Part shown: one piece after another, positions 1 through 64,000 of the stretch
How positions within the stretch are numbered: the stretch's first letter is position 1
How the letters are laid out: each line of letters opens with the position of its first letter
Assembly: GCF_032362555.1 (NCBI RefSeq)
Contig: NC_083532.1
Span: forward strand, 3,051,001-3,115,000
DNA from: Amyelois transitella
Taxonomy: Eukaryota > Arthropoda > Insecta > Lepidoptera > Pyralidae
Direction: 5' to 3'
DNA length: 64,000 bases
Notes under the pieces: generated by a model
What the model was told of the DNA's origin: nothing
Databases searched by the model: none
What the model saw: only the letters and a program-made list of their open reading frames with translations
Made by a program: the position numbers and the translations under genes

Positions 1-658
1 AGCATTTCTGCATACTTCAATAAAATCATTTATTGTTATTTTTGGCTTATGGACCCTTTCTATATCTAATTTAGGATTAAAATCTCCAAGCGATAATCTT
101 TTTCTACTAATATTATTCAAACCCTCACAGTATAAAGATATTAACTTATAAAAACTCTTGATAGTAAGGACTATTTGTTGAGAATCTTGTTTCAATGTAT
201 GATTTGCATCTATAACTTCAGATGGACCTATAAGTATTGATTGTGGCTGTTTATTTTGACCAGTCATTAATTTTGATTGTTCTTTGCACAAATCAACCGG
301 TAAAGGTTCACTAGCAGTTTCTATACTTCCTGTTCCTGTTACTATTTCTAATTCACGTGATGTTTCCATTAAATATGGTTCAGGGCTCAGACTTAAACGT
401 AAAGTATTAAAAGCTGGTGCCATTATTCTTGTTGCTTCTACCTCTTTTATGACGTCACCTCCTTCTTTTTTGGCACAAACGAAATAATCGGGGCACTCGC
501 ATAAATTTTTAACAGTCTTTGAACCATTTCTCATTTTGTTCAATGTTACTTTCATTCTATGCGATTCTTCTCTAGTGATCTCTTCTAGTTCCCCTTGGAT
601 GTAGTTTATGGTTGCTTGTGTCTTTGGTACAATTATTTGATTGATGATATTCTGACGT
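1..658 (-). CDS. Vha36-like: Gene A last exon: subunit D C-terminal helix plus novel tail (runs off window)
   Basis: The acceptor is gtcgacag at 666-659, phase 2. The reading frame is open from 658 to position 1. It begins KRQNIINQIIVPKTQATINY and continues to ELEEITREESHRMK, matching the last helix of V-ATPase subunit D (family pattern: NRRVNA...IIPR...TLAYI...ELDE.EREE..R.K). Canonical subunit D ends about 45 residues after this helix, whereas this protein runs on for at least another 170. The tail has a C.CPDYFVC cysteine pair and ends in the window with ITINDFIEVC, resembling the SIE.F...C signature of the repeats in gene B's 24621-26820 exon. There is no ATG at the exon start, as expected for an internal coding exon. 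The remaining tail and the stop lie outside the window. Confidence 0.85.
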
Positions 659-879
659 CTGTCGACAATTAATTGTAAAATTAGTATTTAGGCGATTTGT
701 AGATATTGCTTTAAAATATAAGCTGAAGCCTTAGCCAGTTATCAAGTGGTTTCTTTAGATATATCAATGAAAGGTTCTGTCATAGGTTCTGAGTATGTTG
801 TCAATGTTTTTGATTTGTGTTCTCGATCGATCCTCTATTTATTGTGTGTATGAATGTTAATCAATATATGGAGCCAGGA

Positions 880-1050
880 TCCTTAGGAATAAACAAACTT
901 GGAATTCTTCTTGTAGACGATGGCCAAGTAACCTGTCACTATTTGAATCTCAATTCCATTATAAAGCCCTACAGCTGAAAGTGGCCTTTCGGTCTTTTCA
1001 AGACTTTTAACTCCGCAAGGGATAAAGACGTAATAATATGTATGTATGTA
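880..1050 (+). mobile_element. SINE-1, head-truncated
   Basis: It retains the tail two-thirds (acttggga..cttct, cctgtcactatttgaatctc, ccgcaagggataaagacg) and ends in an ATGT run. It lies in the intron between the last two exons of gene A, antisense to the gene. Confidence 0.75.
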
Positions 1051-1091
1051 TCCTTAGCAGAAAGAGACCTACTAATAAGAAAATAACCAAC

Positions 1092-1252
1092 TTCGTAGCA
1101 CTCCTGTACGCGGCTTCTACTTGGAGGAAATTCGTCCTCAATTCGATCATCTTAATGTGGGTCTTCAGCAAGTTAGACCACGCCTTCTTGGCCTCTTGTA
1201 TCGTCTGACCACCTCTGGACAAGAACGGGCACGTCCGTTTGTTGTTTGGTAC
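1092..1252 (-). CDS. Vha36-like: Gene A exon: subunit D middle helix
   Basis: The acceptor is ctctgacag (to 1253), phase 0. The donor is the weak AA|gttggt at 1091-1086, phase 2. The 161 nt encode VPNNKRTCPFLSRGGQTIQE followed by AKKAWSNLL, then KMIELRTNF and EAAYRSATK. This aligns with gene B exon 21378-21535 (GNGGETIEEAKKFW, KMVELRRNF, ETAHKTATK) and with the family's LARGG..L..LK....A..LL.ELASLQTSF segment. The conserved GG(Q/E) and the spacing to the last helix are kept. The non-consensus donor may mean poor splicing, but the phase matches the next exon exactly. Confidence 0.82.
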
Positions 1253-1756
1253 CTGTCAGAGTATAAAGTACTCATTAATCTATACTTATATTTTAAAGCT
1301 GGAGAGTTTGTTAGTTTGTGTGAACACGTTAATCTCAGGATCAAATTATCTGGATCTGGTTTAAATTAAGACATTATTGATGCGTTAAATGTACCATTTA
1401 CCAAGGAAGGCTTTAGGCTATTCTAAAAGGAGCAAAGAAATAATTGAATATGTGAAAAAAAAAACGGGGAAAGTTATTCATCCTTGAGGGCTATTCTAAC
1501 TATTCCACGCGGACGAAGTCGCGGGCACAGCTAGTATACTATATAGGCTTCGTAACTTGGGATTCTTCTTAGGCGATGGGCCTTTTTTTGATGGCGATTT
1601 GAGTGCAACCAAAAGAAATATTCAGAGGTATTCAAAATAGAAAATACTATCTCCAAAATTTCAATTCCATCACAAGTCATCCATCTAAACGTGGCCTCCG
1701 AATCTTGTCACTATTTGGAATAAAGTGATTCTTGTGTGTGTATCAAAGTAAACAAA
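1253..1756. repeat. Decayed interspersed repeats in gene A intron
   Basis: Holds an old repeat beginning near 1300, a GC-rich end signature (ccacgcggacgaagtcgcgg, about 1504-1523, also seen at 13640, 34845 and 59850) and scraps of SINE-1 (1545-1590). I found no exon here. Confidence 0.5.
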
Positions 1757-2007
1757 CATACATACATATATATATGTCTTTATCCCTCGTGAAGTAGACA
1801 GAGACAGCAATCTTGAAAACATGGAAAGGCCACGTACGGCTTAATGATAGAATTGAGATTCAAATAGTGACAGGTTGCTAGCCCATCGCCTAAAAGAGGA
1901 ATCCCAAGTTTATAAGCCTATCCCTTAGTCGCCTTTTACTACATCCATGGGAAAGGGATGGAGTGGTCCTATTCTTTTTTGTAGTGGTGCCGGGAACCAC
2001 ACGGCAC
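1757..2007 (-). mobile_element. SINE-1, near full length
   Basis: A reversed copy: the ATGT-type tail is at the left and the hairpin head (ccgggaaccacacggcac) at the right, ending at 2007. It is in the same orientation as gene A. Confidence 0.85.
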
Positions 2008-2488
2008 ATCTTCATATTGCGTATGAAATATAAGATTTATTTAGCTTTACAATGCGCAGAGAATTACGGGCAATGCAAGACGACTACACAACACTACATA
2101 GTTCAAGTACAAAATGGAATCTCGGTAATTTTATTTTAAGTAATCCAATTTCTATATGAATGTATGTGGGCCGGGCCAATAATGGTCCAAATACGTCATA
2201 TATAATTTACTTCAAAAAACATCTGTGTTAACAATTTTGTTTATACGATAAATTTTATATTTATATAGATAGGTATAGGCTTTTTTTTTTCCTGTGGGTA
2301 GTTGCAGGCAAAACATTAAAAAACAGCTGATCCTATATTTTAATTATTTAATATTTTATTTTTAATACTTTTAATTAGTTTTATACAACAACTAATACTA
2401 CAATCATTAAGTTAATGATATAATAAAAGGAATACCTGCACCCACCTGCCTGCCTTGTGGATAAATTTTCTTTTATTACACAAACGAA

Positions 2489-3310
2489 ATGGACACACAG
2501 CGAAATTTACAACTGGAGCAAGTCCAACAGACGCAGAGGCAACTGGAAACTTCATTAGCTTGTCGCATGGCAGAGTTTGAGAAGAGGCTTACTGCAGCAC
2601 CATCAGCAGATATAGGTCAGTTGCAACGGGAGTTCCGGGACTTCAAGGAGTGTGTTTATTCCATTTTTCAAAATTTGCAACAGCAAATAAAGGATTTAGG
2701 CTGCAGAGTGGACTCCTTGGAGATGAGAGGCCGACGGAAAGTGCTGATGCTAAATGGTGTCACGGAAGATCCCAATGAAAATATCAAGGTAATAGTGAGT
2801 GATCTTCTTGCTGATAAATTCAAGTTAACAGATTCAAGCGCACAAATAAAGATCTGTCACCGCATTGGAACCAGAAGGCCAGACCGAGCTCGTCCAGTAT
2901 TAGTGAGTCTCCGCTCTCAGAAGATGAAATCTGATATATGGAACCAGAAAACAGCACTAAAGGGTACCAAAATTAGTATTGCCGAATTTCTCACACACAC
3001 AAGGCAAAGCGTGTTCTTAGCGGCTCGACGACATTTCGGTATGAGGCACTGTTGGACTCTCGATGGAGTTATCAATATTAAGATCCCAACTGGTGAGCGT
3101 GTTAAGATCGCAACCGAAGGTGAGCTAAATACTTTAATCAAGCGATTTCCAGGAGAGGACATATGCAGTGACCAGGGCTCGTCGACGACAGTAGACAAGC
3201 GTCCACCCCCAAAAAGAACGACCGCGGCTGTAGTCGATAAAAGGAATGTGACCCGACGGCAGACACAGGCGGTCAAATCTAAGTTGCCACCACCTCCGCA
3301 TACAAATTGA
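2489..3310 (+). CDS. LINE ORF1 protein (RNA-binding/chaperone type)
   Basis: 273 aa. Residues 1-80 are rich in Q, E, L and K with heptad character (a likely trimerising coiled coil). Residues 85-185 read RRKVLMLNGVTED, then ICHRIG and RPVLVSL, a pattern like the RRM-like domain of L1-type ORF1 proteins. The C-terminal 60 residues are basic and proline-rich (KRPPPKRTT, KLPPPPH), suited to nucleic-acid binding. There is no CCHC zinc knuckle or PHD finger. In this family the protein coats the element RNA as a ribonucleoprotein for target-primed reverse transcription. The stop lies 530 nt before ORF2. The domain call is by pattern only. Confidence 0.78.
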   Translation: MDTQRNLQLEQVQQTQRQLETSLACRMAEFEKRLTAAPSADIGQLQREFRDFKECVYSIFQNLQQQIKDLGCRVDSLEMRGRRKVLMLNGVTEDPNENIKVIVSDLLADKFKLTDSSAQIKICHRIGTRRPDRARPVLVSLRSQKMKSDIWNQKTALKGTKISIAEFLTHTRQSVFLAARRHFGMRHCWTLDGVINIKIPTGERVKIATEGELNTLIKRFPGEDICSDQGSSTTVDKRPPPKRTTAAVVDKRNVTRRQTQAVKSKLPPPPHTN

Positions 3311-3840
3311 GTCTGTTGGCCTCTTTCACTTCCACCTCCCTGTGTATGTTTTCACGCGGTGCTTATTAATTTTGTATTTCGTTGGTTGGTCCACTATATT
3401 TTGTTAAATGCGAGTGGGTAAATTCCTAGTTTTCTCTTAGTTACTGATGTAGTTTTGTTTGTTTTTCTTTTTTATCTGACAGCCGTCGTTTTCCTGTCTT
3501 AATGACAGGCGTCAGTTGTCAATTTTCTTTTTAAAGTAACCGTCATATACTTTGGAATGAATCCAATCGCTATAAAGCCCGCCATACACTCGAGACTTGT
3601 CTTTTGGTGTGTACATAATATTTTTTTTTTGTTTCATATTTGAGTTTCTTTATTTTTCTTTGTCTGCTTGTGTCATAGACCTTATAATAAAATTTGTATT
3701 TGTATCAGTTATCAGGTCCGGCCGGCAGGTTGTGCAGGAACAGACTTAAAACTACACCCTACATACATAATATATTAATATATATATTTTTATAATTTGA
3801 TTATTTATTATATTTAAATTAACCTATTTATATATATACA

Positions 3841-6786
3841 ATGCAGCAATGTGATAATATTTTTTTATCCGAAACCTTCTGCTCTGCTGAGGGATCTGGT
3901 GACTCAAGTTTTGTTTCCTGTGATTCTACAATGACCTTGGGGGCTTTTGTTGATAATACATTCCACAATTTTCCATATAATTTTAATGTGTGTCATATCA
4001 ATGCACAAAGCATTCCTGCGCATTACACAGACTTCATTGAAACGTTTTCTTCCGTGCACCTTGGCGCAATTCTTGTGTCCGAAACCTGGTTGAAACCAAA
4101 TTTACCTTCGACTAGCTATTCGCTACCTGGCTTTATCTTAATACGAAACGATCGTGTCGGATCCCGGGGAGGCGGTGTTGCCATTTATTTAAGAAGTGAT
4201 ATACATTACCGTGTGCTCGCTATGTCACCTTCTGAATACACCGCCAGCAGCGAATATATATTTCTTGAGGTCTCGTTTAAGGGAGTCGGAGCCGCTTTGG
4301 GAGTATTCTATTGCCCCTCTTCACATATTAATTATTTCAGTGCTTTTGAATCTCTCCTTGAGTCGGTTTCTCCAGATTACACACACCATCTGATCCTAGG
4401 AGATTTCAATACGTGTCTGATGAAGGATGACTCCAGGGCCAAAAAGCTGCGGGGTATTGTCAAGTCGGTCAATTTCTCAATCTTACCATCCGGTTCAACA
4501 CACTTCACAGAACATGGTCCCTCTTTGCTTGACTTGATCATTACCTCTTCAGCTGGTCTTGTTGCCAATCATGGTCAAGCGCCCGCTCCTGAATTCTCTC
4601 ATCACGATCTTATTTACGTTTCCTATAAAATTAAAGTTCCAAGACCAAAACCAACCATAATGAAACTCCGTTGCCTTTCCAAAATAAATAATGATGCTCT
4701 TACATCTGATGCAGCTAGGATAGATTGGTCTCCGGTTTTGTCGGCTAATGCAGTGGATGAAAAAATTGCTAGTTTTAATAATGAAGTATTAACACTGTAC
4801 GATAAACATGCTCCCGTACGTGCCATCAAAATAAAGCGCCCTCCTGCACCATGGATCACGGAGGCGGTACGTATCGCCATGAGAAAACGAAATCGTGTTT
4901 TTAGAAAGTTTAAACGGGATCGTACTAACGAAAATTGGTGCTTATATAAGGCTGCAAGGAATCTCTGCAATAGATTTTGTAGAAATGCAAAACGCCAATA
5001 TTTCTCCGACAACATAGAAAATGTTTCTCCAGCTAATATGTGGAAATTTCTTAATTCTCAGGGTATAGGTAAAGTACAGAAATCATGTTCAAAATTCCCT
5101 TTCACTTTGAATGAGCTTAACAATCATTTTTCCTCAGTTCCTCTTTTAGATGAAAATACAAAATTAGCTTCGATCTCTTCCATTCTTGCTTTGCCTTCTC
5201 CCGACGGTAGGCCATTTGAATTCTCAGCTGTCACTGAAGACGACGTATACAAAATCATTCATTCCATCTCCTCTAATGCCGTTGGTCCAGATCAAATAAG
5301 TCGTGTGATGTTAATTCCAATCCTCTCTTATATCCTCCCTATCATCACCCATATTATTAATAACAGTTTCTCAGAAAATCGCTTTCCTCTATCATGGCTT
5401 ATGGCCTATGTACGCCCTCTCCCAAAAATCCCAGATCCAACTCATTTGAATGAAGTACGTCCTATCTCCATACTTTCATTCTTATCGAAGGTTCTAGAAG
5501 CATCTGCCTTTAACCAGTTATCAAAACATCTGCTTGATAACCACCTTTTAAACAAATATCAATCTGGTTTAAGGCCGGCGCATAGTACCACCACTGCACT
5601 TCTTCGAGTTACAGAAGACATTAGAACGGGCATGGAACATAAACAAGTCACAATATTAGTATTAATAGACTTTAGTAACGCATTTAATACTGTTGACATT
5701 GATATCCTTTTAGCCACCCTTTCCCGTTGCAACGTCTCTTCTTCAGTGATTTCTTGGTTCTCCAGTTATCTTCATGGACGCCGGCAACAGGTTCGTAACG
5801 GTACGGATGAATCAGACTGGTGCGAATTGAAAGCTGGCGTCCCACAAGGCGGTATTTTGTCTCCTATTTTGTTCTCAGTTTTCATAAACTTGCTTTCATT
5901 ATATATTAACTGTTTCTATCATTTCTATGCTGACGACTTGCAGCTTTATGTACAGACGAATATTGATAACATGGAACAGGCCATTGATTTGCTGAATCAT
6001 AACTTAAATAGAGTTCTAGACTGGTCTAATCGATTTGGCATTTCTGTTAATGTTAAAAAGTGTCAGGCTATAGTAGTTGGCAGTTTCTATCAGATTAATA
6101 ATATTGACATTAACACCTTGCCACCGCTGATCTTTGACGGAACTATTATTGAATTTAGTACGACGGTTAAAAACCTTGGCCTACATATTGATACCAACTT
6201 ACATTGGGATTCACACGTTGTTGCAACCAGTCGGAAAGTTTACAGTGTTCTGCATTATCTGCAACGCTTAAAACATTTTCTTCCAACAAAGACGAAGATT
6301 ATGCTTACCCAAGCACTTCTTCTGCCTATAATTGATTATGCTGATGTGTGTTATCTGGATTTAACTGAAGAGCATCTCAACAAATTAGAACGTCTTCTAA
6401 ACAATTGTATTAGGTTTATATTCTGCCTTCGGAAGTACGATCATATTTCTGAATACCGTTCTCAGCTAAATTGGCTCCCCATCCGTAACCGTAGAAATCT
6501 TCACATTTTATGTCAGCTCTATACCATTCTCAACAATCAGCTTGCCCCAGACTATCTTAAAAAAGACTTCCAACTATTAAGTTCTACTCACGAAAAAATC
6601 CTTCGTTCTTCAAATAAGTTAACTCTTGCTATCCCTTTTCACCGTACAGGTATTGCCTCCAATTCTTTCGCCGTTATGGCTGTTAGGCTCTGGAATTCAC
6701 TTCCCGAGTCCATCAGGACATCCCCAAGTCGTTCTAGTTTCAAATCGCGGGTAAACGGGTTTTTCCTGAGTCGCGAGGGTATTTAA
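3841..6786 (+). CDS. LINE ORF2: AP-type endonuclease and reverse transcriptase
   Basis: 981 aa, no internal stops. The N-terminal endonuclease (about 45-265) shows the NAQSI start, SETWL, GGVAIYLRSD, LILGDFN, LLDLIITSS and FSHHDLIYV catalytic blocks. The reverse transcriptase (about 480-760) shows RPISILSFLSKVLE, QSGLRPAHSTTTALL, LIDFSNAFNTVD, GVPQGGILSPILFSVFIN and the active-site FYADDLQLY, then VKNLGLHID. The C-terminal region contains AVRLWNSLPESIR, common in CR1/L2-type elements. No RNase H or restriction-type endonuclease domain is seen. All catalytic motifs appear intact. The CR1-group assignment rests on motif style and the 3' tail; the exact clade (CR1, L2, Crack, Daphne, Kiri) is open. 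Confidence 0.9.
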   Translation: MQQCDNIFLSETFCSAEGSGDSSFVSCDSTMTLGAFVDNTFHNFPYNFNVCHINAQSIPAHYTDFIETFSSVHLGAILVSETWLKPNLPSTSYSLPGFILIRNDRVGSRGGGVAIYLRSDIHYRVLAMSPSEYTASSEYIFLEVSFKGVGAALGVFYCPSSHINYFSAFESLLESVSPDYTHHLILGDFNTCLMKDDSRAKKLRGIVKSVNFSILPSGSTHFTEHGPSLLDLIITSSAGLVANHGQAPAPEFSHHDLIYVSYKIKVPRPKPTIMKLRCLSKINNDALTSDAARIDWSPVLSANAVDEKIASFNNEVLTLYDKHAPVRAIKIKRPPAPWITEAVRIAMRKRNRVFRKFKRDRTNENWCLYKAARNLCNRFCRNAKRQYFSDNIENVSPANMWKFLNSQGIGKVQKSCSKFPFTLNELNNHFSSVPLLDENTKLASISSILALPSPDGRPFEFSAVTEDDVYKIIHSISSNAVGPDQISRVMLIPILSYILPIITHIINNSFSENRFPLSWLMAYVRPLPKIPDPTHLNEVRPISILSFLSKVLEASAFNQLSKHLLDNHLLNKYQSGLRPAHSTTTALLRVTEDIRTGMEHKQVTILVLIDFSNAFNTVDIDILLATLSRCNVSSSVISWFSSYLHGRRQQVRNGTDESDWCELKAGVPQGGILSPILFSVFINLLSLYINCFYHFYADDLQLYVQTNIDNMEQAIDLLNHNLNRVLDWSNRFGISVNVKKCQAIVVGSFYQINNIDINTLPPLIFDGTIIEFSTTVKNLGLHIDTNLHWDSHVVATSRKVYSVLHYLQRLKHFLPTKTKIMLTQALLLPIIDYADVCYLDLTEEHLNKLERLLNNCIRFIFCLRKYDHISEYRSQLNWLPIRNRRNLHILCQLYTILNNQLAPDYLKKDFQLLSSTHEKILRSSNKLTLAIPFHRTGIASNSFAVMAVRLWNSLPESIRTSPSRSSFKSRVNGFFLSREGI

Positions 6787-7122
6787 TATCGCCTTTTCAC
6801 TCATTTCGGTAATCACTGCACCTATTTATTTATGTATATTGTTTATCTATTGTAGTTTTTATGTATGTATATTGTTTATCTATTGTATTTTTTATGTATG
6901 TATATTATAATTATTTTATTTTATATTTTGTGTAGGTATAAATATATTTATTTAGTTTAACCCCACATGAAGTTCTCTGTAAGACCCAATGGTTGACTGG
7001 TAGATAATGCTTCTAGCATTAAGTCCGCCAATTGTGCTATACATTTGTATCTTGTGCAATGAAGTTTAAATAAATAAATAAAAATAAATATAGTATTGTT
7101 ATATTTCGTCATTTCACCATCT

Positions 7123-7139
7123 GCCTCCGTGGCGCAATT

Positions 7140-7179
<40 letters not shown>

Positions 7180-7196
7180 GATCCCACCCGGGGGCG
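7123..7196 (+). tRNA. tRNA-Asn (GTT)
   Basis: 74 nt folding as a full cloverleaf. The acceptor arm pairs GCCTCCG with CGGGGGC; the D arm is GCGC/GCGC; the anticodon arm is TTCGG-CTGTTAA-CCGAA with anticodon GTT; the T arm is GGTGG-TTCGATC-CCACC. Box A and box B are intact. A T6 run about 8 nt after the gene is a good Pol III terminator. It sits in the gene A intron after exon 7531-7639, on the opposite strand to gene A. Confidence 0.95.
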
Positions 7197-7530
7197 ACAC
7201 AGTTTTTTACAAGTTGATAGGAGTCTTCTACTTTATATTTTTAACCACCATATTAAAAAATTACACGGTTTTTTTTGTGGATTTTTTTTTATGGATTTAA
7301 TGATGAATTAGGCGGGAATGTAGGTATGGCTGCGTTTCATGAAAATCGGTCGAATTAACTGCCGCTTCATAATGTCGGTCTTTATATTTACGACTCCCTT
7401 ATTAAGGATATCAAATAAAAGGGTAAATAGTAGTATGTATACCTACACTGCAACAAAATCTTGGTTTTTTTAAATTTTTTACAGAAATAAAAAAAAATTG
7501 TTTTATTTATTTGACCTGAAAAATACTTAC

Positions 7531-7639
7531 AGATTTAACTTCTTCAATGACAGTTTTGTAAAAATCTTGATTGAAATAGCGACAGCGTGCTAACAGAAGG
7601 TAGGCCTCTCTTGTTTGATTAGCAAAGTTTTTGTATACA
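7531..7639 (-). CDS. Vha36-like: Gene A exon: subunit D ARCRYF helix
   Basis: A strong acceptor (ttttttttgcag, to 7640) and a consensus donor (gtaagt at 7530-7525) bound 109 nt, phase 2 to 0. The exon encodes VYKNFANQTREAYLLLARCR, then YFNQDFYKTVIEEVKS. Gene B exon 16872-16983 reads AYGSFAEVMKEAFILLARCR and YFFPELNKIVTED, and canonical subunit D has GEVM.EAAFSLAEAKF..GDF. The shared LLARCRYF, which replaces the family's SLAEAKF, marks genes A and B as sister paralogs. Splice-site quality and uninterrupted frame argue against a pseudogene. Confidence 0.88.
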
Positions 7640-7686
7640 CTGCAAAAAAAACAATACACTATTTAGTCATTCTGTGGTTTTATTTC

Positions 7687-7922
7687 ATACATACATACAT
7701 AAAATCACGCCTCTTTCCCGGAGGGGTAGGCAGAGACTACCTCTTTCCACTTGCCACGATCTCTGCATACTTCCTTTGCTTCATCCACATTTATAACTCT
7801 CTTCATACAAGCTCGGCGGTTTCGGTTACTTTTGACCTGACCCTTTACCAGGACGTCCTTAATTTGATCAAGATACGTTCGTCTAGGTCTTCCCACTCCG
7901 ACCTTTCCCTCCACACTCTCAC
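7687..7922 (-). mobile_element. RTE LINE, 5'-truncated 3' end
   Basis: A reversed (ATGT)n tail, then the last ~69 codons of the RTE ORF still open on the minus strand (CRDRGKWKEVVSAYPSGKEA at the end, stop at 7705). It corresponds to 42360-42600 of the intact RTE and lies just upstream of exon 7531-7639. Confidence 0.85.
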
Positions 7923-7999
7923 TTTATTTCATAAGAACGTAATTTTTTTCAATATTTTTTTTGAGAGCAATTTGAGCAAATTTACAACGTGTAGCGGGA

Positions 8000-8215
8000 A
8001 TGGTCGTAGTGGGAAGGCCTAAACTAACGTACGTATCTAGATCAAATTAAAGACGTCCTGGCAAAGGGTGAGGTTAAGAGTACCCGAAACCGCCGAGCTT
8101 GCATGAAGTGAGTTATGAATGTGGATGAAGCGAAATAAGTAGGAATGCAGAGATCGTGGCAAGTGGAAAGATGCATTCCCAGCCCTTTGGGAAAGAGGCT
8201 CGTATGTATGTATGG
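8000..8215 (+). mobile_element. RTE LINE, 5'-truncated and mutated
   Basis: Matches the RTE 3' end from gtgggaaggcctaaactaac to a short ATGT tail. It has more substitutions and stops than the 7687 copy, so it is older. The two copies lie tail-outward, in inverted orientation, in one intron. Confidence 0.75.
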
Positions 8216-8227
8216 TTTTTTTTTACT

Positions 8228-8389
8228 CAAAAACCGCCTAGCTATATGAACACGGACGGGAGCGACTCCCACTTAACTTCTGCAACCGTTGCAAGTGAAC
8301 CTAACTCATACATACATGAAATCACGCCTCTTTCCCGGAGGGGTAGGCAGAGACTACCTAACTCATATTGAATCATTGCATGTGGGTTA
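8228..8389 (-). mobile_element. SINE-2 fragment, interrupted
   Basis: Carries the SINE-2 body signature gagcgactcccacttaactt (compare gaagcgactcccatctgacc at 60450). It is split by the RTE tail at 8307-8357 and resumes with a duplicated acctaactcata. Confidence 0.55.
8307..8357 (-). mobile_element. Minimal RTE insertion (about 50 bp) with target duplication
   Basis: Only the last ~45 bp of the RTE 3' end plus an ATGT tail are present. It is flanked by acctaactcata on both sides (12 bp). It is an extreme 5' truncation, showing that the tail alone is enough for mobilisation. Confidence 0.75.
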
Positions 8390-8648
8390 GTGCCGTGTGG
8401 TTCCCGGCACCAATAAAAAAAGAATAGGATCACTCCATCTCGTTGGAAAAGGATGTTGTAAAAGGCGACTAAGGGAAAGGCTTATAAACTTGGGATTCTT
8501 CTTTTAGGCGATGGCCTAGCAACCTGTCACTATTTGAATCTCAATGTTATCATAAAGCCAAACAGCTTAACGTGGCCTATCAGTATTTCAGACTATTGGC
8601 TCTGTCTACCCCGCAAGGGACATAGACGTGATTATATGTATGTATGTG
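8390..8648 (+). mobile_element. SINE-1, full length
   Basis: Starts with the complete gtgccgtgtggttcccggca hairpin and ends gacgtgattatatgtatgta. It abuts the donor side of gene A exon 8674-8851, antisense to the gene. Confidence 0.9.
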
Positions 8649-8673
8649 GGTTAAAAAGTAGACCTAAGCTAAC

Positions 8674-8851
8674 CTCTGCAGTTCAGCCGATATCTTCCTC
8701 AACTCATCACCAGTACTGCAGCTGTTCCACTTCATCATCTCCCGGCCGAGGTACGCGACACTGAGTTTGTTCCTCATCTGTTGAAGCTGAAGAAGAGTTG
8801 GCAGAGTGGAGAATGGAGCTGCGCAGTGGCAGAGTTCTAGTTCTTCTGAAT
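8674..8851 (-). CDS. Vha36-like: Gene A exon: subunit D N-terminal helix
   Basis: Acceptor aaatgtag (to 8852), phase 1; donor AG|gttagc (8673-8668), phase 2; 178 nt, open. It reads LQLQQMRNKLSVAYLGREMM, KWNSCSTGDELRKISAELQ. Gene B exon 16308-16479 has LAQMRTRLHMCYLGRKLMKW and TGAELRKLSAEIQ. The order L..M...L......G...MK is that of the first subunit D helix (PSR..L..MK.RL..A..G..LLK.K), although the basic LLKKK stretch of true subunit D is mostly lost. No methionine begins the exon; it is preceded by an acceptor and its phase needs an upstream exon, so the start codon lies further right and is not identified. Confidence 0.82.
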
Positions 8852-8887
8852 CTACATTTAGTTAAAAATTAGTTATTTTACCTAGAC

Positions 8888-9145
8888 TTACATACATATC
8901 ATCACGCCTGTCTTCCATTGGGGTAGGCAGAGACTATGGATTTCCACTAGTACCTAATGCCTTGACCCAAACTTGAGCCAAAAATACACTTTTTGTATAT
9001 ACTTTTGTTTGTAACGCGATAACATTGACAATTTTGTAAAAATTTTAAGGTTTTGCGAGGTCTTAGTTCGCGTGGAATAACTGGTTACATACATCATATA
9101 ATCACGGCTTTATCCCTTACGGGGCAGACAGAGCCAATAGTACCT
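8888..9145 (-). repeat. Two retroelement tail fragments
   Basis: 8888-8950 is an RTE 3' tail (cacgcctgtc..ggggtaggcagagacta). 9085-9142 is a SINE-1 tail (ataatcacggctttatccct). Both are reversed; the stretch between them has no recognisable content. Confidence 0.6.
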
Positions 9146-9542
9146 TTTTCCATTCTCTATCGTCCAATAATCTATTGATTTCAAAAAGGCCAATCATTGA
9201 GCTAGATTTGTATTCGCACTTTTTTATTTGTAATCATGAATTTCATTTTTTTATTGTTTTTTTTTATTTCTGTATATTTATTGGTATACATATTTTTAAT
9301 TGGATTTTCTAAGTTCACCACATACTTATTTGTGTTTTGTAAAATGTCATATTAATTTTGACTTGATTGAAGTTTCAAGTCATAGAAGAATCCATAAGAA
9401 GTTTTATCTGCAAAAAAAATGAGGTGCAAAGAATGTGTTAATAATTTATTTACATGTTTTTATAAATATTACTACGTCTTTTACCTTTGCGTGGTAGACA
9501 GGGCACACAGTCTGGTCAATTTCTATTTGATTATTTTTATTT

Positions 9543-9955
9543 CTTTTATTTTTTTATTTATTTATTTATGTACACAAAATGATATACAGGAGCATTCAAT
9601 ACAGTTATTATAGTACAAAGGTGCTACTTATTTCAAAAGAAATCTCTTCCAGTAGACCCATGAGAGGAGATATGAATTTTGGAGCGGTATGGCGTGTGCA
9701 TAAATAACATTTAACTAAAGATACTTGCTAATGCTTACATAATTAAACATGGAACAATTAAATAAATGACAGTAATAAACTACATAAACATACTAATATA
9801 TATAATATAAGTCTATTTCGAGAGATAATAATCTTTAACTCGTCGTTTTAATGAAGAAAGAGTTTGGGAATCGCGAATATCATGCGGTAAGGAATTCCAC
9901 AGACGTACAGCATAAGCAGATAATGAAAAGGAGTTATTTTTCTACATAAGAAGTA
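9543..9955 (-). mobile_element. 5'-truncated CR1-like LINE 3' end (second family)
   Basis: Reading leftwards from 9950, the sequence encodes SFSLSAYAVRLWNSLPHDIR, DSQTLSSLKRRVKDYYLSK and a stop, the C-terminal signature also found in the ORF2 at 3841-6786 but clearly diverged. It is followed by a ~200-bp 3' UTR and a TAAA tail (reversed, about 9550-9570). A tail of the same type appears at 46890-46930. Confidence 0.7.
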
Positions 9956-10195
9956 AAATAAGTCGGACCACTCCAACTCGTTCCCGTAGATGTCGTAAAA
10001 GACGACTAAGGAATATGCTTATAAACTTGGAATGTTTCTTTTAGGCGATAAGTTATCAATCTATCCCTATTTGAATCTCAATTCTATTATCAAGCCAAAA
10101 CAGCTGAACGTGGCCTATCACTTTTTTTAAGACCGTTGGCTCTGTCTGCCCCGCAAGGAATAAACCTGATTATATGTATGCATGTATATATGTAG
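9955..10195 (+). mobile_element. SINE-1, head missing
   Basis: Starts within gaccactccaactcgttccc and runs to the ATGT tail; about 85% like the consensus by eye. Confidence 0.75.
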
Positions 10196-11323
10196 AAGTA
10201 GAAGGCCAAGACCGAGCGTATTCTTAAAACCGAACACCAAGAAACCATATAGAAAATTAAAAAGTCAATCTCAAAACTCCATGCCGACGCATAAATAACA
10301 GCTGAACTCTTCTAGCAAGCTATCGTAGTTCACACATAAGTCTAGTTACATAATATGCCTATCTAGGGGGCCTACCCCTATGTACAGTCCGCTTTGATCT
10401 AAATGAATAGAAATATGTCAAGCACGCCATCTTGTGAGGGTGCGTACAAATAGGGGGCTCGCATTCCTAGGATATTATTAAAATCTAGATTTTTTTCCAA
10501 CGCTTTTTACGGTGCAAGGATTCTTCAGTGGATTTACGTTGTTTTAAAAGCTGAAATTGTTTTGAAAATGCTTAGAAAGATTTGTTTGCTTGATTAAAAA
10601 TCATAAGAAGTAGGTATGCAGGGATCATGGCAATAGACAAGATTAAAGTCTCTGGCGAAAAAAAAAACTTACATAATGACGTTTTTATCCCTTAGGGGTA
10701 GACACAGTCAACTCAATAGCCTTGAAGCTTCAACTCAACTGATGGCTTTATGGTCGCAAGTTGCTAAAGCTTTTCCTTTTATTGCCTTTACAATCTGAAA
10801 ATAAGCAGCTGACACGCATTTTATTTTTTATTCGCTATAACACTAGCATAAACTTAAAAGCATTGATCGTAATTGCACTACTTTTCCTAAACTTCATTTA
10901 ATCGAATTTTTTGTACGTAGGTATAATATTTTTCTCTTGTACGTGACTGATATATGTATATAACGAACACTTATTGCTAAATCCCTCTAGACATTTGGTC
11001 CCTCTGACACAAACATAGGTAGTTCACGAGTTCACCAAACCAGACAGTTCATAATTACAAATTCATATCCACTCAAGTATTAGAGCAAATATACCAAAAA
11101 CCGACAAATTCACGGCGGCACGCTGCACAGCTGACGGCCATTCACTGCGGCGGCCAATCGCAAATTGCCATTTAAATAAAACATTTAAATTTTGAATGTC
11201 GAACGCGAATTCAGCGCCAAAACGCGGTCGACTTTAAAATGTTTTGACGGCTAGTTGCCGCTTTGTAGCCAACTATCGGTTGTCTATCGATATCGAGGGT
11301 ATATCGACTATCTGACTAGAATT
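10196..11323. other. Mostly unassigned sequence between the divergent genes
   Basis: Contains a reversed SINE-1 scrap at 10668-10765 and otherwise sequence I cannot classify. The missing first exons and promoters of genes A and B should lie somewhere between 8851 and 16308; 11090-11310 is the most promoter-like part. Confidence 0.4.
11090..11310. promoter_or_regulatory. Candidate (bidirectional?) promoter patch
   Basis: A locally GC-rich, apparently non-repetitive patch with a CCAAT box (ggccaatcg, about 11153), several CpGs, and TATCGATA at 11285-11292, the DRE-type core motif of many insect housekeeping promoters. It lies between the two divergent genes. No Inr or TSS can be assigned, and the use of these motifs in this species is assumed. 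Confidence 0.25.
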
Positions 11324-11440
11324 GTGCCGTGTGGTTCCTGGCACCAATAAAAAAGAATAGGACCACTCCATCTGTTTCCTTGGATGTCGTAAAAGGCGAC
11401 TAATGGATAGGCTTATAAACTTGGGATTCTTCTTTTAGAT
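11324..11440 (+). mobile_element. SINE-1 head fragment
   Basis: Only the first ~115 bp (hairpin head to gggattcttcttttag), which is the part SINE-1 shares with the intact RTE. It joins an ATTCT-tailed LINE piece directly. Confidence 0.75.
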
Positions 11441-11441
11441 G

Positions 11442-11612
11442 GTCAGTTCTTCTACACACGCGCTTTGGAAGCGGTAGTTAATAGTTAGTAGTAGTTAGTA
11501 GTATCGGTAGTTAGTTAGTAGTAAGTTTAGTAGTAGATTTAAGTGATGTGACGTCAATAAGTGATACCTTGTATCCAATTTTGAAAATAAATCTGTTCAA
11601 TTCAATTGTAGG
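11442..11612 (+). mobile_element. ATTCT-tailed LINE 3' fragment
   Basis: Shares cgctttggaagcggtagt, gtgacgtcaataagtgatac and ttgtatccaattttgaaaa with copies at 36718 (reversed), 49605 (reversed) and 56712. Its middle carries an extra GTAGTTAGTA-type expansion. Confidence 0.65.
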
Positions 11613-11616
11613 AAGA

Positions 11617-11880
11617 TAAACTTCTGGGCAACTGGATTAACAATGATCCAATATCGGTTAAGTCCCCGTGAAAATGTGGCGGAGGTCAGGCAAGAGTCGC
11701 TTTGGGTAAAGCTTTCTTGTCTATGGTCAAAAAGAGACTCCTTCCCGACAGTTGACATGGGTGAGGATGTAACAGGGACTGTCGAGGACACACGCAAGGA
11801 GAAAGTGAACATTATTCCGAACTATATGGTTGGCTCTATGGTTCACGTTAAACATCTCAATGACTCAAAAAAAAAAAAAT
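11617..11880 (+). repeat. SINE-2-related fragment and flank
   Basis: The part around 11680-11710 (ggaggtcaggcaagagtcgc) matches the SINE-2 body. The rest is unassigned. Open frames here are short and incidental. Confidence 0.4.
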
Positions 11881-12177
11881 AAGTTGTGGAATTGTCTATG
11901 CTTTTTTTCGTGAAAATAATCTACGCGTTAACGCATAAAGGCGAAGTAAAAACAAAAGGGGAACAGGTAGGCTATTCATCCTTGTAATTGACCCCCTTTT
12001 TGGATGAAAAGGTATTATAATAAGGATCCCACACTTCTCAGATTCAGGTTTAATTGAGAATGACGCTTATACAGAGTGATGTGAAAACAGATGCTCAAAT
12101 TTAATTTATGAACTAGAACACGCCACTGGTTTCATGTGTTTTTTTTCCCGCGGGAATTTTAGGAATTTTTAATGCAC

Positions 12178-12420
12178 CTGTAGTGGGAGCGATGATTCGG
12201 CTCGACCGCCACCAAAGGGAAGGTCTTCCATCATGCTAGGCGTGATGCCAGGGGAACCGCGCGACAGACGATGTTGAGTCGGAGGTTGTATTTATGCTCC
12301 AATCCGTGAAATCTTTGTTTGCGCGATTTAGATTCCTCGCTGCTATTGGCTGAGCGCGTCATTTGCTTCACTAGATGACAGTAGTGATGTCGCCACAGAT
12401 CCATAGACTACACACGGAAC
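12178..12420 (+). repeat. Repeat family X, copy 1
   Basis: About 185 bp from gggagcgatgattcggctcg to attggctgagcgcgtc closely match 30876-31065 and, less well, reversed 21090-21265. It contains a reverse CCAAT box (ctattggctga). It could be a TE end or solo LTR; no terminal repeats were found. Confidence 0.6.
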
Positions 12421-13320
12421 CTACATGCCTAATTTTAATCTCTAGATCCAGTGATTTGGGCATTACTTTGTCAATATAGGTATTCCTCTTGTATTTTATT
12501 TATAACTTTTCTTTATTTTATTTTAAACTTGTGGAGCATTAAAGCCGTGACAGATAACCTTAAAAAATACTAAACCGATTAATGTGACAACAAACAAGTA
12601 TAGATCGTAATTTTCAGAATAAAGTTATTCGTTGATTTTAAGGTTGAAGGTTAAAAGGTTTTTACGTTAAGTCCTTTGACTTTATGGCGCACATATAAAA
12701 AAAACAAACATATTTTTTAAATTAATATTTTTTCTTATTGCAATTAAGACCGATAAAAGTATTTTCCAATTATATTCCATGCCATTCCACAAACACGACT
12801 CGTCAACAATTTTATAACGATGGCAAATATTACACTCATTAAAAACAGCTTACTTCAAACCTTCCTATATCAAACCAGCGCAATACCACATTCGGAATCA
12901 AAAAAGAGAGGTGTTAAAGAGGGTACCTCACCTCTTTGTGCCAATATAATAGGCTCTGTACACGACTGACACGTCGCCAAGACAAAACCATTCACACTGA
13001 TCCCCGATTTGTGTCAAATTTGAATTTATTCGAACAGTTTTTGACGAATTTTCACCCTTGTGAGGTGTCAATTTGTACTGGTTTCAACTGGATGGGTTTA
13101 TTATTATTTTCGATGTTATATCGCTTTTAAGAATTGGGTAAGTTAAGTTTTTATGTCTAGATTTTTTTATTTAATTTACTAACGTAGTGTAGTGTATTTT
13201 TGGCATTCAGTCACTAAGTTACGGCAGAGATTTATTATTTTATAAGTATTGATTTAATTATGTAGAAAAACAAAAAAAAAATACCTTAAAAAAAACTAAT
13301 GGATTTCCCTTTATATTTTG
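12421..13320. other. No recognisable feature
   Basis: AT-rich sequence with no long open frame, no recognised repeat and no convincing splice-bounded exon. It is the approximate centre of symmetry between genes A and B. Confidence 0.4.
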
Positions 13321-13321
13321 G

Positions 13322-13464
13322 TTGACTGGAAGAAATCCCGGTTGCTAACAAATCGCCCACAAGAAGAATCCCAATCTTTTAGTCGCCTTATACGACATCC
13401 CTGGTTAAGCAATCGAGTGATCATATTCTAATTAAAGAGCCGGTAATCACACGGCATCAAAAAA
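13322..13464 (-). mobile_element. SINE-1 head half, degraded
   Basis: Recognised from ggttgctaacaaatcgccca, agtcgccttatacgacatcc and the end ggtaatcacacggcatc. Confidence 0.65.
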
Positions 13465-13751
13465 AGTTAACTTATGGAATTCCCTTATTGTCTTCGAGTG
13501 TTAGGGGTAGTGTGAAAATGACGGTAGACAAGAATATCGTGTTGTTTGCGAGTTTCAGACCCGGCTGATGGATTTTAATTGCTAGCACAATACTAGGAGG
13601 AACATGCGCTGTTGACAGTTATAGAATTACTAGAGGCCGCCCGCGACTTCGTCCGCATGGAAACCCTATCAATCCCGCGGGAAAATATTTTTACTATTTT
13701 ATTATATGTATGTATAGATGTATAGATTTAAAAGTATAGTATGTATGTCTA

Positions 13752-14008
13752 GTGTAGCCACGTGGTTTCCGGGAGCTTAGAATAGAACCACTCCATATCT
13801 TTCCGTGGATGTCGTAAAAGGCGATTAAGAGATAGGTTTTAAAAACTTGGAAACCCTCTTTTAGGCGATGGGCTAGCAACCTGTCACTATTTGATTTTCA
13901 ATTCCTTCATTAAGAAATACAGCAGAACGTGGCCTTTTTGTCTTTTCAAGACTGTTGGCTCTGTCTATCCTGCAAGGGATATAGACGTGACTTTATGTAT
14001 GTATGTAT
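13752..14008 (+). mobile_element. SINE-1, near full length, diverged head
   Basis: The head reads gtagccacgtggtttccggg, so the terminal hairpin is damaged. The body and tail (gacgtgactttatgtatgta) are intact. A GC-rich repeat end (gaggccgcccgcgacttcg, about 13634) precedes it. Confidence 0.8.
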
Positions 14009-14568
14009 AGTATGTATTACGTTGTAATTTAACCTTAAATATCATCTGCCATCCTTGCAATTTCGAGGTTGTGCTAAGGAGCTACCTTAATCGAGTTAAC
14101 TTGCAATTTTGAGTAATTATATCGCGGGAACTAGAAACTAGATCCTAACTTAAGACCTAAGTCTTGACTTAGTTCTAGTAGTTAGTAAATTTAATCCTTT
14201 TCCGTTACCACGCGTACTTTGTATGTTTGTTTGTGAACTCTTCATTGCACATACTTAAAAAGAAATATAACAAATTACAAAACAGTCATAGAAGAATTTG
14301 TACAATGGTGGACTTATGCCAATTAATTAATTTTCTTTTTATTTTCGTTATTTTTTCTGTAGCCTCCTTTGATCATTATAAAATAAGTCTTTCAGGTAGC
14401 TAAATATAACCATGCACTAACATGTAATTAAATAAATAAAAAAACAAATTAAAACCGATTTCAGAAACGACTAAAACGCTTAAAGTAATTGAAAAATTAA
14501 TTAATAATTCGTCTTACCTAGGCGAAGATAGAAGATACCAACCGTACCTTACCTACCTTTATCAATAC
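14009..14568. other. Unassigned, with a LINE-tail fragment
   Basis: 14215-14330 resembles 18500-18560 and 18770-18835 (tttgtttgt..ctttattg.aca, aaaacagtcat) and is probably a reversed LINE 3' end. The rest is featureless. Confidence 0.35.
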
Positions 14569-14801
14569 TAGCTGTTCCGGCAAACGTTGTTTTGCCATAT
14601 AAATAATTTTGAAGTAATTTCTAGTTAAAAATAAATGTTAAGGGTGTGTCCACCCTTATCATTAAGGGGTATGAAAAATAGATATCGGCCGATTCTCAGA
14701 CCTAATCAATATGCTCACAAATTTCATGAGAATCGGTCAAGCCGTTTCGGAGGAGTACGGGAACGAACATTGTGACACGAGAATTTTATATATAAGATAT
14801 G
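14569..14801 (+). repeat. Interspersed repeat of the ACTAGCTG...TATATAAGAT type, copy 1
   Basis: Begins actagctgttccggcaaacg and ends gagaattttatatataagat. A shorter copy lies at 36509-36680. No protein coding and no class assigned. Confidence 0.6.
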
Positions 14802-14958
14802 CGGTGACATTCAACCATTTTATATTCCGCAGAAAAATTTGAGCCAGCTGCGATTTTATCGTCAATCTATTTTCTAACTCAAAGCTAATTTTCAGTCAAT
14901 TCATTAATTTTCATCATAGTTAAAAATCAAGGGGACTAAGCGATTACTTTATTCACCA

Positions 14959-14986
14959 CAGAATTATATTATATAATATAATTCTG
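14959..14986. repeat. 28-bp perfect palindrome
   Basis: An uninterrupted, self-complementary AT-rich sequence. It is immediately followed by two ~50-bp direct repeats (about 14990-15040 and 15084-15134), both containing aactgacg-type motifs. Confidence 0.8.
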
Positions 14987-15134
14987 AGCAAACTGACGGA
15001 ATGAACTGACGTCAAACTGAACGTGTAACCCTTGTCTTACCGTGTTTCTCATCCCTCATTCCGCCATCAATCTAAGTCGGACCAAACTGACAGACTGAAC
15101 TGACGCCAAAATGATCGTGTAATCCTTATCTAAG

Positions 15135-15648
15135 GACGGATATGGTCAACGGAAGGATGAATTGAAGCGATTCTAAAGACATTAACATTGTCAACGGTTT
15201 ACTCAAAAATTCTTATGAAACTTCTTAGTTCCAAAAACAAAGATTGACATTTAATAGATGAAAGCATTTTGATATGGCGTTTACAAAACATTAAAATGGA
15301 TTTCGTAAACAGTAATTATAAAGAAGAACCCTACAAAATAACTTGTTAAAATGAAAGTTTTTACAAAAATCTGATATATAATGACGATGAAAAATATGTG
15401 ATGAAACTAAACAAGTAATTAATACACAATACTCATTAAAATGTAGGGCTATGTCTATAAGTGGACTCAAAAATTTACAAACACAAAATAATTTCCGTAA
15501 TCAAGAATGTTTGCAGATGACGATGGTACGTGGATTTCGTTTACCTTATTGCATAGGTCAGGTCAACAGTACCCTAGATTGACGAGCTAGCATGAAGAGA
15601 GTGATAAATATGGATAAAGCGAAAGATGTATGCAGGGATTACAATAGC
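15135..15648. other. Unassigned, with an RTE scrap
   Basis: 15560-15650 contains a weathered RTE 3' end (caggtcaacagtaccctag, gcatgaagagagtgataaat). Nothing else was recognised. Confidence 0.4.
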
Positions 15649-15755
15649 GCCAAAAGGCGACTAAGGTTTTGGGTTATAAACTTGGATTCTTTTTGTAGGC
15701 GATGGGATAGCAACTTATCACTATTTGAATCTCAATTCTATAATTAAGCAAAACA
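15649..15755 (+). mobile_element. SINE-1 middle fragment
   Basis: Runs from aaaggcgactaagg to ttaagcaaaacagcagt; its tail is replaced by the next, reversed copy. Confidence 0.7.
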
Positions 15756-15759
15756 GCAG

Positions 15760-16004
15760 TAGCCACATCTGTATCCCTGGCCGGGTAGACAGAGCCAACA
15801 GTCTTTAAAAAGACTGTGAAACCACATTCAGCTATATGGCTTAATGATGGGATTGAGATTCAAATAGTGACAGGTTGCTAGCCCATCGCCTAAAAGAATC
15901 CCAAGTTTATAAGCCTATCCCTAAGTCGCCTTTTACGACATCAATGGGAACGAGATGGAGTGGTCCTATTCTTTTCTTTATTGGTCTCAGGAACCACACG
16001 GCAC
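15760..16004 (-). mobile_element. SINE-1, near full length
   Basis: A reversed copy ending in ggaaccacacggcac. It faces the forward copy at 16044, so the two heads meet and could fold as an inverted pair in the gene B pre-mRNA. Confidence 0.85.
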
Positions 16005-16043
16005 TGACCTTTTTCTTCGCAATAAATTTAAATAAAAAAAAAT

Positions 16044-16282
16044 TCCCGGTTCCCGGCACCTATACAAAAAAGAATAGGACCACTCCATCTGTTTCCCATG
16101 GATGTCGTAAAAGGCGACTAAGGGATAGGCTTACAAACTTGGGATTCTTTTTTAGGCGATGGGCCAGCAACCTGTCACTAGTTGAATCTCAATTCTATCA
16201 TTAAGCTTAATAGCTGAACGTGGCCATTTAGTCTTTCAACCCCGCTCTGTCTACCCCGCAAGGGATATAGACGTATGTATGT
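16044..16282 (+). mobile_element. SINE-1 next to an exon acceptor
   Basis: A nearly complete copy whose ATGT tail ends only ~25 nt before the acceptor of gene B exon 16308-16479, so it supplies or abuts the branch-point and polypyrimidine region. Confidence 0.85.
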
Positions 16283-16307
16283 AAAAAAAATTTCCACTCC
16301 GTTATAG

Positions 16308-16479
16308 ATGCAGAGGAGTCGGCCCTGGGTGCCCAAAGATACCCGGTCATGCCGTCCCTGGTGTCTCTGGCACAAATGCGGACCAGACTCCACATGTGCT
16401 ACCTGGGAAGGAAGCTGATGAAGTGGACCAGCCTCGCGACGGGAGCCGAGTTGAGGAAGCTATCGGCTGAGATACAAAT
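16308..16479 (+). CDS. Vha36-like: Gene B exon: subunit D N-terminal helix
   Basis: Acceptor ccgttatag (to 16307), phase 1; donor AT|gttagt, phase 2; 172 nt. It reads AEESALGAQRYPVMPSLVSL, AQMRTRLHMCYLGRKLMKWT, TGAELRKLSAEIQ. P.MPS..SL..MR.RL corresponds to the FPSR..L..MK.RL opening of subunit D, and YLGRKLMK to the G..LLK block. The frame upstream of the acceptor hits a stop within the SINE-1 tail, with no in-frame ATG, so this is not the first coding exon. Codons are GC-rich relative to the surroundings, as in gene A's equivalent exon. It is squeezed between a SINE-1 tail 25 nt upstream and a SINE-3 about 20 nt downstream. Confidence 0.85.
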
Positions 16480-16499
16480 GTTAGTAGCTGATACTCCTA

Positions 16500-16737
16500 C
16501 GGTGACGGCCTCTGTGGCGCAGCGGTAGTACGCTTGTCTGTGACACCGGAGGTCCCGGGTTCGAATCCCGGCCAGGGCATGATGAGAAAAGAACTTTTTC
16601 TGATTGGCCTGGGTTTTGGATGTTTATCTATATAAGTATTTATTGTAAAATATTATAGTATCGTTGAGTTAGTATCTCGTAACACAAGTCTCGAACTTAC
16701 TTCGAGGCTAACTCAATCCGTGTAATTTATTCTATAA
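16500..16737 (+). mobile_element. SINE-3 (tRNA-derived)
   Basis: The head (gcctctgtggcgcagcggta, then box-B-like ggttcgaatcc) looks like a tRNA gene, but the anticodon arm does not fold and a long unrelated body follows (ccagggcatgatgagaaaag, tgtttatctatataagtatt). A related copy is at 35461-35635. It begins just after the preceding donor. Confidence 0.75.
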
Positions 16738-16836
16738 TTCGTTCTATCATTAAGCCAAACAGCTGAACGTCGCCTATCAGTCTTTTTAAGGCTCTGATTA
16801 ACTCACATGGGATATAGACGTGATTATATGTATGTA
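16738..16836 (+). mobile_element. SINE-1 tail half
   Basis: Starts at tctatcattaagccaaacag and ends gattatatgtatgta, 35 nt before the next gene B exon. Confidence 0.8.
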
Positions 16837-16871
16837 TATTTACTATAGCTTATTTTTTTTTCAACTTACAG

Positions 16872-16983
16872 AGCCTATGGATCCTTTGCAGAAGTAATGA
16901 AGGAGGCATTTATTTTACTAGCGCGTTGCAGATATTTCTTTCCGGAACTAAACAAGATAGTGACCGAAGATATACAATTTGGT
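16872..16983 (+). CDS. Vha36-like: Gene B exon: subunit D EVMKEA helix
   Basis: Acceptor tttttttttcaacttacag, donor GGT|gtaagt; 112 nt, phase 2 to 0. It reads AYGSFAEVMKEAFILLARCR, YFFPELNKIVTEDIQFG. EVMKEA is identical to a hallmark of true subunit D (GEVM(K/R)EAAFSLAEAKF). Both splice sites are consensus. Joined to the previous exon, the split codon is AT|A (Ile). Of all exons here this one alone would identify the family. Confidence 0.92.
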
Positions 16984-17016
16984 GTAAGTACTTAATTATT
17001 TAAATACATATGTATA

Positions 17017-17170
17017 TGTCAAGCGTACCTGAAACCGCCGAGCTTGCATGAAGAGAGTTATGAATGCGGATGAAGCGAAAGAAGTATGCAGAGATGGCAA
17101 GTGGAAAGATGTTATCTATGCCCACCGCTCCGGGAAAAAGGCGTGAATTTATGTATGTATGTATGTATAT
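17017..17170 (+). mobile_element. RTE LINE, 5'-truncated
   Basis: About 150 bp of RTE 3' end (cctgaaaccgccgagcttgc to aggcgtgaatttatgtatg), with a deletion around gcagagatggcaagtgg. Confidence 0.8.
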
Positions 17171-17565
17171 GTCACCGGAAAATAACAAGAATGTCAAGTT
17201 TATAAATTTCCAAAAACGTTTATAAACTTTCGTAGGGTTTTAAACGAGACGTGAATCATCATATTTTAGAAGTCCATATTTATTAAATTTTAAATTGATA
17301 ATCTTAAAGATTAAACTTACGCGTAAAATAATAAATATCCAAATGACATGTGCGCTCCGATTGGTTGAATAAGTCACGTGTTCCATTACTTTTTTCCAAT
17401 ACTAGATTGCACAAAAGTACTGATAAGTAAAAAATATTATTATATAATAAGTTTGAAATATTATAATATAAAATAATTATATTTAATAGGAGTTTAAAAG
17501 AGTAAAAAAACTTGTGCTAAAAATATTGTTAAAAAATAAATAAAAATATTTATAAAAAAGTTGGT

Positions 17566-17582
17566 CGCCCCCGGGTGGGATC

Positions 17583-17622
<40 letters not shown>

Positions 17623-17639
17623 AATTGCGCCACGGAGGC
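17566..17639 (-). tRNA. tRNA-Asn (GTT)
   Basis: Identical in the 74-nt body to the gene at 7123-7196, on the minus strand. A T6 run follows its 3' end (at about 17560-17555). It lies about 580 nt after gene B exon 16872-16983, antisense to gene B, the same relative place and orientation as the copy in gene A. Confidence 0.95.
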
Positions 17640-18143
17640 AGATGGGTTAGTTGACGAAAAATAGCACTAGTTTGCGATATAAATAGATAAATGGTCTACG
17701 TACATATGTACGTATGTAGGTATAATTATCAGTACATATTAAAATGTTAACTCCTTACATATGAAAAATAATAATACGTCTAGTTATTATAACAGTTCCA
17801 AGAAGTGGGAATTCAGTATGTTAAATAAATATGTAAAATTGTTCTTAATTAATAATTTATTTATTATAAATAAATAAATAATAAATTAATTAATAAAGTA
17901 TTAGGTAGTTCAAATATTCTACATACACATCTATATTCTTCGCGGGGTAGACAGAGCCAACTTGATAAACTAAATGGCATTGACGTAAAAACATACAACA
18001 GGATAATACAATATAATAATTGTATGACGCACCTTATGAAAAAGCATACTTGCACAAATATTGATTTAAGTGTATATTCTTTAGAGTTATATATAGGTAT
18101 TTATGTCTTTAAATACTACATTTTGTGCACTACTTTTGCGTCG
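17640..18143. other. No clear feature
   Basis: AT-rich, with a reversed SINE-1 scrap at about 17938-17980 (cgcggggtagacagagccaa). Confidence 0.4.
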
Positions 18144-18390
18144 ATACATATAATCGCGCCTATATCACTTACGGGGTAGACAGAGCCAACGGTCTTGAAC
18201 AGACTGAAAGGCCACGTTCAGCTGCATGCCTAAAGGATGGAATTGAGATTCAAACAATGACAGGTTACTAGCCCATCGCTTACAAGAAGAATCCCAAGTT
18301 TTTAGCCTTTCGCCGTTAGTCGCCTTTTACGATATCCGTTGGAGAGAAATAGAGTGGTCCTATTCTAATGTACCGGGAACCACGCGGCAC
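18144..18390 (-). mobile_element. SINE-1, full length
   Basis: A reversed, moderately diverged copy that ends gggaaccacgcggcac. Confidence 0.85.
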
Positions 18391-18479
18391 CTTAGACACT
18401 ATATGTATTTTTTTTATCTCTAGAACCAGTGGTTTAGACTGTTCCTAAAAGTTTTATCTTTTTAATACTAGGCATTTAT

Positions 18480-18835
18480 TGTTCAGACAATTGTGTTTTG
18501 TTTGTTTGTTTGTAAATTCTTTATTGAACATAAAAAGAAATATAACAAACTAGAGGCCGCCCGCGACTTATTCCGCATGTAAACCCGTTCAATCCCGCGG
18601 GAACTCCAGGATAAAAAGTAGCCTATATGTTATTCTGGATCTTCAGGTACCTACATACCAAATTTCGTCGTAATCGGTTCCGTACTTTCTGCGTGAAAGA
18701 GTAACAAACATCCATACTGACGTCCTGTCCTGACATACAAACTTTCGCATTTATAATACTAGTAGGATAGGATTATAAAACAGTCATTTCATTTTAAAGG
18801 AATATGTAAAAAAGCGGACTTATCTCAATCGGGGT
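18480..18835 (+). repeat. GC-ended interspersed repeat inserted in a LINE-tail piece
   Basis: 18548-18775 runs from ctagaggccgcccgcgactt, through aaaaagtagcctatatgtta and gtgaaagagtaacaaacat, to cgcatttataatactagta, a very common lepidopteran repeat layout. It splits a LINE 3' piece whose halves (18500-18547, 18776-18835) also occur together at 14215-14330. Confidence 0.6.
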
Positions 18836-18934
18836 TTTTTCCAGTGAACAAAATCATTTTTTTTTTCTATTTTTTTTTAAAGGTTTAACTATGTCTTTAG
18901 AAATGTATCTATTTTTTGACAATTGTCACCATCT

Positions 18935-18951
18935 GCCTCCGTGGCGCAATT

Positions 18952-18991
<40 letters not shown>

Positions 18992-19008
18992 GAGCCCACC
19001 CGGGGGCG
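18935..19008 (+). tRNA. tRNA-Asn (GTT), second gene B copy
   Basis: Same sequence as the other two except one T-loop base (ttcgagc for ttcgatc), which keeps box B usable. It is followed by a T6 terminator about 8 nt downstream. The flank catctgcctccg is shared with the other copies, so they arose by DNA duplication. Confidence 0.93.
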
Positions 19009-19023
19009 ACGTACTTTTTTAGC

Positions 19024-19287
19024 TACATACATATATATATATATATATATAATCACGTCTATATCCCTTACAGGGTAGACAGAGCCAACAGTCTAAAATA
19101 GGCCACGTTCAGCTGTTTTGCTGAATGATAGAATTGAGATTCAATTAATGACAGGTTGCTAGTCTGTCGCCTAAAAGAAGAATGCCAAGTTTATAAACCT
19201 ATCCCTTAGTCGCCTTTTACGACATCCATGGGAAAGAGATGGAGTGGTCCTATTCTTTTTCCTATTTTTGCCGGGAGCCACACGGGA
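19024..19287 (-). mobile_element. SINE-1, full length with AT-expanded tail
   Basis: Reversed; its tail has become an (AT)n run of about 20 bp, and the head ends gccgggagccacacggg. Confidence 0.85.
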
Positions 19288-19303
19288 TATGCCGTGCCAT
19301 AAA

Positions 19304-19570
19304 GTGCCGTGTGGTTCCCGGCACCAGTAGATAAAGAATAGGACGTAGATGTCGTAAAAGGCGACTAAGGTATAGACTTATCAACTTGAGATTCTTGTTT
19401 TAGGCGATGGGCTAGCAACCTGTCACTATTTAAATCTCAATTAGAATAGAGAGCTATATGGATTGATGATGGAATTGAGATTCAAATTTCAAATTGTTAC
19501 CGATTGCTAATTCCGTTGGCACTCTCTAACCCGTAAGGGATATAGACGTGATTATACATATGTATATGTT
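19304..19570 (+). mobile_element. SINE-1, rearranged
   Basis: A forward head and body to about 19440, a short inverted internal piece (19441-19503, containing ggaattgagattcaaat), then the forward tail. It ends ~60 nt before exon 19629-19700. Confidence 0.75.
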
Positions 19571-19628
19571 TATATGTAGTATCTCTTTAACTTCAAATGA
19601 ATTCAATTAACGTTAATTTTCCCCTCAG

Positions 19629-19700
19629 GCGAGCATAACAGTAGCGACCACGATGAGAACAGTAGCTGGTGTCAAACTTATACAATACAGTATAGTTGAG
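19629..19700 (+). CDS. Vha36-like: Gene B exon: subunit D NVAGV segment
   Basis: Acceptor ttttcccctcag, donor GAG|gtgagt; 72 nt, phase 0 to 0. It encodes ASITVATTMRTVAGVKLIQY then SIVE. It matches the AQ(I/V)K(I/V)R.KKDNVAGVTLP.FE stretch of subunit D, keeping VAGV. The equivalent exon in gene A was not found. Confidence 0.88.
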
Positions 19701-19734
19701 GTGAGTGTGGAATGTACTGCCTGCGTTTATATGT

Positions 19735-20482
19735 ATATGTCGCAGAGAAATGAGGATATCAGAGATTTCACTAAATCCCTAGGTATACCACGAAATCACG
19801 GAAGATGGTGAATATTCCTATTTAATACATCTTCTTACTAAAAAATTATTAGTGATATGACAAAATACTATTTCAATCTAGTGATATATCATTTCACGAT
19901 ATATCACTAGATTGAAATAGTATTATTCTTATATTTCATCTAAATCTAGTGAAATAAAGAATGAAAAAGGTTCGCCTTTTAAAAGTACCTACTTACATTA
20001 TTATTAACCTAACCTAACCTAACCTTTTTTTACGTGTGGAAAGACCTAAACCTAACCTTTTTTTTTTTACGTGTGGAAAGACCTTCACCTACCCGGCTGG
20101 GCACGGGAGGCCGGACGGGTTATGTGGGGCTTAAACCCACTAAAACCACACGGTGCCATCGCCTACCGCTTCGTGGCCAAGAGCATGAGCTGCCCTCGCT
20201 CATTTTCGTGACGCGGCGGCAGCTTCCACGGCGGCTTCCTTCCGCTCCCACTTGTGTCCGTTTAGGTAGAGAGAGGGAGAGAGATACATTGGACGATTTT
20301 TACACGGAGGCATCCGTTTTTCTGACATTTCACTAGATTTAATTTAGTGAAACGACATTTCACTGACTATTTTAGTAAGAAAACGTCGTAAAAAAGAATA
20401 TTCAACATATGCCGTGATTTCGTGATGTCCCTAAGGATTTCGCGAAATCTCTGGTTAGGTACTTCATTTTCCTGCGACATAT
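19735..20482 (+). mobile_element. Foldback-type DNA element with long imperfect inverted ends
   Basis: The left end (ATATGTCGCAGAGAAATGA, then AGAGATTTC, CACGAAATCACGG) is repeated inverted at the right end, with identity extending intermittently over ~90 bp. Inside are a 26-bp perfect inverted repeat with a 9-nt loop (19864-19924), a run of four CCTAA units (about 20006-20025), and a GC-rich block (20080-20270). No transposase ORF, so non-autonomous. TSD unclear (TA or ATAT). It lies in intron 3 of gene B. Confidence 0.75.
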
Positions 20483-20772
20483 ATATTACCAGACAAGTAA
20501 TGTCCGCGAACATTCCGAATTAGAATAAATGTGTATCTCCTGGATAGACATGTAACATCTTCGACTTCATCGTCACTTACCATCAGGTGAGATGGAAGAT
20601 AAAACCACTATCGTGTAACTGCCTGATTGACTCAAGGTTGGAACCCTTAGGGTCAGGGTTGCGAATTTTTTTCAGAAGTCTGTCGTCATGCTCATGGCGT
20701 TTTAGTCTTTACCTCTTTGGAGTGGTGTTTTAATACCGCCTATTATCACGATCCTGCTTATTACTTTACTTT
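20483..20772. repeat. Unclassified repeat remnant
   Basis: cacttaccatcaggtgagat and ggttggaacccttagggtca look like a dispersed repeat end; nothing coding. Confidence 0.4.
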
Positions 20773-20962
20773 TACATATGGTCACGTCTATATCCCTTGC
20801 GGGGCAGACAGAGCCAACAGTCTTGAATGGCCACGTTCAGCTGTATGGCTTAATGATAGAATTGAGATTTAAATAGTGACAGGTTGCAAGCCTAGAAAAG
20901 AATCCCAAGTTTTAGCCTATCCTTTAGTCGCCTATTACGATATCCATAGAAAAGAGATGGAG
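20773..20962 (-). mobile_element. SINE-1, head-truncated
   Basis: A reversed tail and body that stop at agagatggagtc before the hairpin head. Confidence 0.8.
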
Positions 20963-21089
20963 TCTTTACTTTACTTTTACTACCTATTATTTCTTTTGAT
21001 TCATAATTATTAATTGTTATGATTGATCTGATGTTATATTCGTACTCAAATGATTTAATTATATCTTGGCTTATATCAAAGCTTCCAAC

Positions 21090-21265
21090 CTTCAAAACCT
21101 TCCAATATTCTTGTAACTACGTCACACGTCACCTACCAATCACAGCGAAGTATTTTAAGCCATCAGCCAATAGTTCTGACTCAACATTGTCGGAGACGCA
21201 GTTGCAGGCAAAACGCTTGGCTTGACGGAAGACCATCGCTTTGGTAGCGGTCGAGCTGAAAACTT
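21090..21265 (-). repeat. Repeat family X, copy 3 (diverged)
   Basis: The reverse strand reads agctcgaccgctaccaaagc, ggtcttccgtcaagcc, aatgttgagtcag, ctattggctgatg, in the same order as the copies at 12178 and 30876. Confidence 0.55.
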
Positions 21266-21377
21266 CTTCTTCTTACAATATTCTCATTCACAATTAACTG
21301 CCCTTCATGAAGCTGGTAAACCTTAAAACAACATTAATAACAAATTCAGAAATAAATGATAGCTTGAAACTTTACAG

Positions 21378-21535
21378 GAGAGAGAGGCATACGACTATTT
21401 AGGTATTGGCAATGGCGGAGAAACAATAGAAGAAGCTAAAAAGTTTTGGATTGAGCTACTGAAGTTGAACATCAAGATGGTGGAGCTGAGAAGGAATTTC
21501 ATTATAGTTGAGACTGCTCATAAGACGGCGACCAA
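21378..21535 (+). CDS. Vha36-like: Gene B exon: subunit D middle helix, with the shared phase-2 donor
   Basis: Acceptor gaaactttacag, donor AA|gtaagt; 158 nt, phase 0 to 2. It encodes EREAYDYLGIGNGGETIEEA, KKFWIELLKLNIKMVELRRN, FIIVETAHKTAT. It corresponds to the YEL.GLARGG..L..LK....A..LL.ELASLQTSFVTLDE segment of subunit D; the GG pair and helix pattern are kept but the RGG arginine is lost. All three later exons complete its split last codon (AA|G, Lys). Confidence 0.9.
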
Positions 21536-21633
21536 GTAAGTCTTTATATATATATATATCAACAATACCCTCCTGGCTTTTGTCCTGGTTACGTAATGCC
21601 CAAGTAGAGCCTAGGGTCCGTCTATTCATTCAT

Positions 21634-21884
21634 TCATATAATTACGTCTACTTCCCTTGCGGTGTAGACAAAGCCAGCAGTCTTGAAAGACTGACAGGCC
21701 ACGTTCAGCTGTTAGGCATAATTATGGAACTGAGATTCAAATAGTGACAGGTTGCTAGCCTATCGCCTAAAAAATAATCCCAATTTTGTAAGCCCATCCC
21801 TTAGTCGCCTTTTACGACATCCATGGAAAAGATATGGAGTGGTCTTATTCATTTTTGTATTGGTGCCGGGAACCACACGGCACT
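21634..21884 (-). mobile_element. SINE-1, full length, in a nested pair
   Basis: Reversed and complete to gggaaccacacggcac. A left flank cctagggtccgtcta (about 21610) recurs to the right of the next copy (about 22020), so one duplication frames both elements. Confidence 0.85.
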
Positions 21885-21891
21885 CGGTCTA

Positions 21892-22024
21892 TTCATTCAT
21901 TTATATAATCACGTCTATATCTCTTGCGGGGTAGACAGAGACAGCAGTCTTGAAAGACTGACAGGCCACGTTCAGCTGTTAGGCATAATGATGGAATTGA
22001 TATTAAAATAGGTTGCTAGCCTAG
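21892..22024 (-). mobile_element. SINE-1 tail half, second member of the pair
   Basis: A reversed tail and part of the body; ends ataggttgctagcctaggtc, where the duplicated flank begins. Confidence 0.75.
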
Positions 22025-22342
22025 GTCCGTCTAGTCTGTTGAAAAGTTGAATTCAACCTTTTCGGGAAAATAGCAACCAGGACGAAAGCTCAGGTTGATG
22101 ATTAAAAGTTACTTGGTGAAATTGGGCATGCGCAAATGAGACTTGGAGAATTCCAAGGCAAGAGTGAATAGGCACTATTTGAGCTCGCCTGCATCACCTT
22201 AGGCCTCATCTTACTTATCACCAGGCAGATTGAGGGCAAGCTCACTCTAATCTATCATAAAAATAAAATAACATAACCATCAGAAGACGAGCGAAATCGG
22301 TAAATGGCTTAACAACTTAATTTATTTTCTCTGTACATTTAT
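22025..22342. other. Unclassified, probably repeat-derived
   Basis: cttacttatcaccaggcaga resembles a dispersed repeat end. No ORF or exon was found. Confidence 0.35.
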
Positions 22343-22472
22343 ACATATGTAAAAAACTCATCTTTCCCGGAAGGGTAGACAGAAACCATATTTTTCCACT
22401 TGCCACGATCCCTGCATACTTCGTTCGCTTCATCTACATTCATAACTTTCTTCATGCAAGCTCGTCGTTATC
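22343..22472 (-). mobile_element. RTE LINE, 5'-truncated
   Basis: A reversed RTE 3' end (ctttcccggaagggtagaca, cttgccacgatccctgcata), missing anything beyond about 130 bp. Confidence 0.8.
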
Positions 22473-23236
22473 TTTATCTGTATTTCTGACAATTTAAAGA
22501 TATATTACATAATTGTATCCTCAGCACTAACTTCTGATAATTCTGAATTGTGATATTTCGCTTTATGTAATAATTTAAAATTACTGTGATATCATATTCT
22601 TAAAAATATATTTAACACTAGGTTGTTACACTCTTGGTTGTAGATGTAGTTAATATTCAAAAACGGTTGACGAACTCTGTACCTCAATTCGGAGTTAAAT
22701 AATGTAGCTCTCATGTGCGCAGACCCAATTTTTTTGTAGTAGAAGTTCCTATAATTCAAATTAAAACGTCCTTAGAAGGACCAAGCTGCCGATGAACTCA
22801 CCCTTTCGCTAAGGACTGAACGGAAAAATTATAAAATATACATTAAGATTATTTGATTTTGGGACATAAATTTTATATGATAAATGATTGGACTAATGGT
22901 TCTAAATAAAATTAACTATTGCTTTAGAAATTATTATAATTAAATAACACACCTAACGTTGATACTTGAAAGTTAATTACGTGTTTCAATCAAGTTAAAA
23001 TTATTAAAAAAGAAAAATTATAACAGAAATTTCAATACATCATAAAAGGTTTAGGTTTAAAATCTGCCCAATTATATTATACGCTAATCTTATTACATGC
23101 TAATATTTAAGCTCATAGCAATATAATAATAATCATGCCAATTATAAAAGGGAATAACAAATAAATAATAACAAATTAATCTCACAAATATAAAATAAAC
23201 AAGATAAAGAGTTCATCGTCAGCAAGGCTTATGTAA
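22473..23236. other. AT-rich, no recognised feature
   Basis: Intron 4 sequence of gene B without repeats I can name. Confidence 0.4.
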
Positions 23237-23407
23237 ATGAAAATAAAAAGAAGAAATTTACAGAGACCAGACGAAGACTTTGACCTTCTTATTTCTTCAT
23301 TCGATAATCTTTTTGCTACAAGAAGAGACCAAGAATATATGAGAAGAGAACAAAATCAAACCGTACAGTCCTTACAAAGGGAGGAATCGGCAGTTTGGAT
23401 GCACTAA
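23237..23407 (+). CDS. Unidentified small ORF, 56 aa
   Basis: ATG at 23237, TAA at 23405. It starts MKIKRRNLQRPDEDFDLLIS and continues through SFDNLF and RRDQEYMRREQNQ, with a charged, helical composition. I do not recognise it. It ends 28 nt before the acceptor of exon 23436, so it is either a chance or relic ORF in intron 4 or part of an alternative transcript. It does not resemble subunit D, and its frame cannot join the phase-2 donor at its own atttacag site without hitting a stop. Confidence 0.25.
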   Translation: MKIKRRNLQRPDEDFDLLISSFDNLFATRRDQEYMRREQNQTVQSLQREESAVWMH

Positions 23408-23435
23408 CGAACTAAACTACACAATATTTCGACAG

Positions 23436-24462
23436 GAAACACAACGTGCTCAAGAAATTATTGATACCGAAGACAAAAGCGACCATAGTATTTATAAAAA
23501 CCGAAATCGATGAAAGAGAAAGAGAGGAGCACTACAGAATGAAAATGATTCAAATGAAAAAGAAACTGGCATTAAATAAAAAGAGTTGCAATATATGTAA
23601 AAAAATATTACAAGATTTAATAACTAAGAATTGCGTTGTGTGCGGTATCCCATTAAATAAACCACTGCCTCCACCACAGCCGCCTCCCCCGGATCACGAG
23701 ACAATGGTGACGATGAAGGAAGAGCTGAATTACATTATCGATTTATCAAGAAAAATGGAAACAAAATCGGGCAGCATTGAAAACTTTATGAAAGACGCTG
23801 AAATAATCAAAATGAAGTTAGAAGAACGAACAGTTCCATCACCAATACCTTCAAATATATCCGCTGATAAATTATGCAAAGTTTGTAGTCACAGACAGAA
23901 TGTGGAACGCGCGAACAAACCATCACCAGAACCATCAGTTATTGCAGATGAAACTTCACCACATGACGATGAAGAATATTTAGGAACGATTATAACAGAC
24001 GTTGAAGTGATAACACGATTATTAAAAACAGTTAATGACGATGGAACAGTGTCGGAACAAAGAAGGGTGATAAGACGGAAAAGAGAAATCAATTCTAATC
24101 CTGGAAGATCAACTCACAACTTGGGATCTGTAAATCATAACGTATTAACAGCTATACCTCAAGACATTTCAAGGTTATCATTGAAATCAGAAATAACCAG
24201 GCGCAAAGATACGTTGTCTGACCCAAAAGAAAAATGCTGCGTGTCCTGTATAAATTTTCATAATGACATGTCCTGTGAATCGTATTCCATGGAAGAAAGT
24301 TGTAGTTCGGTAGTTTGTGAAAATAACATGCTCAGTATTGTAATAAGAAGCGATGATGACACCAGAAATCTCCACACGGATAGTGAAGATTCCATATCAC
24401 TTATTTCTGAGTTAACAGAATCGGAAAGAGAATTATTTTGTATCAAAAATAAAAATCGTTGA
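23436..24462 (+). CDS. Vha36-like: Gene B last exon 1: subunit D C-terminal helix and 300-aa tail
   Basis: The acceptor is tatttcgacag, phase 2, and no ATG is needed. It begins KKHNVLKKLLIPKTKATIVF, then KTEIDEREREEHYRMKMIQM; the DEREREE run is a hallmark of subunit D's last helix. The tail has a CNIC...CVVC pair followed by PPPQPPPP, one copy of the new repeat (MKEELNYIIDLSRKM..SIENFM), CKVC, an NDDGTVSEQRRVIRRKREI motif and CCVSC. It ends TGA at 24460. A polyadenylation variant ATTAAA lies at 24578. Of the three last exons it is closest to canonical subunit D in helix sequence and shortest in tail. Confidence 0.88.
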
Positions 24463-24620
24463 GATCAAATTTAGGTATACATTATGTATTTAACGCATGA
24501 AATATTATAAGTAAGTTTTAAATAATATGACAGAATCATATGAGTCCAAAATGGCAAAGGGTGATACGGCAGCTTGTATTAAAAAAACAAAATTGTTACA
24601 AAGATGTATTTTGTTGGCAG

Positions 24621-26820
24621 GCGATTAAACGTCTTAAACAAAATTGTCATACCGAGAACAAAAGCAACAATCGCTTACATCACATTAGAATTAGAAGAAA
24701 TGGAAAGAGAAGGAAAGCACAGGATCAAAAAAGTGCAAGATAATAAGAGAAAGAAGAATCAGAAGGATGCAAGGAAAAAACAAGTGAAACCATGTCCGAT
24801 ATGTAAACAAGAAACAGAAGTACCCACAGATAAAAGTGGAAAACCTGCGCCTGTAACTAAAATAGTCCCCGAGCCAGTGGTGATCCCTCCACCACTTTCA
24901 ACTCCAACACCACAACCACCGTTAATTACACACGAATCGTATATAGATAAGCCATCTGAGTTAATAGCTGTGCATCAACCTTTATTAGAATCATTGCAGC
25001 CATCGCGAAAAGATTTATATAAACCAATATGTTCTACTGAGAAACCATGCAAAGACGCTAGTGCTGCTTCCACGCCGTTCCATCTATCTCTTGGAGATAT
25101 AAGTGCTGAGTCTAAACTAAAACATTTGAAACAAATGCTAAAAGACACTATTACTCTAGGGCAAGACGTCGCGAAATCCAATACTATGAATATGGATGAG
25201 TTTTTAAATCTCTGTAAAGATGCTCATAACACTTTAGATATTCTTGATAAAAAAGATAATGTACCTCAAATTGATTCCAACTTAGAAATAAATTTAGAAC
25301 ATTTAAAATGTCATATACGGGAAGTTCTTGATGTATCAAGAGAGCTAAGAGATGTAACGTTTCTGTCACCAAGCATCGAGAATTTTATCCACAACTGTGA
25401 AAATGTCGATAAAAAAATTAAAATTGCTATTAAAAATATAGCACCTGCTCAATTAGATGATAATGCAAAAATGTTATCATTAAAGTTGAAAGATGAAATT
25501 GACGATATTTTGAAAGTTATTGCTGCGTATAAAGAAGAAGGATTACTTACGGATAGTGTCGAAAAATTTTCAAAAGTTTGTAATGAAACTAAATCTAAAC
25601 TTAAATGTTATACTGATGAATCTGCTTTAGACTCAGAATATAATAAAATAGATCACTTAAAAAGCCACGTCAATAAATTAGAAGAAATTTCTACAGATAT
25701 TAAAAGAGATGGCGTTAGGTCGACTAGTATAGAAAAATTTATATCGTCATGTAAAGATTTTAAAATGAAATTAGATAAACAGGAAACGGAACAAGCGGCT
25801 GATAATGAACAGATCGTGAAGTTAATAGATCAAATTAATGACGCCGTAAATGCAACAAGAGAAGCTAAAGAAGGAGGCTTAATAACAGAAAGTGCACAAG
25901 ATTTCATAAATTCTTGTGAAACATTTAAATCACAACTAGTCTCTAGAACTCAACATGCTCCAAAACCAATACAGAAACTTCAAAGTGACATCGACGGAGT
26001 AATGCAATTGATAAGTAATTTACAAGCTCAAGGGTTGATATCGGCTAGTATGGCGGACTTCTTGAGGAGCTGCGAGGAAACTAAGAGAAAGCAAGATTTC
26101 GATAGAAATTATCCCCTTTGTCCAGAAAGTAATCTAATATTATCTCCTACATGTGGCGAGTTGTGTACATGTCAATCGGCTGAAGGTCAAGAGTTATGCG
26201 AAAACTGTCAAGAAATGTACGATGAAGTTAAAAGATCAAATTCATTTCCTATTCCTTGCAATACTTGTTCTGGAACTGAAGTCGATAATACCAAGCTTAA
26301 TGTACTAGACGTTCCTTGTGATAGTTGCTTGCAGTTAGATTTGGAAGAAACTGACTGTACTGAGTGCAACAATGCGCAGGAAGTTAGTGAAGATGTGGAA
26401 ATTGCAGGGAACCTTGGCCTGTTTGAAAAGAAGGTTAGGACAATAACAAAAATAAAACGCTATAGGACAAAAGATGGAGATATAAGAGAAGAAAGGGAAG
26501 TGACAACGATCAAAAAAGTAAAACATGATCCGAATGAAACAGATATAGACCACGATGATCTATCCTGTGATTCTTTTGAAGTTGGATTGTGTATAACACC
26601 AAAACAAAATCAAATGGGGTTCAGAAAATTGGCAAAACATTCGAAATCTGAACAAATCTTGAGAGTTTCCTCTTTAAATAGTCCTCGTTTTAGACAAAGT
26701 TTATCTTTTAACCCACAAGTTCTTTCTGTAAGAAATCCATCCCAAATTTTGTTTTTAGCTGATACTGCTGAAAAGTTATCAACAACTAGTTTGTGTTTGT
26801 GTCCCAATTTCATTTTATAA
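24621..26820 (+). CDS. Vha36-like: Gene B last exon 2: subunit D helix, six-repeat domain, CxxC tail
   Basis: The acceptor is ttttgttggcag, phase 2; the ATG at 24604 lies in the intron and is probably not used. It starts KRLNVLNKIVIPRTKATIAY and ITLELEEMEREGKHRIKKVQ, again the subunit D C-terminal helix (II.PR...TLAYI..ELDE.EREE..R.KK.Q). Next come CPIC and a proline-rich linker. Six 45-50 aa repeats follow (about 25110-26100), each two helices with a signature like SIE.FI..C. Then four CxxC pairs (CENC, CNTC, CDSC, CTEC; 26190-26370) and a KIKRYRTKDGDIREEREVTT motif shared with the other last exons. TAA at 26818. The repeats look helical and are not a family I know. Confidence 0.88.
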
Positions 26821-26905
26821 TCTTTATTCGAATTTAAATAGTTTACCACTACGACCGTGTTTTATTTTTAATATTTACTGTTTTTTTTACAACAAAATTA
26901 ATTAA

Positions 26906-26929
26906 AATAAAAATAAAAGACGAAATAAA
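26906..26929 (+). promoter_or_regulatory. Polyadenylation signals after last exon 2
   Basis: AATAAA occurs at 26906, 26912 and 26924, about 90 nt after the stop and before the next acceptor. Confidence 0.6.
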
Positions 26930-27004
26930 AGCGTAAGGGTGAGTAAAGTCTTTGAATGATTTGAATTTTCAATTATTTAAATATTTAAATTTTTGTATTT
27001 ACAG

Positions 27005-30000
27005 GAAATATGAGAAGAATAATTTGTTACACATGCACAAAAAGGTTAGAATCGTTTTTGATGAAAATATGCCAATAAATCTAACGCTGCATTTATCAAA
27101 AATGTATAACATAAAAGATCAAAACATTTTCAGAAGTTCCCTTGTCGCAATTAACAGTAGAAAAGAAATCGTTGAAAACAGATATGTACATATTACACCT
27201 GATACAAAGTTTAATAGTGCAACTATGTTACAAAGTATATATAGACAAATATCCGTAGGAAATAAAAAGAAGCTGACAAATCTCACATTATGTACAAATA
27301 CAGGTAAACTTTACTGTAAAAATAAAGGATTTAATAGTACAGAGATATTTATCAAAAGTAGTGGAGATCAAATGAAAAAAGAAAATGTGCATAAATTACG
27401 TCAAAAGTATCCTAAAGAAAGAAAGCGCAATGAATATTTTAAATCGTATGAAAATCCTTTTGATATAGGAGAAGTAGTGTCGTCAGTTTCATATGCACGA
27501 ATCGGTGATAATTCATCTACGTATATTATCATGATGTTAACACATTGTGATTTTAATAATAATGATGGTGCATCAAATACACCTTCTAGAACAGGTGATG
27601 CATCAAGAAAGTCATCAAATACCAATCTCCAAATACGCGCTTCTTCACATTCATCCCTCAATTCAAATATTGATGACTCTTCACATAAAGCATTTGGTTT
27701 GAATCCAAATGAAATTGACATTAAGAAATCAATCAAAATAAAGAAAAAAATGAATGATGATGGTACTATGACTATATCAAAACGGATCACAACTGTCAGA
27801 ACCCAAACAATAAATTCTAAAACTGCTGAAAAAGATGACGAAAAAAAGGCTCATTCATGTTGTACACTGTTAAATTTATCTAACGAACAAAACAAAAACA
27901 TTGCAAAGAAGTCAACACAAGTTACCATACAGGGTGACTCACAGGAAAAAACATGCCAAACAACATCGTTACAATCAGTCATTTGCAGCCAACCTGGGTC
28001 CAGTTATGAGCGCTTTTCTCTTACCTCAGCTACGTCGAAACAATGTAGTAGCCACGGACAAAAAGAAGAACAAAGTAAACAAACAAGTAATGTAGCAACA
28101 TGTTCACGTAAAGACCAATGTTGTTCTACCACTGATTTAAACTGTTGTTTACCTACGAAACCAGTACAACATAACTCTGCTCCAGCCATTCAAAATGAGC
28201 CTTCAAACAAAGAAAATAAAGACGAAGACCAAGGAAAGAGTCGTAGTTGTTGCAGTATAAAAATTATTCTAAAACCAATTGAACAATCTTCGGTTTCATG
28301 TCCAAAATGTAACAAAGAAAGTGCAGAAAAGTCTGGTTGCCCATACTGTGAAGAGGACGAAAACTCCGAGGATTCGGCGGAAACATGTTCGTGTTGTAAT
28401 AAGAAAACAAAAGAGTCCCAAAGTGTATGTTCATGTAAGGCAAAAGAAACGAATTCTAAAAGTTTGTGTTCATGTCATAAGGCTAAAGCAAAACAATCAA
28501 AAGGTTCATGTCCCTGTAAGGCTGACGAGAAACCAAAACAAAACATATGTTCGTGTAAGGCAAAAGAGACTGATTCTAAGAGTTTGTGCGCACTCTGTAA
28601 GACTAAAGTTGAGCAATCGAAAAGTTCATGTTCCTGCAAGGCTAAACAAAAGCAATCCCAAACTTCATGTTCCTGTAAGTCCGAAGAAAAGAAATCTCAA
28701 AGCCTTTGTTCACAATGTAAGGCTAAATCAAAACAGTCTCAGTCTTCATGTTCGTGTAAGGCCAAAGAAAATAAAAGTAACAATTTGTGCTCACAATGTA
28801 AGGCTAAAGAGATGGCAAAAACACAAAATTCCAATACAAGCCCTAAATGTAAAGACAATGATACTAATACATTGAATTTGAAACGGAATCTTGTTTCATG
28901 TCCGAAATGTAAAGAAAAAGAAAAAGCTTTGAATCAATCTTCTAATAAATGTCCAAAATGTCAGGAAAAAGAAAAGAATAAAACAGAATTGCCAAAATCA
29001 AAGTCTTTATGTCCAAACTGCCAAAGGAATTTAACGAAAAACACGATTGATTCTGACACAGCTAAGAAAGATTCGAAAGTTGGGAAAGATAAAAATATGT
29101 ACGGAGGGTTTTCTTTTGAAAATAATCTAAATGAGAAAAAGAATAAATGTGAATGTTCTTCTAAAGCAAAACAAAAGGAAAACAAACCAACTGTTAATCA
29201 ATCGAAGTGTCCTAAATGCAAAGGAAATGAAACTACCAAGAAAGCCAATTACGGTGGATTTGCTTTTGAAAATAATCTTTACGAGTCAAAAAACAAATGC
29301 TCATGCTCAAAACAAAGTAAAAATAAGGAAACTGATCAAACAGGATGTCCTACTTGTAAGAATATAAATAAAACTGCCAACGAGGAGAAGCCATCTATGG
29401 CATGTAAATCAACGCAAGCAACAGACATTATAGAACTGAAAAAATCTTGTTGTAATTTAGATACAAAACCTACTGTCACAATAATTCCGTCGTCAGAATC
29501 AGTGTGCACGGCTTGCCAAACAGATAATAAACCAGAGTGCCCAATGTCATCAAGAACCAGTAATGTAAATGATTCGAATAAAAAAAGCTCTGCACTTTCT
29601 AACCAATCTTGTAAAATATGTCAGACAAATTCAGAGCACAAAACACCACCAAAGACTACTAACAGTAGAAATTTAAAAACTAAGAAAAAATGCCCTATTT
29701 GCTCAGCAGAAAAAAGTGCTTCTTTTGCTGATGTAAATGAGAAACAGGCTAGAAGAGAACCTCCCAAGCACAAATGTGTTTTTCCCGATCCGTTGAACGA
29801 AAAGAAGAAAAAGTTATGTCCAATGTGTTCACAAGAAAAATGCGCATCAGTTTTTGATTACACTAAACCAAAAAGGAAAGAGCCGCCAAAACACAAATGT
29901 GATTTAGAAGAAAATATAGGAGAAAAGGAATCGTGTCCATTATGCTCAGCTGAGACTCAGAAGAAACCTGCTAAATATCCCATTTGCGAGAAGGATAAGA

Positions 30001-30497
30001 CTTCAAAAAAAGCACAAACGACTGAATCATTTTGCAAAGAGTGCGCAGTTAAAATTGCTGTTGCCAAATATTTGGCTGGAGCTGGCCAAAAACAGAATAC
30101 AGATAAAAGTACAAACACATCTTGTACTGTTTGCAATAAAGAGGATCAATTGAAAATCTGTAAATTTGAGAAGGAAATTAAATCATCAGTTTACGCAGAT
30201 GCATCAGACGCCTCATGTTGCAGCAATGGCAATAAAAAATCTAATACCAGTTGCCCTGTGTGTCCTGAACCAAAAATTAGTAGTCCGTCCAGTAAAACCA
30301 ATGCTGATCAAGGGAAAATTAGTCAATGTACCAGTTGTCCTAAAATGAAGGATGCTTCCACCAGTACGTCGCCATCAAATAGGTATGACGTGAGGACCCT
30401 TAGTAATTTTTCAGCGCCGACAAAGCGTAAACCAAAATCTTGTACTTGTAAGTCTGACACATATTTATTGCTATGTAATACTAAGTCGTGTAAATGA
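27005..30497 (+). CDS. Vha36-like: Gene B last exon 3: very cysteine-rich 1,160-aa extension
   Basis: Acceptor tttttgtatttacag, phase 2. The open frame also reaches an ATG at 26952 inside the intron, so a separate gene is possible. The start (RKYEKNNLLHMHKKVRIVFD) resembles the subunit D helix only faintly (LL....K...IVF). Residues after ~250 carry KKMNDDGTMTISKRITTVRT, the motif also present in the other two last exons, which is the best evidence of common origin. From ~28280 the protein is packed with CxC/CxxC motifs: about ten CSCKAKE(S)-type units, two YGGF(S/A)FENNL units and two CPxCSxEK..REPPKHKC units. It ends SCTCKSDTYLLLCNTKSCK, TGA. This could bind zinc or form disulphide-cross-linked structure such as sperm-tail material; both are guesses. 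Confidence 0.8.
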
Positions 30498-30825
30498 AAA
30501 TATTCATTGGGAACATTTTTGTTGCCACTTTTAACAAGCGCAAGACTTATTACATTTCGTTGTAGAAGAGCGATTATTATAATAATGGGTTGATTAAAAT
30601 TTAGGACTGAGCACTATCCAAACAAATTATAGTTGAAGGATATTAATATTACCTTAACTAGCTAGATACTAAAATGCTATAGTTAGGTTCTGAAAACATG
30701 CTTTAATTTTTTTAAAGTATATATAAAATAGGTTTTTATATCTTTTCATGAAACTGGTAAAATCAAAGAAGCAACGACTTATTATAAATAATATTAGAAA
30801 ATATATTTTCCTTGCAATAAACTTA

Positions 30826-30831
30826 TTTAAC
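30826..30831 (+). promoter_or_regulatory. Polyadenylation signal after last exon 3
   Basis: AATAAA, 329 nt after the stop, in otherwise unique AT-rich sequence; the probable end of gene B. Confidence 0.6.
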
Positions 30832-30875
30832 TAAACGGTGAGTTTATATTTTTGACTATGCTACTGAGCGGCGGC

Positions 30876-31065
30876 TAGCGGGAGCGATGATTCGGCTCGA
30901 CCGCCACCAAAGGGAAGATCTTCCGCCAGGCTAGGTGTGATGCCTGAGAAACCGCGCGACAGACGATGGTATGTCGGAGGTTGTATATATAGCTCCAATC
31001 CGTGAAATCTTTGCTTGCGCGATTTAGGTTCTTCGCTGGTTTTGTCTGATAGCGTCGCGTGAATT
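30876..31065 (+). repeat. Repeat family X, copy 2
   Basis: Matches 12178-12365 closely over ~185 bp (gggagcgatgattcggctcg, caatccgtgaaatctttg). Here it also has a TATA-like tatatatagctcc. It starts 45 nt after the likely gene B poly(A) site. Confidence 0.6.
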
Positions 31066-31298
31066 TATTTTTTATTTTTGTGACTTTTGGCGTATAGATT
31101 TCGCCACATTATTAATATTAAAAGAGGACACTTACTGACTGATTGACTGACATAGACACAACGCAAACCCCTGAGTCTAGAGATTAAAAATTTTGGGACG
31201 TACGTTCCTTTTGTGTTCACCATAGAGGGGATTTCCCGACATTGCAACAGTAATCAACGGGATTTTTAAGTCCCGCAGGCGTTGAGTGTATCATAAAA

Positions 31299-31537
31299 TT
31301 ACATACATTCATATAAATACGTCTTTATCCCTTGCGGGGTACACAGAGCCAGCAGTCTTGAAAAATATTAAAGGCCCACATTCAGTTGTCTGTATGGCTT
31401 GATGATGGAATTGAGATTCAAATAGTGACAGGTTGTTAGCCCATCGTCTACAAAAAGAATCCCAAGTTAATAAGCCTTTCCCTTAGTCGCCTTTTACAAC
31501 ACCCATGGGATAGACACGTAGTGGTCCTCAGATGGAA
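31299..31537 (-). mobile_element. SINE-1, reversed, head damaged
   Basis: Tail and body are complete. After gatagacacgtagtggtcct it breaks into a second SINE-1 piece (31538-31585). Confidence 0.8.
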
Positions 31538-31600
31538 GTGAGATTCAAATTGCGACGGGTTGCTTTCCCATCGCCTAAAAGTTAATTCCTTGTAAATTCT

Positions 31601-31868
31601 ACATACATACATACATACATATAATCACGCCTACATCCCTTGCGGGGTAGACAGAGCCAACAGTCTTAAAAAGACCGATTGACCACGGTCAGCTGTTCGG
31701 CTTAATGATAGAATTGAGATTCAAATAGAGACCGGTTGCTAGCCTGTCGCCTAAAAGAAGAATCCCAAGTTCATAAGCCCATCGCTTAGTCGCCTTTTAC
31801 GACATCCATGGTAAAGAGATGGAGTGGTCCTATTCTTTTTTCTAATGGTGCCGGGAACCACACGGCCA
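31601..31868 (-). mobile_element. SINE-1 with target duplication
   Basis: A reversed complete copy flanked by cttgtaaattct on both sides (31589-31600 and 31869-31880), a clean retroposition product. Confidence 0.9.
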
Positions 31869-32239
31869 CTTGTAAATTCTTAATCCAATTTGTCCGGTCA
31901 CAAAGCGTAGTACTAACATAGTAACAACAAATCTATAGATATAATTAACAGGAATCCCGCACACGTCCAGAAGACCTAAGGTCGTCGTCTAGACAACGTC
32001 TAAGCCAAAATGGAGAAAACATTTGCGTTCGCATAGCTCCGATAGTTGGCACTGGGCACCGGATAATTAGCGGAGATAATAAATACAAAATGATATGACA
32101 TTGATTTTATTGTTTGTTGCGATGTATTTGTAATATAGGGTTGTCAAAGTCTTTCGTATCGCAGAATGGCAAAGATGAAATAGATATAGGCTTATAGACG
32201 TGGTCTATTTTTAGGCGATACGCTAGCAACCTGTCACAA
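31869..32239. other. Unassigned
   Basis: No repeat, RNA or exon recognised apart from a forward SINE-1 scrap at 32190-32250. Confidence 0.35.
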
Positions 32240-32251
32240 TTTGAGTCTCAT

Positions 32252-32350
32252 CATACATACATACATACATATGGTCATGTCTATATCCCTTGTGGGGTAG
32301 ACAGAGACAACAGTCTTGAAAAGACTGAAAGAAAGACAGAAAGGCCCGTC
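32252..32350 (-). mobile_element. SINE-1 tail
   Basis: A reversed tail with an ACAT run; truncated after aaggccc. Another forward tail scrap lies at 32550-32592. Confidence 0.7.
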
Positions 32351-32824
32351 GGTCAGGTAGTCGGTGAAATTTCTAAAACTTTTTCTTAAGTGTAGCAAAC
32401 ACTGGAAACCGCATCGAAATCGGTTCAGCGAAACGTGAGATAATCGCGGACAAACATAGCTACATGCAAACTGAGCCTTTCCTCTTTGACGGCCATTAAA
32501 AACAGTAAATGCCCAACGTATATATAGATTAGACCTTCCAATCTTCTTGAGACCATCGCCTCTGTCTACCACGTAAGGGACAAAGACGTAAGCCATGTTC
32601 AACCCTAGCTAACTTGGCACGGCTCCACTGTAGTACGAGACAGTGACGTCACGGCCTAAAGAACAAAAGAGATTGACGCATTCCATTCCAATTTCTTTAC
32701 AATCGTTTTGTTTTCACTCAAATTATTCGGTTACTATCTGCGTTTTGTGGTATTGCATGTAATTAAGTAGTTGGCCTAATTTTTGGAATGAAATATAAAT
32801 AGAAATATACGAGTATATCTATAG

Positions 32825-33069
32825 GTGCCGTGTGGTTCCCGGCACTAATGAAAATAATAGGACCACTTTATCTCTTCCCCATGAATGTCGTAAAAGGCGA
32901 CTAAGGGATAGGCTTATAAGCTTGGGATTCTTCTTTCAGGCAACGGGCTAGCAACATGCCAATATTTTTGAATCTCAATTCTATCTTAAAGCCAAATAGC
33001 TGCACGTGGCCTTCTTACTGTTGGCTCTGTCTACCCCGCACAGGATATAGACGTGATTATATGTATGTC
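32825..33069 (+). mobile_element. SINE-1, full length
   Basis: Complete hairpin head to ATGT tail, with a small deletion near cttcttactgttggctctg. Confidence 0.88.
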
Positions 33070-33150
33070 GTTCTTAAAGAATTAATTAAATTAAATTAAT
33101 TATTTATAATTTATTTTAATTGTTAAAGAGTATGAATTGAATTTTTTTTT

Positions 33151-33283
33151 AACATACATACATTTATATAACAACGTCTATATCCCTTGTGAGGTATACA
33201 GAGTCAACAGTCTTGAAAACACTAGAGAGTTAAGCAACGTTAAGCTGTTTGGCTTATTGATATAATAGAGATTCAAATAGTTT
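33151..33283 (-). mobile_element. SINE-1 tail half
   Basis: Reversed, diverged (ataacaacgtctatatccct), lost beyond gattcaaatag. Confidence 0.7.
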
Positions 33284-33289
33284 AATGTT

Positions 33290-34727
33290 ACCTGTAACCA
33301 ATCAAACACAAATCAAATTAAATAGATTGCAGTAATTAAAAATGTCGTGTGACCTACATTAGTCAGAATAATGACAGACAGACCGTGACCGTACGCGGAC
33401 AATAGTTACGGAGTTATGTCGCAACAGACAAACTAGTACACTAACAATTTTATTATGTGCGACTTGGTAAACTATGGAGTTGGTACGATTTTAATGGAGT
33501 AAGTAATCCATCCAAACGTCAACTCCATAACCCATCATTCCTTTCCTTATTTTGTAATAGCTCCACCTCCTGCCGAGACCTGTTCATGGACATATCGTCT
33601 ATTGATATGGCCGGGAACGGGTTTTGGCAGGAGAACAACGTAACATCAACTTCTCCAAAGGGCCTCTACCTGTTGGATTTATATCCCCACGCAAGCCTCA
33701 AAAATCCGGGGTGTGAAATCTAAAGAGGAGAAACATAAAAATAATAATCTCCATAGCTGCAGCCATCTCACTTTAGAACAAAAGGTACCAAAGGGCCTCT
33801 TCATGTTGGCTTCGGCCCCATGAATGCCTCCCAAATGACCCTATGGGTCCGTGCACATTTAACATGTAACAACATTATAATAACATTTAATACAAGAGAA
33901 CGCCTACGGTTCCGTCCGTGTATAAAGAAAAGTCCCGTTAATTTCCATCCCCGCGGGAGTTTTGGGAAGTTCTTTCGTAGTGCACTCCTTAACCAAATAA
34001 GGTACCTAAATGTAAAACAATTCAATCATTTATATGTATGTGAACGTGTGTTTGTTAGGATGTGGGTATGTTTGTTACTCTTTCACGGAAAAAGTATTAA
34101 AAGGTTTCTCATTAATCTTTGCAGTAATAATAATACAATGAAATAACATAAGTAGTTTATTTTTTAAATCTTGTTTAGTGAACTCATGAAGGTTGAATGA
34201 AATATGAGGAGAAGAACAAACAGAAGAATTTGTAGGTGTGAAGAAAACTGCAGAATAATTATGTAGATTGCACTGTATTATTTTTTTATTTTCATTTGTT
34301 TTCCAGCCAGTACTGCCTATGAGTTTGCGTCTCATTTTAACTGCTTGTTTGACCATATCTTGAAACTTTTTTTTAAATTTTATCATGATAAATAAAAAAA
34401 AATTATTAAGGGTCTGGAGAAGGACATAGGTTAATAAATTTTCATCACGGTAAATTCCCGTGGGATTTATGAAAACTTGTATTTTTTCGGAATTGGCGCT
34501 AAATTCGCGTGTATAGGTTGCGCTTAATTTGCGTGAGCAAAGCTACGGGTAAAAGCTAGTTTACAAACATATTTTGTATTAATTTTCCTTTAGCCAAGTT
34601 CAAACTTATCGTGGTTTCAGAATTTATTTGTACAAGCGGCACTTATCGAGAGAGACAGAAATCATATTGTACAGATTATTGCGGTATTTGTCGTGTGTTA
34701 AGGGTACATGATATGCGGTATATCCGA
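33290..34727. other. Unassigned block with incidental ORFs
   Basis: Contains two near-repeated phrases (ccaaagggcctctacctgtt, ccaaagggcctcttcatgtt) suggesting an old duplicated element. The ORFs 33457-33723 (+, 88 aa) and 34075-34386 (-, 103 aa) match nothing I know. 34420-34562 is a dispersed-repeat tail (ataaattttcatcacggtaa to acgggtaaaagctagttt). Confidence 0.4.
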
Positions 34728-34870
34728 CTAGTGCCGTGTGGTTCCCGCCACTTAAAATGATAATAATAATTCTTTTTAAGACCCAGAATAACATATAGGC
34801 TACTTTTTATGCCTTAGTTCCCGCGGGATTGATAGGTTTTCCACGCGGACGAAGTCGCGGGCGGCCTCGA
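34728..34870. repeat. SINE-1 head scrap and reversed GC-ended repeat
   Basis: gtgccgtgtggttcccgcca at 34730, then 34785-34870 is the 18548-type repeat in reverse (aggctactttttatgcctta, ccacgcggacgaagtcgcgg). Confidence 0.6.
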
Positions 34871-35460
34871 GTTGATTTATATATTTGTGTACAGCAATTA
34901 AAAAAACACGACCAGAACATAGACTAAGGAGAAACTTTGAACAAACTTCTCATAAGGATGACGTACAAGATGACTTACAAAAGAATCACATTCATATAGG
35001 TAGTGTAAATTTCAATAGATTTCACAATAAGTAATAAATATGCTTATTGTCCTAACTAATATTTCGTTCACCGCGATAAAAATGATTATGATAGAATTGA
35101 GATTCAAATAGGTGGCATGAACTTGATATCGGGCGATACCAAATTTCGACATTCGCAGGGTTTAAATTAGATAAACTTTCGAATTTCCACGCTTATTTCT
35201 CGGTCAAGAACAATTTCTCGCCGTGCGGTACCCCTTCGTCGCCTTAACGCTCACAAATTTAGCGTCACGATCTAAACATGCCGGTCAGTTACAACATCGA
35301 TGACAAAGTTGCTGGGACAAATCACAACATCATGTAACTAGCTTTATATTTATAGATATAAAAACCTTCTTCTGAAAACCCTCTTACCAAGAATTCAAAC
35401 AGGAACAAAATCTGCTACGACTTTCCGAGATTAGTGCATACATACAGACAGAGAATGAAT
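34871..35460. other. No recognised feature
   Basis: AT-rich; short SINE-1-like words only (gatagaattgagattcaaat, about 35090). Confidence 0.35.
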
Positions 35461-35635
35461 ACCGCCGCTGTGGCGTAGCGACTATGCGCTTGGGTGTGAT
35501 AGAGTGGGTCCCGGGTTCGAATTCCGGCCAAGGCATGATGAGATAAGAACTTATTCCTCCGATTAGCATGGGTCTTGGGATGTTTATTTATATAAGTTTT
35601 TATGCTACAAATGTGTTTAGTTACTAGGTTAAGTG
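35461..35635 (+). mobile_element. SINE-3 (tRNA-derived), second copy
   Basis: Box A-like ctgtggcgtagcgactatgc, box B gggttcgaattccgg and body gcatgatgagataagaactt parallel the copy at 16500. Confidence 0.7.
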
Positions 35636-35644
35636 TCTGTGATG

Positions 35645-35875
35645 GATATGAAATACAAATATTAACAGGTTGCTAACCTATCGCATACAAGATGAATCCG
35701 AAGTTTATGAGCCTATCTCTTAGTCGCCTTTGACGACATCCATGAGAAGGACATTTCAGAGTGCCGGAAACCATACGTATTTAAGATATCTACCTATATA
35801 ATGGTGTGACATTATTCATTGGCAAGTAGTGGAAAGATATCTCTATCTACCCCTCCGGGTAAGAAGCGTGATATA
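35645..35875. mobile_element. SINE-1 head half (reversed) and RTE tail
   Basis: 35645-35780 is a reversed SINE-1 without its tail. 35819-35875 is a short forward RTE 3' end (caagtagtggaaagatatct, cccctccgggtaagaagcgt). Confidence 0.65.
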
Positions 35876-36154
35876 CCTTCATTCTATCTAGACCAGTAGT
35901 TCATTAGTCGAATGTACCTACCTATGTATTATGGTTTCATTAAAATATCTCGCCAGCTCATCGCTTGTCTAAATTCCGACGTCAGAAGTAGTTACATGAT
36001 ATAAGGTTACATGTTTTCGTGTTAAATTTTTTCAATTTTATTTTTTACTTTTTTATTCCGTCACCTGGCCGGTGGCTCGTTTTGTCCGACAACGCATGAA
36101 CGGGTTGGGTACATGGTGGAATGGCCCTTACTATTTGCCTTTGTTGATTAAAAA

Positions 36155-36421
36155 ATGCTGTGTGGCGTATGGTAACCGGCACCATTACAAAAAAGAGTAG
36201 GACCACTCCCATCTCTTTCCCATGGATGTCGTAAAAGGCGACTAAGGGATAGGCTTATTAACTTGGGATTCCTCTTTTAGGCGATGGGTTAGCAACCTGT
36301 CACTATTTGAATCTCAATTCTATCATTAAGCCAAATAGCTGAACGTGGCCATTCAGTCTTTTCAAGACTGTTGGCTCTGTCTACCCCGCAAGGGATATAG
36401 AAGTGACCATATGTATGTATG
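36155..36421 (+). mobile_element. SINE-1, full length
   Basis: The head has several changes (gctgtgtggcgtatggtaac); body and tail are near consensus. Confidence 0.88.
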
Positions 36422-36508
36422 ATTAAAAAGTCCGTTTTATCTTATATTAGTCGCTGTGATTTGTCCCATGGTGGGCCATAAGCCATATATACATATATAT
36501 ATATATAC

Positions 36509-36680
36509 TAGCTGTCCCGGCAAACGTTGTTTTGCATTTTGTGGGTATGAAAAATAGATGTTGGCCCATTCTTAGACCTACTCAATATGTTCACAAAATT
36601 TGATGAGAATCGGTCAAACCGTTTAGGAGGAGTACGGAAACGAACAATGTGACACGAGAATTTTATATATAAGATAGACT
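36509..36680 (+). repeat. ACTAGCTG...TATATAAGAT repeat, copy 2
   Basis: Same ends as 14569-14801, with about 60 bp of the interior deleted. Confidence 0.6.
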
Positions 36681-36717
36681 GACAGACTTACAACGCGTAG
36701 CTTTTGTAAAATACGAT

Positions 36718-36960
36718 CTATATAGAATAGAATAGAATAGATTTGTTTTCAAAATTGGATACAAGGTATCACTTATTGACGTCACATAACTTCAATCTAA
36801 TTATAACTACTACCGCTTCCAAAGCGCATGTGTAGAAGAAGCGGCGGAACAAACTACACTGCAGCATTTTCATAGGACGTCAATTTACAAATATAGATAT
36901 CTTAAATCGTGGACGAATGCACATTGTCTACATTAAAAAACATGTATGAATATATCTAAA
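36718..36960 (-). mobile_element. ATTCT-tailed LINE 3' fragment
   Basis: A reversed tail of agaat units, then attggatacaaggtatcact and accgcttccaaagcgcatgt. Confidence 0.7.
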
Positions 36961-37732
36961 ATACCCTTATTTATTTACAAGTGCTATATTTCTGAAAATT
37001 AAAAGAGATCTTATTCAAATTATGTTGTTATTTTTACATTATTATATTTCTATGAACGTCTTCGACGAAAAATTTAAACTCGCCTACGCGAGATGAGTTC
37101 GAAAACAAGTAGTGCGGCCTACGTTACGACTATACCCGTCGCGTGTCCACACTCGCGTCACGCTTAAACGCGTACGTCACTTCGCGTTACATTGCCTACT
37201 TTGACGATAGTATTACATGTAGGAATAACACCTTTCTTCTTTACGGTGTAGGAGTCTACAGTCCAATAACATAACTAAGTATTCAAAGTCGCAAATTTAT
37301 GTGCACTTAACAACCGGATAGCACTTAAATTTGAGAAAATATAGTTATTGCGAGTAGCAATGAAAAAAAAAAGATATTTGTAAACCAGAACAAGCATAAT
37401 TAAATAACATAGGATAACAATGATAGCTGCAAACTAGTTATTTAACTGTGACGCAGATGTCAACGCCCACATCCAGAAAAACATTTATTAAATGTATTTC
37501 CTTTATTAATTTAATTCAACAAAATAAATGTTTATAATGTAATGAAATGGCAGAACAAAACAAGTCTTGTCAGAATTCTACTGTACTGTACCGCAAAAAT
37601 AAACGCGTAATCACTTCGCGTTATGTAGCCTACAGTGACGATAAAAATAGGTTTCAAAATTGATTGCTTTCTTTGTCTTTTGTATTGCTGTTTCACTTGG
37701 AAAATGTTACAATTAAAATAAAAACATACATA
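36961..37732. other. Unassigned, with a ~48-bp direct repeat
   Basis: aaacgcgtacgtcacttcgc at about 37168 recurs as aaacgcgtaatcacttcgcg at about 37600, each followed by ttacattgcc/ttatgtagcc and ctac..tgacgata. Confidence 0.45.
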
Positions 37733-37876
37733 AACACACATTATAGTCACGTCTTCATCCTTTACGAGGTGAACAGAGCTAACAGTCTAGAAAGGACTGT
37801 TTACGTTTAGCAACCGGTCACTATTTGAATCTCAATTTCAACATTAAGGCCATACAGCTAAATGTGGCCTTAAATA
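37733..37876. mobile_element. SINE-1 pieces, head-to-head inverted
   Basis: A reversed tail (37735-37800) is followed directly by a forward middle (37800-37876). Confidence 0.6.
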
Positions 37877-39150
37877 ACAAACTATTCAGAAACAAAATAT
37901 TTCCTGATGACTGTGCAGTTGGCAGCCACCTCTAGTTTATAATGTGTGAATATTAAGAACTGGCCATTATTTTTCGTCGACAACCTATTGAAAGAGTTTC
38001 CAACCGTGCCAAGAAAATATTTTGCGAAGTGATGAAAGCAGGATTCAGTGGTAATTACTCTTTTACATGACCTGAAACTATTTTTTACAAGACTATTATT
38101 GATGAATAGCTAAATTATATTTTGTCAACTTGTAAGTCGCTATTTAATGCAAATTTTTTAGGGAAAAGACAGGAATATATATTTAAATTAGAATATCAAT
38201 GATTAATTATACTGAACGTTATGATCGCCGTGTTTTCACAATTTAGAAAGAATTTTTTTTTTCTGTATAAATTACAAAAACCTCACAGACGATACTTGGC
38301 CTGTGCTGGAGTGGCACTAGCAAAACCTATTTATAAACTATATATAATTAAATAGCTTAAAGTAGGTAAATAAAAAATTAATAAAAATGTAGGTACTAAG
38401 TTTTTTTAAATATAGCAAGATTAATGTATTTGTTTCAAAGAAAATATACAGTTCCAAATTCGTACAGTAAGAGTGTAATTTTAGTTGCTTTTGTTTTATA
38501 TATTTCCCGTAACATATCATTATTTAAAAGTGCACGAACATAAACTTAGAATTTTACCTCTTCAATCGCTCTTTACGACAAACACTGAGAAGGACTAAAA
38601 TTATTATGAATTATATTTTCTGTCTAGACGAAGATGCCACCATTAACATGTAAAGTCATGAGATACATTCCACACTAAACGTCTTCCCTGAATGGTAGGC
38701 TTTTCATATACAAGCTTGTTGGTTAACCATACTTTTGACCTGAACTTTTATTAGAAAATCGCCGATCACTATAAAGATGTATGTACTTCGTTTGTCTTGG
38801 ATTTTAATCTAAGATGGCGTTAAAATATTACATTGTAACAACACCATCTGTTAACATCGCGTGATTTATCAACGGAAGTCTCCGCTAGATGTCGCCACAC
38901 ATTATCCGTTCGAGTTGACGACGAGACACGATCGAGTTACCACAGTAACCCTACACGGGTAATTAAATGACGTTGCATATCACGTCATGGTATTTTTATG
39001 AGTATCTAAAATGATAAATTAGGGTTCTGGTTACAAGGAATTTGGCTTTTAGGTTTTAAAGGGATTTCTGAACGCTTTTTGTTAAGCGTGTAAAAACAAA
39101 TAGGTTTTGTTATGCGCAATTTTTTGTTGGAAGCAAAATTTTCAGAATAA
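37877..39150. other. No gene; minor repeat words only
   Basis: AT-rich. A weak reversed RTE-like stretch at about 38680-38800 and the phrase tctccgctagatgtcgcc at 38880 are the only recognisable items. Confidence 0.35.
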
Positions 39151-39167
39151 TATCTCTATATACATAC

Positions 39168-39179
39168 ATACATGTAATC
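39168..39179 (+). repeat. Left target-site duplication of the RTE
   Basis: atacatgtaatc, repeated at 42603-42614. It is the pre-insertion sequence of a reversed SINE-1 tail. Confidence 0.85.
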
Positions 39180-42100
39180 GTGCCGTGTGGTTCCCGGCAC
39201 CATTACAAAAGAATAGGACCACTCCATCTCTTTCCCACGGATGTCGTAAGAGCCGACTAAGGGATAGACTTGGGATTCCTCTTTAATGTAAATCCCTGCC
39301 AATCTAAGGTCTGCCGCGCCGATGGATGCATGGCTAGGGGCGAGCCTAGTCTCGAGCGTGCCACTTCCGCCATGGGGTTGGGCGACCCCCAGGTAATGGC
39401 TAGCCTTACCCTGGCATGCGGGGCTCTGCTGGGGCGGACAAAATTTTTCCCTAGCGTCTCGTGGGAATCGCATGGATGCAAATTTTTTGAAAGAGCACCT
39501 AGATGGCGGCGATGGTGTCCGCACCCCATCACGTCTCGTTCCCGGCGGGAGCGGTATGCGGTCTGCTGAAAGCCGCTTTGCGACGATGAATGTAAGAGGA
39601 GGAATGAAGGATAAGATTGAGGAAGTATGCCAGATGATGGATGAAAGACGTTTGGATGTGTTGTGCGTGAATGAAACGAAGCGGAAAGGATGCGACGCGA
39701 CGCAGCACGGCCCTTACACGGCGTATTGGTCTGGAATTTCCAGTACCAGCCGAGGCTGTCAAGGGGTCGGTCTAATTCTTTCTGCACGAATGGCTGAGTG
39801 CGTGAATGAGTATGAGTGTGTCAGCCCTCGTCTTCTATGGATTAGGCTGAAAGTTGGAATCACTCGGATCTTCGTTCTAGGTGTTTATGCACCTTGGGAT
39901 GTGGGTTCGAGGGGTGCAACATCAGCAAAAAGCGAAAACGAGGAGTTCTGGAATAGTGTAAGAGAAGTATTGAAAGTTACCAAGCCAAATGAGAAGATTA
40001 TTATGTTAGGTGATTTTAATGGATGGGTGGGTGTAAAGCGTGATGGATATGAAAAGGTGCTTGGTGCGTTTGGTGACGAAAAGGTGAATGATAATGGAAG
40101 AAGTGTATTAGAAATTTGTCTAGAGTGGGATCTTTTTGTGTCGAACTCAATGTTTCAACATAAAGAGATCCACACCTACACAAGAGTGGAAGGTATTTTA
40201 AAAAGTATGATAGACTTTGTGATTGTAGATGAAAGATTGAAGAACAAAGTGCTGGATACCCGTGCATATCGCGGTGCTGGCATTGACTCGGACCATTTAC
40301 TGGTGATATCCCGGATAAGGGGTATCTTCAATCGCTGGCGGCACAGGGTAAGGGAGCAAACCAGCGCTTTGGAAAGAGTAAAAGTAGAAAATTTGCAAGA
40401 TATGGATGTAGGTAAGAAGTATATTAATAGACTGAAGGATGAATTTGAAGATTTAGAGGAAATGAGCGATATTGAAGATGGATGGAAGGAATTTAAAGAA
40501 AGAATTGTGAAAGTAGCTGTTGAAGTGTGTGGTGTAAGTAGAAGAAGGAAAGGAAAAAATCACAAAAATGCGTGGATGAGTAAAGATGTGCAAGAACTTG
40601 TGCGATTAAAGAAGAAAGCATGGCTGGATTTGTTAGCAGCAAAAGCTAACTTAAGAATGCAAGAGGTTATAGATGAAGATGTGAATGAAGCACGTAAGGA
40701 ATATAAGAAAATGAAAGATTTGGTTAAGAAAGCTGTGATTAGAAAGAAAGAAGAGTATAAAGAGGATTTTGATAAAAGGCTATCAGAAGACTTTCAGTCA
40801 AATCTGAAAGTATTCTGGAAATCCGTAAGGTCAGCCCGAGGAAATACTATAACCAGAGAGCTGACTAGGATCAGATGCCAGGATGGTAGCGTTGTGAAAG
40901 GAGAAGAATGTGTACTAAAGATATGGAAGGACTATTTTGAAAGTTTATTTGAAAAAAAGGAAGGAAATAAGAAAGATTTCTGCTATAGCGAAGAAAAAGA
41001 GAATGAGATGGAAGGCGAAATTGAAATGTTCGAAATTGTGGAAGCACTTAAGAGTATGAAAGCGGGAAAGGCTGCTGGGTGTGATAGAGTGTCGGTCGAG
41101 ATGCTTAAAGCAGGAAAAGGCGTAGTAGCTAGTCAGTTGTACTGCCTTTTCAATTTGTGTTGGAGAAGCGGCCGAGTACCAAAAGATTGGTGTAAGGCTG
41201 TTATCGTGCCACTTTACAAAGGAAAAGGGTCACAGCTGGACTGCAAAAATTATCGTGGTATAAGCCTGCTTAGCGTCGTCGGCAAATTGTATGCTAAGGT
41301 ATTGATTAATAGAGTCAGGAATGAAACTGATGACAAAATATGGGATGCTCAAGCGGGATTTCGAAAGGGAATGGGATGTACTGATCAGGTCTTTTCCTTG
41401 CGGTGCATAGCCGAAAAGTTTTTGGCCAAGAGTCAAAAAGTCTATTGCACATTCGTAGATCTGGAAAAGGCCTATGACAGAGTTGAGAGGAATGAATTGT
41501 GGTCAGCACTTTCTATGCATGGGGTGAGCAGTCTCTTAATACGAGCACTGAAATCCTTATATGAGGATTCGAGTGCTTGTGTCAGGATAAACGGAGCGCA
41601 CACTGAGTGGTTTAAGATTGAGAAAGGCGTTAGGCAAGGATGTGTTGCGTCACCGTGGCTGTTCAACCTATTTATGGATAGCTGTTTGACAGATTTGAAA
41701 GAGTCTAAAAGTGGATTAAGGATGAATGAGTTACTCGTCAAATGTCTGCTCTATGCCGACGATCAGGTTATACTGGCGTCATCAGCGGAGGAGTTACAGG
41801 AGATGGTAAACTGTATGCATGAAGCTTTAAAAGAGAAAGGAATGAAAGTGAACGTAAGTAAAACTAAAACACTGGTTTTTGAAATGGAGAAAGAAATGAC
41901 AGCATGTAATATTTTGATTGGAGGAGAAAAAGTGGAGCAAGTGAAAGAGTTTGTATATCTAGGATCAAAGTTTACATCAGATGGCAAGTATGATAGTGAT
42001 ATTGAAAGGAGAGTGAACGCGGGGAACATGGTGAATGGAGCTTTGCATGCCTTTATGAGCAGTCAGAAACTATCCAAAAAGGCTCGACTGGCTGTGCACA

Positions 42101-42602
42101 GGGGCGTGTTGGTCCCGACATTAATGTATGGGAGTGAAAGTTGGGTATGGCAAAAGAAGCATGAAAGCAGAATAAATGCAGTGGAAATGAGAGCGTTAAG
42201 GAGTATGATGGGTGTGAAATTGAGTGACAGGATAAGGAACAGCGTGATAAGGGAATGTTGTGATGTGAAAGAAGATGTAGTTACAGGAATAGAAAAGGGT
42301 ATGTTAAGATGGTTCGGTCATGTGGAGAGGATAAATGAAAGCAGGTTGACTAAGCAGATATACAAGGAGAGTGTGGAGGGAAAGGTCGGAGTGGGAAGAC
42401 CTAGACGAACGTATCTTGATCAAATTAAGGACGTCCTGGTAAAGGGTCAGGTCAAAAGTACCCGAAACCGCCGAGCTTGTATGAAGAGAGTTATGAATGT
42501 GGACGAAGCGAAAGAAGTATGCAGAGATCGTGGCAAGTGGAAAGAGGTAGTCTCTGCCTACCCCTCCGGGAAAGAGGCGTGATTGTATGTATGTATGTAT
42601 GT
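39180..42602 (+). mobile_element. RTE-type LINE, apparently intact, carrying the SINE-1 head as its 5' end
   Basis: A 3.42-kb unit bounded by a 12-bp target duplication. It starts with the hairpin gtgccgtgtggttcccggca and is SINE-1-like for ~110 bp (through cttgggattcctcttta). A ~170-bp GC-rich leader, one ORF (39472-42582) and almost no 3' UTR follow, ending in (GTAT)n. A single endonuclease-RT ORF, short 3' end and tetranucleotide tail are RTE traits. The tail (tgcctacccctccgggaaag, aggcgtgatt) parallels SINE-1's tgtctaccccgcaagggata, gacgtgatt. It inserted into the tail of the SINE-1 now at 42603-42866. Confidence 0.92.
39472..42582 (+). CDS. RTE endonuclease/reverse transcriptase polyprotein
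   Basis: 1036 aa, uninterrupted. The AP-endonuclease (about 35-280) shows ATMNVRGG, VNETKRKG, GVGLILSARM, MLGDFNGWVG and GIDSDHLLVISR, so the catalytic N, E, D and SDH residues are present. The reverse transcriptase (about 500-790) shows NYRGISLLSVVGKLYAKVLI, AGFRKGMGCTDQVF, FVDLEKAYDRV, GVRQGCVASPWLFNLFMD, LLYADDQVIL and FVYLGSKFTSDG. The C-terminal part has MLRWFGHVER and the GRPRRTYLDQIKD module. No zinc finger or RNase H. The ATG at 39472 was taken as the longest; the endonuclease proper begins about 35 residues later, so a later start is possible. It is the likely source of the many 3' fragments here and perhaps of SINE-1 mobilisation. Confidence 0.93.
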   Translation: MDANFLKEHLDGGDGVRTPSRLVPGGSGMRSAESRFATMNVRGGMKDKIEEVCQMMDERRLDVLCVNETKRKGCDATQHGPYTAYWSGISSTSRGCQGVGLILSARMAECVNEYECVSPRLLWIRLKVGITRIFVLGVYAPWDVGSRGATSAKSENEEFWNSVREVLKVTKPNEKIIMLGDFNGWVGVKRDGYEKVLGAFGDEKVNDNGRSVLEICLEWDLFVSNSMFQHKEIHTYTRVEGILKSMIDFVIVDERLKNKVLDTRAYRGAGIDSDHLLVISRIRGIFNRWRHRVREQTSALERVKVENLQDMDVGKKYINRLKDEFEDLEEMSDIEDGWKEFKERIVKVAVEVCGVSRRRKGKNHKNAWMSKDVQELVRLKKKAWLDLLAAKANLRMQEVIDEDVNEARKEYKKMKDLVKKAVIRKKEEYKEDFDKRLSEDFQSNLKVFWKSVRSARGNTITRELTRIRCQDGSVVKGEECVLKIWKDYFESLFEKKEGNKKDFCYSEEKENEMEGEIEMFEIVEALKSMKAGKAAGCDRVSVEMLKAGKGVVASQLYCLFNLCWRSGRVPKDWCKAVIVPLYKGKGSQLDCKNYRGISLLSVVGKLYAKVLINRVRNETDDKIWDAQAGFRKGMGCTDQVFSLRCIAEKFLAKSQKVYCTFVDLEKAYDRVERNELWSALSMHGVSSLLIRALKSLYEDSSACVRINGAHTEWFKIEKGVRQGCVASPWLFNLFMDSCLTDLKESKSGLRMNELLVKCLLYADDQVILASSAEELQEMVNCMHEALKEKGMKVNVSKTKTLVFEMEKEMTACNILIGGEKVEQVKEFVYLGSKFTSDGKYDSDIERRVNAGNMVNGALHAFMSSQKLSKKARLAVHRGVLVPTLMYGSESWVWQKKHESRINAVEMRALRSMMGVKLSDRIRNSVIRECCDVKEDVVTGIEKGMLRWFGHVERINESRLTKQIYKESVEGKVGVGRPRRTYLDQIKDVLVKGQVKSTRNRRACMKRVMNVDEAKEVCRDRGKWKEVVSAYPSGKEA

Positions 42603-42866
42603 ATACATGTAATCACGTCTATATCCCTTCTGGGGTAGACAGAACCAATAGTCTTGGAATGAATGATAGGCCACGTTCAGCTGTTTGGCTTAAGGATAGA
42701 ATTGAGATTCAAATAGTGACAGGTTGCTAACCCGTCGCCTAAAAGAATAATCCTAAGTTTTTAAGCCTATCCCTTAGTCGCCTTTTACGACATCCATGGG
42801 AACGAGATGGAGTAAAAAAAAGAATAGGACTCTTTTTTTTATTGGTGCCAGGAACCACACGGCAAA
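42603..42866 (-). mobile_element. SINE-1 split by the RTE insertion
   Basis: A reversed copy whose tail continues left of the RTE (39155-39179). A small rearrangement near the head repeats aaagaataggactc before caggaaccacacggca. Confidence 0.88.
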
Positions 42867-43266
42867 TGTATGTATGTATGTTGCACATTTGGCCAACTGA
42901 ATGGATTCATCCAACGATTCATATTCAGATTACTAATCTTTTATAACTATGTACTTACTATTTTCTTGTTACTGTGTAAATTTCTATGCAATAAAGATAT
43001 TACAAACAAACAAATAAACTAATTTCACTCAGAAAAAAGTCATTGGTCGCGCGGCCACCTCAGTTACTAGTGATTTATAATGCAGCATCAAAGTCTCAGG
43101 TTCAAACTATTTGCCACGGCGTTCTAATTAGAATTAGCTGGAAAATTGGAGCGAATTTCAGTTTCATGGTGCCACGGTTCATTCGGTTACTCAGGGAACG
43201 GCTCTGGTGAGAGAGTGTTGGGCCGAGTCATAAGAGTTCTTAAATTTATTGTTCGATATATCTAAA
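42867..43266. repeat. LINE 3' tail piece and unassigned sequence
   Basis: 42895-43020 ends tgcaataaagatattacaaa, caaacaaat and is paired with a similar tail at 43600-43712; probably 3' ends of a LINE family. The remainder is not recognised. Confidence 0.45.
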
Positions 43267-43521
43267 GTGCCGTGTGGTTCCCGGCACCAATACAAAAAAG
43301 AATAGGACCACTCCATCTCTTTCCCATGGATGTCGTAAAAGGCGACTAAGGGATAGGCTTACAAACTTGGGATACTTTTTTAGGCGATGGATTAGCGACC
43401 TGTCAGTATTTGAATCTCAATTCTATCATTAAGCCAAATAGCTGAACGTGGCCATTCAGTCTTTTCAAGACTGTTGGCTCTGTCTAGCCCGCAAGGGATA
43501 TGGACGTGACTATATGTATGT
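43267..43521 (+). mobile_element. SINE-1, full length, near consensus
   Basis: Complete hairpin head and body; ends gactatatgtatgt. Confidence 0.92.
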
Positions 43522-43559
43522 CGCTAAAAAAACACGTGACTTGCCGCTTTTTAATTAAA

Positions 43560-43712
43560 TCTAGTTCCCTTAGTGTTTGCCGGTTGACTGGAAGACCCTT
43601 CATGGGATAAGTCCGCCATTGCGAGTGATTTATTTCTTTCATAACTATGTACTATTATCTGGTAACTGTATAAATTTCAGTGCAATAAAGATATTACAAA
43701 CAAACAAACAAT
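43560..43712 (+). repeat. LINE 3' end with CAAA tail
   Basis: Contains ggttgactggaagacccttc, gataagtccgccattgcg and aaagatattacaaacaaaca. The phrase aagtccgcca also occurs in the 3' UTR of the CR1-like LINE (about 7020). Confidence 0.55.
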
Positions 43713-44270
43713 CTTTTCGCTTGGACCAACCTTCATAGTGTAAACATTATCGCGTGTCAAGGTAGTTACTTCTGATTTTCGCTAAATATCGTATAACTGA
43801 GACATTTGATACCTAGCACAGACAGCTGGAAGTCAGCCTAGGGCTGCCATGGTCTTTCCAACTTTGTAAAAAATAGTCACAAGACTACGCACCAATAAAA
43901 AAAAAAGAATAGGACCACTCCGTCTCATTCCCATGGATGTCGTTAAAGGCCGTGTGGTTCCCGGCACCACATGGCGTATACTTACTTATCTAACTGATTA
44001 ACCTTCATTTTGGTAAGTACTTTTTTAAGGCACTTCTTACTAGTACTTTATATTATTTCATCTACACCATCAATTGTTGGAATTGAACCAGCTTGACACG
44101 CCCACCGATATCTTCATATTTATTATCATTGCAAGTAAATGTACTTAACCTATATCAAAATTGTAAGCACTGCGTAACCTATATACTGATTGGAAATAAA
44201 AACATTTCATCGTTACTCTTGGCGATTCTCCCGGGTTCATGCTCCGGGAATCTGGAACAAGTTTGCAGAA
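43713..44270. other. Unassigned with a SINE-1 head scrap
   Basis: 43889-43970 is a scrambled SINE-1 head (two ends facing: aagaataggaccactccgtc then ccgtgtggttcccggcacc). The rest shows no gene. Confidence 0.4.
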
Positions 44271-44514
44271 ATACATACGTACACATATAATCACTTCTAT
44301 ATCCCTTGCGGGGTAGACAGACCCAATGGTCTTAAAAAGACTGATAGGCCGAGTTCAGCTGTTTGGCTTAACGATAGAATTGAGATTCAAATAAGAACAG
44401 GTTGCTAGTCCATCGCCTAAAAGTCATCCCAAGTTCATAGGCGTATGCTTTAGTCGCCTTTTACGACATCCGTGAGAAGCATATGGAGTCTATTCTTTTG
44501 TCAATTGGTGCCAG
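44271..44514 (-). mobile_element. SINE-1, reversed, head truncated
   Basis: Complete tail and body, ending attggtgccaga. Confidence 0.82.
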
Positions 44515-44574
44515 AACACTGCAGAAATAAATTAATAAATAACTCTTTATTACAAAATGATATATTATGATAAG

Positions 44575-44690
44575 ATATGGTCAAAAGGTCAGGTGAAAAG
44601 TTCCCAAAACCGGCGAGTTAGAAATAGAATGTGGATGCAGGGAAGTGGTTAGATGTAGTCTCTGCCTATCCCACCAGGAAAAAAAGGGAA
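44575..44690 (+). mobile_element. RTE LINE 3' fragment, degraded
   Basis: aaaaggtcaggtgaaaagtt, gtagtctctgcctatcccac; internal deletions and no ATGT tail. Confidence 0.65.
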
Positions 44691-44949
44691 CCTATAAATC
44701 AAATTTCAAAACTCTAGAACAGCGTTTTTATCAAACTCTATTCTTTTTAGTTATCTCAATCCACCTTCGATTTGAAGAGAAATGCACCTGCAAACTAGGT
44801 TTTGATATTCGTAATATTTTCAGCTCCAAATGTCGTAACTAACCATTTGTTTGCTAGATTTAGAGTAGCTTTCTTATCTGTAGAAGAGCATTCTTAGTTG
44901 ATAAACAGATATATAGATAATTTTTTTTCAGAATAGTTAATAAGTCAAA

Positions 44950-45175
44950 AGGCGACTAAGGTAGGTATAGACTTTTTTTAAGGCGGTGGGCAAAAAACCT
45001 GTGACTATTTGAATCTTAATTCTATCATTAAGCCAAACAGGTGAACGTGTCCTTTCACTCTTTTAATGAGTGTTGGCTCTGTCTACCCGGCAAGTAATAA
45101 GACGTGACCATATATATGTGTTAATGTGTATGTATGAATGTATGTATTTATGTATGTTAATGTGAATGTATGTAT
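44950..45175 (+). mobile_element. SINE-1, head-truncated, with expanded ATGT microsatellite
   Basis: The body ends gacgtgaccatatatatgt and runs into a 50-bp variant ATGT tract, a mature microsatellite derived from a SINE tail. A hairpin follows (gtcagatt..aatctgac, 45186-45232). Confidence 0.75.
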
Positions 45176-45656
45176 TTTTTTAAGTCAGATTATTATCATG
45201 AATTCTTTTTTCATGAAAAAATCTGACTCAAAAAAAAATCTTTTATAAATATAAATGATGGAACAGAAATTCTAGTAGTGACAGCCCAACGCCAAAATCA
45301 AATCTTTATGGGATTAGAATTACTTTGTGCATACTATGAGAGAGAGACTGAAAGTTGTTGCAGTTACTAGCTCATTACCCGTTTTAAAGTCATGCGCGCG
45401 CTCTATACATAATAGCTATTCTAAGTTGGCAGGATTTCTGTGTAATAAAGATAAATCCAGGAATATCTTGTTGGATTGGCCACTCCGTGGGTGCATTTAG
45501 GATTTAAAGTCTTATTCTTCGGAAGGTATCTGAACGACCGATGTCACCACGGTAACGTATTTTAACCGTTTTAAATAACATCAGGACAGAATCGTGAAAA
45601 CTATTTAATTTTTATAGTCATAAAGAAGAAAAATTTATGTACAATAAATAAAAAAA

Positions 45657-45955
45657 AGGTGACTAAGGGATAGGCTTACAAACTTGGGATTCTTTTTTAG
45701 ACGATGGGCTAGCAACCACTCACTATTTAACTATTTGACAGAGCCAACAGTCTTAAAAATACTGATAGGCCACGTTCAGCTGTTTGGCTTAATGTTATAA
45801 AATCGAGATACAAATAGTGACAGGTTGCTAGCCTGTCGCTTAAAAGAATCTTAAGTTTATAAGCATATCCCTTAGTCGCCTTTTACGACATCCATGGGAA
45901 AGAGATGGAGTGGTCCTATTCCTTTTTCTAATGCTGCCTGGAACCACACGGCATT
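45657..45955. mobile_element. SINE-1 inverted pair
   Basis: A forward middle piece (45657-45735) joined to a reversed, nearly full copy (45738-45955, ending aaccacacggcat). Confidence 0.75.
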
Positions 45956-46239
45956 TTACCATGTAATGAAAAATAACCTTGCAGAATTGTATTATTATTC
46001 TTATACATTACCTTATTGTGACCAGATGCGATCTGCCCGTGAAATTGAATATCATTCCTATTCATCATTCATCAGGAACGAAGGGAGACGCAGAAATGAA
46101 GAAATTCAGACTGTATTTCACGTTCAATTTCACGAAACTACACCTGCCTCTCTTTAAATTTTCTTTCATAGCTGTATGGCTATGAAATTGTAAGAAGAGC
46201 GGATATGAAAAGGAATAATACCTATAATAAAAAAGCCAG

Positions 46240-46520
46240 AATGAGGATGAATGAAAACAGGTTGACTAAGCAGATATACAAGGAGAGTGTGGAGGGAAAG
46301 GTCGGAGTGGGAAGACCTAGACGAATGTATCTTGATCAAATTAAGGACGTCCTGGTAAAGGGTCAGGTCAAAAGTACCCGAAACCGCCGAGCTTGCATGA
46401 AGAGAGTTATGAATGTGGGTGAAGCGAAGGAAATATGCAGAGATCGTGGCAAGTGGAAAGAGGTAGTCTCTGCCTACCCCTCCGGGAAAGAGGCGTGATT
46501 TTATGTATGTATGTATGTAA
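46240..46520 (+). mobile_element. RTE LINE, 5'-truncated, C-terminal frame still open
   Basis: Corresponds to 42340-42600 of the intact RTE with very few changes. The reading frame (NRLTKQIYKESVEGKVGVGR to SAYPSGKEA) is intact and ends in an (ATGT)n tail. The apparent 97-aa ORF from 46205 fuses to unrelated upstream sequence and is incidental. Confidence 0.88.
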
Positions 46521-46778
46521 TAAAAAAGCCGGTAAGTGCGTGTCGAGCCACCCGCGTTTTAGTGTTCCGTAGTTCCCAATGACAACTTGAGTTCACTAAT
46601 CACAAATGACTAAAAACAAACCAATATTGCCTCAGGTAAAGAAAGAGTTATGCCAAGAACCGTCAAGTTAAACACGTTGCCTATTCAACTATATACTATT
46701 ATTGTTAAACTTGCTTTAATTTATCGTTTTTTCTAACGTGTCATAGTTTGTAAATACTCTGCCGTTTAGTTTTTTTTT

Positions 46779-47241
46779 GTGCCGTGTGGTTCTTGGTACC
46801 TATTAACAAAAAATAGGACCAGTCCATCTCTTGTCCATGGATGTCGTAAAAGGCGACTAAGGCCTAGAATTACTGTAATAAATGCTTCTGTATATAATTT
46901 TGTGTACATAAATAAATAAATAAAATAAATAAGGCCTTATAAACTAGGGATTCTTCTTTTAAGCGCCGGCCTAGCAACCTGTCACTTAATATGAATCTTA
47001 ATTCTATCAGTAAGCCAAACAGCTGAACGAGGCCAATCAGTATTTTCAAGACTGTTGGCTCTGTCAAAGCAAATGCTGCAGTGCAGTGTGTTACCGCTTC
47101 TTCTTCACTGACGCCTTAGAAGCAGTAAACTTAGTTTTAAGTAATTTATTTGACGTCGTCGTTAAAGATTTGACAATTGAAAAATTTTGAATTTTAATTT
47201 GTCTACCCCGCAAAGGATACAGACGTGATAATATGTATGTA
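46779..47241 (+). mobile_element. SINE-1 broken by two later insertions
   Basis: The head is 46779-46868. A TAAA-tailed LINE end is inserted at about 46862-46932 with aaggcct at both edges. The body is 46932-47065. An ATTCT-family LINE piece lies at 47070-47195 (gctgcagtgcagtgtgttac). The SINE tail resumes at 47199-47241. A readable three-layer insertion history. Confidence 0.75.
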
Positions 47242-47457
47242 ACTTTTTTTACGCGTACTCAGTAGTGTAACACATTTTTCGTGGCCCAACATCTCCTTCA
47301 ATGATACCTTTTCATTTATTGTACTCGTATTAGCTTTTTATTCCGTTATAAAGCATTTTTTGTGCTACTACTTCAGATCTTGTTTCAGAGTGGTTCAACA
47401 AACTAAGGTTTTGTTCACATTGGTGATTTTTAGTGGTACCTAAGTCAGCCAATTGCA

Positions 47458-47672
47458 TTACATACATACATATGGTCACGTCTATATCCCTTGCGGGGTA
47501 GACAGAGCCAACTGTCTTGTAAAGACTAAATGGCCACGTTCATCTGTTTAGCAGCAGCTAGCCCATCGCGTAAAAAAACCCCAAGTTGTAAGCCTATCCC
47601 TTAGTTGCCTTTTATGACATCCATGGGAAGGTAGGGATGGTTTTATTCTTAAGTGCCTAGAATCATACAGCA
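47458..47672 (-). mobile_element. SINE-1, reversed
   Basis: The tail and most of the body, with a deletion around the central aatctcaattct region; the head is degraded. Confidence 0.78.
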
Positions 47673-47883
47673 AAAAGGCCAGTTCCCGCGGGATCAACGA
47701 TAAACAAAAACGTACGCATGCGAAGCTTTTCCCTTAGTCGCCTTTGAGGACACCAATGGGAAAGATCCAGGAACTACGACACAAAACGGAACGTGTAGGC
47801 AACCTTCTTGATATACGCCATAGCAACGGTTGCCATGGTTGTGTTAGTTAGAAAAATGTCAGAGATATAATTTTTATTGTCAA

Positions 47884-48148
47884 CATACATACATACATAC
47901 ATATAATCACATCTATATCCCTTGCGGGGTAGACAGAGCCAACAGTCTTGTAAAGACTGATAGGCCACGTTCAGCTATTTGGCTTTAGGATAGAATTGAG
48001 ATTCAAATAGTGACAGGTTGCTAGCCCATCGCCTAAAAAAGAATCTCAAGTAGGTATGTAAACATATCCCTTAGTCGCGACGGCATCCATGGGAAAGAGA
48101 TGGAGTGGTCCTATTCTTTTTGCATTGGTGCCGGGAACCACACGGCAC
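47884..48148 (-). mobile_element. SINE-1, full length
   Basis: Reversed, with a perfect ACAT-run tail and complete head (ccgggaaccacacggcac). Confidence 0.9.
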
Positions 48149-48713
48149 ATATTTTTATTTCATGTTCAATAATATAGTAATTTTAAACAGATTATTTCTC
48201 TCCTCTTTTCTCCTTCTATCTTCTATAGGAATAACTAACTTTGTAATTAAACTTTCTACAGAACGAATGAAAACCTTAAATTCTATATGAACACGACCCG
48301 ACTTTCCTCGGCTAACGAAAGTCCTGTCATCCTTTACCTTAATGCAGGAAATTGAGTTTGCAAACTTGCGTTAAATTCTACGTCTGGGTGTCTGTTGCAC
48401 GCATAGATGTAAACTAAGTTGTAGAAGGAATATTAGAACAAAGCTATGAATTTCAGTTTTTGGGTGGCATATTTTAATGTTTTTTTTTTTAAATTAGTGA
48501 TAACATTTTATTTTCAAATATTTTATTGTCTAATTTATATATTGAATAGCTTGATGAGATTTAAATACTTGGCAAGACACGCATCTACTGATGTCGAATT
48601 TACTTAGAATAATTGTTTGTTCTATATTTTTCACTTGTATAACTTTCTATTGTCTGTGTAGTGACTATTCTGATATTTAGTACATCTGTCTCAAAGTTAG
48701 GATGTAGTTTTTG
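48149..48713. other. No recognised feature
   Basis: AT-rich sequence without repeats or exons that I can support. Confidence 0.4.
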
Positions 48714-48962
48714 GTGCCATGCGGTTCCCGGCACCAATAATAAAAAAAAACTCCTTTTCTTTCCCATTGATGTCGTAAAAGGCGACTAAGAGATATAATT
48801 ATAAACTTGGGATTCTTCTTATAGACGATGGACTAGCAACGTCACTATTTGAATATCAATTATCTCATTAAAATTAACAGCTGAATGTAACCTATCAGTC
48901 TTTCAAGACTGTTAGCTCTGTCTACCCCGCAACGGATATAGACGTGATTATATGAATGAATA
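48714..48962 (+). mobile_element. SINE-1, full length, diverged
   Basis: Head ggtgccatgcggttcccggc; several single-base changes; the tail has mutated to atgaatgaataaa. Confidence 0.82.
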
Positions 48963-49119
48963 AATAAAGTTTGGTTTTATATCAATGACATCTCAAACTT
49001 AGTTTATGAGATAAGGATGTGGTAATGAGTTACATTACTGAACGTCAAATCGTGGTAATGTTAATCAAATTTATGTTATTCCTCTGATTTTATAATCTTT
49101 TCGTTTGATATTGACTATG

Positions 49120-49372
49120 TACCGTGTGGTTCCCGGCACCAATTAAAAAAAAAGAATAGTACCACTCCATCTCGTTCCCATGGATGTCGTAAAAAGCGAC
49201 TAAGAGGTAGGCTTATAGACTTGGGATTCTTTTTTTTAGGCGACGGGCAAGCAACCTGCCACTATTTAAATCTCAATTCTATAATTAAACCAAACAGCTT
49301 AACGTGGCCTATCAGTCTTTTCAAGACCGTTGGCTCTGTCTGCTCCGCAAGGGATATAGACGTGATTATTAT
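49120..49372 (+). mobile_element. SINE-1, full length
   Basis: Starts accgtgtggttcccggcacc; the ATGT tail is lost after gacgtgattatta. Confidence 0.85.
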
Positions 49373-49604
49373 GCACCCAGAACGTTATAGTAATTATGGA
49401 AATAATTGTAAAAGCAAATAAAATCTCTACAACACTTTTCGGATGGTCGCATTAGGCAGTTAAAATATAGTCCCGACCAATTAAAAGTAATTATAAGTTC
49501 TTGCTGTAGTAATTATACAAGAATTAGTACACTTAGACAGTAGACGGTAATAGTAGGACTAATGTTTTATAAATGATGTGAGTCGCCAGCCGGCAGGCGT
49601 TTAA

Positions 49605-49835
49605 AAGCATAGAATAGAATAGAATAGAAAAGATTAATTTTCAAAATTGGATACAACGTAGGTATCACTTATTGAAGTCACATCACTTAAATCTTATTAT
49701 AACTAACTACCGCTTCCGAAGCGCATGTGTAGAAGATGCTACACTGCAGCATTTTCACCGGACGTCAATTTACAAATATAGATCTCTTAAATCTTAGTTG
49801 TGGACGAATGCACATTGTCTTTATTAAAAAACATA
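49605..49835 (-). mobile_element. ATTCT-tailed LINE 3' fragment
   Basis: A reversed tail (agaatagaatagaa) and body almost identical to 36718-36930, but missing about 17 bp after gtagaaga. Confidence 0.7.
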
Positions 49836-49902
49836 GTTTAAATAACAAGAAGGACAAAAAGTTTTTAAGCTAGACCTGAAAAAAATGCGTTCAGTTTTTA
49901 GG

Positions 49903-50215
49903 TACTTACATACATATAGTCACGTCTTATTCCCTTGCGGGGTAGACAATACCAACAGTCTTGAAAATAGTATATACGTCATGTTTTCTACATACATACC
50001 TACATATAATCACGTTTATATCCCTTGCGGAGTAGACAGAGCCAACAGTCTTGACAATACTGATAGGCCACGTTCAGCTGTTTGGCTTGCTGATAAATTG
50101 AGATTCATACAGGTTGCTAGCCCGTCACCTAACAGAAGAAGTTTACGAGCCTCTCCCTTAGTCGCCTTTCACGACACCCATGGGAAATAGATGGAGTGGT
50201 CCTATTCTTTTTCTA
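49903..50215 (-). mobile_element. Two SINE-1 copies in tandem
   Basis: A short reversed tail (49903-49970) followed by a nearly complete reversed copy (49990-50215) lacking only the hairpin head. Confidence 0.8.
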
Positions 50216-50520
50216 TTGTAGTATGGCATTTCTATTTTCTCATATTATTTCAATTTAACATCTATACTGAATGACACGGCGTACTGATCAAGGCTTGACG
50301 CATATTACTCGAATGTCATTTTCACTATGTTTGAAGTATAGGTACTCATATGTCAGGTCGTCATCGTTATCAGAATATTTATTAAGTTTATTCTGCTAAG
50401 AACGACATATCGTTTACAGAATAATTTTTCATTTTTTTTTTCTTTTGCTGAAAAACGACATTTTTAATTCTGTGATTGTAACTTAATGCTTCGTTACTTC
50501 TGTTACGATCCACTTTCCAC
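50216..50520. other. No recognised feature
   Basis: About 300 bp of AT-rich sequence. Confidence 0.35.
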
Positions 50521-50522
50521 CT

Positions 50523-50680
50523 GCCGTAGTAAGCTGTCACTATTTGAATCTCAATTTTATCAGTGCCTACCTAAGCCAAACAGGCTGAACGTAGTCTATC
50601 AGTCGAGACTGTTGGCTCTGTCTACCCGGCAAGGGATATAGACGTGACCATATGTATGTATACGCATGTATGTATATTAA
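50523..50680 (+). mobile_element. SINE-1 tail half
   Basis: From gctgtcactatttgaatctc to a mixed ATGT tail. Confidence 0.75.
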
Positions 50681-50754
50681 CAAAATGCGAGAAAAATCGC
50701 GAGCAATGACTAGTTATATACGATTGATATTTCCGATTCCCTTTGACTCGGTAA

Positions 50755-50800
50755 TCCGGGGGAATCGATGAATAATCCATCGATTCTATGAATCGATTGC
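50755..50800. repeat. ATCGAT-rich inverted repeat
   Basis: gaatcgatg (50762-50770) and catcgattc (50778-50786) form a 9-bp perfect stem with a 7-nt loop; gaatcgattg follows, giving three ATCGAT cores in 40 bp. Confidence 0.65.
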
Positions 50801-50909
50801 GCGGTAGGTCGCGATGTATTATTAGATTAAGTATTACGTATTAATTGCAGTATTTCCGATTCTGGAATGGGTCAGTGATCGTTTGCAATTATAGAATGAT
50901 TAGAGGAAT

Positions 50910-51250
50910 AGTTGATAGACTGTGGGCTCTGTCTACCCCACAAGGGATATAGACGTGACCATATGTTTGTATAGAGGAATAGTTTATCCATGCATACATA
51001 TAATCACATCTATATCCCATACGGGGTAGACAGAGCCAACAGTCTTGAAAAGACTGACAGGCCACGTTCAGCTGCTTTGGCTTAATGATAGAATGGATAT
51101 TCAAATAGTGACAGGTTGCTAGCCCATCGCCTAAAAAAAAAAGATTCGCATGTTTACAAGCCTATCCCTTAGTCGCCTTTTACGACATCCATGGGAAAGA
51201 GATGGAGTGGTCCTATTCTTTTTGTATTGGTGCCGGGAACCACACGGCAC
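50910..51250. mobile_element. SINE-1 tail (forward) and full SINE-1 (reversed)
   Basis: 50910-50975 is a forward tail. 50988-51250 is a complete reversed copy ending ccgggaaccacacggcac. Confidence 0.85.
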
Positions 51251-51454
51251 ACGTAATCCATGGTACCTATGTTAATTCGTTGTTATATTAATCCTTCTTA
51301 TGTCCTTCTTCTTATTCCACACTATATTTATACAAAATATCATACAAGTAGTAAACAAACAAACTTCCACATTTATATACTTAATAAATTCGCAGTGTGG
51401 AAATTTGTTAAACATAGATTTTGTTTTCGTGTTAAACCAAAGTAACAACTTACA

Positions 51455-51714
51455 TGCAAACATACATATGGTCACATCTATGTCCATTGCGGGGTAGACA
51501 GAGCCAACAGTCTTTAAATGTCGGGTAGGCCACGTTCAGCTGTTTGGCTTGATTATGGAATTGAGATTCAATTAGTGACAGGTTGCTAGCCCATCGCCTA
51601 AAGGAAGAATTTTAAGTTTATCAGTCTATCCCTTAATCGCCTTTTACGACATCCACGGGAAAGAGAAGGAGTGTTCGTATTCTTTTCCTTATTGGTACCG
51701 GGAACCACACGGCA
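51455..51714 (-). mobile_element. SINE-1, full length
   Basis: Reversed; head ccgggaaccacacggcac, several body substitutions. Confidence 0.87.
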
Positions 51715-51897
51715 CCATTCCATTTATAATATTAGTGTATTTGGATTTTAAATTGACTTAAATAAAATAAAAAATTAAATGGCATAGCATCGTAAATTAT
51801 AAGGGGTGGGGCTAACGCGTTAGAGGCGGATCGTCGACTTAGTCTTAATCTCTATTTCCATTATGAAAACGCATTTAATTCTACTATCCGAGTGGTA

Positions 51898-51990
51898 GAA
51901 AATACTCCTTGCGGCGTAGACAGAGCCAACAGTCTCGGCAAGTCTGAAAGGCCGCGTTCAGATGGCCTAATGATGGAATTCGTCCATCGC
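51898..51990 (-). mobile_element. SINE-1 tail fragment
   Basis: cttgcggcgtagacagagcc to aatgatggaattcg; the rest is deleted. Confidence 0.65.
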
Positions 51991-52046
51991 CAATCACCTA
52001 CGCGAGGAATTATTATGTTAAAAGTGTTAATTATAAGTTCTTGTTT

Positions 52047-52303
52047 GCCGTGTGGTTCCCGGCACCAATACAATAAAGAATAGGACCACTCCATCTATTT
52101 CCCATGGATGTCGTAAAAGGCGACTAAGGCATAGGCTTACAAACTTGGGATTCTTTTTTGGGCGATGGGCTAGCAACCTGTCACTATTTGAATCTCAATT
52201 CTATCGTTAAGCCAAATAGCTGAACGTGGCCATTCAGTCTTTTCAAGATGGCTGGCTCTGTCTACCCCGCAAGGGATATAGACGCGACCATATGTAATGT
52301 ATA
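52047..52303 (+). mobile_element. SINE-1, full length
   Basis: Near-consensus head to gacgcgaccatatgtaatg. Confidence 0.9.
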
Positions 52304-52539
52304 AGTTCTTTTTCTTCAGGAAAATCTGAACTTATAGGAATATCGACTTCCGCGCATCTTAATCAACTTAATACGAAAGCTTTTAAATCAATGTAGAAAG
52401 CTAACTAATTGACATACAGACAGACAAACATGTATTATCTATTCAACGCGCGGGGGCAGGAGTTGGGAACTATTATTAGGCGGATTGTTTTTACCTACTT
52501 ACGTAAATGAGGAGTTCTTTAAATGTATACAATACATAC

Positions 52540-52830
52540 ATAGGGATTGAAGACTGAAAGGCCACGTTCAGCTGTTTGGCTTTGTGATGGAATTGATGGA
52601 TTCAAATAGTGACATGTTTATAAGCATACCCCTTAGTCGCCTTTTACGACATCCATGCGAAAGATATAGAGTGGATCTTTACACTTATTTATATTCTTAA
52701 GTACTAGAACTCACACGGCACATGAGTACCATGATCTAATATGAGTAAGGTTCCTGCAAAGGTTTCGGAGGTCAGACGGTAGTCGCTTTCGTGTAAAAAC
52801 CTGACTCGCCCAATCCAGGATCATGTTCCA
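52540..52830. mobile_element. Degraded SINE-1 (reversed) and SINE-2 fragment
   Basis: 52550-52722 is a SINE-1 lacking the tail and part of the body. 52745-52830 (cggaggtcagacggtagtcg, ctttcgtgtaaaaacctgac) is SINE-2 body. Confidence 0.6.
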
Positions 52831-52927
52831 AAGTTGCTGTCTCCTCCCCAGAGAGGTGATGATGAAATCTGGATGCAATGAGGAAGAAGAAAAGAGACGT
52901 AGTGACTCAAATCGAGGTCACAGAAAA

Positions 52928-53080
52928 TACATACATACATACATAAAATCACGCCTCTTTCCCGGAGGAGCAGGCAGAGACTACTCTTTCCACTTGCCAC
53001 GATCTCTGCATACTTCCTTCGCTTCATCCACATTCATTACTCTCTTCATGCAAGCTCGGCGGTTTCGGGTACTTTTGTCA
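52928..53080 (-). mobile_element. RTE LINE, 5'-truncated
   Basis: Reversed (ATGT)n tail and ~130 bp of the ORF 3' end, ending at ggtttcgggtacttttgtca; cagaaaa(a/t)t flanks both sides. Confidence 0.85.
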
Positions 53081-53339
53081 CAGAAAAATTATTAAAATTT
53101 TTTTCGTGGCTCCCAAAATCTGATATTTCGTGGCCATACTGTAACAAATTGTTTATTGCCTTAGAGAAGACGTAAAGGTTAAGCTAGGGCTCATTGGTCA
53201 CCCCTTTAGTGAGGAAGTTTATAAAGGGTTGGGGGAGTACATCACTACGCATGTATAAATTACTCGTGATACGTACAATTCTTGGATATCTCTAGGGGAA
53301 TAAAATAAAAAAAAAATTCAAAAAAAAAATTACGACGGG

Positions 53340-53525
53340 TAGGTATTCTAGCTTATACGCTAATAAACTTGTGATTCTTCTTTTAGGCGACGGGCTAGCA
53401 ACCTGTCACTACTTGAATCTCAATTCTATCATTAAGCCAAACAGCCGAACGTGGCCTATCATTTTTTCGAAACCGTTGGCTCCGTCTACACCGCAAGGGA
53501 TATAGACGTGATTGTATGTGTTTAG
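53340..53525 (+). mobile_element. SINE-1, head-truncated
   Basis: From cgctaataaacttgtgattc to the tail gacgtgattgtatgtg. Confidence 0.8.
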
Positions 53526-53794
53526 TATATCTTCTGGTTGTATCTGATTCTCTAGCAATATCATAAACATAAAAGTATTTACGTCACACTTTCATTATCT
53601 TAAAAGTAAAATTTACAAAGTGTTTTAAAGGGAATGTTTCCTTCGTTGAAAACACAAAATTGTTAACATCGTAATTTATGGGGCCATTTTGTTTTGTTTA
53701 ATATTGTTATTGTGTACAAACTGTCGATTGTTGTAAATCTGTGTTTCTCAAAGCGTAAGATGCATTTAGCAGGTAAGTAGGTATTACCTAGGTA
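53526..53794. other. No recognised feature
   Basis: Short AT-rich spacer between elements. Confidence 0.35.
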
Positions 53795-54020
53795 TTTCCC
53801 TAGGTAGGGAAGACCTAGACGAACGTATCTTGGTCAAATTAAGGACGTCCTGGTAAAGGGTCAGGTCAAAAGTACCCGAAACCGCCGAGCTTGCATGAAG
53901 AGAGTTATGAATGTGGATGAAGCGAAGGAAATATGCAGAGATCGTGGCAAGTGGAAAGAGGTAGTCTCTGCCTACCCCTCCGGGAAAGAGGCGTGATTTT
54001 ATGTATGTATGTATGTATAT
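53795..54020 (+). mobile_element. RTE LINE, 5'-truncated
   Basis: Begins agggaagacctagacgaacg, nearly identical to 42390-42600 of the intact copy; an ATGT tail is present. Confidence 0.88.
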
Positions 54021-54084
54021 TATTAACCAACTCTTACCCTCAGCTCCGTCTGCGTAAATTAAACGGCGTCTACAAAAAACATAT

Positions 54085-54346
54085 ACATACATATACATAT
54101 AATCACATCTATATCCCTTGCGGGGTAGACAGAGCCAACAGTCCTGAGCGGACTGATAGGCCACGTTCAGCTATTAGGCTTTAAGATAGAATTGAGATTC
54201 GAATAGTGACAAGTTGCTAGCCTATCGCCTAAAAAAAGAATTTCAAGTTTATAAGCCTATCCCTTAGTCGCCTTTTACGACGTCCATGCGAAAGAGTTGG
54301 AGTGGTCCTATTCTTTTCTCTATTAGTGCCGGAAACCACACGGCAC
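54085..54346 (-). mobile_element. SINE-1, full length
   Basis: Reversed; ends gtgccggaaaccacacggca. Confidence 0.88.
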
Positions 54347-54839
54347 TACAAAATATTAGGGTTTGAGAATAAATCCTACAGGAACCATGATTTAAACCGG
54401 GATGAAAGATACCTCATGTCATTCTCCAGACTCTTAATTATCTATACGTGGTATTTCAAGCAGATACATTCAGTAGATAACACGTGAAGGGGTAACAGAC
54501 AACATACAAACTCACTTTCGTATCTATAATATTAGCTGGGATGTAAATCCCTCTATTTATTCATTTAGCTTCGTAAACAATAAAGTTTGAGAACCACTGT
54601 TTAAAACAATGCGACATCTCAGAATGTTTAATAAAGAAAACGAAATTATCTATACAGTCTCATTGTTGGCTTCTACAGAAATATGTTAACATCGCAATTT
54701 TGAATCGGCTTTTTCTATTATTATTTTTAACTAGCGAATATTAAAGTATTCGCTAGTTTTTGCGTGCCTCGTGAAATGTATTGTTGAAAATACTCACTCA
54801 ACACTCTCACTTTTATTGTTGCGTAGTAATAAAGCCCGC
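54347..54839. other. Repeat remnant and unassigned sequence
   Basis: 54480-54550 resembles the end of a dispersed repeat (tacaaactcactttcgtatc, tataatattag). A palindromic taactagcgaatattaaagt, attcgctagtttt lies at about 54730. Confidence 0.4.
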
Positions 54840-55110
54840 GTGCCGTGTGGTTCCCGGCACCAATACAAAAAAGAATAGGACCCCTCCATCTGTTTCCCAT
54901 GGATGTCGTAAAGGCGACTAAGGGATAGGCTTACAAACTTGAGATTATTTTTTTAGGCGATGGGCTAGCAACCTGTCACTATTCGAATCTCAATTCTATT
55001 TTAAAGCCAAATAGCTGAACGTGGTCTATCAGTCCGCTCAAGACTGTTGGCTCTGTCTACCCCGCAAGGGATATAGACGTGATTATATACATATATGTAT
55101 GTATGTATGT
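54840..55110 (+). mobile_element. SINE-1, full length
   Basis: Complete hairpin, near consensus, with a long ATGT tail. Confidence 0.9.
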
Positions 55111-55114
55111 GTAA

Positions 55115-55465
55115 AGCCCGCGGTTTCGTCTGCGTATAGCGAATCCCGTGAATTTGTACCCGTACCAATTACTGGACTGGTACAAATTTCGGCAATGAGT
55201 CAGCCACATCACAACAAATTAATTATAAATGCGAAAGTAAGTTTGTTTGTTTGTTGTCTCTTCACGCGTTATCTACTGAACCCAGCTTCTTGAAATTACG
55301 CTTTTGTATATTTGTGTCTGGAGAACTATTCATCCCGGTAAAAACAATAGTTCTTGTGGAATTTGCGAAACCATGTATTCTTTTGTAGGTGGCGTAAAAT
55401 TAGTTTGCTTTTTATAAATAGCGCTAAATTCGCGCGGGCGAAAGCTGCCAGCAGAAGCTGGTTTT
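55115..55465 (+). repeat. Dispersed GC-ended repeat
   Basis: Starts aaagcccgcggtttcgtctg, includes aatgcgaaagtaagtttgtt and ends gaaagctgccagcagaagct; unclassified non-coding TE. Confidence 0.5.
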
Positions 55466-55628
55466 GTATAAACTCTTATTACTAAGTGACTGACAGTCTT
55501 AAATGCTGGGTTAGAATGGTTTTAAGATATTCTTAATTATGTTTTTCGCTAATATCAAGAGAACTAATGTGTTCACCGGAATGAAACCCTATAAGGTATC
55601 TTTTTCCAGACTCTTTTTTATACATACA

Positions 55629-56705
55629 CTAACTGACCCGCGCAACTTCGTTTGCGTGTATCCCGCTACTTCGACAAATACAGTCAACGCACCAAAACAT
55701 ATTGGATACTAATTTTCAATTCACAATAACTTCTCTTTCCCTTAACCGCGTTTAAAATATTAAAATGATTTTTGGTTTCTGTGACTCTTCTTTGATCGCC
55801 CCCCCTATCAGTTTTTGGAAAAAATATTTAAGTAATGTACAGATTTTTTTTTGTCTTATATGTATAGATCAAAGTCGTAGTACCTACTTTTTAATATTAT
55901 TTATTTTTTATGTACCGTTTTTTTATATTTTTTGTTTTTTTTTTATGTACTTACCTACTTTTGTTATATACATCTAACTATTATTTTCTTGCTGCCGCCG
56001 ACGCGCTATTTATAGGGACGCTGCCCCCGCCGCCGCGGCCGGCCCGTACCGTGCCGCAATACTAATATCGTGATATCTCCTAAACTATATGTCTAAATAA
56101 CACACTGTAAACTGCAAAAATAATCTAAATTAAATGCTCGTGATGATGAAGTTACTTATTTTGATAAGGATATATGTATTATTGGTTATATCACCAGTTA
56201 AACATCACCCAACGAATTAAATGTTTTTTTAATACAGAAAAGTAGTTTTTGTGACTTAAATAAAAAAGCTGGATATATGTCATCGCGGACTTTTTTGTAG
56301 AACTAATAAAGACCAATGTTTTTGCTATACATTGTTCTTACTTGTATCCAACGGTATAAGCGGCGCACGCACAAATGCAATCTTCAATTAGATTTTTTTT
56401 CTGACTTCTTGGACATAAATCGCTATAACTCAGCTAATATAGTTTCAATGTATTTCAATTATATATAAAAACCTGTCGGAGAAAATACTCTTTCTATTAG
56501 TGAAAACCGCATCAAAATCCGTTGCGTAGTTTTAAAGTTTTATGCATACGAAGGGACTACAGACAAAATGGGCGACTTTGTTTTATACTATGTAGTGATA
56601 CGTGATATTTCAAGAAGATTAATTTCGTTGTAGCCCGTGAAGAGTTAACAAACTAACAAATAAAATTAAACTTACTTTCGGACTTATAATATTAGTCGGA
56701 TTTAT
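55629..56705 (+). repeat. ~1-kb repeat with GC-rich TATA core, copy 1
   Basis: Starts actaactgacccgcgcaact and ends acttataatattagtcgg. It contains ctatttatagggacgctgcc and a run of CCG/GCC units (about 55993-56058). A second copy at 62758-63612 is nearly identical but lacks ~120 bp before the GC core and the last ~95 bp. No ORF. Related GC-rich TATA DNA is at 59690-59760. Confidence 0.75.
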
Positions 56706-56711
56706 TCCGAA

Positions 56712-56943
56712 TTCATATTTTTTAATGTAGACAATGTGCATTCGTCCACGATTTAGATTTAAGAGATCTATATTTTGTAACGTCCGATGAAAATGCTGCA
56801 GTGTAGTTTGTTCCGCCGCTTCTTCTACACATGCGCGGTTTGGAAGCGGCAGTAGTTATAATTAGATTTAAGTTATGTGACGTCAATAAGTGACAACTTG
56901 TATCCAATTTTGAAAATAAATCTATTCTAATTCTATGGTAAGT
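56712..56943 (+). mobile_element. ATTCT-tailed LINE 3' fragment
   Basis: Forward copy: ttttttaatgtagacaatgt to ttgaaaataaatctattcta. Confidence 0.7.
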
Positions 56944-57217
56944 ACAAAGTTTTAATGTAAAAATTACTTTGTACGAAACTAAAAACTATTAACTAAAAAT
57001 CTCATTTTCATCTTTTTCGCTTTGTCACAAAACCTAACCTCTCAAAATGACAATACCATAAAAGATGGGATATCAGAGCGCAAACGGTTTCTAATATTTT
57101 CCTTACAAAGATTATGATTGATCGGAGTCGTTGACGGGATGTTACGCTGCTAATGGCGTAGGGATGGGAACATATCGATACAATTTATCGATATTAATAT
57201 ATTTTTACACATTTAGG
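56944..57217. other. Unassigned, with two TATCGATA motifs
   Basis: acatatcgataca and tttatcgatatt at about 57171-57200 are two DRE-like cores within 30 bp, in non-repeat sequence. Confidence 0.4.
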
Positions 57218-57492
57218 TGCCGTGTAGTTCCCGGCATATACATATAGTCACGTCTATATCCGTTACAGGGAAGACAGAGCCGAAAGTCTTGAAGAGACTG
57301 ATAGGCCACGTTCAGCTTTTTGGCTTGATGATAGAATTGAGTTTGCTACACTACACCGGTTGCTAGTCCATCGCCTAAGAGAAGAATCCCCAGTTTACAA
57401 GCCTGTCCCTTAGTCGCCTTTTACAACATCCATGGAAAAGACAAGGAGTGGTCCTATTCATTTTTTTTAATGGTCCCGGGAAATACACGACG
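57218..57492 (-). mobile_element. SINE-1, reversed, preceded by a forward head
   Basis: A 20-bp forward head (gtgccgtgtagttcccggca) abuts the tail of a reversed, diverged full copy. Confidence 0.78.
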
Positions 57493-57944
57493 CAAATGTA
57501 AACTTAATCAAAACGATTAATTCGTGTTTGTTTTAATTTTTGCGTTACATATTTCTGAGTATTTGTTTAAATATATTTATTTATTTCTTTTATTACATGA
57601 GAAAAAAACATGTCAGCAGTGGAATGAAGCCTATAGCCTTTTCAACCAAATACGGTGATTTGGACAGGGTTAATGATTGATTTATTTTATCGACATACCT
57701 ACTTTCCCAACACTACTAATGTAACGACCTCAAAGAAATTGGACAATCTTCATAAATACGCAATGACAGATCAATATTTTGGGGCATTGTATCGTGCCTA
57801 AACTTTTTCATAGAAATTTCTTTTCTCAAAAAAAACAGGAGTTTAAAAATATTTTTGGGCCAAACTCCTAATAATATGTTTTTGTTAGCCTTTTAGAAAC
57901 ATCACACCCCGCATTCAGCTAAAATTGAAGTATCTAGATCTATA
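57493..57944. other. No recognised feature
   Basis: AT-rich, no exon or repeat supported. Confidence 0.35.
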
Positions 57945-58178
57945 CATACCTATGGTCACGTTTATATCCCTTGTGGGGTAGACAGAGCCAACAGTCTTTA
58001 AAGACTGATCGGCCACTTTCAGCTATTGGGCTTAATGATAGAATTAAGATTCAAATAGTGACAAAAACAAAAGAAAGAATCTATGTAAAAAAAAGAATCC
58101 CAAGTTTGTAAGCCTATCACTTAGTCGCCTTTTACGACATCCATGATCCTACTTTATAATGCCGGGAACCACGGCATA
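57945..58178 (-). mobile_element. SINE-1, reversed
   Basis: Central deletion and small A-rich insertion; the head is reduced to gccgggaaccacggcat. Confidence 0.82.
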
Positions 58179-58960
58179 AGTTAACGTAATTTGAAGTCAG
58201 TTAGTACCTATATTTTTTTTATGTTACGCTACTATGTTATATATTCACTTGCCAACAAGATGAACACATCAATATATAACACTGGTTTGTCTATTAAAGA
58301 AATCGCGGTAATTTTTCGTCTGATAACATCATTTTTTTTTTTAAATAGTTTCCTTAACTTTAATTGCCGAATCGACAATTTCTTAATTAAGATCGTTAGC
58401 GACTCGATTTCAAGATAAACTATTCGAGATTCCCACGATACGATCAATCGAGATAAAGTGATTATCGATTGTAACTGTACATTTAGTTTAAAAGTGTTTT
58501 TGAGTGCCAAAAATGCTTATTTAAGAACTTTTCGCCAATTTATTAAGTTGAACATACATCTATATACATATAATAAAATTGTAGAAAAGTGCTGTCTGTA
58601 CATTGAAAATAAAAATAAAAAAAATAGCAGGGGTTGTTGTTATGTCGATGTCGAACCCAAAAACGTAATTAACTTTTTTTTTGTCTGTTTGTCGGTTTGT
58701 CGGTTTGTCTGTTTGTCGGTTTGTCTGTTTGTCTGTTCACGCTAATCTCAGAAACGGCTGAACCGAGTTGGATGCAATTTTCACGAATATATTGTGGTAT
58801 GCTTCAGTTATGCTTTAGTGTTTGTTTCATGTCAATCGGTTCATAAATAAAAAAGTTATGTCAAATTAAAGAATCACGTCGAACACTATTCTATGCTTAT
58901 ACATAGGCACCATTAATCTCCGCAACTATTTGACGGATTTGGTTGAAATTTTGTACCGAC
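58179..58960. other. Unassigned; contains a GTTTGTC tandem tract
   Basis: 58683-58739 is (GTTTGTCT/G)n, followed by gctaatctcagaaacggctg, a common phrase of insect dispersed repeats. The two overlapping ORFs at 58191-58510 are low-complexity and not supported. Confidence 0.4.
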
Positions 58961-59885
58961 ATATTTTAGAGCCTGGCGCAACATAAAGACTACTTTTTAC
59001 CGCGGGAAAACATCCGTTTCCCATGGGAATCGGTAGTATATTGTTTTTTAACGCCTGTTCCGGTCAACGAACGACGTCGATCATTGTTACTAGATAGGTA
59101 AATTACAATCATTAATAGAATATGTTATAGTTACTTATTACCTTGGAATTGACTGGATTACCATGGGAAAAAAATTAAAAGGGCTCATCTAAATTCTTTC
59201 TACTTAAGTTAGTTTAGGCTGATATCATAAACTATAAGAATAATTTACCGAGGGAAATCATAGTACTCCCATGGGAATGAAAAAACATTGTTCTTTTACG
59301 GCTGAAGGTAGTTTGTAAGCTGTTGAATTTTAAGAATAATGTCGAACAGATTCCTTCCAGTTTCCCGTGGGTCTGAGATGTTATCCCGCGGTAAAAAGTA
59401 ACATAAGTGTTGTTATTTCCAAGCCTAAACTAACTGTTTGCCAAATTTCATCCATATCTGTTCAGTAGTTTTTGCGAGAAAGACTAACAAATATGCGTCT
59501 ATACAAAGTTTCGCGTTTATATTATTAGTAAGAGTTAATTCTATTACGAATAACTACTTTTTTTCTCTGTTAGTAGAATTTACTGAAACTTTATAATAAT
59601 TGTTATTTATAATAAATATCTTTATAGAGAAGTTAAATAAAAATTATCGGTTTAGGAATCGCGGTTCAGCTTAGGATGGACGTTTGTCGGTTGCATACGA
59701 CGACTGCGCGCGCGGGTAGGTATATAAGCGCGCCGAGAACCGTGCCGCGCCATTAAAGTAGGTTTTTTAGCTACCCAAAATGACTGTGATTATGATCCAA
59801 AATAAAAATAAGTATATATTTAAAAAAAAACGCTGCTCATAGTCACTATTCCACGCGAACGAAGTCGCGGGCACAGCTAGTTTAT
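58961..59885. repeat. Dispersed repeat ends and a GC-rich TATA patch
   Basis: 58990-59530 has the layout of the dispersed GC-ended repeats (accgcgggaaaacatccg, caaatttcatccatatctgt, cgcgtttatattattag). 59690-59760 is GC-rich with tataagcgcgccgagaac. 59845-59882 is another repeat end. Confidence 0.45.
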
Positions 59886-60137
59886 AAATATAATCATTTC
59901 TATATCCCTTGCGGGGTAGACAGAGCCAATAGTCTTGAAAAGACTGATAGGCAACTTTGAGCTATTTGACTTATTGATAGAATTGAGATTCAAATAGTGA
60001 CAGGTTGCTAGCCCGTCGCCTAAAAGAAGAATCTCAAATTTATAAGCCTATCCCTTAGTCGCCTTTAACAACATCCATGGGATCGAGATGGAGTGGTCCT
60101 TTTCTTTTTTTTATTGGTGCCGGGAACCACACGGCAC
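59886..60137 (-). mobile_element. SINE-1, full length
   Basis: Reversed, near consensus, head complete at ccgggaaccacacggcac. Confidence 0.9.
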
Positions 60138-60186
60138 AACTTATTAAGTTGAAATACTTATTATAGTAACTGTTAAGTTGTTAACG

Positions 60187-60378
60187 TATCTTGATCAAAT
60201 TAAGGACGTCCTGGTAAAGGGTCAGGTCAAAAGTACCCGAAACCGTCGAGCCTGCATGAAGAGAGTTATGAACGTGGATGAAGCGAAGGAAATATGCAGA
60301 GATCGTGGCAAGTGGAAAGAGGTAGTCTCTGCCTACCCCTCCGGGAAAGAGGCGTGATTTTATGTATGTATGTATGTT
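60187..60378 (+). mobile_element. RTE LINE, 5'-truncated
   Basis: From acgtatcttgatcaaattaa to the ATGT tail, nearly identical to the intact element. gttaagttg flanks both sides (about 60172 and 60376), a likely target duplication. Confidence 0.88.
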
Positions 60379-60419
60379 AAGTTGTGGTCGAATGGATGGG
60401 TGGTTGGTGGTGGTGACTC

Positions 60420-60705
60420 TGGATTTGGAGTGAGTCAGTTTTTTATACGAAGCGACTCCCATCTGACCTTCTTGCAGGTAAATCTAACTCGCATTGGGTC
60501 CATGGTTATACATCCAGTTGCCTGAATGTGCAGGTTTCCTCACGATGTTTTCCCTCACCTTAATAGCATCGGTTGGTATTCAAACTAATGTATAACTTTG
60601 AAAAGAGTCATTATGGCCGAGGTGGGATTTGAATCTTTGCCTTTCTGCGCATCACACATTTTAACTGGGCACCTTACCAACTAGACCACAGACGCTCTTT
60701 TAAAA
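60420..60705 (-). mobile_element. SINE-2 (tRNA-headed), full copy
   Basis: The reverse strand starts gcgtctgtggtctagttggt (box A) and has gattcaaatcccacctcggc (box B). The body runs ttgaataccaaccgatgcta, ggaaaacatcgtgaggaaac and gatgggagtcgcttcgtata. A forward copy lies at 61948-62190. Confidence 0.8.
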
Positions 60706-60724
60706 AAAATAATCAGTATTTACA

Positions 60725-60955
60725 AACATACATATAACCACGTCTATATCCTTTGCGGAGTAGACAGAGCCAACAGTCTTGAAAAGTCCGTTCAGCTGCA
60801 CCGCTTTATAATATAATTGAGATTGGAATAGTAACATAGGTTGCTAGCCAATCGGCTTCAAGATGAATCCCAAGTTATATTATATTATCTATCCCTTAGT
60901 CGCTTCTTACGACATCTACGGGAAAGAGACGGAGTGGTCCTATTCTTTACTGTCG
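60725..60955 (-). mobile_element. SINE-1, reversed, diverged
   Basis: Complete tail and body; the head is lost after gtggtcctattcttta. Confidence 0.8.
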
Positions 60956-61394
60956 GAACACAGTAATGTCATCAACAATGGCATAACTTTCTATTTGACA
61001 AAAGAAAGGTTTCGTGTACAAAACATGGTAAAAGACTGTTTGTTTATTGCTCAATACCGTAGTAACTAAATGGAATTTCTTAATAGGCCGTTTATGATGT
61101 TTCAGCCCTTTTTGGAAACTGATGCAAAAAGTGGGGTGTCCAATATTTTGTATTGTTTTTTCATTTGGAAGTAAAAGATTTGAATTCATAAATAGAATGA
61201 CAAGGGGAACCACGCAGCGACGCACGCGCTTAAAACAAATAATAATCACGAATATTCCCGTTCTAGTGGTAAGTTTTTGACTTGAGGAGGTGGAGGAAAT
61301 TTCTAAAACCTCCTAGGTGTAAAAAACACTTTCTTGAAAACGGCATCAAAATCGGTTAAACGAAACGATATTCGTATATAATAAATACATAGAT
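60956..61394. other. No recognised feature
   Basis: The ORFs at 60947-61249 are not supported by any motif. 61300-61375 contains gaaaacggcatcaaaatcgg, a phrase typical of dispersed repeats. Confidence 0.35.
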
Positions 61395-61562
61395 GAAATC
61401 ACGTCTATATCCCTTGCGGGGTAGACAGGGCCAATAGGACAGGTTGCTAGCCCATCGCCTATATTTGTCCTGTATATATAAGTATGAATACATATAAACA
61501 GGACAAACAGAGATTATGGACTACGGGCTCTGTCCGCCCTGTAAGGAACTAAGACGTGTTTT
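61395..61562. mobile_element. SINE-1 tail pieces, inverted
   Basis: A reversed tail with a large internal deletion (61395-61462) and a forward tail (61518-61560). Confidence 0.6.
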
Positions 61563-61947
61563 ATATTTATATTATACCTCTTAATCCCTTACAGCGTAGT
61601 ATATATGTACTTCTTTTCATATATATTCTTGCCGTAAAATTAATTAAATCTCACTCTTTCTATCATCTAACTAAAGAATATTGTGTTTAAGTCAACATAC
61701 CTACCGGGTATTCTAAAAGCGAAAAATATATAACACGACAAATTTTTAACTCCATAGGTTAAAAAAAACAAAGTATGTAATTGTATTGTCCTTTCTACAA
61801 AATAATAGAAGAAATGTTATTTTAACTCTCTGAAGAGGTAATAGTTTTAAACTAATACAATTGTAAAAAGGTTTGTCGGCTCGTTCAAACAAATTAACGG
61901 GTTTTACTTAAAAAAGATAATAACAATATTATATTATTATAACTCAA
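61563..61947. other. No recognised feature
   Basis: AT-rich spacer. Confidence 0.35.
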
Positions 61948-62165
61948 GTGCGAGGGTGGTCGAATTGGTAAGGTTAAAATGCGGGATGCACGTAAAAGTC
62001 ACAGGTTTAAATCCCACATCGGCCATTACCAATGATTATTTTCGAAGCTTTGCACTTACATTAGTTTGAAAACTAACCGATGCTCTTACGGTGAAGAAAA
62101 CCTGCATATTCAAGAAACTGGACGTGTAACCATGATCGTAACAAATAACCTTTCACCTTAAAGTA
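61948..62165 (+). mobile_element. SINE-2, forward copy
   Basis: Head gtgcgagggtggtcgaattg, box B caggtttaaatcccacatcg, body ctaaccgatgctcttacggt; the right part is truncated. Confidence 0.75.
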
Positions 62166-62186
62166 AATTTATATAAAAAATAAAAT

Positions 62187-62405
62187 TCCGTATGGTTTCC
62201 AGCACTTAAGAGTAGGACCGCTCCATATCTTACCAATTGATGTCGTAAAAGGCGACTAAGGAAAGGCTTTTTAAGCTTGATATTGTTCTTGTATGCGATC
62301 ACAATTCCATCAGTGATCTTGACAGCTGAATGTGGACCTTCAGTATTTTACAGACTGTTGGCTCTGTCTACTCGTAAGGGATATAGACGTGACTATATGT
62401 ATTTA
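62187..62405 (+). mobile_element. SINE-1, diverged
   Basis: Head ttccgtatggtttccagcac, internal deletions, tail gacgtgactatatgtattta. Confidence 0.75.
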
Positions 62406-62534
62406 TGTAAAAAAATTGGTAACTTATAACGTTTCAAAACATTGAATTGTTGCCTTTTTCTTCATGATGAAATGTCAACGCATTGTTTTTTAACCTACGA
62501 TAACAAGAAAGGGTGTAACTAGCTGGTTTTAAGG

Positions 62535-62705
62535 GAAGGCCTAGACGAACGTAACCTTGAAATGAAATCGGAGACGTTTTGGCAAAATTCAGAGCACCCA
62601 AAACCAACGAGCTTGCATGAAGAGAGTTATGAATTTGGATGAAATGAAAGAAGTATGAAATGATCGTTGCAAATGGAAAGATGAAGTCTCTGGCTACCCC
62701 ACATT
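62535..62705 (+). mobile_element. RTE LINE 3' fragment, old
   Basis: aaggcctagacgaacgtaac, gcatgaagagagttatgaat; several indels and stops, tail missing. Confidence 0.7.
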
Positions 62706-62757
62706 CGTCGCTTTTTAAACGGTTTTATTTAGCTCACCCCGTTTGTTTTATTTGTAG

Positions 62758-63612
62758 ACTAGCTGACCCGCGCAACTTCGTTTGCGTGTATCCCGCTACT
62801 TCGACAAATACAGTCAACGCACCAACACATATTGGATACTAATTTTCATTTCACAATAACTTCTCTTTCCCTTAACCGCGTTTAAAATATTAAAATGTGT
62901 TTTGGTTTCTGTGACTCTTCTTTGATCGCCCACCCTATCAGTTTTTGGAAAAATATTTAAGTAATGTACAGATTTTTTTTTGTCTTATATGTATAGATCA
63001 AAGTCCTGCCGCCGACGCGCTATTTATAGGGACGCTGCCCCCGCCGCCGCGGCCGGCCCGTACCGTGCCGCAATACTAATATCGTGATATCTCCTAAACT
63101 ATATGTCTAAATAACACACTGTAAACTGCAAAAATAATCTAAATTAAATGCTCGTGATGATGAACTTACTTATTTTGATAAGGATATATGTATTATTGGT
63201 TATATCACCAGTTAAACATCACCCAACGAATTAAATGTTTTTTTAATACAGAAAAGTAGTTTTTGTGACTTAAATAAAAAAGCTGGATATATGTCATCGC
63301 GGACTTTTTTGTAGAACTAATAAAGACCAATGTTTTTGCTATACATTGTTCTTACTTGTATCCAACGGTATAAGCGGCGCACGCACAAATGCAATCTTCA
63401 ATTAGATTTTTTTCTGACTTCTTGGACATAAATCGCTATAACTCAGCTAATATAGTTTCAATGTATTTCAATTATATATAAAAACCTGTCGGAGAAAATA
63501 CTCTTTCTATTAGTGAAAACCGCATCAAAATCCGTTGCGTAGTTTTAAAGTTTTATGCATACGAAGGGACTACAGACAAAATGGGCGACTTTGTTTTATA
63601 CTATGTAGTGAT
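62758..63612 (+). repeat. ~1-kb repeat with GC-rich TATA core, copy 2
   Basis: Starts actagctgacccgcgcaact. Almost identical to 55629-56595 except for a ~120-bp deletion before ctgccgccgacgcgctattt and loss of the end after ctatgtagtgat. Confidence 0.78.
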
Positions 63613-63659
63613 GTTTTTCCAACTCACAAAAGTTGATAATTGCAATTATCACTCTTAAT

Positions 63660-63924
63660 GTGCCGTGTGGTTACCGGCACCAATACAAAAAAGAATAGGA
63701 CCACTCCATCTCGTTCACATGGATGTCGTAAAAGGCGACTAAGGGATAGGCTTACAAACTTGGTATTCTTTTTTAGACGATGGGCTAGCAACCTGTCACA
63801 TATTTTAATCTGAATTCTATCATTAAGCCCAATAGCTGCACGTGGCCATTCAGTCTTTTCAAGACTTGTTGGCTCTGTCTACCCCGCAAGGGATATAGAC
63901 GTGACCATATGTATGTATGTATGT
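63660..63924 (+). mobile_element. SINE-1, full length, with 32-bp target duplication
   Basis: Starts exactly at the gtgccg hairpin and ends in an (ATGT)n tail. The flanks 63628-63659 and 63925-63956 match at 30 of 32 positions (aaaagttgataattgcaatt...), which fixes both ends of the family. Confidence 0.95.
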
Positions 63925-64000
63925 AAAAGTTGATAATTGCAATTATCACTTTAAATAAGGTACTTACATAGATATGGCCTTCAACAATAAAACAGAGTAA

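Follow-up and report, generated by a model that had tools for sequence, protein, structure and literature searches.

A gene derived from V-ATPase subunit D in Lepidoptera, with very long tails and putatively exchangeable terminal exons

The window analyzed here, 64,000 nucleotides of the Amyelois transitella genome (NC_083532.1, positions 3,051,001 to 3,115,000), contains D-type heads of the V-ATPase joined to very long tails, and raises the question of whether products of this kind still work as the axle of the pump or have acquired another task. An earlier note on this DNA described eight exons on two strands with matching splice phases, which were thought to form two complete sister D proteins with one giant tail each. 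The gene on the + strand comprises the following exons (positions within the window):

15507..15525, + strand: exon 1, encoding MFADDD and the first base of D, phase 1
16308..16479, + strand: exon A, N-terminal helix of D
16872..16983, + strand: exon B, EVMKEAF...LLARCRYF
19629..19700, + strand: exon C, hairpin exon (TVAGVKL), phase 0-0
21378..21535, + strand: exon D, GG motif and helix, phase 2 at its end (TATK)
23436..24462, + strand: terminal exon E1, D C-terminal helix and a tail of ~300 aa
24621..26820, + strand: terminal exon E2, D C-terminal helix, linker, helical hairpin repeats and beta hairpin, with a tail of ~690 aa
27005..30497, + strand: terminal exon E3, Lys/Ser/Cys-rich tail of 1,163 aa (90 Cys) lacking the D helix, with the conserved end RYDVR...CTCKSD

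Exons 1, A, B, C, and D together constitute the D head. Exon 1 is the sole candidate with three acidic codons in the scanned region (+ strand, 8.8-16.3 kb), and its MFADDD fits the start of related proteins (M-x-x-DDDD or similar); exon C took the top place in a scan for the hairpin exon (score 70). Exons A-D have GT/AG junctions and consistent phases, and the acceptors of E1, E2, and E3 are each in phase 2, matching the end of exon D. Thus, instead of one giant tail, the + strand offers three terminal exons; these mutually related endings, exon 1, and the incompleteness of the - strand copy had been missed. With exon 1 joined by hand, the models comprise 519 (E1), 910 (E2), and 1,341 (E3) residues, as opposed to ~250 aa with a short C-terminal end in a typical subunit D. 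The proposal of D paralogs with very long tails was borne out by the Pfam ATP-synt_D profile (PF01813), which matches the joined E1 and E2 forms above the cut-off (5.6e-32 and 1.1e-33, respectively) over profile positions 2-195 of 196 and residues 20-210 of the proteins. The E3 stretch alone matched no Pfam family at E 1, and the first ~240 residues of its tail are less certain. AATAAA/ATTAAA words occur once between E1 and E2, four times just after E2, and twice within 600 bases after E3.

The second gene lies on the opposite strand:

8674..8851, - strand: exon A of the duplicate
7531..7639, - strand: exon B of the duplicate
1092..1252, - strand: exon D of the duplicate
1..658, - strand: terminal exon of the duplicate (E2 type), running beyond the window

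The phases of these four exons match those of the + gene, and their joined protein matches ATP-synt_D (7.5e-21, profile 2-193) without any exon C. That exon (VAGV/hairpin) was not found on the - strand, where the best candidate scored 26, below background (29) and far below the true exon of the + strand (70). The intron in which it would be expected contains a LINE-like element whose reverse-transcriptase-like frame spans 987 aa. A search of the - strand gene for the acidic exon 1 also gave no candidate, and the frame of its tail changes just outside the window, where a run of A may have caused an assembly error. Hence the earlier observation is confirmed for the + gene and only partly for the - strand gene. 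Judging from its exons, the latter is an E2-type duplicate in inverted orientation with parts missing, which may be decaying or encode a shortened protein.

The missing exons and the change of frame of this copy would suit an artifact, in which unrelated reading frames were joined by eye or pseudogenes were taken for genes. For the + gene this reading is refuted, for the - gene it may hold, and overall it is highly improbable: the joined E2 protein aligns over 100% of its length, at 61% identity, with its best annotated match, from Plodia interpunctella, and so is not a chance join; the Pfam match (1.1e-33) and relatives in 27 species (among the matches listed) speak against it as well.

Those relatives, which the earlier note had suggested seeking in other Lepidoptera, were found by protein searches that covered tailed forms only, canonical D falling below the candidate length limit. 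They number at least 37, all with precomputed PF01813; 35 of the 37 listed carry a species name (27 species) and two are unnamed. We take the 27 species to be Lepidoptera, Plodia being the one that was looked up, and a restriction of tailed D to this order, although compatible with the tailed forms among the matches listed, is not proven. The annotated models belong to the same family as the tailed gene, but most of their names miss the D head: they are empty or unrelated (e.g., 'centromere-associated protein E-like', 'balbiani ring protein 3-like', 'uncharacterized', and others), three of the 37 listed are named after subunit D (P0022, P0026, and P0032), and none of the names shown mentions a choice of ending. 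The proteins are already public in databases; among the open-access papers listed by full-text searches, a scope with little coverage of subscription journals, no description of them as one group was recognized.

The annotated isoforms of three moths point to a gene with alternative terminal exons, as they share their 5' part and split at one junction. Manduca isoforms X1, X2, and X4 have a prefix of 179-180 aa in common, up to the exon D/E junction, after which X4, X2, and X1 continue into three different D helices and tails. X1 and X2 split at the same junction after 177 residues in Plodia and after 178 in Ostrinia, and Plodia X1 leaves the common part at the E3 junction to enter an E3-type tail. 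These isoforms are database models in which read support is not visible, and the A. transitella endings are predicted from the genome sequence. The order E1-E2-E3 of the window fits three further models: Pararge (two D helices, E1-like then E2-like), Leptosia (an E1-like then an E2-like tail, with one helix found), and Helicoverpa armigera (an E2 part followed by an E3 part). An architecture of constant 5' exons followed by one of three tandem terminal units is therefore very probable.

The classes of endings recur among the relatives. A tree was built from 48 columns of 39 helix copies, and 21 of its 36 inner branches are open. In it, 15 rows labelled E1 (80/83), nine E2-type rows including both - strand copies (83/92), and eight E3-type rows (94/72) form groups that each extend across several families, none of them reaching the starred level of the tool. 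The - strand gene groups with the E2 class and with Plodia P0009 (100/99), whose annotation begins only at exon D. Window E1 (branch length 2.39) and the second Pararge copy fall outside the class groups, weakly (58/0) with canonical D and the short paralog described below, and three E3 rows (Dendrolimus, Chilo, and H. zea) lie outside the E3 group. Leptidea X10 is E3 according to the helix tree and E2 according to its tail profile (83 vs 27 bits). When class profiles were run against the window tails with the helix removed, three tails each hit a single profile, E1 and E3 that of their own class (61 and 45 bits, respectively) and the - strand tail that of E2 (69 bits); four reversed controls gave no match at all. 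The E2 tail reached 698 bits with the E2 profile, which includes the Plodia protein, and also matched those of E1 (103 bits) and E3 (106 bits), which shows that the tails are related to one another. The E1 profile scores window E2 above window E1, and the latter is thus very diverged.

The tails differ in their predicted structures and motifs. The model of a Plodia relative (P0001; mean pLDDT 61.7, pTM 0.34, head mostly >80) contains the D head, a disordered linker, twelve helices (356-696) that look like six hairpins, and a beta hairpin (822-846). By eye, this beta hairpin coincides with a motif of the type EI.KI.R..N.DGT..EE..VI, a loose pattern of which occurs in 29 of 37 relatives (P0001 itself being missed) and in the three window forms, and was not matched in the - strand copy. 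Five repeats are apparent from the sequence of window E2 and from that of Manduca X2. In E3-type tails, 45-133 cysteines were counted (nine relatives), and an RYDVR-like motif is found 40-74 residues from the end in 12 of 37 relatives and in window E3, followed in most by C.C. The E3 form lacks the D C-terminal helix in the window and in Plodia (P0007, where ATP-synt_D covers profile positions 1-154 only), and the Loxostege model (P0035) likewise has no such helix.

The origin of the tailed gene is reflected by other D loci. Searching the whole genome (327 Mb, 33 contigs) with ATP-synt_D gave 11 matches, all over the cut-off, in five loci: the multi-exon canonical gene (C14), an intronless copy of it (C16), an intact short paralog (C15), and the two genes of the window. 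The intronless copy includes five pieces with 97.8-100% identity to exons of C14; a further piece of 700 columns, spanning the last exon and the sequence behind it, is 94.4% identical to C14. The short paralog shares two introns with the + gene in position and phase, one before A(S/N)..V (phase 0) and one in the K/R codon before the last helix (phase 2); canonical C14 introns are placed elsewhere (by eye, from tblastn ends). As a result, the tailed gene may be inferred to derive from an old short D paralog.

The tailed products share with subunit D (ATP6V1D, Vha36-1, and yeast Vma8) the head fold, the full ATP-synt_D profile, GG, and the E/R/K pattern of the C-terminal helix. Single-chain structure prediction gives a fold match to the D head, with two long helices and a beta hairpin between them. 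Their tails of ~300-1,160 aa contrast with some 30-40 aa past the aligned helix in subunit D, as does the exchangeable last exon. Drosophila Vha36-2 and Vha36-3 are likewise insect D paralogs, and to our knowledge neither has a long tail; nor does the short paralog on C15, despite the introns in common.

Conservation of the head was assessed at the 105 positions where canonical D of moth, rat, and citrus agree (three sequences only). The + gene keeps 43 of them, the - gene 30, the C15 paralog 54, and the relatives included here (25 of the 37) 34-49. Forty of the 105 are kept in at most two of 24 tailed heads, and K35W, L33M, E71R, and K73R occur in all 24, whereas 26, including GG and E/R/K residues of the C-terminal helix, are kept in at least 90%. 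Among 60 columns conserved in 90% of these heads, 36 carry the canonical residue and 24 do not (one of the 24 is an extra N-terminal Met). On average, tailed heads keep 10.7 of 25 invariants in the N-terminal part, 11.5 of 38 in the middle, which is their least kept region, and 19.9 of 42 in the C-terminal part, compared with 12, 19, and 23 in C15. In V1, the ends of D lie within the A3B3 bearing and its middle binds F and d. We read the tailed D as a D-derived protein with changed work, and it could still hold a specialized rotor role.

The case for a germline role of tailed D, an idea raised in the earlier note, is circumstantial. Fly Vha36-2 has a FlyAtlas signal of 716 in testis, 45 in the whole fly, and 0-3 in the other nine single tissues listed (PMC3734111), testis-expressed V-ATPase duplicates in flies are discussed (PMC10452791), the V-type ATPase complex is enriched in the monarch sperm proteome (p = 9.90E-08, PMC5712127), and in P. 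rapae the eupyrene-biased sperm proteins are likewise enriched in V-ATPase terms (PMC13060016).

Such observations, like the complete D fold, its conserved GG and C-helix residues, and helix classes common to several families, would suit working rotor isoforms, with tailed D replacing canonical D in the sperm V-ATPase; the spliced helix and tail would then tune the shaft, and the tail, emerging at the top of A3B3, would tether or brake the pump. We consider this rather unlikely, as ~60% of the canonical invariants are changed in the + gene, several of them fixed in the family, a long tail has to get out of the head, E3 of the window and Plodia lacks the C-terminal helix, and exon-wise genome searches revealed one locus each for F, d, and A versus five for D (counts that are lower bounds). 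Less probable still is a bolder version with three exchangeable half-shafts, in which splicing would pick the C-terminal helix of the axle together with a tail of 300 to >1,000 residues, so that the moth sperm shaft could be tethered, braked, or parked in three ways.

The lack of the D helix in the E3 form of two moths, together with its cysteines and the expansion of repeats, is in line with another reading: a head wholly repurposed as a coiled coil for oligomerization or anchoring, in a structural sperm protein that has nothing to do with the pump, with the Cys-rich form cross-linked into sperm accessory structures. This also seems doubtful, since the helices remain D-like in most isoforms and the terms sought for tailed D proteins are absent from the main text of PMC11288676.

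The best explanation overall, to which we assign a probability of roughly 55%, is a gene with swappable endings and a neofunctionalized product. Judging from sequence and public annotation, constant 5' exons encode most of subunit D in many Lepidoptera and the last exon is one of three tandem units; as each unit type in the relatives has its own copy of the D C-terminal helix and its own tail, splicing very probably swaps half of the D coiled coil along with the tail. Among the related tails, E2 has gained helical-hairpin repeats and E3 Cys-rich repeats. The head would still fold as D, with its putative bearing-facing ends better kept than the presumed F- and d-binding middle, and the coupling of V1 to the V0 ring was most likely lost. 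Tentatively, the D-like head may be a stem that docks onto A3B3 or a new partner, with the tail serving as a scaffold or tether, probably in spermatogenic cells. Against this explanation, the 26 widely kept invariants and the full Pfam profile also fit a working rotor, and V-ATPase enrichment in lepidopteran sperm would suit a sperm rotor isoform.

The central axle of a rotary motor is normally under tight constraint, and it would be unusual for a conserved gene to exchange half of a D-type axle along with long tails. Such a gene may show, as a natural experiment, how much change the axle tolerates and how parts of a rotor get recruited for new work. If active in sperm, it would open a testable route to the acidification machinery of eupyrene sperm, in which V-ATPase terms are enriched.

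The open frame of the minus-strand gene tail stops outside the window, at about position 4457 (by hand reckoning) of the adjoining region L009. Near runs of A at this point the coding sequence seems to resume in a different frame, which might reflect a true frameshift, splicing or an assembly error. Among the database relatives, isoform X10 from Leptidea sinapis (P0028) combines a helix of the E3 terminal exon type with an E2-like tail; either the terminal exons are mixed or the model is composite.

Several features were recorded in the window itself:
2465-6786, plus strand: LINE-like element with open frames of 281 aa and 987 aa
39397-42582, plus strand: long open frame of 1,061 aa, endonuclease/reverse-transcriptase-like by eye
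7122-7198, 16508-16579, 17562-17640 and 18934-19010: tRNA calls (ARAGORN)

The LINE-like element sits within an intron of the minus-strand tailed D gene, and its 987-aa frame likewise resembles endonuclease/reverse transcriptase by eye. The tRNA calls (three tRNA-Asn and one tRNA-His) also fall inside introns of the tailed D genes and could be genes or tRNA-derived repeats. An identical set of weak translated matches at 56235-56516 and 63249-63529, about 7 kb apart, suggests a direct repeat.

Two further D loci are found elsewhere in the genome:
C16:10817001-10822000 (L013): intronless retrocopy of the canonical D gene
C15:8931001-8937000 (L012): intact short D paralogue

Compared piecewise with the exons of the canonical gene on contig C14, L013 shows 97.8-100% identity in five pieces and 94.4% in the piece covering the last exon and downstream sequence; the copy is apparently recent. 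The short paralogue has two introns in common with the tailed genes, and could be a candidate counterpart of fly Vha36-2 or -3.
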